Below, piece after piece: positions 1 through 64,000 of a DNA stretch of 64,000 nt (the first letter of the stretch is position 1; every line of letters starts with the position of its first letter). The notes below the pieces were generated by a model, which saw only the letters and a program-made list of their open reading frames with translations, was not told the origin of the DNA and did not search any database. The stretch lies in assembly GCA_032622095.1 (NCBI GenBank), contig CP136063.1:74811980-74875979 (forward strand), given 5' to 3'. Both the position numbers and the translations under genes were made by a program. This DNA is from Siphonodentalium dalli. Lineage: Eukaryota; Mollusca; Scaphopoda; Gadilida; Siphonodentaliidae.

Positions 1-394
1 GGGGACTAGATTTTTTTATTTCCAAGCTAGATAACCTTCACAACGGAGGTACGTCCCTGTCTATAATATGATAACGGATTGAATTGCATGCAACGATGCG
101 CATGTGTACAAACTCCTATACCCACATTCCCATGCACACCAAGTGTCAATATGAATGCCCACTGCACGGGCACGTGGTTTCTAAATGTTGGAACATTGAG
201 GCCAATCACTCACTATTTGATCTAACAGTCACATTTTTTCCTACTTGTATGACTGAAATGGCCAGGCCATCAGTTGGATTTTCCAACCTTGAAGAGCGTG
301 CGGCGAGTTTTCATGTGCATATTTAAAATTTGTCACTCATTGGGCCGATCGTGCTGCATATTGGATTACAGTACAAATCAGTACTAGATCGTAC
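1..394. other. no recognisable feature
   Basis: AT-rich sequence. Two small overlapping reading frames (60 and 80 codons, opposite strands) show no domain or codon signature. I see no gene, RNA or clear repeat here. Confidence 0.5.
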
Positions 395-874
395 TGATCA
401 ACTGTACCTGCGTCCGTAGATATTATATTCCACCCATTCAAAATATGTGAACCTTGTAATGTGTATACCTGTTCTGACGGGGAACTTTATAATATTGAAA
501 ATATATCGCAGGTAAGATATTTCCTAGTTAATATCTGTTTCTAAATAATGTATTTCAGGTTATGCCAAGGTCCTAGTTTGAGATTGTATGATTTAGACAA
601 ATTTGTTCACCGATTTCGCCCTCCATCGCTTACAATGATTGCCCGAGCAGCTATCAATTCACGAAATCAGCTCATAAACGTCGCATAAATCATGCATTCT
701 CGAGCTGTGACCTTCGCTTGCAGTAAAATATATTATTAAGGAACAAGTCCTGCAATATATCTGTTCGATGTTATAAAGTTCCCCGTTATATCTTCAAAAA
801 AAATTCCCAGGTTTTGAACTGTGGAACATGGTCTCTACGGGTGAAGCCAGAGCGGAGATTCATGGCATGATCTA
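395..874. repeat. diverged copy of the ~510-bp foldback element
   Basis: The left part has the arm wording 'cgtccgtagatattatattc' and 'ggggaactttataa'. The right part mirrors it ('ttataaagttcccc', then a gattcatggcatgatct end). This matches the clearer copy at 17279-17790, whose two halves are inverse complements. This is the most decayed of six copies in the window; the left end is only approximate. Confidence 0.7.
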
Positions 875-1059
875 TATGGTCGTCCGGTGAATCCCGATGA
901 CAAGTCAAAAACTGCTAATTAATTAAACAAAAATTACCGTGATGTGCCAGTTGAAATATTGAAAGCTCACGAGTTGAAAATTTCATTATGAAAATTTGGA
1001 ACTTTAACCTGTCTCAAAGAGGGAGGCAGTTGGACATTTCAATGTGGACATCTCCGCCC

Positions 1060-1350
1060 CTCCCACAGGAGAGCCTTAGTCACGTCCCCACATAGGTTAA
1101 GACATATTATGGACTTGTTAGTATGCGTGAAATGGATAAGTGGAATGCCAACCTGGGGAATATAGCATTCTACTAACATCGCCGAAAATGTATACAAATG
1201 ACCATATAACTCCATAGAAAATATTGTCTGAACTACGCTCAATTGTAAATATTTACATCTCGATTCGTGACGCATCTATGGGCGATAAACTAACACAAAT
1301 GATTTCGCCATGTCATTGCATTCGATTAATATACAAGAATGACGATGTGT
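1060..1350 (+). repeat. dispersed repeat X (~370 bp), copy 1
   Basis: Shares long stretches with 31490-31805, 47995-48370 and the reverse strand of 54125-54480: a 'gccaacctgggg-aatatagcattct' block, 'caattgtaaatatttac' and 'acaaatgatttcgccat'. Intact copies end in 'gtttcacatcacttta', which is missing here. No coding capacity is seen; the transposon type is not recognised. Confidence 0.75.
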
Positions 1351-1959
1351 GTTTGGTTTTGGATTAACCTTCACAACAAGTTTGGAGTTTGGGATGATAC
1401 CCGGGAAGATTTGAAAGGGTCGTCGGCCCTCTCATACAACCCACTTTTGAATGCCGTAATTCCGCTGAAGAGCGTTTGTAGGGTTTCTGAGATGTATGCC
1501 CATGCACAGTAGGTGTTTGCCTACTTTGCACGAGGTGGATGCCACCAAAGCAAGAAGCAAAGCCCCACCCCATGCCGAACCAGGACCGGCGGAGAAGACT
1601 TACCTTGATTTATCTGTGTGAGTTTTGTGCGTTTGTGAATAGTTGTACATAATGTCATATTTAGTGTTTGCATGGACTCCAGTTGCCTTAGTCTGCTGTA
1701 TTCCGGGCTTGTATTACGGGCTCAACTCTAGGAAGAGGGTGTCAGAACCCGCCGTTGATCTGGTTGTGTAGTGCGTGCGCATATGAGGAAGCAACTGAGG
1801 CCAGACTGTGTTGGTTTGTGTGTTTCTGAAGGTTTTGAGTGCCAAATAGTGTTTCTAGTTAGTATGTCCCACCCGTCCTCACATAAGAACAGGCGCGGGT
1901 GAAAGCATGTATTTGCAAATTTGTATATGTAGTTGTTAGTAATTTTGAAGGAGATAATT
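1351..1959. other. no recognisable feature
   Basis: No convincing reading frame, hairpin or repeat. It may be the degraded 3' region of the minus-strand retrotransposon further right, but I cannot show that. Confidence 0.4.
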
Positions 1960-2276
1960 ATTTGACAGCCACGACAAGCGTATCTATGCCGCCCGAGGAC
2001 ATTCATCAGTGCCCAAGGAGCCATATAGGGCGTGAGCCCGCTAACCTATAGATATTGATATTGGAGTTAGTCGTGTTTTGTGTTCAGGTTTGTGAACTTG
2101 TTGTTCTGTGTAATTATTTTACATGGTTAGCAGGTTAGTTGGTTGTTTGTTGGAGATGATTACTCAATGGCTTATACTACGGCCACGACAAGCGTATTTA
2201 TGCCACCCGAGGACATTCATCAGCGCCCAAGGAAACATCTAGGGCCTGAGCCCGCTACCCTAGGTTTTGATATTAT
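1960..2276. repeat. direct duplication of a ~100-bp block
   Basis: Blocks at about 1963-2060 and 2178-2276 share 'gccacgacaagcgtat-tatgcc-cccgaggacattcatca' and then 'cctgagcccgctaaccta'-type wording, with about 85-90% identity by eye. They lie in what would be the downstream side of the minus-strand retrotransposon at 2680-3950 and could belong to its 3' region. The function is unknown. Confidence 0.7.
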
Positions 2277-2679
2277 TGTTAGTCTTGTTAGGCGGTCGAT
2301 ATTGCGGATTTTGCATGAAATGGGTTTGTACAAGATGGGTTGTTTATACTGAGTTCTAGCATTGGACTTTATTGAGGACTTGCATTACACTGTGTTCGCC
2401 TGCAGATGGTCAGTACGCACCAAAGAGCCCTTCGAAACATAATTGATAATTACCTGTATTCTAGGAGGGGATGACTGATATAATTACCTGTTTGGGGCGT
2501 TGTTCCGTGTGTATCTGGAAGAGAGTTTGATTATTATACTTACTATCCGTGTGACTGTACTGTGTTCGTAACCTGATCGACCTCGCGTTTTAATTGAGTT
2601 CTGTGAGATAAATCTGTTTGTTGTTGATTGGAAAGTGTTTATTGAGTTAGAGAAGCATTGGTGTGACCATTGAGGGGGA

Positions 2680-3955
2680 TTATGCAAGCATAGCACAGAA
2701 CCATCCCTGAACTCGCCGGCCTGGTTTTTTTATGTTTTGTTTTTGGTCAGGGTCAGTAGTGTTTTTCTGAGTTCTAGTTAGGGTGCTGCCTTGTAGTCTG
2801 ATCAGACTGTTTGCCGCTAGAGTTTGTAATCTAACGTGGAATGAAGGTATGTCGGCTGTATTGTGTAATGCCCTAATGTGGGTTCGTGTGTTTTCATGGA
2901 GTGCCATTCTTAATGTTTTATTTTGTATTACTTGGAGTTTATTGAGTGTAGATTTGGGTAGGTCAGCTGTTATAATGACCCCATATTCCATGATTGGTCG
3001 TATAAATTGCTTATATAGCTTAATCATGGTTTCTGGATTGAGTCCCCATGATGTGCCCCTGAGCATCCTTAATAGCCCAATTCTTTGGTAGGCCCTGGTT
3101 GGGATGTTTTTAATGTCAGTATGGAAAGATAGTTTTTGGTCAATAGTTATGCCCAGGAGAGTTGCCTCCTGGGTTTGTTCGAAAGTTTCCCCATAGATGC
3201 GCCATTTGGAGCACCACCCTTCCAGGTCATTGAGTTGTTTTTGTAATCTGAGTTCCAGCGTTTTGGGGTCCCCGCCTGTGGTCCAAAGGGCCAGGTCATC
3301 GGCCAATTGTGATATTTGTATGTTGTGTAGTGGATTGTAGGGTATATCGTTGACGTATATTAAGCTTTAAGGTAGACGCTGTCTGAAATTTCTTCCCAGA
3401 CCCTTACTTTGATAGATCTTTGCATGATAAATGGGGAGAGTAGTCTTATCATTTTAGTGGGGATGTCAGTTGTTGTTTTTAGTTTGTATCGAAGGCCGTG
3501 GTGCCATACTGAATCGAATGCCTTTTCTACATCCAAGAATATGGCGGCCCCCTCCCAGCGCCGACCCATAGCTGTGCGCATATCTTCTACTATCCTGTAA
3601 ATATGTTCGGTTCCCTCTTTGCATTTACGATATGCACGTTGAAATTTATTTTTAAAGTGTTGATTCTAATATTCTGGTGCTGATGATTCGTTCGAAAAGT
3701 TTTCCCAAACATTGAAGTAAGCTAATGGGTCTAAAATTGGTAGCTAGTTTGTGGTCTTTGTGGTCTTTGCCTGGTTTTGGAAATCATATAGCGGATTTCC
3801 ACGATTTGGGGAAGTAGCCGTGTTGTAAACATTTGTTGTATATAGGTTATAGTCTGTCGAACAATGCTTTTGGGCCCTATTTGATTATTCCAAATGTTAA
3901 TTCGTCATCACCCGGGGCTTTGTTTGGTTTGGCGCGCTTAACAATAACTACTTTT
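2680..3955 (-). pseudogene. non-LTR retrotransposon reverse transcriptase fragment (jockey-like)
   Basis: Read on the minus strand, 3955-3895 gives KPNKAPGDDELTFG-type wording typical of the start of LINE reverse transcriptases. 3581-3360 gives FLDVEKAFDSVWHHGL, the first catalytic Asp motif of the palm. 3345-3270 gives YVNDIP and then LADDLALW, the catalytic ADD box with L in place of the usual Y/F. 3270-2690 gives the thumb and C-terminal part (TLLGITIDQKL, FIRPIMEYG). The usual GVPQGSxLSPxL block between 'KA' and 'IYVNDIP' is missing at about 3357-3368, where a short deletion leaves two stray bases and shifts frame. Further breaks occur at 3600-3900. There is no endonuclease domain, so this is a dead 5'-truncated copy. 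The clade (jockey/I superfamily) is inferred from motif wording. Confidence 0.88.
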
Positions 3956-4016
3956 AGCAAGATTATTCTCCATTTCTATTTGATGGCCATACCTGAGTGT
4001 TTCACATCACTTTAAT
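3947..4016 (+). repeat. fragment of dispersed repeat X
   Basis: 'gattattctccatttctatttgatgg' followed by 'gtgtttcacatcacttta' matches the right end of the repeat at 31740-31805 and 48310-48370. It abuts the end of the reverse-transcriptase fragment. Confidence 0.75.
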
Positions 4017-4124
4017 TAAGATGCGTGGTCACGGTTGAACAGCTAATCAGAGTCAATCAAACTGACACGCTGACCTATATACACAGGTGACAAGCGGGCT
4101 ACTAGTGAAAACGAAAGACGAAAC

Positions 4125-4781
4125 CTCCATAAAATGCATACCTGGAACATAATAATTACTCATCATGTCCCTTCCTATCTTACCAACCTATTACCAGCTA
4201 CCGTCGCTGAAGCATCTCGATACCCCATCAGAAACCCCTTGCGATACATAAACTACTTTACGAACACGACTCATTTCAAATCGAGTTTCGTCCCATCCAT
4301 GATAGCTGAATGGAATCTATCATGTAAAACTACTACCGATAACAAAAAAGTTGATGACCCCTCATCAGAACCAACTAAAGACGAAATCATAAGTAACATG
4401 TATAGAACATTATGTAATAAAGAACTGACTTTGAAACCCCCACCATATTTCAATACAGGTCAAAGGAGATTAAATATTTTGCACTGTGGACTTAGAAATA
4501 ACTGTAGCGACCTAAACTTTGATAAATATGAAAACTACATCTCAGCTCATCCAAATTGTACTTGTGGAAATTCATGTGAAGACGCAAACCATTTTTTCTT
4601 CAGTTGTCCTCTAGACGCAGAAGCGAGAAATCGGATGTGGGCTCGTGTGGATGAACTTAACGTGACTATTGTCTCCGAAAAAGATCTCCTGTTTGGTGTA
4701 CAACACTACAGCGGAAAGCTAAATGCGCGCCTGTTTGAGACAGTACAATCATTTATTTCTTCTACATACCGTTTCTCTTAA
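4125..4781 (+). pseudogene. C-terminal fragment of a second non-LTR retrotransposon ORF2
   Basis: An open frame of 215 codons. Its content is the tail of a LINE polyprotein: FVPSMIAEWNLS near residue 52, RLNILHCGLR near 111, then a cysteine/histidine cluster CTCGNSCEDANHFFFSC near 142-158, the zinc-knuckle-like motif common at LINE C-termini, followed by hydrophobic residues and a stop. The palm and ADD box are absent, so the copy is 5' truncated. It lies on the opposite strand from the fragment at 2680-3955 and has different C-terminal wording, so it is a separate element. The uninterrupted frame suggests moderate age. I cannot assign the clade. Confidence 0.82.
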
Positions 4782-5920
4782 TCTCATAATTATCAGAATT
4801 CTCTCGTTATAGTTTTCCTTACCCCAATTCTGCGAGACCACAGCCACTCCAACAGCCACACTTAAACAGTAACTTCTACAATACAATTGTATTAAAACCA
4901 TCTCCGATATTTGAATTTATTAGCAATTGAATGCCAGGGGAGAGGAGCTCCGATAAGTTCGGCAATTTGTGCTCCGATCCTCTGTGCCCACACTCATATC
5001 ATCATTGTTATATTTAATCTGTGTAATATATATTGTATATAGTGGGTCACAATGAATATGTTCAAATACAAAATACTAGTGATTGCAAAATTAATAATAC
5101 TCGAGGTAATATTGTTGAATGTACGCCAATCATCCATGGCCCTAGATAAATCTATTTCTTTATGGTTGAAGTTGATGAATTACTCCGAAAATAGTTTCTA
5201 CACGGCATGGAGTCAATACTGTATTGGACTATCTGTGAAAGAATGGTAACTCTAAATGGGCGTATGTATAAAGGTTGTTCGGTCGCAAATAGTTATTTTT
5301 GGCCGGACATTGGGGACAGGTAGCACTCATCATTTAGTGATGCGTGGTATATTTTGAGAAAGCGATCACAATCACAAGAATTTCTATCTGATTTTGAATT
5401 GAGGAATGAAAGTAGTCTGCGATAAGTTACCAGGCTGATTACGAAATAGCTTTCGAGTAGAAGGGGAGCGGTGACTTCATCTACGGATCGTTGTTCCACG
5501 AAACTCTAATAAATAGATGTAACCAATGGGTTCTCCGTTGGTTCCCCATCCCCAACTTGTCCTCATACTGCAATCAAATCTAGAACCAACGGGTTCTTCG
5601 TGGAACAGACAACATTTTGGTTCTTTGTTCAGAACTCACGAAAAACATAATAAGCATCCAGTTAATTCTTTGCGACATAGTTTGATAGTTTGGTTTGATT
5701 CTTCAATCTCATCCCTCGGAATTAAAATTCCCTCGAAACCCTGGGTTCTTAATTTTGGCCCCATAGTGAAACCATAGGTTTCTTCATAAATTGTTTTTGT
5801 TCCCGTACGAAGAACCAATAGCTTAGTTGTATGCTAGTTTGGGTTGGGTTTTAATACTGTTTTGATAAGGGTTGTATGAATGTACCGCGTAATTTTTTTC
5901 TATTTGTGGTGTAGTGTACA
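4782..5920. other. no gene recognised; possible LINE 3' region, then unique DNA
   Basis: The first 250 bases may be the 3' untranslated part of the LINE fragment ending at 4781. 5525-5830 has several 'ggttctt/gttcttcg' imperfect repeats. The short open frames (60-83 codons) have no family signature. Confidence 0.4.
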
Positions 5921-5924
5921 CTGT

Positions 5925-6150
5925 TAGAAAAAAGACCGTCGCTTTAACTGTCTGAGACCGCGCAACATCGCTGCCAACCTTTGACCGCTAAAAATACGGT
6001 CAGGCCGTAACATGTTCCACGGTATAAAACGGTTTAAGTAACTGGCAGACCGTAACCAGTAACTGTCAGACCGTTGTATTTATTACGGTAATATCAAAAC
6101 CGTAACCAATAAAGGTCAGACCAATGGTATTTTTCATAGGTCAAAACCAA
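5925..6150. repeat. irregular short repeats of GACCGTAAC type
   Basis: Variants of 'cagaccgtaaccagtaactg', 'ggtcaggccgtaac' and 'aaaaccgtaaccaataa' recur at 20-45 base spacing. It looks like a decayed minisatellite or the subterminal repeats of a lost element. Confidence 0.5.
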
Positions 6151-6722
6151 TTTTTTGCTCTTAATTTGCTAATTTACCAGAATTAGCCAGGTTCCCATGG
6201 TGACAAGATGATTTCCCGGTAGGCATTACGATTCATATGTTTTTGAAACCACGGCAGTATTATTCGTAACTGAAAAATACATCTTAGTTCTTATGTTACG
6301 ATAATAGTTTTGATGAAATGTAAATCCTCAATGCATAAAGTGATATCCAATACTTATAATATCAAGCTTGTTATCTGCCTCGTATAATTTAATCCGGAAA
6401 AAGGCCGCGCACGCGTAATGTGTTCGCCTTTCACTAACTACTGTATAAATACGGCTAGTAATAGCTGATAAGCCAACCCAATGAAACCCATCACTATTCA
6501 GTTATGAGTAATACTAATTTCATCCATTCTAAAACATGAATCGGCATGCCCATTGAAGCCATAAAAAGAACAAAGCTTCACAGTTAAAACTCAAATTTAT
6601 GTACATGTAAAAGTTAAATATCTTAATGGCATACTTTTTGGTAACATGTAAGGCGTGAAATTGTCCAGTCACTTGTAAACACAGTTTTTGTTTAATAGGT
6701 GAATCCGTACATCACGACAATA

Positions 6723-7167
6723 CAGTACCTGTCAGAAGAAGTGGTATTTTTAAGCGCACATTTATTGCGATATTGAGCGTGCTTAATTTAGAAAAAGGCG
6801 TGATTATAGCACAATACCAAAAATCTGTCGCGCTTATTATTGCAATATTGAACGCAAAATATTGCGATACTAACGGGCTAAATTTCATACAGACCCGATA
6901 GTGTTATATTTATATTAGATAAATAGTGTGCATATAGTGTACATATAGTGTACATATAGCATTTACAACTATAATTATATAAAATATAGAAGCAATAATT
7001 TGATTTAAATGTCACAATATTAAGCGCAAAATATTGAGATATTAAGCGCAAAATATTGCAATAATATCACAAGCGACATGCTTATAAGCGTTTCCAGTTG
7101 CAATATTATTGCGATATTGGGCGCGAAAATAGCGCGCTTAATATACCACTTCTTTTGACTGGTACTG
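6723..7167. mobile_element. 445-bp MITE with TA target duplication (Tc1/mariner type)
   Basis: The left end CAGTACCTGTCAGAAGAAGT and right end (reverse complement CAGTACCAGTCAAAAGAAGT) form inverted repeats that run on for about 37 bp to 'aagcgc', flanked by TA on both sides (6721-6722, 7168-7169). The inside is built from repeats of 'aatattgcgatattaagcgc' in both directions, plus three 'gtgtacatatagt' copies near 6927-6960. There is no coding capacity. The TA duplication and short non-coding body fit a non-autonomous Tc1/mariner-like element. Confidence 0.85.
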
Positions 7168-7169
7168 TA

Positions 7170-8203
7170 TACCAATAACAGCTAGTTGGGATTGGAACCT
7201 TCAAGACAACAGCAGATCCCATAATCACTGTGCCCGATGACTTGGCGACAATGTTATCCTGTAGTCGCACATTTTCCATGAAATTTTAAAACATGATGCA
7301 TCAAACTGTTACTGGTGTCACGACACTTAATATCAATATCAGTGAGTCAGCCAAAGAGAGTTTGACAAGAACATCCCGGTAAATTGTCGTAATAACTTGA
7401 CGATAACATGGCGTATGATGACAATGTCTCATATCCACACGTTTCAATGAAAATTGATGAACACGGGATGAATTTGTCCGTGAAATTGTAAAGTTGGAAT
7501 TGTATATATGTGATCATCCGTCAATGCGCGGGGTCAGTTCATTGTTTACGGTGTTGTTGTTGACATTGAAGCTCTTGTGAATTACACTGGTGTGTACAGT
7601 ACATGTATATCCTCTCGTGTAAATGTACATGCATGTGCTTTGAAACAATCAGATTCATAACACTGTCAACTGGATTGTCAACATTCTAATAGTAATAACT
7701 GCTCGTTGAGTCGTTGTTGTTATTATTGTCACTATTGGTTGACATCGAAGCTCGTGTTAATTGTACCTGTATCCTCTTGTATCAGTACATGTTCCAGTGT
7801 TTTGATACTAAGTCACAACACTGTCAATTTCGTCATCAGCACTGAGTCGAATGAAGTCAGACCCCGGATCATGCCATGATTGACATGAATCTCTACTCTC
7901 GAATTTAGTGGAAATTGTCAATGATTAAGCCGGTTTTCGCAGAATTGAAACTTATCCGGTTATCAAAGGAACCGAAATCAGACCGTCTTAACAACTGTCC
8001 ACAATCGAAAAGGTAACAGTTTCCCAAAAAACAATAGTTTGCGATCAACGATAAATGGCGAAAAAATGAGCTGAGTGCTAAAGCGGGAACTTAACCCCGT
8101 AATGAGTATAACGTACCGTACTCATGATAATTCGTACGGTCCCGCATAACACAGAATGAATGCCTGATTAATAATACATATTAAATATCAGTAGAGTAAG
8201 ATT
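7170..8203. other. no recognisable feature
   Basis: AT-rich unique DNA with no usable open frame. 'tgttgttgttgacattgaagctc' near 7552 recurs loosely near 7735, so a weak internal duplication is possible. Confidence 0.4.
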
Positions 8204-8519
8204 CAGTCATACCACAGGAGCTTGGAATTTGGTCAAAACCACTCTTTTATTGGCGGAACCACCTCCCGGGACCAAAGGTCACGGAAGGAACGAAACAGAA
8301 AATTGTTGCCACCTATTTTGAACTCAACTGTATTCCTACAAAACATATATTTTCACTAAAAACTTTTGGTACCTCTTACACCTTAGATGCCAATCTACAA
8401 CATTCCATAGGTATATTTTTCCAGTTCTTCGAAAACCTCACTTTATTTCGGTAATGTATTGTAAATTCACCAACGAACACAAATCTGCTACACCTACATC
8501 ACCCGTTCTAGAATCTGAA
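8204..8519 (+). repeat. left inverted arm of the 3.15-kb element
   Basis: Pairs with 11036-11354. Homology stops sharply after 'ctagaatctga'. Differences are single bases and one or two small indels. Confidence 0.88.
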
Positions 8520-9788
8520 TGACAAATGGCACAAAACCATTTTTCCGGAATAACAAAGTCGGAACGAAATAAAATCGAAACCTAAATTTAAAGCCCGCGA
8601 AATTCAAAAATATTTGAAAGTGAGTGCGGTTTTCGAACTTAGGCGCCAGAAAACTTAAATCTGTTTATGTTTGCGTCAAACTATGCGCGTTTTTGAAGAT
8701 CTAATCCTGATGTTTTGTGCATTTTCCTGAAAATTTCTGTATTTTTCTGTGTCTGCTGTTCTTCATTAGACTGAATGGTAATTTGTACATATATTTCATA
8801 TTTAATTTATTTCTATTTATGGCACGACCACCTGGTATTGTTTTTTTCTTCTTGTTTTATGTTCGTTATGTACAGGTAGGCCTATATGTACTACTTGACT
8901 TTGTAATGCTACCGGTTGCAATGATTGGTCATACAGGGACCAAAACTCTCTAGCTCCCTCTCTCTCATAGGAGCTTGTGTCGCGCTCCGTTGTATAGGCC
9001 TAAAATATCCATCCTATTATAGTAATAGTAATCAACCAACTGATTACTGGTCGAATATCCCGAAGTAGAAGAAAAAGATATATAGACTCACGGGGAGGCC
9101 TGGTATATATGCCTATGCATGAAGCGATTCCTTTGTGCGTTGTGGTGCAGATTCGTTGCCAGAATATCTTAATTATTTCCACATCAAATGCTGTTTTTTA
9201 CTAGTTCTGACGAACAAATATATGTCTTAGTTGATGAGAGAAGACATTTTTCTTGAGTTAGGTAACGATATTGGCCATGCATATATAGAACGAGTGTTTA
9301 GTTTCGCGAAATTCAAATTTGTCAATGTAGGGTACAAAAACTCGCCATTAATATGCCAAATACAGTAACAAAATATAATAAGATTCTTTAATGTAAGAGC
9401 ACAAAATTAACCTGCGTATTCTTCACAGTATACGTTTTATTTGTGCGTTTGCAAGTTGTATATAATACAAACTGGTTTACCGAATAACTAGTTTATAAAT
9501 TTGAGTTAGTTATAAACTCGCTAACATAAATTTTATTTAATAAGCAACTATAAGTATTGTCAACTGTACCGGTACCAGGATCTATAAATAGTATTCGTGA
9601 CTCGTGTGTCGTAACGAATCAGCACCAAAACTCTCAAAGAATGGCGTTATGCATATGATTATATAGCCTGTGCTCATGGATTGGAAATTCAATTTTTAAA
9701 TTCAAGACAGCTAGCCACCATCGGCATTGTTTTTCTCAAAATCAAAAATACCAAAAAAATATTTAAAACATTACTTAATGTAACTTTC

Positions 9789-10259
9789 GCTGATGGGGTC
9801 ACTGTCACAAGGCTCCGCGATCCGATCACATTCGTAGCCAGGTTTATTAATCGATCACAAATGTAGCCAGCTTTTCTATGGCGATCACATTTGTAGCCAG
9901 CTTTTCATATTCAGGCGAGCCTCAATGAACACGATCAGGTTAATCTAATTTTTCTGAGTTGATGGATGAAAACAACTTGAATTTAGTTTTGATATAAGTT
10001 CATTTATAACCTGATGTTTCGGATCAATGTCGTTGGAATGCTCGAATTATATTCCAATATAAGTTGATAAACGAAGTCAGTTTTTGGACCATGACGTCGA
10101 CATTTTAGTCACGAACGTGATGACGTCATATTTCGGGCAATATAACCCACGAATTAGAAAAGCTGACTACGAATGTGATCGCCGGTGAAATAAGCTGGCT
10201 ACACTGGCTACGAATGTGACCGTCACTGACCGGAGTCTTGTGACAATGACCCCATCGGC
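9789..10259. mobile_element. 471-bp Mutator-like MITE with 9-bp target duplication
   Basis: Terminal inverted repeats read GCTGATGGGGTCACTGTCAC at the left and GCCGATGGGGTCATTGTCAC (reverse complement) at the right, and continue through 'aag.ctcc'. Both sides are flanked by GTAACTTTC (9780-9788 and 10260-10268). A 9-bp duplication with ends of this kind fits MuDR/MULE-class transposition. Inside the ends are repeated 'gatcacattcgtagccag' units, three at the left and their complements at the right. Non-coding. Confidence 0.85.
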
Positions 10260-10286
10260 GTAACTTTCATGGTCGATGAAACGAGT

Positions 10287-10925
10287 GGCTGAAATCCGAC
10301 GGCGGCCATGTTTCTATGACTAATTACACGACGATCGCACCAATGTTACAGTCTCTAGCAATGATTCGTTCTCATTTTAATACCAATGTCATGACCCATG
10401 AACAATTTAACGATGATCGGTTCATCGACATAGGCCTAGGCTCTAGACAGTGTTATTGATTTAATTATATATGCGGTGTTGTCGCTGAAATCCGACGGCG
10501 GCCATGTTTCTTTGAGAATTCACAGAAAATGACTCGTTCCCATCTATATGTCAATGTCAACCTCCGTGACAAATTTAATTATGATCGGACCAACACTGCG
10601 ACCTCTTGCCCACGGTGCTAAATGATGCAATTTTGAAATCCAAGATGGCTGTTGGCGGCCATTTTTTTCATGCAAATAAGCCCAAAATGACTAGGTGTCG
10701 TCTATATATCAATGTCATGATCGATGAACAATTTCGTGATGATATAGGAGCATCGACACAGGCTCTAGGCTGTGTAATTGATTAAGATTTATCTAGTATT
10801 ATCACTTAAATCCACGATGGCTGCCAGTGGCCATGTTTTTATGCAAATGAGCCCAAAATAATTCGTTCCCATCTAGACGCCAATGTTATCATCCATCAAA
10901 AAGTTCATGATGATCAGTGCATCGG
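10287..10925 (+). repeat. degenerate tandem array, ~150-200-bp unit, four copies
   Basis: Units begin with variants of 'gaaatccgacggcggccatg' at about 10291, 10487, 10635 and 10807, followed by 'atgactcgttcccatctatat', 'tcaatgtcatgatc' and 'aatttcgtgatgatc'. The same wording occurs inside the hAT-like elements at 23100-23280 and 40857-40990. This suggests the array derives from a transposon-borne sequence. Confidence 0.8.
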
Positions 10926-11035
10926 TACGGTCATGTAATAAACATGTAATCAGCAGCTATGTTCGAAATTATAAACGGTACTTTCATGCTATCCATCTCC
11001 GGATCATAGTTTCCGCATATTTTGGTACCAGTTCC

Positions 11036-11354
11036 GCTACTCAGATTCTAGAACGGGTGATGTAGGTGTAGCAGATTTGTGTTCGTTGGTGAATTTACAA
11101 TACATTACCGAAATAAAGTGAGGTTTTCGAAGAACTGGAAAAATATACCTATGGAATGTTGTAGATTGGCATCTAAGGTGTAAGAGGTACCAAAAGTTTT
11201 TAGTGAAAATATATGTTTTGTAGGAATACAGTTGAGTTCAAAATAGGTGGCAACAATTTTCTGTTTCATTCCTTCCGTGACCTTTGGTCCCGGGTGGTGG
11301 TTCCGCCAATAAAAGAGTAGTTTTGACCAAATCCAAGCTCCTGTGGTCATACTG
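11036..11354 (-). repeat. right inverted arm of the 3.15-kb element
   Basis: Reverse complement of 8204-8519. Confidence 0.88.
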
Positions 11355-12411
11355 TTTGGAGTCATTGCCGTATATAATATGGTCGCCGATAAATATACTA
11401 TTGAATTTTGACGGCATGACTTTGAATCACGAAAATATTTAATTTAGACAATTTTCATGGGCACATAAAATAACGGTAAAAAACCCTCAAACTGATGAAA
11501 CGGTATGGGACCGTCGATTATGACATTATTTTCTAACCGTGTACATGTGACTGTTACTAACATACTGTGCGACATGGGACGGTGGACCCGTGAGATTTGT
11601 CATACTGTTTACGACATGAGTTGTGCATTATTCGACTATGTATACTACAACAGAAAATGTGTCGTGTGTAAATCTAAATGCTGATCCACTTTTCTTGCAA
11701 GAGAAGATACATACAAATTAAAGACCTGTATTGGTTGAATGTCGCCATATTTACTCAGGAATGACATGTTTACAGAAACCCAAATCGTTTATAAATCATT
11801 ATACAGTAGTATACATCCAGCAACAATAGAAGCCGAAATGGGCTAGCTCGCATATAAAACCCCCAAAACGTTTTTTTTCTTCGTCAAACTATGGCCCGAA
11901 ATCGAAACCGAAATAGAAACCAAGCTGATGTCGCGTAAGAAATCATTCAAATCTTCAGTTAATATACAAGAATAACAAGTCGCTCTTCTTCTGAAGCTTT
12001 CGACTGTCTTTATATAAAAGACGTGTCTAAGTTACATAGACATGATATTGTGAATGTTGACAATCCAAGATTAGGCTCTTTAGGTAGTAAGTTATAACAC
12101 GCGACTCTGCTGTTAAAATTTTCTTCCCTGAGATAACCGTAAGTGTTTGCTTGTTATTGTTTGTTTGTTTGTTTTATGTTTTTGTTTTTTTTGGCCAGTG
12201 ACATGATTAAGTGTATATTACGTGCACCCATGTTACTCATACTTATTTTCATTAGTATCTGCGCATGTGGGTGGCAGGAAGATCGTCTTTGAGACCATGT
12301 CATCCCTGGATTTACATCAACATATATTCATTTATGTTGTTTATTCCCTTTATATCGCTAAATAAATAATCAATCATTAAAGACAAATCCAGATCTGGAC
12401 CATTCATGACC
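11355..12411. other. no gene recognised; expected downstream side of the secreted-protein exon
   Basis: Further exons of the minus-strand gene with an exon at 12422-12737 would lie here or further left. I found no open stretch with a convincing acceptor and domain. 'gtttgcttgttattgtttgtttgtttgttt' at 12135-12180 is simple low-complexity sequence. Confidence 0.4.
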
Positions 12412-12421
12412 ATCTACTCAC

Positions 12422-12737
12422 CATCACTCCTTACGACGAACCCAATACTGTTCTCACCAAACACGTTCCTCGGGTTCTTGGCAACGATTGGTCTGTTGTA
12501 GAAATAACACGTCTTCGTGTCCTTGTTACGGATAAACGAAACACACCCATTCCGCATGCATTGCTGGGCACACACTATATTACTTGTCGCCCACAAGTGA
12601 ACCATAGATTCGAAATAGTCAGGGTTGAACACTCCATCAACACCCGTGAGTCGCGAAAAGCCACGAAGAGAGAAGTCTGAAGTACTCGCAAGACACTTTC
12701 CCACAAAAGCGAAGATGATTGCAAGAACAACATTCAT
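12422..12737 (-). CDS. first coding exon of a secreted PAN/apple-like protein
   Basis: The ATG at 12737 begins MNVVLAIIFAFVGKCLAS, a textbook signal peptide (short start, hydrophobic core, small residues before the cut). The mature part carries C-AQQ-C-MRNG-C-VSF followed by about 10 residues and C-YFY. This spacing is typical of PAN/apple domains that bind protein or carbohydrate outside the cell. About 105 codons are open up to ..GATG|GTGAGT at 12422/12421, a strong splice donor, after which the frame hits a stop. This is therefore read as exon 1, ending in phase 1, with the rest of the gene further left on the minus strand and not found. The frame remains open upstream of the ATG without another Met. 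PAN assignment rests on cysteine spacing and is moderately sure; the signal peptide and donor are clear. An alternative is a short lineage-specific secreted protein. Confidence 0.68.
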
Positions 12738-14207
12738 GTTTGCTGTTTTACTTGCGCTAGAGAACACGCTAGTTTCAGTAGTTTGTGACTTATGGTAAAC
12801 TGGACGTGACTCCCTTTAGATCCTGGAACCACATCTCTGTAAAATATTGCGAATGAATACTGAGATGACAGAACAAGTTTGTTACAGAGCATTAACAAAC
12901 GGTTTTTCCTGCTTACAATACATTCATTGTTTCGAAAACAAATGATTTTATCCAAACAAAAAGCTATGGTTTGATGATAAAGATAAGAATGTGCCCAACG
13001 CTCAATGCTAAGGCATGATAGCTGGATATATTCCCAGTAATCGCGAACTCAGTATATACTAACTGACTGTTCGCGACACGCAATACGTAACATGCAAATA
13101 ATCGCGGTTGTGTTTTTAGATTGGCTGTTCCAGTATCGATCCTTTAAACAATTAGTCGCGGAATGGTAACCATGTGATATAATGGTAGTCACTTAGGGGG
13201 CAGACTTTTACATAAGTGAGAACCTCCCAGATAACATGTCATTAACATAACATATAGATACTGAGCAGAGCAGTGAAGCCACCAGCGCGCGCGGGGAGCT
13301 ACACGGCGCCAAAGATTAGCATGGGTAGAGTGATTCCGCTTCTACAGTGAGTGTATGGAGTTCTACGTGTGCATATTTGCTGCTAAATGTGTACTGTGTA
13401 TATCTGTTTGTGTATCATATGGATTGGGCCATATGTTTGTATGCGTGTCCGCTATAGCAACTTGATGGGGTCATCCATATAGGACGGTAAATTTTACCAG
13501 GAAGATAACGGTGCGTTTTCAAACTAGTATGTATATGGACCTCGTGAATATAATGGTTTGGTTGCGAAATTTGTGTTGATCGAGTTAGGGACAGGAAGAG
13601 ATGTAGTAACAAACTTGAACAAAAATGTCCCCTATTCCCATCAAAAATATCACCCCCACCCGTATGACACTCATTTGGGGTTTGCACCCAGGAACATGTC
13701 GTATTGTATTAACTGCAACTCAGTTTCTCGTATATCAGTTTCGGAAAATATTTCAATTAGACATATAACAGCTGGATGCAAAATATTTATTAAATAGTTT
13801 ATTGTTCAACCTCCACGATGGGAGAGCCTCCGTATATACAATTTAATACAACATGATAAACGAGATGACTGAGGAAAGTGGTGTAGAGAGTAGGAGAGAG
13901 AACGAGAGACTGAGGGAGATAGAGTGAGCGAGAGAGACTCATCTCCTTTGTATATAAATATTAAATTATCAGCATCTGTGTACAAACAATATGGCAAACA
14001 CCAGACAGAGTTATCTCACATCGCTCCGCTGAGATACCACTGCCATAAGGACATTAATTTGTAATGAATTCTTACGTGTTTTTAGTTCTTATGTTTTAGG
14101 ATTAAACTTGTCTATGGCTGGCTCAGTTCATATTGTTCTTATCAATACCGAAAGAATTACCATTATTGCAAACTTTAAAAAAAATTGGTGGTCAAAACAA
14201 GATAATA
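12738..14207. other. upstream region of the secreted-protein exon; no other gene seen
   Basis: This would contain the promoter of the minus-strand exon at 12422-12737. I do not see a convincing core promoter. Short frames at 13415-13997 lack family signatures. 13880-13945 is a purine-rich gagaga stretch. Confidence 0.4.
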
Positions 14208-14345
14208 GGTGACTAAATAGTAGTTAATACAGTTCCGCGACGATATGTAAAAATAGATTTATCGTCTGCAAAGTACACTCATTGTGGCAGTGATATATCG
14301 CAGCGATAGCGTAGAGGGCGCTGTATGGAGTTTGACAATATGGTT
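14208..14345 (+). repeat. dispersed repeat Y, copy 1
   Basis: 'aggtgactaaatag', 'gatatgtaaaaatag', 'cattgtggcagtg-tat' and 'gtagagggcgctgtatggag' recur in the same order at 59098-59210. A short dispersed element of unknown class. Confidence 0.7.
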
Positions 14346-14385
14346 CAAAACTGTTTATAACTTTGTCCATATCACGGCAGAGGCC

Positions 14386-14590
14386 GTTCCGGTTTCCCGT
14401 TACTGTGTGCTGCCAGATGTTCCGGTTTCCCGTCACTGTGTGCTGTCATATGTTCCGGTTTCCCGTCACTGTGTGCTGTCAGATGTTCCGGTTTCCCCGT
14501 CACTGTGTGCTGTCGGATGTTCTGGTTTACCGTCACTGCGTGCTGTCAGATGTTCCGGTTTCCCGTCAGTGCGCATGCGTGCTGTCAGTT
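14386..14590 (+). repeat. 33-bp minisatellite, six units
   Basis: The unit starts GTTCCGGTTTCCCGTCACTG and ends gtgctgtcagat. Starts are at 14386, 14419, 14452, 14485 (34 bp, one extra C), 14519 and 14552 (39 bp, with a gcatgc insertion). Two overlapping open frames across it (VPVSRHCVLSD-type peptides) result from a unit length divisible by three. Both frames are open and the frame is lost at the indel units, so I do not call a protein. Confidence 0.93.
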
Positions 14591-14599
14591 GTTCCTTAT

Positions 14600-15228
14600 T
14601 CGTTTCTCATTTCAACTACTTTATCGTGTTTAATTTCATATCTTTCTCCCATATTTTCGTTTCTGTCTCGATTTAGTTCATATCTGAGAGCTTTCTATTT
14701 CTCGCTCTCAGCTTTGGCATATCTCGATTTAATTTAATTTAATTAAGTTTGCTAGCACATCTATGATTATATGATCATTTAGTGTATGTGAAAACGTCGT
14801 TTGTGCAAAGGCACCACAATCTAAATAACCGAAAATATTGGAAAATCGTAAGACGATCGTTTAAATAAATCATAAATAAGGAAACCATCGAGTACAGGTT
14901 TACACACTGTGTATTATTGCGCGAACGCAGAGTTCAGGAGCTGTTATCCTCCATGTGACAGACCCACGTGCAAACTTCAAAACAGAGTTCAGTCCCCTCG
15001 CCACACTATGTCTGAACGCTGTCGACATTTTCTTAATTAAATCTAACATTTTGTATTGTGTTTTGTCAGTTACAATTCATTCTGGCTTGATCTGGACAAT
15101 TTTCAAATAAATATGGACAATTCAGTTTCTCAGAATAATGCAGAATGAATTGTTACCTTTAAAAGTCTCAAATAAATAAATGTGACATTTCTTCACATTA
15201 CGTGTAGGTGCGGTGAGCTTATGGGACT
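14600..15228. other. no recognisable feature
   Basis: AT-rich, with no domain-bearing open frame or clear repeat. Confidence 0.4.
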
Positions 15229-15256
15229 GATAGATAGATAGATAGATAGATAGATA
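15229..15256 (+). repeat. (GATA)n microsatellite forming the LINE 3' tail
   Basis: About seven GATA units immediately next to the 3' untranslated region of the minus-strand LINE. Microsatellite-like tails instead of poly(A) are usual in CR1/L2-type elements. Confidence 0.9.
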
Positions 15257-16680
15257 TTTATTTGCACAATAATATTAAAATACAATACATTAACAAAATA
15301 GTAAACAAAAGTATATTATTGCACAGGAGCAGCATGACCTAGCTGGCCGTCTTACTGCTGCCCCTGAATGATAAATGTAATGGCGTATTTACAATTTGAC
15401 ACAGACTATTTGATATTTGGATGGCCGGTTGGTGCCTACTTTAATATTTTATGTATTCATTTTAATCAAGACTTTTAATCAAGATTGTGTTGAGTTTTGA
15501 ACAATTCTGTACCGTAATAGAGATTTTGGACAAGTTTAAGATATTGAAACAAATTTAGTGAGATTGTTGCGACAGCACTGCGTCACATTCGCGGACAGCA
15601 CCGTGCATGTGACACAGGGCTATCTAGGATGTTCAGGGTGATAACTGGGGTGCATAATAATATGAGTTAAAAGTTAACCTTGGCAGATTATTGAGTCATG
15701 TGGATTTTTGCCGACTGCAAATGAAGCATAATTTGTTTTCACAGATAACCATTTGAGAATATTTACCTATTATTTACAGAGACAATAACTTTTTGAATGT
15801 GTAAATAAATTTACTTTTTTTTATTTCGGAATTTATCGAGTTCCACACTTTAGGAAATGAATGTTTTGGTAGGACTTCTGAAAAACATGTTCTTGTCTTA
15901 TTGCTTCTTAATTTATCAGCCTGCCCAGTGTTAACACCGAGGGAATATGTGAACATATTCTTAAACGATTTGGGGAGATTATTTCTAGACCAGTTGTACA
16001 TAAAGATAGATGCATTCACTGTATGTATATCTTTGAACATTAGGATATTTTCTTGGTTGAAGAGAGGTTCTGTGTGACTCCTATATTTTGTGTTGCATAA
16101 AATACGAATTGCCCTTTTTTGTAAGGTAGATATATAGTACGCCCGCGTGAATCGAGTGTCCCCATATCGGGAGACCATAAATAAGATAACTATGGATTAA
16201 CGACTGATATAGAGTTTTTCGAGATTGTTTTGGTAGAAAGTTTTTAACTTTGTTCAATAAGTAGAGAGTGTGGTACAGTTTACGTTGTATCATTGATATA
16301 TGGTTTTTAAAAGTCAAGTTTTCATCGATCAAAATGCCTAAAAAAATTATTGATTTTACTCGCATTTGATTTCCAACTCTAATTAGTTCCATATTATTCA
16401 ATTTTAGTGTAAAATTTCTCCACTTGTCCTCGTTGCCTTTGGGGTTGATCAATATGAATTTACTTTTAGTTGCATTGATAGATAGTTTATTGCAACAACA
16501 CCATTCAAAAATGTTTTTTATTTCTGCCGTTGATGATTTTTTCAACTGTTTCCTATCATGACCAGAAAAGTAAAGCGTGGTATCATCGGCAAATGATAGT
16601 AAGTTCATCGAGGTACATTTGGGCATATCGTTAACACACAGAAGACAAACTCTGCATAGAGCTTGATCCACGTGTTGCAT
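15229..16680 (-). mobile_element. 5'-truncated non-LTR retrotransposon (CR1/L2-like) with (ATCT)n tail
   Basis: On the minus strand the sequence starts inside the reverse transcriptase: remnants of VNDMPKCTSMNLL, then SFADDTTLYF (catalytic box, 16600-16570), CCCNKLSINATKSKF and [15 protein letters not shown]. Just before 'YILTKKG' the frame breaks at about 16150 and resumes as TLQKRAIRILCNTKYRSHT down to the stop at about 15774. The remaining ~540 bases are a 3' untranslated region ending in tatt-tgcaaataaatatct and a (ATCT)6-7 tail, seen on the plus strand as gata repeats at 15229-15256. It is the same family as the longer copy at 36605-40108: shared motif wording and a shared 'gtcttactgc' block in the 3' region. 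Inactive because of the truncation and frameshift. Confidence 0.9.
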
Positions 16681-17278
16681 GTTCTCTATCTGCTCAAAAT
16701 TGATATTTTAGGCCCACAAATCTATACAGAAGATTCAGGGAAGAGAAACGCCATCTTTACTTACTCCAAGCTATGTATATGATATGACGAGACACTGCAG
16801 TAGTCAATTTTACATAGACAGTAGGTTGCACTGGGATCACGAAACCTCAGGTAAATCGTACCCCTATTGACCTGCCGAGTAATGCACGCCTTAACAAACT
16901 CGAGTGATTGACTTCCGAGTAGCCTTCAAATATTGACTCGATCATATGTCACCTGGTTTGAATAATCGGCAGATAAATTCAGGAGTAAAAGTGTCTCTCT
17001 ATCTTAGTGCAGCCAATTAACTATGGAGTATACGGGCGGAGCGCTTACGATCATTCGATAATAATAGGCCATTATGATATCCACCGGTGATAAGTAGTCC
17101 GATAGAGCGATCAACTTGAGAGTAATTCGGTAATCGAAAGAGCAAACAAGCGTGTTTGCTATATTATATTCAGCACGAGCTGTCAGTGAAGCCAAAATCG
17201 GGGTCGCTCTTAAAGATTCTAAGTCAGATTTTATAAACATTAGTAAAAATGTCCTAAGCCGTATTCAGATTACCATGC
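16681..17278. other. no recognisable feature
   Basis: No supported gene or repeat. A 78-codon minus-strand frame at 17004-17240 has no family signature. Confidence 0.4.
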
Positions 17279-17790
17279 AGATCATGTCATGAATCTCTAC
17301 TCTGGCTAACGCCCGTATAGAGATCATATTCCACCAGTACAAAACTTTGGAACTTTTTGGAAGTTTTGACAGGGAACCTAAAAAGTCGGAAAAATAACAC
17401 GGGGAATATATATCTTAATGCTTATCTGTTCCTTGATAGTGCATGTACTTCACTATATGTGACGGTCCTAACTCGAAAATGCATGCTTTTCTGTGACTTT
17501 CGAGAGCCGACATCGCAACAAATATTCAATTTATTACCCAGGAGAAATTCCATAATTGTAAGAATCGCTCACAAAGTCACTGAAATCGTGAAATTTTCGA
17601 GTTGGGACTTTCACCTGCAGTGAAGTACATTATTAAGAAAGAGACAATAACAAAGAAATATATTCACTGCGTTTTGTTTTCGATTGTATAAGGTTTTCTG
17701 TCAAAACTTCAAAAAGTTTCCAGGTTTTGTACTGGTGGAATATGATCTCTACGGGCGTTAGCCAGAGTAGAGATTCATGGCATGATCTAT
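17279..17790. mobile_element. ~510-bp foldback element, best copy
   Basis: It starts agatcatgtcatgaatctct and ends with the inverse. The two halves mirror each other almost throughout: 'ggctaacgcccgt' with 'acgggcgttagcc', 'ttaatgcttatctgttcctt' with 'aaggaacagat', and 'ggtcc-aactcgaaa' with 'tcgagttgggact'. The result is one long imperfect hairpin centred near 17530. No coding frame. Five other copies are at 395-874, 28166-28545, 51847-52365, 54693-55175 and 62471-63218. Confidence 0.85.
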
Positions 17791-17895
17791 CACAGGTCCC
17801 CAGAACAAAAATTGACCCCACGCCCAATAATACTTAATCCTATAGAATTACGTATTATTTGGGGTGGGGTAAAAAAAAAATTCTGGGGACCTGTG
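17791..17895. mobile_element. 105-bp hAT-type MITE with 8-bp target duplication
   Basis: Inverted ends CACAGGTCCCCAGAA / TTCTGGGGACCTGTG enclose a body that is itself a loose palindrome ('accccacgcccaataatac' against 'gtattatttggggtgggg'). TGATCTAT flanks both sides exactly (17783-17790 and 17896-17903). An 8-bp duplication with CA...TG ends fits hAT elements. It landed in the last bases of the foldback element to its left. Confidence 0.9.
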
Positions 17896-17903
17896 TGATC
17901 TAT

Positions 17904-17978
17904 CAGATTACCGTGGAGATCATGTTATGAATCTCTACTTTCACCACTGCAAAACCTGAATTCTTGGCATGATCTAAT
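17904..17978 (+). repeat. internally deleted foldback derivative in tandem
   Basis: After 'cagattaccgtgg' the wording 'agatcatgttatgaatctct' restarts and runs straight to 'ttggcatgatct' within about 75 bases. The spacer 'attacc(a/g)tgc' precedes each restart and follows the last one, so this is a tandem, collapsed copy of the element to the left. Confidence 0.7.
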
Positions 17979-19984
17979 TACCGTGCAAAACAAATGCTCC
18001 AAATTACGCAATAACAACTTGCAATCATCAGTATGCGTATGGCACAGATGTCGCGACAAACCACACCCCCGCCTATACCTGCACCAAAAGAATCCATCCA
18101 GCCTGTTCTCCCAAAATTCCGCAGAGTATATGCTTATAACAGAACTTGTTTTAGGTGGATAAGCTGCTTACAATCGCCCTATTTTGATTCGATAATGTGC
18201 TGAAAATGAGAGCGTTTTAGTAACATTATCGACTCACAATGTGGATATTCTAAGCAGATTATGTGCGGATAATGACACAAATAAGCCAACAACTCACAAC
18301 TTTGCAGGTGTACGCTCATTATTTCAGAACCAAATAATCACATTATGTACCCATTTCACATTATATGTCGAATATGTGCGTATTTGCGCGAGGACATGTT
18401 GCTCCATCAGTTATACATTGAAAATAAAAAAAAGATCATTATTGTAAACGCTCTTCATAGGCTATCACAAAACACACATTAGTGCTCCCTGTTGAGTCCA
18501 GACAGGATTTTTAATACTAAGTCTTCTGTTTCAATACTGTTTCATCATCTTACTCATCTTACTCATCATATTGTACATTATGTTCGTAATATGGTACACA
18601 TATTAAAGATGTGTGTCTCACGTTTCAAAATTGTATAAAACTGGAAAATTGATATGACTAAAGCAATCATTTTCATATACTGCATTCGACAGTGGAAAAT
18701 AGTTAAACGGACATTGATCATTCGAGTTAAAAAACAGGGTAACAAATGAATAAGGGAATGTATTTAGTTTAAGATTTGAGCGGATCGCTTGGAATAAATC
18801 ACATCGCTCAACATTACGCCCCATCTGTGTCTTCATGGGGTAAACTCTATATTCGCCTAGTCCGTTCGGTCTTATTTGCTCATCAAGGAACGGAACAAAT
18901 CTAAGACCAGGCACGTTTTTTCCAAATCACAATTGTTGTATGTACATATACATGGTAATAACAATATGTGTAAACGAATATGTCTTATTCGAGCCTCCAA
19001 ATTTTGTCTACGTTATTTGTAGAGACGCGGATACGATATAAATACACGAAATATTGATAAATCGATTTCATCTGCTCTGAAAAAAAACAAAGCCGTTTTC
19101 AATTTTTCGCCAGAAGTCAGACAAACGCTCTTTATTTATACCTTATCAGGAATGGACCAACGCGGAACGCTCTTTTCTGTTCCATATTGTGCAAATGACT
19201 GTTTTTTTGTTTGGGACTCAAACACTGTGTTCACAGTTGTGTTTTTCACTACTTCGATGCGTTTTGTGGGGGTTACACAATGCTCGTAGAAGTGTAGTTC
19301 ATATATTTCTCTACCTATTTCGATAACGGGGGGGAAATTAAAAAGCGAATGATATTATGTGTATTTTTGAGCTTAAACAACCATGTGGCTTTAAACTAAA
19401 CAGACAGGTGACAACGTCCATGTGAAATTTATGTTTCGTAAATCTAATAGAATAATGTTACTGTGTCTTAATCTGGAGTTTAAAAGAACAGATGCAGCGT
19501 TATCCATCGCAGAGCATTGTTCTAGGCTAGTTTATGTTTACCAATTGTTTTATCACGCCAGATACGCCATGACTCATTACCGCGCATTTATCTCAACGGT
19601 TGCTGCCACAATAGCAAATGGCATCCTGAAGAAGATTGTGGCAGGCATTTGTTTTGTTTGGAGAGTCCTTCTAAATCTCTAAACCCAGAAATGTTAAAAA
19701 TATAAAGTAGACTGTTTGGAATAAGTGTATGGTATGGGGAGCACCTAGAAATTGTACCCATTTTTCAAACGAGTCACCGGGACCCTGCGCATGGAATTGA
19801 ATATATCCTATCCGATTTGAGGCCGTAAAACTACAATTAGTTCGTTTTCAATGCCAGACAGGAATTGCTTCCTATATTAATGAGATTTTGATGGTCAGAT
19901 AGAGACTTTTAAAGAAGGAAGTTTTTATCACGGTTTGTCAGGCGAGCAAAATCGTCTCTGATAAAGAGCGTCCATGCTTTAGCT
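17979..19984. other. no gene recognised; scattered fragments of the array unit
   Basis: 18640-18740 in reverse matches the 'actgtttctcactgtcgaat..gaaaacaattgct' start of the tandem unit at 21793 and 26010. 19120-19190 has 'aaacgctcttta-tta' wording shared with 21235-21300. Otherwise there is no supported feature; the frames at 18618-18914 and 19422-19682 have no signature. Confidence 0.5.
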
Positions 19985-20111
19985 TCCAAGTCTTCTGTGT
20001 CCGTATATAAACATTTCGCCTATTTATTGACCGATTGTTAAGTCATTAACAGGACCGGGGAAGGTAGCAATATGAGCTTAATGTCAGTCTCCAAACTGCC
20101 ACCCGACTCTA

Positions 20112-20485
20112 ACCCTTTACCCAACAGAACGGCCCTGTTCCAATGCATTCTCTTATATATGCGAGTCGACCATATAAAATTGTTAAAAAATGTAAGAAAA
20201 AATTGTAAAATTGTTAAAGAATGTAAGAAAAAATGGTAAAAAGTGTTTTAAAAAGATTTTTTTTAGGCCAATGCATTCTCTTATATATGCGAGGCGACAT
20301 ATGTTCGACTCGCATATATAAGAGAATGCATTGGCACAGGGCATAACTGTAACCATCACAATGTGGTCAATGAACCGGTTCCAATGATATCCATATTTGT
20401 ATGGTGTTATTGAGACAGACCGAAGATATTTTAGGCTGTTGAAGCTTTATTTGGGCGTTTTTGGCCGCTTTGTTGGGTAAAGGGT
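20112..20485 (-). mobile_element. TA-duplicating palindrome-bearing MITE, subfamily I (ACCCTTTACCC)
   Basis: Inverted ends ACCCTTTACCCAACA at both sides, flanked by TA (20110-20111, 20486-20487). It contains one full 69-bp palindrome (20267-20335), a half palindrome (20140-20176) and an AT-rich spacer rich in 'ttgttaaa-aatgtaag'. The unique block 'ccggttccaatgatatcca' is shared, in reverse, with the copies at 49157-49614 and 53597-54079. Non-coding. Confidence 0.85.
20267..20335. repeat. 69-bp palindrome
   Basis: Arms GCCAATGCATTCTCTTATAT.. pair across a centre near 20301 (tatgcgag-gcgacat/atgttcga-ctcgcata). One of nine full palindromes of the same wording in the window. Confidence 0.92.
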
Positions 20486-20761
20486 TAAATAATAAGTCCC
20501 CCAAAAAGACTAAATTATACAAATGTATAGTTACAGCGCTATTGCGCACATACCCAACATTAGTCATCACTTCTGGAGATGTTGGATGGGTGGTTATAAA
20601 GGCTTCCCGTTAGTAGGAAACTGGTGTACATTAAACAGGCACAATAAAGCTTGTTACTAATAGCAAATTCTTGATTGTGAGAAGTAACTTCTGATTCCGT
20701 CACTGATTCCTTAACCCTTTCAGTGCCAGGTCCGATTTTTGTATCAACCCATATACCCTGT

Positions 20762-20830
20762 GCCAATGCATTCTCGTATATATGCGAGTCGACCATAGGT
20801 CGTCTCACATATATAAGAGAATGCATTGGC
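20762..20830. repeat. 69-bp palindrome
   Basis: Same wording as 20267-20335, with one arm change (tctcgtata) and one stem change (cacatata). Confidence 0.9.
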
Positions 20831-21023
20831 CTAACAATTTTTCATCATTTGTTATTATTTTTTACAATTTTTTACAATGTTAATAATTTTTTTCTTATAT
20901 TCTTTAACAGACTTATTTTGTAGGTTTAGTGCCAGGGAATCTTACGTTTTTCATGGGCATCAAAATTATTACTATGAATACTTGGTGATAGTTTTGAGTT
21001 ATAACATGCCCCTAATGTTTTAA

Positions 21024-21514
21024 AGGCACGTGAGGCCTTAGTTGTCGAAAATATGAATATTTGTTCCAATTACCGTAAACATAAAAACATTAAAACGCAT
21101 ACAGTTTCGTTCATATATACCATGACCATCGCGTAAACAGCATGTTATCATAAAGATTTACTATATTTTATCTAAGCAAGAGCCTGATTGTGTTACAGAA
21201 GACAACACAATGCTGCTGGCTAATCACACACAAATGGCATAAACGCTCTTTATTCGTTCCATATCAGGAATTCACCCACAAAGAACGCTCTTTATGTTTA
21301 CCATCATAATATAAACAAACACAAGAAAAGTAACTTTTTATGCTTTTGTTTTCATAACAATGGTCAAAAATATGACAATAACATACTGTTTATGCGATAT
21401 TTCTTATTTGTATACGGACAAAGTCTGTCTACATTTTGTTCTTTCTGTTTGTGGCGGTTTTTGACGGGTGGAAATATTTTCACAGGATACCCACCGCCAA
21501 GGCCAACCGTACCT
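21024..21514. mobile_element. 491-bp MITE with TTAA target duplication, nested
   Basis: Ends AGGCACGTGAGGCCTT and, inverted, AGGTACGGTTGGCCTT. TTAA lies on both sides (21020-21023, 21515-21518). The unoccupied version is in the related element at 26331-26763 ('aaggttttatccag'). Internal wording ('ttacagaag', 'aacgctcttta') is shared with 21997-22516. TTAA duplication is known for piggyBac and Kolobok groups; which applies is not decidable here. Confidence 0.8.
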
Positions 21515-21792
21515 TTAACCAGTTTGTTTTTAAATTCGCTATAGCATGCTTAAGCATACCCAAAACAAATTCAACCCCAAAAAAAAAATCGAAAATATTT
21601 GTTTTCTTTTTAGGGCCGATTTTACAGACCGTAAATTAGGGCCGATGAGATCGGACCCTGGCACTGAACGGGTTAATGAATTTAACAATGCGCAATACAT
21701 TCATCGAAACAAGTGGAAGTTTGACGACATTTCATGTTGGCTAATCTTTCTGCGCAGTAATTGGGCATATGCTAGTGCATGTATAACTGTAT

Positions 21793-22952
21793 TGTGCGTG
21801 TTAACTGTTTCTCACTGTCGAATATTATATATGAAAACAATTGCTTATGTCATATCAATTTCCCAGCCATATTAACATTTGAATAGTGAGACACGTTTTA
21901 TGTGGTCCATGCATAGCAGGATATATATTAACAAAACGAACTTTATTGTTCAATGTTGAATAGTCAGGAAATGATTTTTCTTAATTAGTCGTTCTGGGGC
22001 ACGGGCGGCGTTCGTTGAAGAAAAATTCATATTTGTTCAAATCGCCACCAACAGAAGGAATGTTAATATATATATATAGTTTTGTTTATATGCCAAACAT
22101 AATCAGCGCGTAAATAGTATATTGTCGTCAAGACGTACGGTGGTGTACGTAAACAAGAACCTGCTCGTGTTACAGAAGTTTTGCTTCTGTTTGCATAACA
22201 CAGCGCAATTATATTGGTTAATGGCACACGAATTATATAAACGCTCTTTATTATTTCCATATCAGGAAAACTAACAAATAACGCTCGTTATGTTTACCAT
22301 AGCCGGATCTAAACAAAAGCCAGGTTCTGTAACGTTTTTTGCTTTTGTTTACATAACAAAGGAAAAACATTTGACAATAACATACTGTATATGCCATATT
22401 TCTGATTGGTATAAGAACAAGGTCTGTCTATATTTTACTATTCTTTCTGTTTATGGTGGTTTTTGACGGAGGTGAATATGTTCACAGCATGCCCACCGCC
22501 AACGCCGCCCGTATCTTTAAAGTCCGTACATAAACATTCGACCTATTTATTGACATATGTTAAGTCGTGAACAGGACCGGATAAGGTCGCGATATGAGCT
22601 TAATGCCAGGATTCAACTTGCCACCTGACTCAATAAGTCACAAAAACTAAATTGTACAAATGTATAGTTATAACGCTATTGCATACATACCCAACATTAG
22701 TCATCACTTCTGGAGCTGTTGGATGGGTGTTTACAGAGGTTTCCTGTTAGTAGGAAACTGGTGTACATTAAACAGGCACAAGAAAGCTTGTTACTAATAG
22801 CAAATTTTGATTGTGAGAAGTAACTTCTGATTCAGTAATGAATTTAGCAAACGCGCAATATATTTATCGAAACAAGTGGAAGTTTGACGACATTTTATGT
22901 TGGCTAATCTTTTGCACAGTAATGGGGTATATGCTATTATTCCTGGATTGCG
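21793..22952 (+). repeat. tandem unit B of the 20-27 kb array
   Basis: Starts 'ttaactgtttctcactgtcg' and ends 'attcctggattgcg', where the hAT-like element begins. It lacks both TA-duplicating elements found in unit A and so supplies their empty sites near 22630 and 22835. It carries its own insertion at 21997-22516. Confidence 0.82.
21997..22516. mobile_element. ~520-bp relative of the TTAA-flanked MITE
   Basis: Left end GGCACGGGCGGCGTT and right end, inverted, AGATACGGGCGGCGTT. TTAA follows on the right (22517-22520). On the left the target copy is lost, as judged from unit C, which reads 'tgtgggacTTAAagtccg' uninterrupted near 26208-26222. The interior aligns with 21024-21514 ('aacataatcagcgcgtaaa', 'ttacagaag', 'gacaataacatactgt'). 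Confidence 0.75.
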
Positions 22953-23754
22953 CAAGGGGTGGAAGAATGTTTTTTCCGGGCACGTATGCCTGGGTGGGTG
23001 GGTGGTCGATAGGGCCAACAAACAATTTTTATTTTGACTGTTTTCGCAATGAGTTTGGCTTAAAACACATCTATCTGTCAATATTAACATAAATGACAAA
23101 TTTCATGATGATCAGACAAACAGTATAGCCTGTAGCCCATGCTAATGGATTGAATTTTGAAATCCAAGATGGCTGCTGGCAGCCATATTTTTTTGACCGA
23201 ATGACCCCAAAATGATTCATTCCTATTTACATGTCATTGTTAACATCCATGACTAATAGTATGTACAGAAATTCATATACAGCTGTTTACAGTGAATTTC
23301 CCCCCGAAAATCTCTGTTTTAGTGATACAAGACAGTCAAAGACTGTGGGGTCGCCCACCAGACTGCAAAGACTGATAAGACTGGGACTTTGGAGACCACA
23401 ACAGTCAGAACTTTTCATAATCACTTTAAAAGAAGTAAATCTAAACAGGATATGTGGCTAGAGAACCTTCATGAAAGTAGATCAGTGAATATCAAATTAC
23501 CAAATCTACAAAATCTACCTTTAAATTACCAAATCTAACTTGAAATTACCAACTGTACATTAGTGATCACCCCTCCTCCAGCTCAAGAAGTCCCCTCTCG
23601 CCCGGGGCCCAGACTCCCAAGTCTTAGGTTGAAATTTCACAACCGATATCTCAAACTATCTCAATTGTTGGAAATTTTCAATCTCAATAGCGCTTTATAT
23701 AAAACCATTTAGACATGTTTAAAGCCCAATTATCCATGGACCCAAAAACACTAT

Positions 23755-24401
23755 GGTGACACTCCACAGTTTCTGCAGGGATTGGTGCAAAAATAAGGGG
23801 GGCATCAATTCAATAAAAAATAACTGAAATGTGATCCCACAACACATATACAATGTATATATACCTGGGTTGAACACATACTAGGCTTAAAGATTTTGGT
23901 ACAGAATTGTCATTTTAATGGGGGTAGCAAGAGTTATGCCCCTTGATTGTGTGCCTGAAAAATGAAATTTTGATGCAAAAATGGACAAAATAAGCGTATT
24001 TCAGGCCCGTGGGACACACAAACCAGAAAATCTATGGCATAGCCGCCTATGTTGTCGGGAAGAACACTATTTCCTCACAATAATATCAAAAAAATTCAAA
24101 CTTCTCATCACTGTAATTTTTTTTTAAATATTTTTCATGCAGATGACAAATTTTAGGTGCTAAAACGTCACGCTGGTGTCTGGAGCCACTGTTTCGCAGA
24201 AATCGCTACTACTTCATACTGGTGGGGTCAAGGTCACCTGAAACAATATTTTTCAAAACTCAAAGACATCCTCTAAAAATCCACAAATTCATAACTAACC
24301 TTCTCTCAATAAACATACCACAGCCATGGTGACAGAAAACACTGGTACTCTATTCTAAGAAATTTACCCCTACTGATCATTCGAAACTGTGGAGTGTCAC
24401 C
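23755..24401. mobile_element. 647-bp MITE with TAT target duplication
   Basis: Perfect 19-bp inverted ends GGTGACACTCCACAGTTTC. Flanks are TAT (23752-23754) and TAT (24402-24404). The paralogous copy at 44862 reads 'cacTATatgtatg' with no insertion, proving the boundaries. A 3-bp duplication is seen in PIF/Harbinger and a few other groups; the internal sequence has no transposase frame. Confidence 0.9.
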
Positions 24402-25180
24402 TATATGTATGTCAGATTAATCAGTCAGGTAGTTCCAAGGTAGACGTTTTAATGAATTTTGTATTTTAATGATTTTTTAGACACAAAAGTCTTAAGTCCC
24501 CATAGTCCCGTCATTTCTTAATGGGTTGACCTCATGTTAACATATCTGAATCTCAGTCACTAAATGATCCTCCATACTATATGGTCCAACCTCTCTTGAG
24601 AAGACATAAGTATTACTATAGAGACATACAGTTATGTCCCTGGTCCCACCCTATTTAACCTGGTGACCCCGGCCCATCTGCATAAATTTGAATCCCAGAC
24701 ACCAAAGAACCCTTCATTCTAAATATCAGGAAAACAAACCTGACGGTCCGTGTAAAGGAAGCATATTAAGAGGAAAACTGTCCTTTGCTTGGCCCCTATT
24801 TGACCAGGATGACCCCGTTTGAACAAATCTGAACTAAAGTCACCAAAGGACCCTTCATACCAAATATGAACCAATTCAACCTGATGGTACACGAGAAGTC
24901 GTTTTTAAGAATTACTATGGAGGGCAAGAGTTATGGCCCTGGCTTCACAACCATTTGACAGTGACCTCATTTGAACAAATCTGAATGTGAGTCACTTAGG
25001 GAACATCCACACCAAATATGAACCCATTCAGTCTTATGACCTAGAGAAGATGTTCAAAGAATTGTTGACAGATGGATGGACGGACAGACAGATGAACAGG
25101 TGACAGATGAGAAGTGATGACCATAGCTTCTTTTCATAAGAGCTTCAAATTTACATTTCATTGAAAAAATCTGTCAGTCA

Positions 25181-25195
25181 CCCCCCCCCCCCCCC
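25181..25195 (+). repeat. poly(C) run
   Basis: Fifteen C residues; the same place in copy 2 (near 45624) has a similar run. Confidence 0.9.
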
Positions 25196-25769
25196 AACAC
25201 TGTGGGGACATCCCTGTGAGAATATGACATACAACATTTATTTGACTACATTAGCTTAACAAAATTCCCATGACCTAGAGAGCAAGTGCATCCTGAGAAT
25301 TATATTCCATTCATGAAACCATCAGCTACCATTGTCTGAGAGGTGTTGACATAGATTATTAGGTTTTAACGACTGCACACACAGCTTTTTGATACTCCTA
25401 CAGCTGTGATCAAAACAAGGATTTTAATGGGGTGAACAAGGAAGAGATAACATGGTATGATACAGTGTGGTGTGGTAGGGGCAGGAGGTGGGTTGGGGAG
25501 GGTGGGGTTGGATAGCTGTGATATGTCTAAAAAAATCAAAGGTCAAAATGCAAAAATGTTATTATTTTTTTTAGAGCTATGTCCCTGGCTCTGCCCCTAT
25601 TTGACCCAGTGACCCCATTTGACCAAATCTGAACCCCAGTCACCCAATGTCTCTCTGTACCAAATATAAGCTAAATCGGCCACATATTGTTTTAGAAGAA
25701 GTCATTGTAAGAATTACTATGAGTTATGGCCCTGGTTTCGGTTTCAGAGGAGAAGATGTTCAAAGAATT

Positions 25770-25818
25770 GTTGACGGACGGACGGATGGACGGATGGACG
25801 GACGGACGACGGACGAGG
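25770..25818 (+). repeat. GACG-rich simple repeat
   Basis: gacggacggacggatggacgg-type units next to the terminal hairpin of the Helitron-like element; the same array ends copy 2 (46460-46502) and copy 3 (near 42555-42596). Confidence 0.9.
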
Positions 25819-26330
25819 AGTGATGACTATAGCTCCACCGGAGACTTCGTCTCAGGTGAGCTAAAAATGGGGTGGGTGTCAAAAAATGGTCGGAAAAAAC
25901 TGCCGAAAACGGAAAACAAATTTGGACGCGGGGGTCGAACGTCGAACGTCAAAAATTAGCATACGTGCCTGAAAAAAAATTCCGACTCCCCCCCTGGATT
26001 GCGAGTTTTAACTGTTTCTCACTGTCGAATACGATATATGAAAACAATTGCTAATGTCATATAAGTTCCCAGCCGTTTTTAATTTTGAATAGGGAGACAA
26101 ATTTGTATGTGTACCATATCAGGAATATATATATATATACTAACAAAACGCTCTTTATTATTCCATGCTGAATAGGCGGGAAACGATTTTCTTAATAAGT
26201 CTTTCTGTGGGACTTAAAGTCCGTACATAAATATTTGACCTATTTATTGACTTATTTTTATGTCAAGAACAGGACGGGGAAGGTAGCAATATGAGCTTAA
26301 TGTCAGGCTTCAACCGGCCACCGGACTTTA

Positions 26331-26763
26331 ACCCTTTCATTGCCAGTGGCCGATCTCATCGGCCCTAATTTACGGTCTGTAAAATCTTTTTTAAAAGATT
26401 TTTTTGGGTTGAATTTTTTTTGGGTATGCTTAAGCATGCTATAGCAAATTTAAAAACAAACTGGATAAAACCTTAGGGGCATGTTATAACTCAAAACTAT
26501 CACCAAGTATTCATAGTAATAATTTTGATGCCCATGAAAAACGTAAGATTCCCTGGCACTAAACCTACAAAATAAGTCTGTTAAAGAATATAAGAAAACA
26601 TTATTAAAATTGTAAAAAATAATAACAAATGATGAAAAATTGTTAGGCCAATGCATTCTCTTATATATGCGAGGCGACATATGGTCGACTCGCATATATA
26701 AGAGAATGCATTGGCACAGGGTATATGGGTTGATACAAAAATCGGACCTGGCACTGAAAGGGT
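26331..26763 (-). mobile_element. palindrome-bearing MITE, subfamily II, uninterrupted copy
   Basis: Ends ACCCTTTCATTGCCA and, inverted, ACCCTTTCAGTGCCAGGTCC; TA flanks (26329-26330, 26764-26765). Collinear in reverse with 20714-21673 but without the TTAA element. Palindrome at 26647-26715. It occupies the same site of unit C that the subfamily I element 20112-20485 occupies in unit A. Confidence 0.88.
26647..26715. repeat. 69-bp palindrome
   Basis: Arms fully complementary from gccaatgcattctcttatat inward, centre near 26681 (gcgacat/atggtcg). Confidence 0.93.
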
Positions 26764-27090
26764 TAAATAATAAGTCCCAAAAACTAAATTGTACAAATGT
26801 ATAGTTATAACTCTAGTACATACCCAACATTATTCATCACTTCTGGAGCTGTTGGATGGGTGTTTACAAAGGTTTCCCGTTAGTAGCGAAGCTGGTGTAC
26901 ATTAAACAGGCTCGCGAAAGGTTATTACTGATAGCAAATTCTTGATTGCGAGAAGTAACTTCTGATTCAGTAATGAACAACGCGCAATAAATTTATCGAA
27001 ACAAGTGGAAGTTTGACGTTGTCTCATTTAGTTAATCTTTCTGTGTAGTAATAGGGCATATGCTATTATTCCTGTTCTGTGCTTCTTACT

Positions 27091-28165
27091 TGTTTCCCAC
27101 GGCCGTATCTGACCCCTGTGTTAAAAACGTTATAGGTGCTGCATATTATCATGATTTGAAGGGGCGTGTATAGCTAGGATACTATTCAGTAGGTTTTTAA
27201 AGCGCCTTCTCATTTCATTGTACCGTTTGGTATGCCCATTTTTATATGTACACTAAATAAGGCTATTTATGGGAGCAACAAATGAATGAATTTGAGCCGT
27301 GCATTAGTCAAAATACACCCATGTGCTCTATGAACGATGTAAACAGCATGTTAATTATAATGAATATGACTTAAAGACGAGCAATAAACTCATTTTCATT
27401 TCGATTAACACTCAAGAAGCAAAGTAATTATCATGAAAATGTAGCAGATAGCCTGGGATCGACAACAGAATCGCGCGCTTTTTGGAATGATATCAATTAA
27501 CTTAAACTAAGAGGGAAACCCCAAATCAGACTTGTCTGATGCAATACATTCCGATGAATTGGTCAGCTATTTCAAAAGCATCATGGGTAGAACTTCGAAT
27601 ATCGAAAACTCTAACGTCAAGGTAGATGATTCCAAACAAGATCTTGATTTCGAAATTAAAGACAGTTAACATCCGGTTTTGTTATTCGCCGCCGAAACGA
27701 AATGAGATATCATTCTGTCAATCGTAAGACGATTTATGCACCGTGACGTCATTCAGCAGGGATTGCACATGAGCTACTGATAGCGGTGGTAATTATACAT
27801 CTATAGCCGTACACGCCTATTCTGGTAGAATTAACTAGGATACATATTAATACTTGTGTATACATGTAGTTTAAAGCGGCGGTAATGTAATTCCCAACAA
27901 TTTTCTTTAGACCCTGTAACGATGTAGCTTGTAGTAGCTCAGGTGAATTGATGTATGTGCCTCTAAATAAGAAATAATGGACAATCAGCGGTTAACTATT
28001 TATTCATAAATGCGATATGTGAAACGAAACAAAAACAATTCACATGAGTTTACAAATATACGTCGATATATTAACACGAACATGGTGGCCTAGAGTCCGA
28101 CACTGAACACAATAAAGTGTCGGAGTTACTCTTAAAGAGTAACGGTTGATCCATACTTATTATGT
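27091..28165. other. no recognisable feature
   Basis: No domain-bearing frame, hairpin or shared repeat noticed. Confidence 0.4.
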
Positions 28166-28545
28166 AGATCATGCCATGAATCTCTACTCTGGTTAACGCC
28201 CGTAGAAATTATATTTCACCAGTACAAAACCTTGGAACTTTTTGAAGTATCGACAGGGAACCTTATAAAGTCGAAAAATAAAGCGGGGAATATATTTCTT
28301 AGTTATTATATGTTCCTTAATAATGTAGTTCACTGTAAGTGAAGGTCCCAACTCGAAATTTCACGATTTAAATGAATTTATGAGCGAGTTGGCTATGCGT
28401 CGATTCCAATTATGGAATTTATCCTGGGTAATTAGTTCGATGTTTATTGCGATATCGGCTCACAGAAGTCATAGAAAAGCATGCAATTTTTGAGTTGGGA
28501 CATGCAGTGAAGAACACTATCAAGGAACAGATAATAACTAAGAAA
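28166..28545. mobile_element. foldback element, right end lost
   Basis: Starts agatcatgccatgaatctct and is collinear with 17279 onward, past the centre to 'cagataataactaagaaata', after which the terminal quarter is missing. Confidence 0.82.
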
Positions 28546-28689
28546 TAGTTTCGTGAATAATATCGAATTCATATCATCATTATGTTATACCATCGACGTA
28601 TATTATAAATATAGATCATCGATGGTTATACTATTAGTGTATTCTTGAGGAAATTTGACAAATGCTATTTCTAAATGATACCCTACAAC

Positions 28690-28740
28690 GAAGGCCGCCG
28701 TCCCTTTAAACGAAGGCCGCCGTCCCGTTAACTGAGCATT
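28690..28740 (+). repeat. 25-bp tandem duplication
   Basis: 'acgaaggccgccgtccc' occurs twice (near 28687 and 28710), followed by tttaa and gttaa respectively. It resembles ends of the TTAA-flanked elements (GGACGGCGGCCTT). Confidence 0.6.
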
Positions 28741-28799
28741 TCGTTTCTACACAGATTAGGATTGGATCAAACTTTACTCATTTACAGTAGAATTCTTAC

Positions 28800-29155
28800 A
28801 CTTTCGTTCAAGCCTACAAATAGTGTGTCTGTCATTTGCAGAATGTGGTCAACATAGGTTAAGCGGGCTAGCGTCACCAAATTCACCCTCTGGGAACCTC
28901 ACTCTGCTTAGGCCTCAACTGTTATTGGAGACATAGGATTAGATTGAATTTCCCCAGTTGAAGTTGGTGATGTTCACCCTTTAGTCACCTCGATTATGCA
29001 TTTTATCTTCTGCAAATAAGGGGATATAGAAACTTCACAGAAGAGAAAAAGTACATGTAACTGAACACAATGTAAATTTTATAGTATAGATACTTCCCAG
29101 AAGATGATGCCTAAGCAGAATGAGATCCCCAGAGGGTGAGATTGGTGTCCACTGT
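28800..29155. repeat. diverged relative of the 41665-41775 hairpin element
   Basis: 'caagcctacaaatag-tgtgtctgtcatttgcagaa' near 28812 and 'gatccccagagggtga' near 29126 match the ends and centre of the compact hairpin at 41665-41775. 'caccctctgggaacctcac' near 28886 is the same motif inverted. Confidence 0.6.
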
Positions 29156-29328
29156 GCGTAATAGCATAACTAAACTAGAATGCACTCAGAGAGATGCCAA
29201 CGTGCGCAAAAATGTAATAAAAAATAATTAACAAAATAATTTCACTGTATTTTACTTAATTTATTTAATTTAATTTAATTTAATGTTAGCAAAAAAAGAC
29301 AATTACAATCTTCAATAATTTTATTTAG

Positions 29329-29503
29329 GGGATAACAGTGTGGTGTTTTGTGATTTCGGAAAGTAGTTTAAGGTACATGGCGAATATACTGTGGCAAATT
29401 TAGTTAATGGGCGACGGCGGAGCCGGAGCCCATTTAACGGGTATTTGCCACAGTATATTCGCCATGTACCTTTCCGAAATCACAAAACACCACACTGTTA
29501 TCC
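29329..29503. mobile_element. ~175-bp palindromic MITE
   Basis: 'gataacagtgtggtgttttg', 'tgatttcggaaag' and 'ggtacatggcgaatatactg' are mirrored at the right ('cagtatattcgccatgtacc', 'ctttccgaaatca', 'caaaacaccacactgttatc'). The loop is GC-rich (gggcgacggcggagccggag-ccc), itself able to pair. A partial relative starts near 29930 ('gttgtggtgttttgt'). Confidence 0.85.
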
Positions 29504-31328
29504 ACATTCTAATGCTCATCGAACTTAAACATGTTATTTAGACAAACAAATGGCTCATAATTATCAACGAAATGTGCGGCCATAGAAAACACTCAGCCAA
29601 TTCACGACTTTTTATTTTAAATTTAATGCGCTAGATAAAATATAGTCCCCCAATTACCATCGCTCTTATCGTTAAAAATACTGATAAACATGAAAAATTG
29701 CCACCTCAAATAGAAATAAATATGCACAACAATTAGTTTCTGCATGTACCTGATGTCTTTTTCAGATGTTTACCACTTACAAATTGCGGTTTTGATTTTA
29801 CCGCGATCTTGAAGTTGAATTGAAACAATGGGAAATTGTTTACTCAATGCGAGGTATTTCACGCCGTGTCTGTCGCGGTTTCATGTCAAGAAATTTGGTC
29901 AAATGATATCGAGACACTGACATTGGAGGGGTATAACGTTGTGGTGTTTTGTATTTTCTGAAAGTACATGTATTCAGGGCGAATGTACTGACTGTCAATT
30001 TTCGACAAAAGCCACATCGCTGGTTTGTTTAAATTACCCTGGCCTGCCTTTAAGACCTTATAGATAGGAACACAAAGAGAAGGGACAAGGCACCATTTTG
30101 GCATCAAAATAATTTATTTTGCTGGATAATGTTCACAATGAATTGACACTTATGAACAAATAAATAATCTTACCACTCTCCTGTCAAACCTCATTCATAC
30201 ACATACCATACACACCATACATTCATGGAAGACGCCTCAGTGATTTCACCGCCAACTCAACCAATTTTAACATATAAACATTATTCATTACATATTCCAA
30301 TCAATATGACCATTATCCGGCACAATATTGAAGTACGGTAATTACTTGTGATTATAACACATGGCAAACAGTTGATTCTATGTCCATTAATTAATAGTCA
30401 AAAGTCGATAGGAAAATTACAGTATGATTCTTGGGTGGGTGGGTGGGAGATCGAAAAGTCGAGAAGTAATGGCTCCCATGCTCCCACATGGGCGGGAATC
30501 GATATCGATATGACAGTGGCTGACTATAACTATCAAGGCGAGGTACAATAACAGGTCATAGGTTAAACGTACTCAGGTTAATTGAACTCAAAAATGTCAC
30601 CAGCCGTGTACAGTGAAAGGTCACAGGTTAAATGTACTCAGAGGTTAAATGAACTCAAAGGTAATCGGCCGTGTAATTAAATATTTTGAAGCCAAAATAG
30701 TACTATAGCAACGAGCTAGTAACTGAAGTCAGTGCCAATGGCGTCAACTCTATAATCTACTCCGTAACGTCGCCGGCATGTACCGTGTAAGGGTGACGTC
30801 ATGGAGTGAAATCGGTAGGGTAACACCAACGTACGTACCTACGAATCTGACTGATCGCCATACTGTTGCGCGAGCTCACGTAATGAGGTCTGAAAAATGA
30901 CAGTCACACTATTTGCAGGCTTGTTTCGCTATATGTGTATAACAAACATTAACATTGCATAACGGAGTCCATCGTCATAAGCATGTGTATTCATAATTTA
31001 CCTTTTCATAACTACATCATTTTTGACCGGGAACCTCCGTCGTCGGAAGGGTGACCTTATACATGTAAACAAATCATGCCAGTTCAACATTCATGTCTTC
31101 TATATTGTCGAAAATATCAACAAGCTATTAGACTAATAAAAAGACTCATTTACATATAAGCCGCGAACCAGGACCCGGGACATATACGTCATTATTCGCT
31201 CATAAATGAGTGAGAGCTTTCCGATGAATGGCAACAAGCTATTAGACTAAAAAGCTATCACATGCAACAACTCAACTCGGATACTCATGAGACCGGATAT
31301 CGAACATATTTGGTTTGAAGACATATTA
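29504..31328. other. no gene recognised; weak repeats only
   Basis: Near 31117 and 31225 'aacaagctattagactaa' is repeated, and 31207-31228 'gagagctttccgatgaatgg' matches the core of the MITEs at 36012 and 43581. 'caggttaaatgtactcag' variants repeat at 30560-30640. No supported gene. Confidence 0.5.
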
Positions 31329-31485
31329 ACCCTTTCAGTGCCAAGTCTGATTTTTGTATCAACCCATATTTCCTTGATCATTTTTCAAATTTATTGATTA
31401 TAATAATATGATACATTGATGGAAAGAGCTCTAAGATCAAGGAAATATAGGTTGATACAAAAATCGGACTTGGCACTGAAAGGGT
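31329..31485. mobile_element. 157-bp palindromic MITE related to subfamily II
   Basis: Ends ACCCTTTCAGTGCCAAGTCT mirrored at the right, with arms of about 55 bp through 'gtatcaacccatatttcctt-gatc'. TA at the left (31327-31328), tg at the right (probably a mutated TA). It lacks the 69-bp palindrome. A half copy is at 52905-52987. Confidence 0.85.
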
Positions 31486-31489
31486 GAAG

Positions 31490-31805
31490 GACTTGTTCGG
31501 GTGTGTGAAACTGATAAGTTAATATTCAGGCACTATGCCAATTGGGGGAATGCAACATTCTAATAACACCGCCGAAAATCTGAAGCAAAACATCGTCTGA
31601 ACTACGCTTAAATTGTAAATATTTACTACTCGATTCTAAACTAACGAAAATAATTTCACCATCCAAAGTCACTGCATTTAATTAATACATAAGTGACGGT
31701 CGGTGTTATCAATTTAGATATAATATTTGTAAAAGTTACTACTTTGAACAAGATTATTATCCATTTCTATTTTATCACCATACCGGAGTGTTTCACATCA
31801 CTTTA
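31490..31805 (+). repeat. dispersed repeat X, copy 2
   Basis: From 'ggacttgttcgggtgtgtg' to 'gtttcacatcactttaa', with a deletion in the middle compared with 47995-48370. Confidence 0.75.
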
Positions 31806-32679
31806 AGGAGAATTTGGCATCCAAATTTTACAACCTCGAAATAATGGTCTGAGGTCATTTGAACATTTATATCTGCTCAACATATACCATGCATGGGGGC
31901 GAGAATCACAATGAGCGGATATTGATATAGCACAAGTGTTATCGTTTTTGGTTGAGTTATTTACATACTAGTAGATGAAGAAAACGATGTAAACTCACTT
32001 CGATGTGAGGCATATTGCTGCCATTTTCGAGCACATGATGAATTAGGTTCCCGGCCCTGTCATTGATATTCACTGAGCGCATGCGTGGCCAGAACAGTGA
32101 ATCACCAGCAAAATAATTAAAATTTTGAGAACACAGAAACCCAATAGGTGAACATAAAAGTATAGTTGACATTAGTCATTAGTTCGTTCACGAATATGTG
32201 GGCGTTAGATATAAGATGACAAGCGATATGTTACATATGCTATAAAATCAACACAACTGAAGCGTTGTTTCAACCTTTGATACCATTTTGATATTTAAAC
32301 ATGCAATTTTATTTTTATTATTATTTCGACCGAACCAAACCTTTAGAGGAAAACAACCGCTTACCAAGTGTTTATAAACATATAAGTCATAAGGTCATGG
32401 TGTACTGTTCTGCGATTAAAAATCACTGTTTCAGCGAAAACAAGTCTTATACTGACAGCCGCCGCCCAGTATACTAGTACTCCAATTCGTTTTCACTATC
32501 CAGTGTTTACGATCGCAAAACAAAAGCTAAATTTGCTCCATTCTACTCACAATTACATGGCCATCTAAGGTTAATTTGCATCTTTATACCATGTGAATTC
32601 ATGTTGTTAGCATACCCCGAACTTGCCACATATTGCCAAACTATCCGAATTATGAGATTATTTGCAAGACAGGCTCCAG
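31806..32679. other. no recognisable feature
   Basis: No supported gene or repeat; a 71-codon minus-strand frame (31957-32172) has no signature. Confidence 0.4.
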
Positions 32680-32747
32680 TCTCTTTGAAAAGCCGACGAA
32701 AATCCTATATCGGAATTACGTCTCTAGAACTCTCAGTTATGCCCTGT

Positions 32748-32816
32748 GCCAATGCATTCTCTTATATATGCGAGTCGACCATAGGTCGCCTCGCATATAT
32801 AAGAGAATGCATTGGC
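32748..32816. repeat. 69-bp palindrome
   Basis: Same wording as 20267-20335; near-perfect arms. Confidence 0.93.
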
Positions 32817-32871
32817 CTAAAAAATTTTTTTTTTACATTCTTTAACAATTTTATAATTTTTAATGTGTTAA

Positions 32872-32940
32872 GCCAATGCATTCTCTTATATATGCGAGGC
32901 GATCTATGGTCGACTCGCATATATAAGAGAATACATTGGC
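32872..32940. repeat. 69-bp palindrome
   Basis: Second palindrome of the same element, opposite in the order of its gtcgac/gcgatc centre. Confidence 0.92.
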
Positions 32941-33202
32941 ACAGGGCCGTTCTGTTGGGTAAAGGGTTAATGGTTCCATGTTTCATTTCTACGACGACGC
33001 GGCATTCCCGACATGACGTAATAAGCCGTTTCCAAATATGGAGTGCATTCATGTCGTAGTAAATGTTTATGAAAACTAGACGCGAAAGAATAATCAGTCA
33101 TGACTGTCCTTGACGGATAACAAACTCGAAGATGATGTCTCCTATATTTCGATGAGTAAAATTAATTATGGATATCTCTCCTGTATTCAGTTCTCCAACA
33201 AT

Positions 33203-33208
33203 TTTATT
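33203..33208 (-). promoter_or_regulatory. odd: candidate polyadenylation signal for the odd-skipped gene
   Basis: AATAAA on the minus strand about 280 bases after the stop codon. The position is plausible, but it lies inside the inverted-end element and is unproven. Confidence 0.4.
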
Positions 33209-33488
33209 ATAGTTGAGTTTGACAATGCGCAGGGAAATTGTCTACACGTCATTGACCTCTGATCTCTGACGTGATCAGCTATGTCATAAACCAATGAAAT
33301 CGCGCGCAGTCTGCGCCACTGTCCAATGAAATGGAGGGAATCCCTTCAATACAGAACATAATTTTAATAAAGAGTTCCAGTGACGTAATTCCGATATAGG
33401 ATTTTCGTCGGCTTTTCAAAGAGGCTCTTGTCCGCAAAAGTTTACGCTGAAAGTGTCACTCCCATTAAAAATGCACGTGATCTGCAGG

Positions 33489-33642
33489 TCAGGCGGGCTT
33501 AGTGATAGTTGTCCTCATTCTGGATTTCTGATCTGACGCCATTGCATTGTGGGTAGCTTGATGAACTGCGAGTGTCCTGGATTGACAGAATCCTTTGTGG
33601 CATACAGAACACTGAAATGGCTTCTCCTTAGCGTGGATATAT
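33489..33642 (-). CDS. odd: odd-skipped exon 3: end of finger 2, finger 3 and stop
   Basis: The acceptor is ..ctttatttcag|atatatcc. With the two bases left from exon 2 it makes R202-Y-I-H205, the last zinc ligand of finger 2. Then come [20 protein letters not shown] (finger 3) and a basic tail ending ..TITKPA and TGA at 33491-33489. Finger 3 is nearly identical in kind to OSR finger 3. Confidence 0.95.
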
Positions 33643-36600
33643 CTGAAATAAAGACAGTGAGTCGGTGATGGTTTGCACATATATAGATATAAACTTGGTT
33701 AGAGCATGGTATTTTGTGAGTCGCAAGATGTTCCAATAAGGTGCAATTACAATGTCCATTTTTTTGGCTAGAACAAATTGTGAACTCTCCGAAAATCTAT
33801 CACGTGTGTGGTCTTATGGTCTGGTGTACATGAAAAACTTATTAATTAAATTTACAAACCCATGGTCTATGATATGTAGTCAACATCAGTCTCAAGGGCG
33901 TGGTTGTCGGACTGGATTATTCATATACGATCATGGGTGAGATCACTTGCTTCCTGAGCATTTGTTATAGAGAGGACCATTGTGAATGGATATGACCTCT
34001 GTTAGGTTCATTTGATTAGTGGGTATCGGTTACGGGACCAGTCCTTTGTGAGAAGACCTGGATTCGCGGACGGTTAGCAAACCTTTAGACATTGGACATG
34101 GGAAACATAGTTATATGGACTGTTGCATCCAGCCTAGATAGAGTTCATATTTGAGCGTAATTTACCATGATTAAATTACATTTTTGTTATTAGATAGATA
34201 ATATATTAGCACTTGTCAATCATACCAAACATTCATAATGTAGTGGCATACAAATTTTCTCTCAGCCAAGAAAAACTTAAATTCTGATTATGTCTGGAAG
34301 GCACTACACATTATATCTCTCATAACATATCACCATTTAGTACGTTTCTATCGACATCTTGATTACATGTGTGTTATTATATTGTGTTAGGAGAGGGGCT
34401 TCATAAGTCCATTTTGTATACAATACAACTAAAATATGTTTCAAGTCAAGAGTGATTAGAGAGTTACAGTAACTGGATTGGTGGATCAACGTTAGATTGT
34501 GACTTTAACTTTTGGGACCCCGGCACAAAGACGAGTGTAAGCAGACATTGATAAGAGTACCATAGTTATTGGGGGGCGTCGGTTATTGGGCGTCTATTAG
34601 CGACCTTAGTTACGCCGTGCCTTGATGAATGGACATTGAAGGGTATGTAGAGGTCGTGGATTAGCGGATCATGTTTAACCATTTCAATACTAAACACTCA
34701 TTGACGAGTAGTTCCCATATGAAATGTTCAGATAACAATTTCAACAAAACGACCATTTGTTGAACTTATTATCTAAACATTTCCCTCCAATAAATATGAA
34801 TCATTCAGCATTTATATCTTTTCGTCAGACTGTCGTCTGCAAGTTTATCCTGAACACCCATCCAAATGAATAATGGACCACTCCAATATATACCTTTACA
34901 ACTGAGTTGGAGAAACCATTTAGTATAGAAAGTGATAAGAGGATATGTGCTAGCGAACTTACCTGTGATCTCGGAGATGGTCCTGTCGCCGGAACGCTTT
35001 CCCACACACATCGCACGGGTATGGTCTCTCGTCTGTGTGGGTTCTCTCGTGAATCAACAGGTTGTATGATTTTGTGAAATGACGAGAGCAGAATCTACAA
35101 ATGTATTCCTTCTTTGACCTGGAATATTTGAATGTTTAGTTGTAAATCTGTCATATAACATATTTCCGTGATGCTACTCGTGGCAATTGTTTCAAAAATG
35201 AAGGCAAACAAAACAAGACGGACTATGACTGTTGAGCCTTTCGCCATACTTTGTAGACTGGGATATTGGGACTTTGTGAGTCTAACGAAGTATGTCTGCG
35301 CAATTCAAAATTACATTAAAATATAACCTTGTCGTTCAAGTTCACATATACCAAGCCGAACCATTCACGTTACCTGTATATGCCTTTGTTTGACGTCATT
35401 ATGTCAGCCATCATAATAGTTCAAACTATGTCAACTGATCCTCTGTTCCTTAAAAGTAGCAACGGAAGTTTGGAAAAGATGGCTCTGCTCGAGTCTGCTG
35501 ATAATTATGCCTTGTTGTTATGAACATAATTGATTCTTATGCAAATGGGCCAGAGTAGCCACATGGTCCCTCTCAGTTCCGTTTCAAAGTTCTCCCCATT
35601 TCCTTTCAAAAACATGGCCAGAATCACAAAATAAGTTTTCGGAACAATTCCACACTGCATAGTTTTAAAAGAATTTGTCATGCCTCATATGCGGTATTGT
35701 GACAACCTGAGTGGAATATTTAATTGTCAGTTGATTGACCTGCATGTATAGTAACCAAATGAGTTACACTTTGCTTCAATTTCGGAACCGCTGAGAATAA
35801 TGTTCTGGATATATGTGAAAAATAAACTTTTAACCAATTTGGTTGTCATTTTGGAAGCCATCTTGAGTAATCTGGTACCAATGTGTAGTGTATTTTGTCG
35901 TGGTAGCACCATGGTAGCATTATATTGTTATATGGTATTCTTCGATGCTACAGTTAAAGGCGGTATAAATAACATAGACAAAAGGATTAAACATCATACA
36001 TGCGATATATACAGTAATGCCCTAATTAATTGACTCCTTTAACCACAGCAGAATTATGGGTAACTTTTCAGGATTTACCCTGAGAGCTTTCCGATGAATG
36101 GCAACAAGCCATATTTCCGACTAAATCCTGAAAAGTTACCCATAATTCTGCTGTGGTTAAAGGAGTCGATTAATTAGGGCATTACTGTACCTACGACAGT
36201 AACATCTACATGTTAATAGATAACAACTGTGGTAATAATAATCTTAGAATCAGTACCAAACATAAATTCAATATCAAATAGTTTCTCTCGAAGATGGGTG
36301 TGTGGGGTGTTTTTATATCTCTGCCATATTTCAATTTGAACCAATATAGAATTAATCATCCAATGACCTTTTACACCAATAATGTTGTCCATTAGTCTGG
36401 GGATTTCAGAGTATATGTTTTAGGAGTTGACGCGAATTTAGTGGAAGAATAATTAGTACATAATTTCGGGAATGGTTCATCAGCATGGCACCGCTGTTCT
36501 TTCTTCGTTGGTGGCGTCAACTCAATACACATTCACCTCATTGGCATAGCCGATGAGGGTTAAGATAATAAATATTGATTGATTGATTGTGGTTTAATTT

Positions 36601-39600
36601 CATAGGATAGGATAGGATATTTTATTTCAATATACACATATTAATGAATAATACATTTGGCAAATATTATATTGTATATTCGAGGGGGTGGCATAGTCAG
36701 ACTAGACTGTCTTACTGCCATCCCCTTAAAGAAGAAAAGATGTTACGATAGGCGGTCAAGATTTCTTGTACAATGCACGGCTATATAATTATGTATCACA
36801 CAATGGTTGCATTTAACTGGATTATATACATGGAGGGTATACGTCTAGATAAATCGCTTATTGGTTACTCGATGGTTTGTCTCTTTCTTGTCAGTGGGAT
36901 GTTCCTTGAAAGTCGAGTAGGAATATGCTGAGTGAGGTTGATGATTGCGATATTGGGGAAGTCACTTATTGACGAGCTACCACACAGTCGGGATATCTTT
37001 GATTGTTGCATTTAATTGTTGCAGCATATTTTTTAATGCCATCGGCATGTAAACGCCGTTTGAATGTTTGTCTGGATTGGTATGATGTAAATTCGTTATC
37101 TAAATTGTTCCATATAGTTGGAAAAGAATGGAATGGTAGTTGTTGGGACCAAGATGTTCTTGTTTTTTTTTTAAATAGTTGGTGCTTTTGCCGGGTTTCT
37201 GGTCCGGTTTTGCGTTTGGTAAACATGTCGGTGAATGTTTCTATTAAGCGCGTATGATACCAATCATGCATGAAAACAGCCGCTTGTACTTTGTGGATGT
37301 CGTAGATTTTGAGTATATTTTCTTTTTTAAAGAGAGGATCTGTGTGGCTTCTATATTTCTTATTACATAAAACTCGCATCGCGCGTTTTTGAAGCATGAA
37401 ATTTGTTTTGACCGCAGGGACGTGTCCCCATATTTGAATACCGTAAACGAGATGGCTTTGTATTAGAGCATAATATAATGTTTTAAGTGCGCTACCATGA
37501 AAGAGGTGTTTAACTTTATTGATGTGGTATATGGCATTCACCATTTTAGAACAAACAGAGGACACATGTTTTTTGAAAGTCAGGTTTTCATCTATATTGA
37601 TTCCTAAGAATTTTGTGGAGGATTCGTGCTCAAGATTTCCTACCTTGTTTAGTTCTGTATTATTTAAGTAAACCTTTATAAAGTTCCATTTGTCATCATT
37701 GTTCTCTGGGTGTATTAGCATATAGTTGCTTTTTTTAGTATTGATCACTAACTTATTGCTACAACACCAAGCAAATATGTTGCGTAACTCATTATTCACA
37801 TAACTTTCTACAAGGATGCCATCTTTTCCACCAGTTACTAAAGTCGTATCGTCCGCGTATGATAAGATATCCATGGTTGTCGAATTTGACATATCGTTAA
37901 CGTATATTAAGAAAATTATCGGTCCCAGAATTTATCCCTGGGGCACTCCACACGTCCCTTCCGTTAATTTAGATTTAATACCATTGAGTTCAACATATTG
38001 CCTTCTATTTTGTAGATAGCTCTGAAACCATGAGAATGCTGTGCCTCGTATACTATACCATAGTGGTCTAGTTAATGGAGTAAAATATCGTGATTTATCG
38101 TGTCAAATGCTTTTGAGAGGTCGAGAAATAGAGCTAAAGTGGAATCTCTTGTCATTTTGTCATTATTTGAGACAACTTGATCGAGGAGGTGTAATACAGG
38201 ATGGAAGGTTGAATGATTAGGATGGAAGCCGTATTGGTGTTTATAGAGTATGTTTTGTTCATTTAAGAAGTCTAATAATCGTTTATGCATTATTTTTTCG
38301 AGAAGTTTAGAGATAGCTGGAAGAATGCTGATAGGTCTGTAGTTGGAAATTTCATGAGTGATATTATTTTTTGGGATCGGGACTACTTTAGAAATTTTCA
38401 TTTTGTTAGGGACTATTCCATGCTCTAAGGACAAGTTGAAAATATGCAATAATGCTGGGGCTATCACCTCAATTGTTTCCTTGATAAGTTTAGTTGATAG
38501 ACCATTGAAATCCCTTGATACTTTCCTAGTCATAGAGAAACATGTGAGGATGATCTCCTGTATAGAGGTTGGAATTATTTTGAAATTGATGTCGTCTGGT
38601 TTGCGGTTATGAAGAAAATCTGTAAAATGAGAGTCATTTTCATTTTCATTGAGTTGGCTAGTTTCACGCCCAATTTTAAAAAAAAAGTCATTGAACTTTT
38701 CCGATATGAGTTTGGAATTTTCAAGTTCTATTCCGTTTTCAGTAAAGGTCTTTGGGCTATTATTTGTGTTTCCATTTATCTTCAATGCACCCTTAAGTAT
38801 TTCCCATGTTTTCTTTAAGTTATTTTTATTTACTTCTAGAATATTTGTATAGTATATATGTTTACTCCTTCTGATTAGTTTATTATATAAGGTACGATAA
38901 CTTAAATATTTATTTACGTTCGTTTCCGTGGGTTTATTCAATTTGCGTAAATATAGCTGGTTCATAACAATACTAGACTTAATCAATCCAGATGTCATCC
39001 AAGGTTCGCGTTTTATGAATTTTTTGGGTATATGTCGACTTTTGATGGGGAAAGCTAGTTCATATGCATTCAAATAGATATCTAAGAAGATTTCATATGC
39101 TTGGTCGACACTTCTACAAGATGTAACGGAGTCAAAGGTACAAGATTTAAAAAGATTTTTGAATCTAATTATGTTATCAGGACTAAAACTTCTTTGATTA
39201 GTGATAGTTTCGTTATTATTGGGGCTGTTTTGTCTCTTTTGGTTAGATTCTGAATAAAATATGCCGAAGTGATCGGATACATCGCATGTGATTATACCAG
39301 ATTTACATTCGCCTTGTAGATTATTGGTATATATATTATCGATAAGAGTTGCTGAATGATCAGTCATTCGAGTGGGTTTAGTTATCCTTGGCACGAATCC
39401 TCTTGTGAAAATGTTATTTATGAAATCATTCGTTTTTGTATGCGAGTTGAAATTGAGGAGGTCAATATTAAAGTCTCCCGATATATATGATTTGTGGTTA
39501 TAAATTTTTTCTAGAATATCGTCAAATTTTTTCAAAAATTGATCAATGTTGGCCTTTGGTGCGGTATTTGGTCTGTAAACGCAGCCGATTATCCGAAAGT

Positions 39601-42600
39601 CATTTTTTCCTGGGTTAATTTCCACGAATATTGTTTCTATCACGTGTGGAATAAATTCACTAAGGTCGGGTCGATTTTTATAGTGGATTGATTCTTTTAT
39701 GTAAAGGCATACACCACCTCTACCATCATCGTCATCATCTCTACACTTGAATTACATAGGGTGATATCCCGGTATTTGAAAGTGTGATGCTTGCCGTATT
39801 TTGAATGTTTCCGTTAAAGCTATAACGTCGAATGAATTATTATTCGACTTTAAGTCGCACAGGAGATTACACAATGAATCGAAATTCGCGTTAATGCTTC
39901 GACAGTTGAGGCTGAATATTGAAAATTTAGATTTTTTATTTGGTTGATCTATAGCATGTGATGGTGAAATGTATGCACATTCATTGCAGGTATTAAAAGC
40001 AGAATTAAAATAATCGTCATTTTCCTGTTCCGTTTCGTTCCATTTCATTGTAAAGTTATATTCATCAGAATCCCGAACCTCACTCAGATTTACGTTATGT
40101 GTAGCCATGGATATGACCTATAATGGAATGAATGAAATATATGCCCTCCACTTCAGAATGAATTAAAAATGCAAGTATGAATATGTATAGTCCGTGCATT
40201 GTTACAAGAGCTAACCGTAATATGAAGTACATATTATTTTAATGATGTGTTGTATTCGGCGGGTATATATGTTTCAAGTAAGTCCTCGAATACGATTCAG
40301 TCGACGGTTAATTAAAATTCTAAGTTCCACGTGTTATTTTTTCATGTGAGTATTGCCAAAAAATGCATATTTGTGACATGACGTGTAGTCTATATTGACT
40401 CGCAACGAGGACTTTTCATATTACGACATTGCCAGTATTAGTGGTGGAGGAAATCCACACACTTACGGCTAATCTAACAGTGATTTCAATGGCTGATAAA
40501 CTCGCCGACCATGTGTGGCAAACCACCGGCCATCGGCGAGTGATGGCAATTCTACCAGATAACGAGTTCGTGTTACAAAGTCCACGATGGAAACATGTGG
40601 ATGTGAACCCTTATCGCCAGAGCTAGCAGGGGGGGGGGGGGTGAAAAAAAAATTCCGGCACGTATGCCAGGGTGGGTGGGTGGTCAAAGCCACCAACAAG
40701 CAATTTTTTCCGCAACTAAAAAAAAAATTCCTGCTTGTTTTTTAGTGTTTTGGCAATGAGTTGGGCTTCAAAACCACTTTGAATGAGAGAAATAATGTAA
40801 TTCTATCTGTAAACTGACTGCAGGCAGTTATCGTGTTGTATTTTGTTGCAAATTTTGAAATCCAAGATGGCCGCTGGCAGCCATGTTTTTTTGGCCGAAT
40901 GACCTCAAAATGACTCATTCCAATTTACATGTCCATGTTAACATCCATGATAAATAGTATGCACAGAAATTCATATACAGCTGTTTACAGTGAATTTTCA
41001 CCCGCAAATCTCTGTTTTAGTGTTAAAAGGGGGGTGGGTGTAAAAAAAATGGTCGGAAAAAAACTGCCGAAAACGGGAAAAAAATTGGCGGTGGGGGTGG
41101 GTGGGTACAAAAAATTATCGAAAGGGAAAAAATGCCATACGTGCCTGAATTTTTTTTCCGACCCCCCCCCCCCCTGGAGCTAGAGGGCAAAACGGCTTGG
41201 AGTGATACTCCTAACCGATTGAGCCACCGAGGGGCCCCCAACATAATAATTACATACATAGGATTACAGCACATATTATATAACTCAAGTATTTTGTATT
41301 CGTATGGAGCGGGTTAAAGTGTTAAGGTGTGTGGCGGAGTATTAAATGTCATAGTTATGGCTCTATAACAATCAATCCCAATCAATAAAAGACCGTTCAG
41401 GTCAACTACAGACCAATTGGTCTAGACAGTGATTTCGCGGGGTGTGTTTTACTGAAAGGGAGTGTTTTATCTGTACCTCAAATATATTTTGACTGGCCAG
41501 TCATTCGATCATATCCGTATTCAGATAATCGATTATATGATGAGTAGAGAATGAAATTTCATGGGAATACGTATGACATTCCATTTTAAATTAATGACCT
41601 AAACACAAACCCTCTGTCTAGCTATATGGGTTGCTGATACAACAATGTCAGATAAGACAGATGACAAGCCTTCAAATAGGGTGTCTGTCATTTGCAGAAT
41701 GAGGTCCCCAGAGGGTGAATTTGGTGATGCTAACCCGCATACATGCAAATGACAGACACCCTATTTCAAGGCTTGACTGATGACAAGTTTATAATTACCA
41801 TCCACATGACCGACTGGTATACTAATTATTGTCAATGCAAGAGATAACTTTCACAAAACATTTTAGCACATCTATATTGTATTGGGACTGTGAAATATTG
41901 AAAACCATTGTTTCATAACAAGGGTGAAAAAATCACCAATGGGCAAGGGTGGTGGGATTCTTGAAGAAGTGTATCTTTAACTGCATTTGCATATGCCTAA
42001 ATGAGTTAACAACCCCCTATATCAACGATAATAATAATGTGAAGGATCTATGATTATAAGAATGTAGATACCACACTTCAATTCAATAGCTAAAATAATG
42101 TATGTTATAGAGAAGTTTAAAATATGCTTTTATGCCCGTGGGATGTTATTGCTTCAAGCTATGTCCATATTTGACAGGCCATTCGCATTTGAATAATTTA
42201 AAAGCCCGATCCCCTGATGATCAATCACAACAAAGTTGAGCCAATTGAGAATAACGGTTTTAAAAAATACACGTTAAGAGTTATGTCCCTGGCTCTGCCC
42301 ATATTTGAACCAGTGAGGCCATTTGAACATTTGAAGGCCCCCTCTATACCAAATATAAGCTAAACGGCCCGATGGTTCTTGAAAAGAAGTTTTAAGAATT
42401 AATATGCATGAATAGATTTATGGCCCTCATTTCGCAACTAATTGACCTGGTGAACTCATTTGAACAAATCTGAATGTGAGTCACATAGGAAACATCCACA
42501 CTAAATATGAACGCATTCGGTCTTATGGTTCTGGGGAAGAAGACGATTCTTGACGGAGTGGTGGACGGGCGTCCGGACGACGGACGACGGACGAGGAGTG

Positions 42601-45600
42601 ATGACTATAACTCCACCGGAGACTTCGTCTCAGGTGAGCTAATAAACTTTATTTAAAAGGTTTCAAATGTGAGATAAGGGGGTGGGTCCCAAATTTTGCC
42701 AAGGAAAACAATATATTTTCTTTTGGCAAGTAGGGGGTGGTGGGTACCTTGAGGTCGGACAAATTTATTTGGCCCTCCAGACCCCCACCTCCTGTGTCAA
42801 ACCCATGTTTTGATCTATTGATCCAGATTAAATGCTTGATTATTATGGTGTCGGTGAATATTTATTTAATGATATTAGGGTCAGGCGTACGTTTTGCATA
42901 AATCCAAGCCATTTTCAACACAGTATTTATCGGAATCTATCCGGATACAAATCTTGAATTCCACATATCATCTTCCTCGTTGTACATATCATGTGAATAG
43001 TTATTAAGAGAAGACAAAAACAATAGATGTTAATACATTTGAGAGGTTGAAATATATCATTTCCAACGGGTTGATGGTTCTAAAATATTGGTTCTAAAAT
43101 CCCTTCCACCAAATTTTGAAAAAAAATATATTTTGAAAACAGGAAATTTGAACAAAACGGGCGTTATGTATGGTGAATCAAACGTGATTTAATATTTCTT
43201 GTACTAAAGACAACCTGCGCCCAAATATTCTTATATTCTGGATCATTACGAGTATGAGTATCGAACAGTCATAGCAATCGTGCTAAACATACAGCCCACC
43301 ATGCATCCTTCCCTTATGCCTTACTTATTATGGTAATAATGGCGTCTTCCCATGTAAATGTAAATGATACTCACTTTTTTATTCGTTTGCATGGTCTCCA
43401 TTCGTTTGTCTTCTCGTTTTGAGTCGGAGCCTGCGACTCATTTGTGCATGTGCTGCAAACAGTCAAAGCACAATTTATTTTTTTAATATTAATATGACAG
43501 GAAGTAGCATGCCATGAAAAATGGCATGAACAGAAATTAACAGTAAAATATGTCTTTTCACCAGATTAATGAACGAAGTACAGTAATGCCCTAAATAATC
43601 GAATCCTTAACCACAGCAGTATATATTAAGGGTAATTGTTCAGGACTTATGGCTTGTTGCCATTCATCGGAAAGCTCTCACTGAGAGCTTTCAGATGAAT
43701 GACAACAAGCCATATTCTGACTAAATCCTGAAAAAGTGCCCATAATTCTGCTGTGGTTAACGAGTCGATTATTTAGGGAATTACTGTACTAGTAGTATTG
43801 ACAAAATATTCATCTGAGTATAGTTTTACCTCAGAGATATGCCACTTGAAATTGAAAACTGCTAATTTGGTAGTATAGTTTAAATTTTCTTTAAGTTGAT
43901 TTTATTTAGCCAAAATGCACATATTAGTAATGATCATTTCAATTGTTTATTATACATTGATGTCCATCCAGTATTCACCAAAAATGAGTATCTATATTAC
44001 TTCATCATGGATATCGGTGAGCGATTATATTTTGCATTTCGTTTTAATAATGCCCAAAAGAAAGGACATCTTTGCGCTGCGACGTGTGAATGTCGATTTG
44101 ATAGCTGGTACCCATGTTGATCATATAAGGTATGATTGTGATCGTACATCGTAAAATTCAGATCATTTGCATTAGACATACGACCAGAGCATCAGCCTGA
44201 GAGCCGGTGCCAGCAGGGTAACAGATTAAACTGCGTCTGCCATGTCAAACGAAACAGCCATGCAACTACGTGACAAGGCAGATGCAAACACGCCATTCAA
44301 ATGGGTCAACGTCAAGTAATCTCGAGCGCTAAACACCAACCACTATACCACCCCTGGTCAAGTGGTCCTGCTATGACGCGGTTGGGTCCTGCTGAATTGC
44401 TATGATGCTTTTAGGGCAAACTGATGCTGTTAACAACAAGACAGTCAAAGACTGTGGGGTCGCTCACCAGACTGCAAAGACTGATAAGACTGGGACTTTG
44501 GAGACCACAACAGTCAGAACTTTTCATAATCACTTTAAAAGAAGTAGATCTAAACAGGATATGTGGCTAGAGAGGCTTCATGAATGTAGATCAGTGAATA
44601 TCAAATTACCAAATCTACAAAATCTACCTTGAAATTACCAAATCTAACTTGAAATTACCAACTGTACACTAGTGATCACCCCCTCCTCCAGCTCAAGAAG
44701 TCCCCTCTCGCCCGGGGCCCAGACTCCCAAGTCTTAGGTTGAAATTTCACAACCGACATCTCAAACTTTCTCAATTGTTGGAAATTTTCAATCTCAATAG
44801 CGCTTTATATAAAACCATTTAGACATGTTTAAAGCCCAATTATCCATGGACCCAAAAACACTATATGTATGTCAGATTAATCAGTCAGGTAGTTCCAAGG
44901 TAGACGTTTTAATGAATTTTGTATTTTAATGATTTTTTAGACACAAAAGTCTTAAGTCCCCATAGTCCCGTCATTTCTTAATGTTAACATATCTGAATCT
45001 CAGTCACTAAAGGATCCTCCATACTATATGGTCCAACCTCTCTTGAGAAGACATTATAAGTATTACTATAGAGACATACAGTTATGTCCCTGGTCCCACC
45101 CTATTTAACCTGGTGACCCCATCTGCATAAATTTGAATCCCAGACACCAAAGAACCCTTCATACTAAATATCAGTAAAATAAACCTGACGGTCCGTGTAA
45201 AGGAAGCATATTAAGAGGAAAACTGTCCTTTGCTTGGCCCCTATTTGACCAGGATGACCCCATTTGAACAAATCTGAACTACAGTCACCAAAGGACCCTT
45301 CATACCAAATATGAACCAATTCAACCTGATGGTACACGAGAAGTCGTTTTTAAGAATTACTATGGAGGGCAAGAGTTATGGCCCTGGCTTCACAACCATT
45401 TGACAGTGACCTCATTTGAACAAATCTGAATGTGAGTCACCTAGGGAACATCCACACCAAATATGAACCCATACAGTCTTATGACCTAGCGAAGATGTTC
45501 AAAGAATTGTTGACAGATGGATGGACGGACACAGATGAACAGGTGACAGATGAGAAGTGATGACTATAGCTTCTTCTCATAAGAGCTTCAAATTTACATT

Positions 45601-47886
45601 TCATTGAACAAATCTGTCAGTCACCCCCCCCCCCCCAACACTGTGGGGACATCCCTGTGAGAATATGACATACAACATTTATTTGACTACATTAGCTTAA
45701 CAAAATTCCCATGACCTTGAGAGCAAGTGCATCCTGAGAATTATATTCCATTCATGAAACCATCAGCTACCAGTATCTGAGAGGTGTTGACATAGATTAT
45801 TAGGTTTTAACGACTGCACACACATCTTTTTGATACTCCTACAGCTGTGATCAAAACAAGGATTTTAATGGGCTGAACAAGGAAGAGATAACATGGTATG
45901 ATACAGTGTGGTGTGGCAGGGACAGGAGGTGGGGTGGGGGAGGGTGGGGTTGGGTAGCTGTGATATGTCTAAAAAAAATCAAAGGTCAAAATGCAAAAAA
46001 AATATTATTTTTAGTTATGTCCCTGGCTCTGCCCCTATTTGACCCAGTGACCCCATTTGACCAAATCTGAACCCCAGTCACCCAAGGTTTCTCTGTACCA
46101 ATATAAGCTAAATCGGCCAAATATTGTTTTAGAAGAAGTCATTGTAAGAATTACTATGAGTTATGGCCCTGGTTTCTCAACTAATTGACCGGGTGACCTC
46201 ATTTGAAAAAATCTGAACACCAGTCACCCAAGGACCCTCCATACCAAATATTAGCTAAATCGGCCCAATGGTTCTGAAAAAGAAGTCGTTGTAAGAATTA
46301 CTATGGAGGAATAGAGTTATGGCCCTGGCTTCGCAACTATTTGACCCAGTGACCTCATTTGAACGAATATGAATGAGAGTCACATAGGGAACATCCACAC
46401 CAAATATGAATCAATTCGGTCTTCCGGTTTCAGAGGAGAAGATGTTCAAATAATTGTTGACGGACGGACGGATGGACGGATGGACGGACGGACGACGGAC
46501 GAGGAGTGATGACTATAGCTCCACCGGAGACTTCGTCTCAGGTGAGCTAAAAAGTACCGTTTATTTTGTTAGTTTGGCTTTTTGGCGGTGTTCCGATCTA
46601 TAATCTGAACATATACAGGAAAAGCAATTATGCGTATTAAACATTCAAAAACATATTTATTGCGAAACATTTTTAATACTGGTTGTATTAGTTGTTGAAA
46701 ATCGACTATAATCAAGATGGTTATTCACGTCGTTTCAGAAACACCAGCGCAGCCATTATTATATTTTATTGAATGTTTCATACACACACTGGTTTTTTCT
46801 CAAGCCAAACACCACGAAAATGACAACTTTAGAAAAACAATAACGGTACTTTTTCGTAACGGCATCAGTTTGCCCTACCCGCATCATAGCAATTCAGCAG
46901 GATCACCAGCATCATAGCATATTAGCAGGACCACTTGGCCAGGGGTGTATACCGCGTGGTGCTACCCAATCGCGACCTCGTGCGTGACCTATATCGGCAA
47001 ACTACCGAAGTTTTGCCTAATAAAATTGACTCGATGTTCAAGCGGTTGAGTAACGAGTATTCCACAATGAAAAACCAGGATATTTGTTTCGGACTCAATC
47101 AATTCGATGATTAAAGTGTTAATAACAATAACTGAACTCAGAGCACTATGGATCTAACGATAAGCGTTTCGATATGTTTAACCCTTCCATGACTGGAGCT
47201 TCCTGAAATTTTGCGAAACCCTTATGCCAAAGCATTTATATATGCGAGTCCCCCATAGGTTGTCCAGCAATTTCACTTGCAAAGTTGAGTAGAAAGTTTA
47301 GTCAATTCGTCAGCTGCTTTTACTGAACACTTTAGTCATGCAGCGTTGATAAGTTTGGAGCTATATTGTATAATCACACCGGTGTTGAGTAAAATATTTT
47401 TCAACGAGATGTTCAGCGTAGCTATGTATTTATTTACCTTGGATACGTGAGTGCATGGCTGATAACGACAGCTTCTCGGTTCTCGCCAGTGAGTTCCTTC
47501 GCCTCCCTCAGAATAGATTCTGCCAGGTGGGCGAAATCGAATTTGGTATGCTTTTCGCCATTCCATGTCTGACTTGTCCGTTGGTTCTGATCCTTTGTGC
47601 ATGAGTCTTTCGGAACATCCGGCTTAAGTTTATTGGTGAACACTGAACGGGAAGAATGGTGAAACGAATGAATGATCGACGACCTCATGAGTCCTGTTTT
47701 CTCGAATATCGAACATGGTGTTAAGTCGATGTTGATCGAATTGAATACGAGCAGTGGATACAGCGGCCTGATGTCACACGTGTGTGGTAAATCTCCATGG
47801 AAACCAGGCGATGTTGGCATCTCAACTTCACGAAGTCTGTTGTCCAATCCGTAATGCGTTCCCGGAAGACACAGCGACGTTGTCAT
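33489..47886 (-). CDS. odd: odd-skipped / OSR-type C2H2 zinc-finger transcription factor (three exons)
   Basis: A nuclear DNA-binding regulator. Odd-skipped family members act in embryonic patterning and in gut, limb-joint and kidney development. Spliced coding order: 47886-47438, 35118-34963, 33642-33489. Joined length is 759 nt, giving 252 residues plus stop, close to vertebrate OSR1 at about 266. An N-terminal motif [12 protein letters not shown] lies near residues 114-125, recalling the family's FDFANLA-type motif. Three fingers follow: C157-C160-H173-H177 ([19 protein letters not shown]), C185-C188-H201-H205 ([11 protein letters not shown]) and C213-C216-H229-H233 ([11 protein letters not shown]). 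The linker THTDERPY and these helices are diagnostic of the family. The tail is short (19 residues after the last His). Introns have GT..AG ends: 35119-47437 (12.3 kb, full of transposons) and 33643-34962 (1.3 kb). All key residues are present, so the gene looks functional. Whether it is the odd, sob or bowl type cannot be told from one locus. Confidence 0.96.
33643..34962 (-). other. odd: odd-skipped intron 2 (1,320 bp)
   Basis: Donor cacag|gtaag, acceptor ttcag|ata. It contains a small hairpin (34721-34784) that resembles 54585-54650. Otherwise no feature is seen. Confidence 0.93.
34721..34784. repeat. 64-bp hairpin (MITE-like)
   Basis: 'gaaatgttcagataacaatt' with 'aattattatct-aacatttc'-type mirrored arms; the same wording is at 54585-54650 ('gaaatgttcagacaataagt'). 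Confidence 0.7.
34963..35118 (-). CDS. odd: odd-skipped exon 2: fingers 1 and 2
   Basis: Acceptor ..atattccag|gtcaaag, donor ..gatcacag|gtaag. The 156 bases encode [20 protein letters not shown]-type finger 1 and [18 protein letters not shown] of finger 2. The intron after H201-R splits finger 2 just before its last His. Confidence 0.96.
36012..36187. mobile_element. 176-bp palindromic MITE with TA duplication
   Basis: Ends CAGTAATGCCCTAATTAATT and mirror, TA on both sides (36010-36011, 36188-36189). Arms continue through 'ctttaaccacagcagaatta' and 'cccataattctgctgtggtt' to 'tcaggattta'. The centre is 'gagagctttccgatgaatgg-caacaagcc'. A larger relative is at 43581-43786. Confidence 0.92.
36966..37931 (-). 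pseudogene. LINE ORF2, RT catalytic box to C-terminus
   Basis: Opens after the stop inside GVPQG and carries [24 protein letters not shown] (second and third catalytic Asp), [38 protein letters not shown] and the C-terminal domain up to the stop at 36966. Confidence 0.9.
38075..39751 (-). pseudogene. LINE ORF2, longest intact part (endonuclease to first RT Asp motif)
   Basis: More than 540 codons open in one frame, including the endonuclease C-terminal SDH motif and RT motifs up to [18 protein letters not shown], then a stop where other elements have Lys. It is in frame with the 40108-39755 part, separated from it only by one stop codon. Confidence 0.9.
40109..40429. other. possible 5' untranslated region of the LINE; otherwise nothing
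   Basis: Non-coding AT-rich sequence upstream (on the minus strand) of the first LINE codon. I could not find a matching target duplication with the 36605 end, so the element's true 5' limit is unknown. Confidence 0.4.
40430..41243 (-). mobile_element. tRNA-derived SINE interrupted by a hAT-like element
   Basis: On the minus strand from 41243: GCCCCTCGGTGGCTCAATCG-GTTAGGAG, a tRNA head with box A (TGGCTCAATCGGTTAGGAG), then 'tcactccaagccgttttgcc-ctctagctc'. After the insert 40627-41176 it resumes at 40619 with 'tggcgataagGGTTCACATCC', a box B. The body continues and ends near 40430 with 'ggatttcctccaccactaat', wording of a kind common in conserved SINE bodies. Removing the insert plus one GAGCTAG copy gives a normal box A to box B distance, confirming both the SINE and the insertion. 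Confidence 0.78.
40627..41176. mobile_element. hAT-like element D2 (550 bp)
   Basis: Starts CAGGGGG.., ends ..CCCCCTG, flanked by GAGCTAG (40620-40626, 41177-41183). Subterminal 'ttccggcacgtatgcc' at the left mirrors 'atacgtgcctgaattttttt' at the right. The interior has 'gaaatccaagatggccgctg' and 'ttcatatacagctgtttaca', as in D1. A duplication of 7 bp by strict reading (8 with one mismatch) and CAGGG ends suggest a hAT derivative. Non-coding. Confidence 0.82.
41244..41664. other. no recognisable feature
   Basis: Intronic, unique-looking DNA without supported features. Confidence 0.4.
41665..41775. mobile_element. 111-bp hairpin MITE
   Basis: Arms caagccttcaaatagggtgt and 'ctgtcatttgca' are mirrored at the right ('tgcaaatgacag', 'acaccctatttcaaggcttg'). 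The middle is 'gaatgaggtccccagagggt'. Diverged relatives are at 28800-29155. Confidence 0.85.
41776..42169. other. no recognisable feature
   Basis: Intronic AT-rich sequence with nothing identifiable. Confidence 0.4.
42170..42642 (+). mobile_element. Helitron-like element, 5'-truncated copy 3
   Basis: Shares 'gagttatgtccctggctctg-ccc', 'tttgaacaaatctgaatgtg-agtcac', the GACG-rich run and the terminal hairpin 'ctccaccggagacttcgtct-caggtgagctaa' with copies 1 and 2. The left limit is approximate. Confidence 0.82.
42643..42790 (+). repeat. dispersed G-rich repeat
   Basis: 'gtgggtcccaaattttgcc', 'ggcaagtaggggg' and 'ggtgggtac.ttgagg' recur at 51548-51640. Class unknown. Confidence 0.6.
42791..43580. 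other. no recognisable feature
   Basis: Intronic AT-rich sequence without supported features. Confidence 0.4.
43581..43786. mobile_element. 206-bp palindromic MITE with TA duplication, longer form
   Basis: Same ends as 36012-36187 (CAGTAATGCCCTAAATAATC, mirror at the right) with TA flanks (43579-43580, 43787-43788). Its centre holds both arms of an inner hairpin ('ggcttgttgccattcatcgg-aaagctctca' and 'tgagagctttcagatgaatg'), of which the shorter copy keeps only one. Confidence 0.92.
43789..44344. other. no recognisable feature
   Basis: Overlapping frames of 60-79 codons on both strands (43896-44179) have no family signature. Confidence 0.4.
44436..46550 (+). mobile_element. Helitron-like non-autonomous element, copy 2 (2.1 kb)
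   Basis: Collinear with 23327-25864 at very high identity by eye, which suggests recent spread or gene conversion. It lacks the 647-bp MITE (clean empty site at 44862) and keeps a 260-bp stretch deleted in copy 1 (about 46178-46436). It ends in the same hairpin and CTAA. It sits inside intron 1 of the odd-skipped gene. Confidence 0.82.
46508..46550 (+). repeat. terminal hairpin of the Helitron-like element
   Basis: tagctc.acc.gagac-TTC-gtctc.ggt.gagcta: nested arms with two single-base bulges and a 3-base loop, directly followed by A. The same structure ends copies 1 (about 25828-25864) and 3 (about 42606-42642). Confidence 0.88.
47179..47263 (+). mobile_element. left half of a palindrome MITE, subfamily III
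   Basis: ACCCTTCCATGACTGGAGCT followed by 'tcctgaaattttgc' and a degraded half palindrome ('agcatttatatatgcgag'). The right half is missing. The complete relative is at 62842-63072. Confidence 0.75.
47438..47886 (-). CDS. odd: odd-skipped exon 1: N-terminal domain
   Basis: ATG at 47886-47884 (context atcATGa), 149 codons plus two bases, donor ..ccaag|gtaaat. The encoded part has few conserved motifs apart from [11 protein letters not shown] near its end, matching the short motif that precedes the fingers in OSR proteins. Upstream, 'tgttaattcattctgcag' at about 47935-47918 looks like a splice acceptor, so a non-coding first exon further right is possible. The plus-strand frames over this exon are shadows. 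Confidence 0.88.
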
Positions 47887-47994
47887 GATGACAGCATATA
47901 ACGATCACCAGACGATTCTGCAGAATGAATTAACATATTAAGTGACTTAAAATGTAAATTAATAAACTGGAAATGTACATACCAGTTTATAATA
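47887..47994 (-). promoter_or_regulatory. odd: 5' flank or 5' untranslated region of the odd-skipped gene
   Basis: About 108 bases between the ATG and repeat X. A candidate acceptor (ctgcag, exon starting at 47917) is visible. No TATA box or clear initiator can be claimed. Confidence 0.35.
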
Positions 47995-48370
47995 AAGCTA
48001 TATTATGGACGTGTTCGAGTGCGTTAAAGTGATAAGTTAGTTCTCAGGCGCTATGCCAACCTGGTGAATATAGCATTCTTCTAACATCCCCGAAAATTTC
48101 AAAGAAATCGACCATACCACACCATAGAAAACATCGTCAGAACTTCGCTCAATTGTAAATATTTACATATCGATTCGGGACGCAACTATCGGTGATAAAC
48201 TTACACAAATGATTTCGCCATTAAGAGTGATTGCATTCAATTTATATATGAGAATGACGGTGTTTGTTGTCAATTTTGGAATACTATTCGTAAAAAAAAT
48301 AACAACTTTGAGCATGATTATTCTCCATTTCTATTTGACAACCCCACCGGAGTGTTCCACATCACTTTAA
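47995..48370 (+). repeat. dispersed repeat X, copy 3 (most complete)
   Basis: From 'ttatggacgtgttcgagtgc' to 'gttccacatcactttaaa'. It contains all blocks seen in the other copies. It lies just upstream of the odd-skipped start. Confidence 0.8.
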
Positions 48371-49156
48371 ATCCACAGGCAAATTGAGGTAATGGTGTCG
48401 TTCACATTGATCGAAGCTTGCCCAAATATGGTGCTGATCAAGATATATGTCTGATATTTGTTTTGTTGAAGTTTATCGTGACAATCATGTCATATCGGGA
48501 CAGAGCAACTGACAAACTTTCCCTGCTAGCCAAATTCAAGTTATGGACAACTGATTCAAATCCCCATTCAATTTTTGGCTACGTCACTTTCTGCCAAAAT
48601 TTGGAAGCTCGAATGATCCATGTTCGTTTTAACGTATATATACATGGCTCATTCGAGCTTCCAAATTGTCTCTACGTAATTTGGAAGGAGGTATATGATA
48701 GGTTGACAAATACACGGAATATTGGCATACCGGTTTCATATGCTGTGAAAAATGTTTCACATTCTATGCCGTTTTTGTACTATACATCTGTTACGTGTAA
48801 GAACACCTCGGCACCATCGTATGTAGGTATAATGTGTATGTTGTTATCAGTCGTTTGACTCAATAATTACCAAAAAAATAATACTCCACTTAATATATTA
48901 AGATTAAAAAGTTGTGACAACGTGTCGAACCTGTTTCATGGTTAATTTGCACAATTTACCTCCGACATTAAAACTCGATATCGTGGTCAGCATTCCTGAT
49001 GGGAAGATTGTCAGGGAAATTGAAATAAAAACAATTAGGCCTGTATGAGCGAATGTTTTATTGAGTAAGTTATATTTGGCGGCGAAAGATGGGGTCGACG
49101 AGATGCAGGTACCTGTACAATATATAGGTTTCCTGACTTGTTCTTTTATCTTTTTA
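48371..49156. other. no gene called; contains one hairpin
   Basis: A 146-codon plus-strand frame (48418-48858) spans a hairpin at 48599-48666 and has no recognisable family, so it is not called. The remainder is unremarkable. Confidence 0.45.
48599..48666. repeat. 68-bp hairpin
   Basis: 'atttggaagctcgaatgatc-catg' mirrored by 'catggctcattcgagcttcc-aaat' around an 'acgtatatatac' loop region. 'ttcgagcctccaaattttgt' near 18989 is a possible half relative. Confidence 0.8.
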
Positions 49157-49306
49157 ACCCTTTACCCAACAAAACGGCCAAAACCGCCCAAATAAAGCTT
49201 CAACATCCTAAAATATCTTTGGTCTGTCTCAATAACACCATACAAATATGGATATCATTGGAACCGGTTCATTGACCACATTGTGATGGTTACAGTTATG
49301 CCCTGT

Positions 49307-49375
49307 GCCAATGCATTCTCTTATATATGTGAGTCGACCATAGGTCGCCTCGCATATATAAGAGAATGCATTGGC
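49307..49375. repeat. 69-bp palindrome
   Basis: One arm mismatch (tatgtgag for tatgcgag); otherwise complementary. Confidence 0.92.
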
Positions 49376-49518
49376 CTAAACAAATTCTTTTTTAACACTT
49401 TTTACCATTTTTTCTTACATTCTTTAACAATTTTATAATTTTTTCTTACATTTTTTAACAATTTTTATAATATTTTTCTACATTCTTTGAGAATTTTATC
49501 ATTTTTAATATGTGTTAA

Positions 49519-49587
49519 GTCAATGCATTCTCTTATATATGCGAGGCGACCTATGGTCGACTCGCATATATAAGAGAATGCATTGGC
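49519..49587. repeat. 69-bp palindrome
   Basis: First bases gt instead of gc; the rest is complementary. Confidence 0.9.
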
Positions 49588-49614
49588 ACAGGACCGTTAT
49601 GTTGGGTAAAGGGT

Positions 49615-51846
49615 TAAGTGACGATATAATTTTTTTAAGTAATAACAAAGGCATGTTGTGACTCAGTTACCATTGTCATGGAACCTCATCGGCATAATAT
49701 GGCTTTAGCCCCGTAAAACGATTAGCCCCATATGAGCGACAGGCGTACAACACAAACGGGGTAACACAAACTGTAAACACTGGGCTAAACCCATGTATAT
49801 ATAGTGCCACCACAACCTTCCAGCCATCAAACCATAGTTTCTAAGATGTACTGACTGTTTCTGGACCTCCGACCAGTCACCAGATTGCTGCACAATACAT
49901 ACATACAATACCATTTTTCACTCTGGGTGCAGGATTGTTTTTACCCCCCCCCCCCCCCGGGAACGCAATATTTTTTCCTTTCCGATCTCGGACACCAACC
50001 CCTCCAGCACAAGTTTTTGGTTTCAAGTGCAATTGGGGACCCACCCCAAAGTTGAGCTAAAAACTGTGAAAATAGCAGATAGAGGATGTGAAATGTTTTT
50101 AATAACTATCCGGATTAAATGCCAATCAGGTAACCTTACAGAAATATCATAAAATCAGAACACTCATTAAGTAAACATGTTAATTAAGGTTCAGCATACC
50201 CTTAAGTTACCCGCAGTATATAATTATGCGACAAAGATGTGTATGCACAGCAACGTATTTGCTCACGTTGTGACTTTCCCCGGCTAGATGACTAAATGGT
50301 CGTCCAATTTCTGTATTAATTATATCATGTTCAATCTGCAGTCTGTTCCATTAACCAATAATAACTTAACAAGTAATTGAAGAACACACTGATAGAATAC
50401 ATGTATTCTTTGCAAATTGCAAATTTGCAGGGGCTTGTAGCGCACTGGCTGCTATATATAGCCCCCTCCAACCTCAGTGTCATTATACGCCTTACCTATA
50501 CGGCCCATGTACCCCCTCCCCCGCGCACATACAGTATGCACCGTACCTGTTTTATACCATCGTATAGTATACATGCGACACATGCATACTACAGTGATGT
50601 ATAGAGCATGCATGTCTATAGAGACAGTGCATATAAGGGCAGTGCGGTTTTGGAAGGGGAGAGGGCAGTGGAGCGCAATACACACCCATGGGCCAGAAAT
50701 AGTAATCCCGAAATAAACTGCTATCATTTCAAAGATGAATACATGTTTTGTAATAATGAGCATGTCACATTCATTTACTCAGCTTTTCGTTATATCGGTA
50801 GGTATTAAAGTAATCAAAGGTCCCATTTATATACCCAACGATGCTTATCATACATAATTCATAAAATCTGTTTAGCTTTCAATATTCATCATTTAAAGAA
50901 CAAGAAGAATTAAATGAGCTGACGTTGGCATCGCAGCGATAATTGAATGTCAAAAACCATGAGACAAATGGATAATCTTTTATTTTTTCAGTTCAATTTT
51001 TTCCTCGAAAGAAGCGGAACCCACCCCATGATATCGTGTTATAAGAGAAAAGTTATTGGAAAAATATTGTAATTTGGAGCCCCCTTCTCTTCAATAATAA
51101 TACTCAACTTAATAATCTATCTTTAAACCTGGATTTGAAAAAATAATTACATGCCATTGGGAAAATGTGCTATCGGAGCTTAAAACCAACCCACCCATCC
51201 ATCCGGACCTTGTAGCGTGCGGTTTGTTCCTGCCCTCTCCCATCCAATGAATGGACCTGGAATTCACCTGGTTTTAACCCTGGATGAAACAACAATAACA
51301 CCAGGTAACACGCTCTAAATTATGGGGGTGCTAACTTTGGTGTTTATGCAGGTTTAACAGAATAAAGTACCGATTGAAGCAGATTGGGATATAATATTTT
51401 ATCAATATCAGTCAATAATAATGGTGAAGACTAAATGGAATGGCAGGATTGCACATATATTTAGTGGCTTATAAAAGTATGGGATGGTATTTCTCATAAT
51501 ACATTTAGTAAAAAAAAAAAGCTTTAAAATGTGTCAAGTTTGGGATAGGGGGGGGGGGGGTCCCAAATTTTACCGAGAAAAAACAATTTTGCAAGTAGGG
51601 GTGGTGGGTACATTGAGGGTGGAAACTTGTTAGGGCCTTCAAGTGTTTTCAGACCACCTGGCTTTCTTTATTTCTGCCATATTGTGAAAAGACTAACACT
51701 GAAAGCACTTTTCTGTTACATTGCGTGCAAATGTGTGTTTTTTTTGTTTTTTTAATCCGAACATCGTGTTCAAAGTTGAATTGCTTATGACGTCAATTAT
51801 GTGACGTCTTTCTAAGACATATAATACTCCTACACTCAGCGAGGGA
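49615..51846. other. no gene recognised
   Basis: Frames near 49705-49914 and 50377-50808 overlap on both strands and show no signature. A poly(C) run is near 49945 and a poly(G) run near 51548. 51548-51640 matches the G-rich repeat at 42660-42760. Confidence 0.45.
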
Positions 51847-52365
51847 GTTCATGCCATGAATCTCTACTCTGGCTAACGCCCGTAGAAATCATATTCCAAA
51901 AGTACAAAACCTGGGAACTTTTTGAAATTTTGACAGGGAACCTTATAAAATCGAAACAATAACACAGGGAATATATTTCTTTGTTATTATCTGTTTCTTA
52001 ATAATGTACTTCACTGTAGGTGAAGGTCCCAACTCGAAAGTTCACGATTTAAGTGACTTTGTGAACGATTTTGCTTTGTGTTTCTTACAATTATGGAAAT
52101 TTTCCTGGGTAATTAATTGACTGTTTATTGCAATATCGGCTCTCAAAAGTAACAAAAAAGCATGGCATTTCGAGTTGGGACCTTCACATATAGTGAGGTA
52201 CACGATCAAAGAACAGATAACCATTAAGAAATATATTCCCCGTGTTATTTTTTTCGACTTTATAAGGTTCCGTGTCAAAACTTCAAAAAGTTCCAAGGTT
52301 TTTACTGGTGGAATATGATCTCTATACGGGCGATAGGCAGGGCATAGAGATTCATGGCATGATCT
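51847..52365. mobile_element. foldback element, full-length copy
   Basis: 'ttcatgccatgaatctctac' to 'gattcatggcatgatct', collinear with 17279-17790 across the whole length, about 519 bp. Confidence 0.85.
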
Positions 52366-52904
52366 AGCAGCGAGGTAATTCAAGTATTTATTGACCTAGA
52401 TACCGGGACAATTCAAAAGCGAATATTAAAAGGTGCATTTTGGAGCGAAAAAAACGCCAAGTGGCTTTAAATGGGTGAAATTGACAATTTGTAGCAACTG
52501 TCGGATCAGAAAAACAGGGACACATTTAGATACGATGTGTAACCAAAAAAAAACAGCGTTAACTATTCATTTTGTCATAAAATGTTAATAATAAAAGCGC
52601 GTCTATAAATGAAGAAAAGTATTCTTAACACTTTGTCGCTTCGGAATAGATTTTCAGAGAATATAGAATATATTTATCGACCTATCCACGGAAATTTAAT
52701 GAAATCGACTAATTACTATACGTATAAATTTAAACTTGAAAACTGTCGCAGCTTCGACTTGATGATATTCCATAATTGACATTATCGACTTCTTTACTAC
52801 ACACGATAACAGAGAAGTGGTTGCTAAAAAAAATGAGTACAGACTTGGAAGAAACAGAAAAGTGTTCAGTGCGAAGTCCGATCTAAGAGCTATTTCCATC
52901 AATG
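52366..52904. other. no recognisable feature
   Basis: AT-rich; a 68-codon minus-strand frame has no signature. Confidence 0.4.
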
Positions 52905-52987
52905 TATCACATTATTATAATCAATAAATATGAAAAATGATCAAGGAAATATGGGTTGATACAAAAATCGGACTTGGCACTGAAAGG
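52905..52987 (+). mobile_element. right half of the 157-bp palindromic MITE
   Basis: 'gatcaaggaaatatgggttg', 'atacaaaaatcggacttggc' and 'actgaaagg' match the right arm of 31329-31485; the left arm and final gt are absent. Confidence 0.8.
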
Positions 52988-53596
52988 ACCAGAAGAGAAT
53001 TTTGCTCATGCATTATATTATAAACTAACATATCGATACCTGGAAAATGAATCGTTCAAGAGTCACCGTAATACTCCAAGTTGTAAATAATTTGAGACAG
53101 ATTTCTAACATGTATACTCCATGTGGATTAATTGTGTTTTGAATTTAGATATGTTAAGTTCCGCGACAATATATATTGGGCAGTAGAGACTATTAAAGAC
53201 TGCTAATTCCGCCCCATATATACCGCGGACCCACCCACCGAGATCGGTGCACGCTGCTAACACAGCGCACCTGACAGCCACGATAGTGATTTATAAGGTT
53301 TTGAGGAGTTTCGAACCTAATCCTGACAAATTGTGTTTGTATTACTGACGGTAAACATTGCAGCGGGACAGTTGACAGAATTGAGGCGATATGCCCTGTA
53401 TTTCGGTAGGTGTGGTGTGTCAGTCACTGACCTGCCATGGAGTAAAAATTGAGAGGGAACTCTGCAATATCGAGTGTATGGTAACCCATCCTCACATTCC
53501 AGTTCCATATGCTACCGTAATAACCGTAATCTAATTTTAATAACTTTTTATACTGGAACTCTAATGCGATTAAACTATTGCCTTGACGGTGCCTTA
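52988..53596. other. no recognisable feature
   Basis: No supported gene or shared repeat noticed. Confidence 0.4.
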
Positions 53597-53746
53597 ACCC
53601 TTTACCCAACAAAACGGCCAAAAACGCCCAAATAAAGATTCAACAGCCTAAATTATCTTCGGTCTGTCTCAATAACACCATACAAATATGGATATCATTG
53701 GAACCGGTTCATTGACCACATTGTGATGGTTACGGTTATGCCCTGT

Positions 53747-53815
53747 GCCAATGCATTCTCTTATATATGCGAGTCGACCACAGGTCGCCTCGCATATATA
53801 AGAGAATGCATTGGC
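53747..53815. repeat. 69-bp palindrome
   Basis: Near-perfect; centre gaccacaggtc. Confidence 0.92.
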
Positions 53816-53979
53816 CTAAAAAAAAATCTTGTTTAACACTTTACCATTTTTTCTTACATTCTTTAACAATTTTATAATTTTTTATTTAATTTTTTTAACA
53901 ATTTTTATAATATTTTATAATTTATATAATATTTTTCTACATTCTTTGACAATTTTTTATCATTTTTAATATGTGTTAA

Positions 53980-54052
53980 GCGAATGCATTCTCTTATATA
54001 TACGAGGCGACCTATGGTCGACTCGCATATATATATAAGAGAATGCATTGGC
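53980..54052. repeat. 73-bp palindrome (expanded)
   Basis: As above, with a 4-bp expansion of the TA stretch in the right arm and gcgaatg at the left edge. Confidence 0.88.
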
Positions 54053-54124
54053 ACATGGCCGTTCTGTTGGGTAAAGGGTTAATCTTTGACTTTTGCATCG
54101 GCATAAAATCTTAACCCTTCCTCT

Positions 54125-54480
54125 TACTAAAATGGATTAAAGTGATGTGAAACACTCTGGCAGGATGACCAAATAGAAATTGAGAATAATCCTGCTCAAA
54201 GTTGTTATTTGTTGTGAATTTGTTATGAATATTAATCCAAATCTGATATATTATTTAAATGCAATGGCTCTCGATGGCGAAATCATTTGTGAATCGAGAT
54301 GTAAATTTACAGTTGAGCGTAGATCAGATGATGTTTTCTATGGAGTGGTATGATCGATTTCTTTGATATTTTCGGCGATGTTAGTGGAATGCTACATTCC
54401 CCATGTTGGCATAGCACCTGAGTATTAACTTATCAATTCCACGCACCCGAACAAGTCCATAATATGTCTATAAGATATAA
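54125..54480 (-). repeat. dispersed repeat X, copy 4, inverted
   Basis: 'ttaaagtgatgtgaaacact-ctgg' through 'gcgaaatcatttgtgaatcg' to 'acaagtccataatatg': reverse complement of the 47995-48370 copy. Confidence 0.8.
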
Positions 54481-54584
54481 TATATACATTGGAACGGTAT
54501 ATTATTCCTCTAGGGGTGGTGCGGGAAATATGAGCAGACGACAGGCAGATGGAGAGATAATAAAAGTAATCATATTCATTGTGG

Positions 54585-54650
54585 CGAAATGTTCAGACAA
54601 TAAGTTCAACAAACAGCCCATGACTGATGAACTTATCATCTGAACATTTC
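54585..54650. repeat. 66-bp hairpin
   Basis: 'gaaatgttcagacaataagt-tca' mirrored by 'tgaacttatcatctgaacat-ttc'. Relative of 34721-34784. Confidence 0.78.
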
Positions 54651-54692
54651 CTCATAAATGATCGAGTATTTAGTAAAAAAAACTGGTTGATA

Positions 54693-55175
54693 TAGATAAT
54701 GAAATGAATCTCTACTCTATAGCTATGCCGTTGAGATCATATTCCACTAGTACAAAACTTGGGAACTTTTTGATGTCCTGATCCGTTATGACAGGGAACT
54801 TTATAACATTTAACAAATAAGGCAGGGAATATATTTCTTTGTTAAGACTTGTTCCTCAATAATCTACTTCACAGTAGATAGTCGAGATTGCATACTTTTT
54901 AGTGACTGTTGTGATACGATATCGCAATAAACATTGAATTAATAACAAGGGGAAAATTCCATGATTGTAAGCGTCGCAAAGCAAAATTGCACAAAAAAGT
55001 CACTTACGTGTATATCGTGCAACTTCGAGTTGGGTGCCTTCAATTACAGTGAAATGTATTATTAAGGAACAGGAATTAACCAATAAATGTATTACCCGCA
55101 ATGTTTTTTCAATGTCCCCAGGTTTTGAACTGGTGGATAATGATATCTACGGCCGAAGCTATAGAGTAGAGATTT
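54693..55175. mobile_element. foldback element, diverged full-length copy
   Basis: 'agataatgaaatgaatctct-actcta' to 'tagagtagagattttt', with mirrored middle ('ttgttaagacttgttcctca' against 'aaggaacaggaattaacc'). Confidence 0.8.
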
Positions 55176-55774
55176 TTGTTTTAGTATTTGAAGGGGGGCT
55201 ATCGCCGTGATGGTCGGAAGGGCTTTCACCCCTCATATTTTTGCCATTATTTTTTAAATACCACTTTGACGTTGATTTCTTTTTTAAGTGTTCTTTTGCT
55301 TTTGGAAGTGGTGGATAGGACAGCTGGATAGGATGTGCAGTGGATCCGTCCCGAATCGATCCAGATTTTTTCCGGGTGAGGGTTCTTGCTCGTCTCGTCC
55401 GCGTACTGCTTGACGATCACTCAGCAAGAATAATTCATGGTCGGTTGGTTTGTATGTCCTTCCTGCTGAATAGAGTTTTTTATGGTCTCTTTGATTTGTG
55501 TTTTTTTGTTCCGCTCTATCCTTTCGTCTAGGGTTTCCGACGCCGGCTTCTCTATATATGTACTTCGGCGTCGCCAAACTCCATGCAGGGTTTATCTCCC
55601 TTGATGACTCGGTATAAGACCGCTGCTACCGGCGACATCTCACCCAATTTGGTGGACTTCCGCGATATCAAAATATATACTAAGCGAACAGAGCAATACC
55701 GAAGAACTATATTTCGAAACGGTGTTATTCGGTTCTCTGATTATTTTATCAACACAAAAGTATAAACGCATATA
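55176..55774. other. no gene called
   Basis: A 97-codon minus-strand frame (55284-55577) is rich in charged residues but has no domain or splice context I recognise. Nothing else is supported. Confidence 0.45.
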
Positions 55775-56664
55775 CACCCCATGCATCCGGATATACTCGT
55801 AGCGGAAGACATGCTCGTAGCGGAATAACCATATGGCCCGCGATTTGCACACCGTTCACGATTAGACACGTGTTGCACCAAAACCAACACATACCAGTGG
55901 TTGACGGTGGTGGTACTATTTGTGGCTATAATTTACCCAACTGTACATCAAACTTCTTTAAATATGGACGCAGTTTAATCCTATTTTACCGGGAAGTTAG
56001 GCCAAAAATTGTGGCAAAATTTGCATTTCTTACATAAAATTACGATTTCTGTGGTAACAGCCCAGACAATATAGTCTTTGCATACAATGCTATTTCCGCG
56101 GATATTCCTTTAATATAATAGACAACATTTTCAGTCATGTTTCTACATTTTCCATAGTAAAAAATAACCATATATTCAGGTCATAGCAAGAAAATATGGC
56201 ATGTCTATAGCAGTAGTTTTACGTTTGCTATAGACATACCCCAAAATCAAGTGAGTGCCTCCATGGAAACTATTTTTTCGGGCACTAATATGATTGACAT
56301 CGCAAACATGTCCAGTTCATTTTGAAGCTAAGATATCATACTTTAGGAGACTGTATGTTATATAACGTGTCAATGCAAAGATTCATTAACATTTGATAAA
56401 ACTGATATCGATTAAGTATTTCAGGTCATAATTTTCGTATAAAACCCGATTATCGAACAGTAATATGCAAATTGCGGAAACCACAACCGCTCATTTCTGT
56501 AGACCGATTATCGCTGTTAACGTTTAAAAAAAATCAAGGTAAAATAAACCGTGTTTTTATGAAATAACTTACGACAACTAAAGACGATGTGCAAATGGCG
56601 GGGCATGTGGTTATTCCGCTACGAGCAAGTCTTCCGCTACGAGCATATCCGGATGCATGGGGTG
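55775..56664. mobile_element. 890-bp element with ~80-bp inverted ends
   Basis: 'caccccatgcatccggatat', 'gctcgtagcggaagac.tgct-cgtagcggaataaccacatg' and 'gatttgcaca' at 55775-55852 are mirrored at 56587-56664. Each end contains the direct doublet CTCGTAGCGGAA..CTCGTAGCGGAA. The 730-bp interior is AT-rich and non-coding. Class and target duplication not determined. Confidence 0.82.
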
Positions 56665-57637
56665 ATATATATACAACTCGAACGGCAAGTCAGACACAAG
56701 AGTTCTATTTTGACGAGTAGCTTGTGAAAATCGTCAACAAAACTACCGCTCTGATTTTCCATTCTGTCATTATTATGTTTTATAGTGTGGGAATTGTTCT
56801 CAAAGCACATAGAAAATTTGACTTTGGAGCGATCGGGTTTCGCCATTTTTACTGGAAAATCCGATGCTAAATAAAGAAACACAGACTAGTACGCAGCCGG
56901 TGACAGAGTCAGAAAGGAAGCATGACTGGTGCGCTCTGCATGGTAGAGATTGCGGCGTCGCAGGCAGATTAGAGATTCATGACATTATCGACATATATAG
57001 AGCTGATGATTCAGATCCAACCTCGTGATTCATGTCAGGTTGTGTTTGTCAAAATACAGGTGCGTGTTGCTTGATAAATACATAAAATACTTAAAGCTCA
57101 GCGACCTAACTTGATCACATGTTAACCATGATAATATATAGGCAACTTATTTGCTGCAAAATATATAATTTTTTAAAAGCAAAAGTAATTTTTTGGATCT
57201 ATTATTTTCCACCCCCAATAATTTTAAGGAGCCCAGTAAAAGTCTACGAGAAGACGGTATCGGACCTTATCATGTCGCCTGGTTGGATCGACCATTAAGT
57301 ACGCTCCGTTGGTAGATGCATATCAGGAGACATCGGGTCGTCATCTTTGTAGCCCGTCCCATATGGAATCCATATCCCCCATCAGGGTTCCCATATGGGG
57401 TCGATGTCCGCCATTTTGTTTTTCATGGAACTCTGCCGCCTCGGGTATAGTTTCGGTGTATTTTGGCGCCAAGAAAAGGGATATCTGTCGGAAATCAAGT
57501 TATGTTAATTTAAAGAAATAGTACCATATACCAAAACATACATGTGATATATTTGAGAAATTCTAAACAATGAACTTCGTATAAGTAATTCAAATTCTCA
57601 CACGGAAAACATGATATGTGGGTGACATGATAAAATC
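56665..57637. other. no recognisable feature
   Basis: Frames of 70-81 codons without family signature. 'cccatatggaatccatatcc-cccatcagggttcccatatggg' near 57357 is locally palindromic. Confidence 0.4.
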
Positions 57638-57777
57638 GTTACAGGGCTCGTTGTTGCCGGCTACGGTGACATATGAGGCTCAGCGAGATTAATATTGGGC
57701 TCGGCTAGCGCCTCGCCCGATATTAATCTCACTTCGCCTCATATGACACCGTATCCGGCAACAACCAGCCCTGTAAC
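57638..57777. mobile_element. 140-bp hairpin MITE
   Basis: 'gttacagggctcgttgttgc-cgg', 'gtgacatatgaggc' and 'gagattaatattgggc' are mirrored ('gcccgatattaatctc', 'gcctcatatgacac', 'ccggcaacaaccagccctgt-aac') around 'tcggctagcgcc'. Confidence 0.87.
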
Positions 57778-59097
57778 TTATAATATAAGGCAAGAAACGT
57801 GGTAAAAAACAAATAGGGTATGCATTTGTGTTGCCAGCAACATGATACAGACACCGGCAAAATTTCGGTGAACAAAATGTTGATAAATAACAGGTTTTTT
57901 GGCAATTTTATACTATAGTTGACTGTGGTTAGCATTATTTTTGGGGCAATTCGTCGATTCTGATAACTGAAGCGGCTTTTCAAAAAATGTTCCTGTTGTT
58001 GGAATCTGATGATATGGGGACCATCGAATCGGATTGATTACCTTTAAATATCTCATCTACTTATGTATCTCTTCTGATGACTGAAATATGTCACAGCCGT
58101 GCAATTACTTGTACAATTTTCACTTTTAGTCTTCAATATCGTGTAAGTCGCCTTGACCTTGAGTGTGGCGGGTCCTTTTGACATTGAATCATCATCGGTA
58201 GCGTGAAGGAAAAAGCTAGACACCCCGTTCTTCAGCAGACGATGCATGTTATGCTGATTACTCACCAAGAAGAACAATGGATGAAGAACGTGACCCTGCA
58301 TTACGGAATTCATCTTAATCTGTTCTCTGTAACCTGGCCATCGATACCTCCTCCATTAGTCATCCCCGAACATTCCTTCTGAATGTTTTATTGCTAAACG
58401 AAAACATAGAGCATGAAAAGCACACAATGACCGTGGATAATTTATATAGCCATGTTTCGTTCATTGGCATAAATATGAATAAATGTCTTCCAACACAAAC
58501 GAAATGCACCAAACAACGTACACATGTGCAATGTGAACGTGAAAATAGTTTCCTTATACGATCAACAGTGAATTATCGAAAAATAATATCGGTTAAATAA
58601 ATGTTGATATCCCCCAGAAGGGGATACGGAGGTTTTCACTTTCAAGCTAGCGCGCGTGCCGCGGTAGTGTGTACCAATGCGCTACCGGCATATTTCAAAA
58701 TCCTCGCCAATAAGTAGAGTTATCGTCTACTGTTACGATTACACTTAATATTTTAAAAAATATATTATATGTTTAAATTCATTAAAAACACTTCTTCGAA
58801 TATTTCCGTTTTTTCGTCAAAAACTCTTCAAATATCTCCGTTATTTCGTCAAAAACACTTCTTCTCATACAAATCGCCGTTATTTAGTAAATTAACATTC
58901 TTTATAGAGTTATTGCCCTTCATATTAAATATGAAGCTAACATGCAGGATTAGCTATACATGTCGTCATTTAGTGGACAATCCCAAGCTCGCGTGTCACG
59001 CGTGGTCGGATTGTCCATTAATTAACGAACATTTTAGGTACGGATTGTCCGTTTATAAATGGCCAATCCTTGAAGAATTGCCTGAAATAAGACAATA
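57778..59097. other. no gene called
   Basis: A 109-codon plus-strand frame (58769-59098) contains direct repeats ('ttcgtcaaaaac' twice) and a small hairpin (tggacaatcc at 58975, mirrored near 59008). No domain is recognised. Confidence 0.45.
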
Positions 59098-59215
59098 GGT
59101 GACTAAATATAGTTCAGGCGATATGTAAAAATAGGTCCACAAAGTACCATCCTTGTGGCAGTGCTATACCGCAGTGATAACGTATAGAGGGCGCTGCATG
59201 GAGTTTGGTCTCGCT
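59098..59215 (+). repeat. dispersed repeat Y, copy 2
   Basis: Matches 14208-14345 in the same orientation with about 20 bases fewer. Confidence 0.7.
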
Positions 59216-59849
59216 CACTCATGACATAATTTCATATATCAACTCAAAACCCTAGATATCCTCTATGTATTCAGGGTTCAACTCAGTGCTACATTTTGAC
59301 AGCAACTACAAAATGTGTGTATATTATATATAAGCACTCGAATTCAGCCATAGTTGAAATATTTTAATACTGTGACTTATAGGGGCGTCTGACATACCGC
59401 CTCGCGGCCACCGCCAACACACAAAGTACCTAAAACTTGTTAATAATGCACGGTGGTTATGTGCACATGCCTCGCCAAAGTGGCAATCACTGTGATCCTC
59501 ATGTCGTGCCATACCCCCTTTTTCTAACGGCACTGGAATGCGCATGTCACATAGAGGTTATACCAGCGGCGAACCTGTGGATGACAAATTGTTTATGAGA
59601 GTTTCTGGATTATTTAGGCCACGCAAATAGTATACCTGGTTTACGAACATTTGGGGAGTGAAGAAAGTAGATGTAAGGAGGGGGCGGGTAATTGAAAAAA
59701 ATATTCATCGCCGTGCACCCACCCCTACAATCGACAAACAGAGAAACTAAACATGAAGTTTAAAATATTTGTTTTGAAAATATGATTTATTCAAATTATA
59801 AAAATAAAATGAGTTACAAATGTAAGTTTGGAGACAGTGCAATTTTTTT
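59216..59849. other. no recognisable feature
   Basis: No supported feature; the 73-codon minus-strand frame has no signature. Confidence 0.4.
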
Positions 59850-59955
59850 GGGGATTATTTGTCACTTCGGTTGCTGTGTGGTATTGACGTCGGACTTTGA
59901 GTCGCAAGACCCGCTCGCCGTCAAAGGCAGGTGTTCGAATCCCACCCAATCCCAA
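59850..59955 (+). other. tRNA-like relic (possible SINE head)
   Basis: 'gttgctgtgtggtattgac' resembles a box A and 'gtgttcgaatccc' a box B about 60 bases later. The outer GGGATT can pair with AATCCC as an acceptor stem. The T stem and anticodon arm do not pair properly, so this is not a working tRNA. A tRNA-derived SINE remnant is the likeliest reading. Confidence 0.4.
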
Positions 59956-60799
59956 AAACAATTGGACTGTCTCAAAACTTACATTTTGCTTCTAAAAATG
60001 GGCGTCTTGTGTGTTGTATAGTTCCAGACATGTTCAAAGAACAATGCTTGGCATGTTTCGGAGACGTATATATAACATGATACTGTGCCATATCTGCTAA
60101 ATATAGCCTAAAAGGAGTTATTTCGTCCCATAAAACATTAGAAATAATGCATGGGAAAAAGAGAATATTAGCTTCGAATATTAGACAACATGATTATACG
60201 CCAAGCAGTAAATATTTATTTTTATTATTTTTAGGGGGAGGGGAGGGGAAAGATTCGTAAACAAGTTTATTAAATTGCTGTTTCCTTCATTACTTACTCA
60301 GAATGACATGCAGATACAAAGAGAGATTCTTGATCCGTGTGTCACGTGTATGGACGTGGGCGCTCAGCATCACCATCAGAAGTGAACATTATTAGTTTAA
60401 CCCACCAAGAGCTAATTTAGGTCAGTGTAGTGACAAAAGTACTAACTTGTGCAAGGCGGAACTTGACCAGATAGACGGGTTAAAGGTAAACACGGCACTC
60501 GCAGTTAGTATAAGTCTGCAAGACATATATATTCAATTCTGTTAAAACATCACCACTATGGAGAAATAGATAAACTTTTATATTACATTCATTATTGATT
60601 GTTCCCCAATGACGACAGTTCGCGTATTGAAACCATAGGTTTTTTAATTAAATTATTCTGTTTTTAAATCAAAATTATGAATATCTAATGCCGTTGTAAC
60701 ATCCGTCAGGGAACCTCGAGTCAACAAATTTGGTTGAAATCGGTCCAGGGGTCTGGGAGAAATATCGCGAACATACAGACGGACAGAAAGACATATCCT
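59956..60799. other. no gene recognised; SINE/LINE-tail-like motif at the end
   Basis: 60728-60798 ('ttggttgaaatcggtccagg', 'gagaaatatcgcgaacatac', 'agacggacagaaagaca') is wording seen at ends of dispersed invertebrate repeats. The rest is unremarkable. Confidence 0.45.
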
Positions 60800-61849
60800 A
60801 TACTCTTGCATATATCATATTACAAAAGAGATCCGCACACAATATTTCACAACTTATATCCACCACTCTCCCATTAATTAACATTTACGTAAATACAACA
60901 TTGACGCATTTGAACGAATTGGGACGGTCGTCATTTTGGATCAACCAGTGGGCCCCCGAAACAAAGAAATTCAATAGAGCAATAACAGAAAGACTACACG
61001 ACATATTTATTCAAGAATGGAGGGGTTCTATATCATCGTCCAGCAAATACGGATTCTACAGAATAGTAAAAACTAACTTTGGCAAAGAACCGTACATCCT
61101 ATCCAGGAATCAATGCACCGTCTCACGATTAGTGAAATTTAGAACGAGAAATCATCATTTACCAATTGAAACGGGTTCCTGGACAAACACAGAGTATACC
61201 GACCGTAAATGCAAGCTATGTGACCTGGAAATAGGAGACGAATTCCACATTATCCTTAAATATCAAAAATTGAATGATATCAGGAAGAGACACATCGAAC
61301 CATACTACTATTTCAGGCCAAACACGATGAAACTGAACGCACTTTTCAACACTAAGAAAGGTAGAATATTGGCCCATTTGACTCTCTTTATCCAAAAAGC
61401 CCTCAAATTTTGCCAGGAACACCCTGGGGCTTAACTATGGGCCAAGCTGAACAATCCTACAATATGGACATACTATATATCCCCAACCCCTCCCTATGGA
61501 TACACCACTCCTCATGTGGTACCACTCTAGATTTTGCCCCTGATTTCAAAATGAAACTTCATTGGAACCACAATCCCTCACCCCACCCTATGATACAACA
61601 CCCACCCCTAGTAATTTTCATGCGGCTTTACTCTAGATTTCGCCAATTCTGCTAAAGGAAACCTCATTAGAACCACCATAACACCACGCCACAATTCCCA
61701 CTGAAATTACATAGCTACTCCCACCCCTCCCACAACTCGCGCATGCGTCACGTATTTTATGTATTACCATATTCTGTATTATATAGCTTCAACATCATAA
61801 TATTCATGATAACTTTAACTAATAAAATCGTATCGTATCGTATCAATAT
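60800..61849 (+). mobile_element. 5'-truncated non-LTR retrotransposon fragment with (ATCGT)n tail
   Basis: The open frame to 61434 encodes the C-terminal part of a LINE polyprotein: SSSKYGFYRIVKTNFGKEPY, RLVKFRTRNHHLPIETGSW and a zinc-knuckle region CKLCDLEIGDEFHIILKY, in which the expected fourth ligand Cys is Tyr. Then come RPNTMKLNALF and a stop. About 400 bases of 3' region follow and end in 'aatcgtatcgtatcgtatc' (61827-61846), the microsatellite-like tail. The RT core is absent. It is a different family from the 36-40 kb element by C-terminal wording. The Met near 60730 is outside the element. Confidence 0.82.
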
Positions 61850-62470
61850 ATCATCAGGGACAGGACCGATGTGCAACAATAATTTCCAACTTGAAACCAC
61901 TTCATCCAAACCATTTAAAATGCCAGAAGAATTTCAGAATACATGTATCTCAAACGATTTTCCGATAATAATAATTATTCAGTTGATGACATGAACATGT
62001 TCTACACGTAACTATGACAATTATCTCCGAACTTGGTTGAGACATTACCACGCGTCCACAGAGTCCGTTGGCCATAGCATGTGTGTTGCATTTACATGTT
62101 TGCGTTTGTGCCACCATACTACTCATATAATAGCCAAAAGTAACAACAACAAAAACACGTGGCTAATTGGTTTCCGTTGGGGGTGTTCTCCTTCGAATTT
62201 CCAACTGCCCCCCCCCCCCGCCCTTTAAACTAGACCGAAATATGTAAATCCTGGAACTCCATTTGCACCTCACTTTTGGGTTGAAGATTTCCAACTGCTG
62301 GAAATTTCCAACCTATAATTCCCTATAAGGTTGGAATTGTTTTTGCAACTTGTGGGTGGTCATTTTACTCCAAAAAAAATGACCTAAAGTGGGTAATTAT
62401 TCGAAAAGAACAAATTCCACACTAAATTCTGGTTCGAAAAAGAACATTATGAACTTAGTTTAGTCTGAAA
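61850..62470. other. no recognisable feature
   Basis: Poly(C) near 62210; 'atttccaactg' is repeated near 62199 and 62287. No gene is seen. Confidence 0.4.
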
Positions 62471-63218
62471 TTAGATCATGCCAAGAGTGCCTACTCTGGC
62501 TACGCCGTATGGATCATTTTTACCACCCGTTCAAAACATGGGAGTTGATGTTCTGCATGACCGTGGTTATGACATTGAACAAACAACGCGGGTAATATAT
62601 ATATTTCTTTCTCAATACGTGTTCCGTAATAATCAGTTTTACAATAGGGAATGGGTTAAGCTCGCGATTGCATGATTTTGTGACTTTTGTGAGCCAATAT
62701 CACAATAAACATTGAATTGATTAACCGGGAAATATTCCATGATTATAAGCGACGCAAAGTAAAACAGGCTATAACACAAAGTCGCGCAAATCATATAACC
62801 TCGAACTGGGACTTTCACCAATACTGTGAAATCCGTTAGTAACCCTTTCATGGCGACAGCTGCGCTGGTGCAGCATTAATGGTCCTGAGCCAGTGCATTA
62901 TCTTATATATGCGAGTCTCAAATAGGGATCTTCGCATATGCAAGAGAATGCACTCGCTTATAAGATCGAGATAAATATTGTTAGGCCAATGCATGCATTC
63001 CCTTATAATATGCGAGGCTCCCTATGCACAGGGTTTTTGCAAAATTTCAGGAAGCTCCAGCTATGGAAGGGTTAAGGAGCAGGAACATGTGTTAACTAAG
63101 AAATATATTACAATGTACCTACATGTACATTGTATTTTCCATGTTAAAACTATATCAGAAAATCAAAAAGTTCCCAGATTTTGAACTGGTGGTGTGTGAT
63201 CTCCACGGGCGTAATCCA
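62471..63218. mobile_element. foldback element interrupted by a palindrome MITE
   Basis: 'tagatcatgccaagagtgcc' to 'atctccacgggcgtaatcca', collinear with 17279-17790. The homology is broken exactly at 'gttagTA' and resumes at 'TAaggagcagg'. Other copies read 'attatTAaggaacag' there, so the 231-bp insert 62842-63072 duplicated TA. Confidence 0.85.
62842..63072. mobile_element. palindrome MITE, subfamily III (231 bp)
   Basis: Left end ACCCTTTCATGGCGACAGCT; right end inverted ACCCTTCCATAGCTGGAGCT-TCCTGAAATTTTGC; TA on both sides. It contains two decayed palindromes ('gtgcattatcttatatatgc'..'gcatatgcaagagaatgcac', and a half with 'atgcgaggctccctatgc'). Confidence 0.87.
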
Positions 63219-64000
63219 TAGTATAGGGAAAGTTGGGAAAGCTACACTGGTGTAAATACTTCCTATAGGCCTCATTGAAACATTTAGTGTATAGTGTTTA
63301 CAATATAATTCCCATGTCCAAAATGTATTCAAATTTGAAAGATTGATATTTTCGTGAACTTTTAAAAAGTTTTTATGCAAAAAAATCATGTCAAGCTAGC
63401 AGGGAATTCGCCATTAAAAATCTTGTGTTTTCGTAACTAGTGTCAGAATCGTAATAAAAATGTCATATTTTAGACCACACCTCAAAATTCAAACTTCGCT
63501 ATAAAGGGTTAATTCCTGTATCAATGTCTATGTCACCTATGGTTTGTTATGCTAAAACACATACAATGCCATTGACCAATCAGGGCCCAGTGTCTATTTT
63601 ATTCTCTTCTATAACCCACCCCACCCCGCATCCATTAGAGGTCACTACGAACCATATTTACACCAGTGTAGGCAGAAGTGCCACATCTCTGCCCACGCAC
63701 GACTCAGAGGCAAAAGTGACAAACAAGCCTTGTATATGTTTCATTTCAAGCGTTATTTACCGATTCCGTTATCTCGATGTATAACCGCGATCCGTCTGGC
63801 AACAGCTCATAACAAACGCGTGCTCTAATTACGGATAAGAACTTCAATCCCTGCCTCGTAAAATTTACAGACTGTAACAGACAGAACATATTTTCTGGAC
63901 GGAGATTCAATAAAACGATTTAAGAATTTAATGCGCCATACGCCATTATTGTTCTCGAACATCAAACAAGGAGCGATAAACAGCAATTTGTCACACGAAT
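63219..64000. other. no recognisable feature
   Basis: Frames at 63150-63389 and 63524-63784 have no family signature. 'ctacactggtgtaaatac' near 63242 is loosely mirrored by 'tttacaccagtgtaggc' near 63659, a possible 420-bp inverted pair. Confidence 0.4.

What the first reader, a model, noticed from the sequence alone, without database searches (positions are those of the whole stretch)
20112..63072. A 69-bp near-perfect palindrome shared by MITE subfamilies with different ends
Nine full palindromes and one half copy, all with arms GCCAATGCATTCTCTTATAT.., sit inside elements whose ends agree only in the first six or seven bases: ACCCTTTACCCAACA (20112, 32734, 49157, 53597) and ACCCTTTCAGTGCCA (20714, 26331). 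Decayed versions sit in ACCCTTYCATRG-ended elements (47179, 62842). Subfamily I carries two palindromes per element, subfamily II one. The arms are better preserved than the surrounding AT-rich spacers, including both halves of the pairing. This looks like a module exchanged between element types or kept by selection, for example transposase or replication binding, extrusion, or small-RNA precursor. Selection is inference; the sharing is directly visible.
Basis: partly seen in the sequence, partly recalled or inferred. Interest (0 to 1): 0.8.

Follow-up and report, generated by a model that had tools for sequence, protein, structure and literature searches.

The report
Shared palindrome in TTAA mini-transposons
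Several kinds of small, gene-less jumping DNA in one genome carry different tips but the same roughly 80-base hairpin-capable block just inside them; a similar pattern has been reported in corals, and the block is most likely a handle for the piggyBac-type enzyme that moves them.

Summary
Nine full palindromes (eight of 69 bp, one of 73), one half copy and three decayed units lie in CCCTT-tipped elements, mostly at TTAA: non-autonomous piggyBac-type elements. The shared block is wider than reported: CCCTGT + palindrome + CYTAA (about 80 bp). One stem mismatch is kept in 9 of 9 full copies. On one side of the A elements, homology with B runs on into the AT-rich spacer.

The A and B ends are unrelated beyond CCCTTT. 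Two B-type elements lack the palindrome, and the element at 32734 has no left tip.

'Better preserved' is half right. Between families A and B there are 0 fixed differences in 75 sites, against 11 in 61 spacer sites. Within families the palindrome changes as fast as ordinary end DNA. That fits constraint on active lineages, or past exchange, not protection of individual copies.

Three paralogous host repeats show A1 and B2 at the same TTAA in two copies, and a third copy empty.

Closest precedent: coral CMITEs, piggyBac-type MITEs with different TIRs and a conserved interior (PMC2872659). The preferred mechanism, a subterminal transposase-binding or synapsis site, is inference: no transposase was found and no genome was available.

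The parts
20113..20484 (-). Element A1 (A tips CCCTTTACCCAACA), flanks CTAA/TTAA; one full and one half palindrome
20267..20335 (-). full palindrome of A1 (P1 unit, long-end side)
20139..20174 (+). half palindrome of A1: outer arm plus loop, broken exactly at the end of the ATA loop (consensus position 36)
20715..21672 (+). Element B1 (tip CCCTTTCAGTGCCA), flanks TTAA/TTAA; one palindrome near the left end
20762..20830 (+). palindrome of B1
26332..26762 (-). Element B2, flanks TTAA/TTAA; one palindrome; sits at the same TTAA of a paralogous host repeat as A1
26647..26715 (-). palindrome of B2
32734..32966 (+). Element A2, left end missing, right A tip and TTAA present; two palindromes
32748..32816 (+). 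palindrome P1 of A2 (identical to the consensus)
32872..32940 (-). palindrome P2 of A2
49158..49613 (+). Element A3, flanks TTAA/TTAA; two palindromes in inverted orientation
49307..49375 (+). palindrome P1 of A3
49519..49587 (-). palindrome P2 of A3
53598..54078 (+). Element A4, flanks TTAA/TTAA; two palindromes
53747..53815 (+). palindrome P1 of A4
53980..54052 (-). palindrome P2 of A4, 73 bp because of an inserted TATA
62843..63071 (+). Element C1 (decayed), flanks GTAA/TTAA, two different ends; two decayed units
62889..62957 (+). decayed full-length palindrome C1a (14 of 69 differ from the consensus), 3 pairs changed on both sides, stem mismatch kept
62986..63025 (-). partial unit C1b: inner arm and loop, joined directly to CACAGGG (outer arm deleted)
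47182..47268 (+). Element C2, left tip and partial decayed palindrome only (from 47226)
31330..31484 (+). Element B3: B tips (41 bp shared with B1/B2) on both ends, no palindrome
52862..52989 (-). decayed B3-like element with altered tips, no palindrome, no TTAA
22501..22990 (+). host repeat copy Z without A1/B2 and without B1 at the corresponding sites

Best explanation
These are non-autonomous piggyBac-superfamily elements. Shown: CCCTT tips, mostly TTAA flanks, and an about 80-bp subterminal unit, CCCTGT + 69-bp imperfect palindrome + CYTAA, with a fixed polarity and a fixed stem mismatch, placed behind different tips. Inferred: the unit is a docking or synapsis site bound as a dyad by the C-terminal domains of the piggyBac-type transposase (or a shared partner protein). 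It persisted, or was reused, while the outermost 26-149 bp changed from family to family. Constraint acts on the lineages that keep moving; once inserted, each copy decays neutrally, which is why the palindrome is conserved between families but not within them.
For: Tips and TTAA flanks. Paralogous host repeat, 81-83% identical, filled with A1 and B1 in copy X, with B2 in copy Y, empty in copy Z. Shared polarity: the outer arm has T opposite C at consensus position 28/42 in 8 of 9 full copies (T opposite T in B1) and also in C1a, so the arms have not been fully homogenised. 0/75 fixed A/B differences in CCCTGT + palindrome against 11/61 in the P1-side spacer, P = 8.6e-5. Three pairs changed on both sides in C1a; 7 of 500 shuffles reach that. 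Within-family rate equals ordinary end DNA (4/207 against 7/429). Known biology: the piggyBac CRD dimer binds a 19-bp palindromic internal repeat at bp 17-33 of the left end (PMC7351741, passages); piggyBat binds imperfect palindromes repeated to about bp 120, and its subterminal copies modulate activity (PMC11707139, passages).
Against: B3 and the decayed copy at 52.9 kb have B tips and no palindrome, so it is not needed for every B-type element. The palindrome is far longer than a 12-19 bp CRD site, and the tip-to-palindrome distance is not constant: 26, 44, 46, 47 and 149 bp. B1 against B2 shows 4/69 changes in the palindrome and 0/48 in the adjacent end. All three two-sided changes come from one decayed copy, in which the other eight of 14 changes are not compensated. 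One of the five inner CYTAA sites is a fixed A/B difference and was left out of the Fisher test. The spacer contains tandem repeats, so its divergence may be inflated by slippage and misalignment.
Confidence: 0.47

Rival explanations
1. Neutral chimerism: A and B share the block because an end of one element was rebuilt from, or recombined with, the other (abortive gap repair, template switching or gene conversion between neighbouring copies). The palindrome has no function and is shared only because the exchange was recent.
For: A/B homology includes part of the spacer on the P1 side (5 of 5 comparisons: no shuffle of 500 reaches the observed score), so it is a stretch of descent, not a motif alone. 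No slower decay within families. A1 and B2 sit at the same TTAA in paralogous repeats and alone share the change G37T in the palindrome: about 1% for that given pair, about 24% expected for any pair among eight copies (my arithmetic from the counts).
Against: The spacer next to the palindrome has diverged (11/61 fixed) while the palindrome has not (0/75), so one recent exchange tract would have to stop close to the palindrome edge. Three to four end types (A, B, C, C1-left) carry the unit in the same orientation, CCCTGT outward.
Confidence: 0.33
2. The palindrome unit is a separate small mobile element that inserted repeatedly into piggyBac-type elements.
For: It begins with CCCTGT, resembling a piggyBac-type CC[C/T]T tip, and in A elements the two units form long inverted repeats around the spacer. 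Nested insertion creating new elements is described for coral CMITE-IN (PMC2872659, discussion section read).
Against: No solo copy elsewhere in the window; always the same orientation to the tip and always subterminal; no TTAA or other duplication at its edges (outer neighbours TATG, ACGG, TATA).
Confidence: 0.08
3. The hairpin acts as RNA: transcripts fold into a 32-pair stem that is diced into small RNAs, and the stem is kept for that.
For: RNA fold -54.3 kcal/mol on either strand for the A2 P1 copy, z about -14.
Against: Any near-perfect palindrome folds so. The loop is 3 nt, unlike typical miRNA precursors (recalled). No Rfam family reached its gathering score in the window. No small-RNA data here.
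Confidence: 0.05

Closest known systems
CMITE families of Acropora corals (PMC2872659: abstract, first of two parts of the Results and the Discussion read)
   Same: piggyBac-type MITEs with TTAA duplications and CCCTTT-like tips (CMITE family VI CCCTTTCACTGCCA resembles the B tip CCCTTTCAGTGCCA); different TIRs around an internal region that is more conserved between families than the TIRs; its authors also suggest a role of the interior in transposition.
   Different: CMITEs are about 100 bp with a 75-base internal region; the words palindrom and hairpin do not occur in that paper. Here elements are 155-958 bp where both ends can be read, the shared unit is a long palindrome placed subterminally, and A elements carry it at both ends. 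The CMITE internal sequence is in a figure and could not be compared.
[quoted passage not shown]
   Same: TTAA target; a palindromic repeat just inside the tip, bound by a dimer of C-terminal cysteine-rich domains.
   Different: 17-19 bp at bp 17-33 there; 69 bp starting 26-149 bp from the tip here. Sequence identity with that site was not tested; the shared string CGCAT (site TGACGCATG in the paper, CTCGCATAT here) is only a lead.
piggyBat (Myotis lucifugus) ends (PMC11707139, passages)
   Same: Imperfect palindromes repeated in the subterminal region to about bp 120; subterminal sites modulate activity.
   Different: Short imperfect palindromes of unrelated sequence, only on the left end.

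Membership tests
piggyBac-superfamily non-autonomous element (MITE) | TTAA target-site duplication | tested here: met
   Of 10 elements: 4 exact on both sides, 3 with one mismatch on one side, 2 readable on one side only (TTAA), 1 decayed without
piggyBac-superfamily non-autonomous element (MITE) | terminal CC[C/T]T motif (as stated in PMC2872659) | tested here: met
   CCCTT at 15 of 16 ends readable in nine elements, one CCCGT (B1 right); the decayed tenth element lacks it
piggyBac-superfamily non-autonomous element (MITE) | matching 12-19 bp TIRs | tested here: met
   A1, A3, A4: first 14 bases identical at both ends, 20-22 of 24 alike; B2: 16 of 24; C1 ends 15 of 24 only
piggyBac-superfamily non-autonomous element (MITE) | mobilised by a piggyBac transposase in the same genome | not testable with these tools
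   No genome held. Of 15 ORFs of 120 aa or more, 10 were scanned against Pfam; only RVT_1 and Exo_endo_phos_2 were found
piggyBac-superfamily non-autonomous element (MITE) | insertion into an intact TTAA, seen against an empty site | tested here: inconclusive
   Paralogous copies lack the elements, but with small length differences at the junctions: Z lacks the TTAA at the A1/B2 site, and Y and Z lack 12 bp at the B1 site
CMITE | about 100 bp length with the CMITE 75-base internal region | tested here: not met
   Elements readable at both ends are 155-958 bp (229 bp for C1); the internal sequence itself could not be compared
piggyBac CRD-binding palindrome | bound by a transposase CRD dimer | not testable with these tools
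   No transposase in hand
miRNA or known structured RNA | match to an Rfam family | tested here: not met
   0 matches at gathering score in the window

The most novel reading that the evidence does not exclude
Swappable-tip transposons: one conserved palindromic synapsis module works with several unrelated piggyBac-type tips, so tip recognition and end pairing are separable cis functions. Elements gain access to new transposases by changing only the outermost 26-149 bp while keeping the module.
Probability: 0.22. Interest if true: 0.7.

Novelty: new variant of a known kind. Interest (0 to 1): 0.45.

Why it matters
If the palindrome is a synapsis module shared by elements with unrelated tips, it would separate what the transposase cuts (tip) from what it uses to hold the ends (subterminal dyad), and would explain how gene-less elements switch between piggyBac-type helpers. 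The coral CMITE paper left the role of a conserved interior open; here the conserved part is short, defined to the base and directly testable.

Tried and rejected
The species was not identified. tRNAs 0, Rfam 0.

Considered and rejected or demoted: selection on each copy (the palindrome is not slower within families); an independent mobile palindrome (no solo copies in the window); B and C ends as recognisable relatives (the mid-end parts are no better than shuffles; the tips CCCTTTCAGTGCC, CCCTTTCATGGCG and CCCTTCCATAGCT look graded, but that was not significant by this test). P2-side spacer of A against B gives no homology (171 and 229 of 500 shuffles do as well).

Rows left out before counts: the within-family test used A1, A3, A4 (A2 lacks the long end). 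The A/B Fisher test used the P1 side of A1, A3, A4 and B1, B2, not A2 or the P2 units, and not the 5 CYTAA sites (1 fixed difference). The 73-bp unit was left out of the substitution list and counted.
Full report
WHAT IS THERE. A nucleotide profile built from the nine full units finds those nine, a half unit at 20132, a decayed full-length unit at 62883, and partial decayed units at 47221 and 62979-63026. The best hit outside these elements has E = 0.46. An independent scan for hairpins lists eight of the nine palindromes, the ninth (73 bp, inserted TATA) falling below its settings, and two unrelated palindromes at 34721 and 43648.

ELEMENTS. Removing the A that belongs to the target site, the tips are CCCTTTACCCAACA (A1-A4), CCCTTTCAGTGCCA (B1-B3), CCCTTCCATRRCTGG (C2, C1 right) and CCCTTTCATGGCGAC (C1 left). 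Of ten elements, four are flanked by exact TTAA on both sides (A3, A4, B1, B2), three have one mismatch on one side (A1, B3, C1), two can be read on one side only (A2, C2) and the decayed one at 52.9 kb has neither tip nor TTAA. TTAA duplication plus a CC[C/T]T tip is the stated hallmark of piggyBac elements (PMC2872659).

THE SHARED UNIT. Read from the tip inwards it is CCCTGT, then 69 bp of palindrome with a 3-nt loop, then CYTAA. The outer neighbours differ (TATG, ACGG, TATA). All nine full copies keep an unpaired T at consensus position 28, opposite C in eight and T in B1; C1a keeps T opposite C as well. So the unit has a polarity, CCCTGT always towards the nearer tip, and its two arms have not been fully homogenised. 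In A elements two units face each other; in B1 and B2 there is one. On the P1 side of A the homology with B continues into the spacer (5 of 5 comparisons, 0 of 500 dinucleotide shuffles as good); on the P2 side it does not (171 and 229 of 500).

ENDS. The distance from tip to palindrome is 26 bp (A short end, four), 149 (A long end, three), 47 (B, two), 46 (C1 left), 44 (C2, C1 right). With tip and CCCTGT removed, A-short against B is no better than shuffles (954 of 1000 as good), nor is B against C1 right, C2 or C1 left (260, 514, 580 of 1000); C1 right against C2 is clearly related (0 of 1000). B3 and the decayed 52.9-kb copy share 39-41 bp of B end with B1/B2 but have no palindrome. So the same unit sits behind at least three unrelated ends, and one of those ends also occurs without it.

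RATES. Within A (A1, A3, A4) the palindrome differs from the majority at 4 of 207 sites and the 143-bp non-palindromic end at 7 of 429 (Fisher P = 0.75). B1 and B2 differ at 4 of 69 palindrome sites, 0 of 48 outer sites, and 4 of 68 spacer sites plus 11 gap columns. So once inserted, copies are not protected. Between A and B, CCCTGT + palindrome has 0 of 75 fixed differences and the first part of the spacer 11 of 61, with 23 gap columns set aside; P = 8.6e-5. One of the five CYTAA sites is fixed different and was not in that test. The spacer is about 85% AT and contains tandem repeats, so slippage may inflate its divergence. The contrast is what a site needed by moving lineages would give, but recent exchange of the block would give part of it too.

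PAIRING. On 13 units, 94.5% of pair cells are standard pairs and three pairs are changed on both sides; 7 of 500 shuffles reach three. All three lie in the decayed C1a, which has 14 differences from the consensus, eight of them outside those pairs. The changes seen in the A and B copies are not matched by a partner change. A1's half unit matches the consensus up to position 36, the end of the loop, and C1b has lost the outer arm from loop to base. Such arm losses are expected where hairpins form (inference from two cases; the third partial copy, C2, continues past the loop). Folding energies: DNA -35.4, RNA -54.3 kcal/mol for the consensus copy.

A NATURAL EXPERIMENT. Flanks of A1, B2 and B1 match a host repeat present three times, 81-83% identical: copy X (19981-21850) holds A1 and B1, copy Y (26196-27140) holds B2, copy Z (22501-22990) holds none. 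A1 and B2 occupy the same TTAA, with the palindrome in the same orientation. The joined copies contain 7, 6 and 4 TTAA, so two independent hits on one site are not improbable. A1 and B2 also alone share the palindrome change G37T, a weak hint of local exchange. Z has lost the TTAA at that site, and Y and Z lack 12 bp at the B1 site, so the empty copies are not perfect pre-insertion states.

MECHANISM. piggyBac's C-terminal CRD dimer binds a 19-bp palindromic internal repeat just inside the tip (PMC7351741, passages), and piggyBat has repeated imperfect palindromes in its left end whose subterminal copies restrain activity (PMC11707139, passages). A subterminal palindrome behind a piggyBac-type tip is therefore most simply a transposase docking or synapsis site. 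This step is inference. Against it stand the palindrome-free B3, the length of the palindrome and the variable distance to the tip.

NOVELTY. Coral CMITEs already show piggyBac-type MITEs with different TIRs around a conserved interior (PMC2872659; the second part of its Results was not read). In that paper the words palindrom and hairpin do not occur. Ten searches of an open-access library listed no other paper with this pattern; only listings were seen for most, and subscription papers and Repbase are not covered. I rate it a new variant of a known kind.

Noticed in passing
19981-21850, 22501-22990, 26196-27140: A host repeat in three copies (81-83% identical): two carry TTAA elements at the same site, one is empty.
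   Followed up: yes
36966-40117 (-): Non-LTR retrotransposon remains: ORFs matching RVT_1 and, weakly, Exo_endo_phos_2; another RVT_1 fragment at 16081-16707 (-).
   Followed up: partly
36010-36189: Another element-like inverted repeat: 68-nt arms, 99% complementary, 44 nt apart.
   Followed up: no
25736-25867 and 46422-46553: A 132-bp stretch 98.5% identical at two places, containing a GACG microsatellite.
   Followed up: no
43648-43714: An unrelated near-perfect palindrome of 67 bp, arms 33 nt.
   Followed up: no
20913-20930: Inside B1 (and B2) a string GTTTAGTGCCAGGGAAT resembles the B tip, perhaps an older internal end.
   Followed up: no
32678-32733 and 33371-33426: A 56-nt inverted repeat whose left arm ends exactly where the truncated element A2 begins.
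   Followed up: partly
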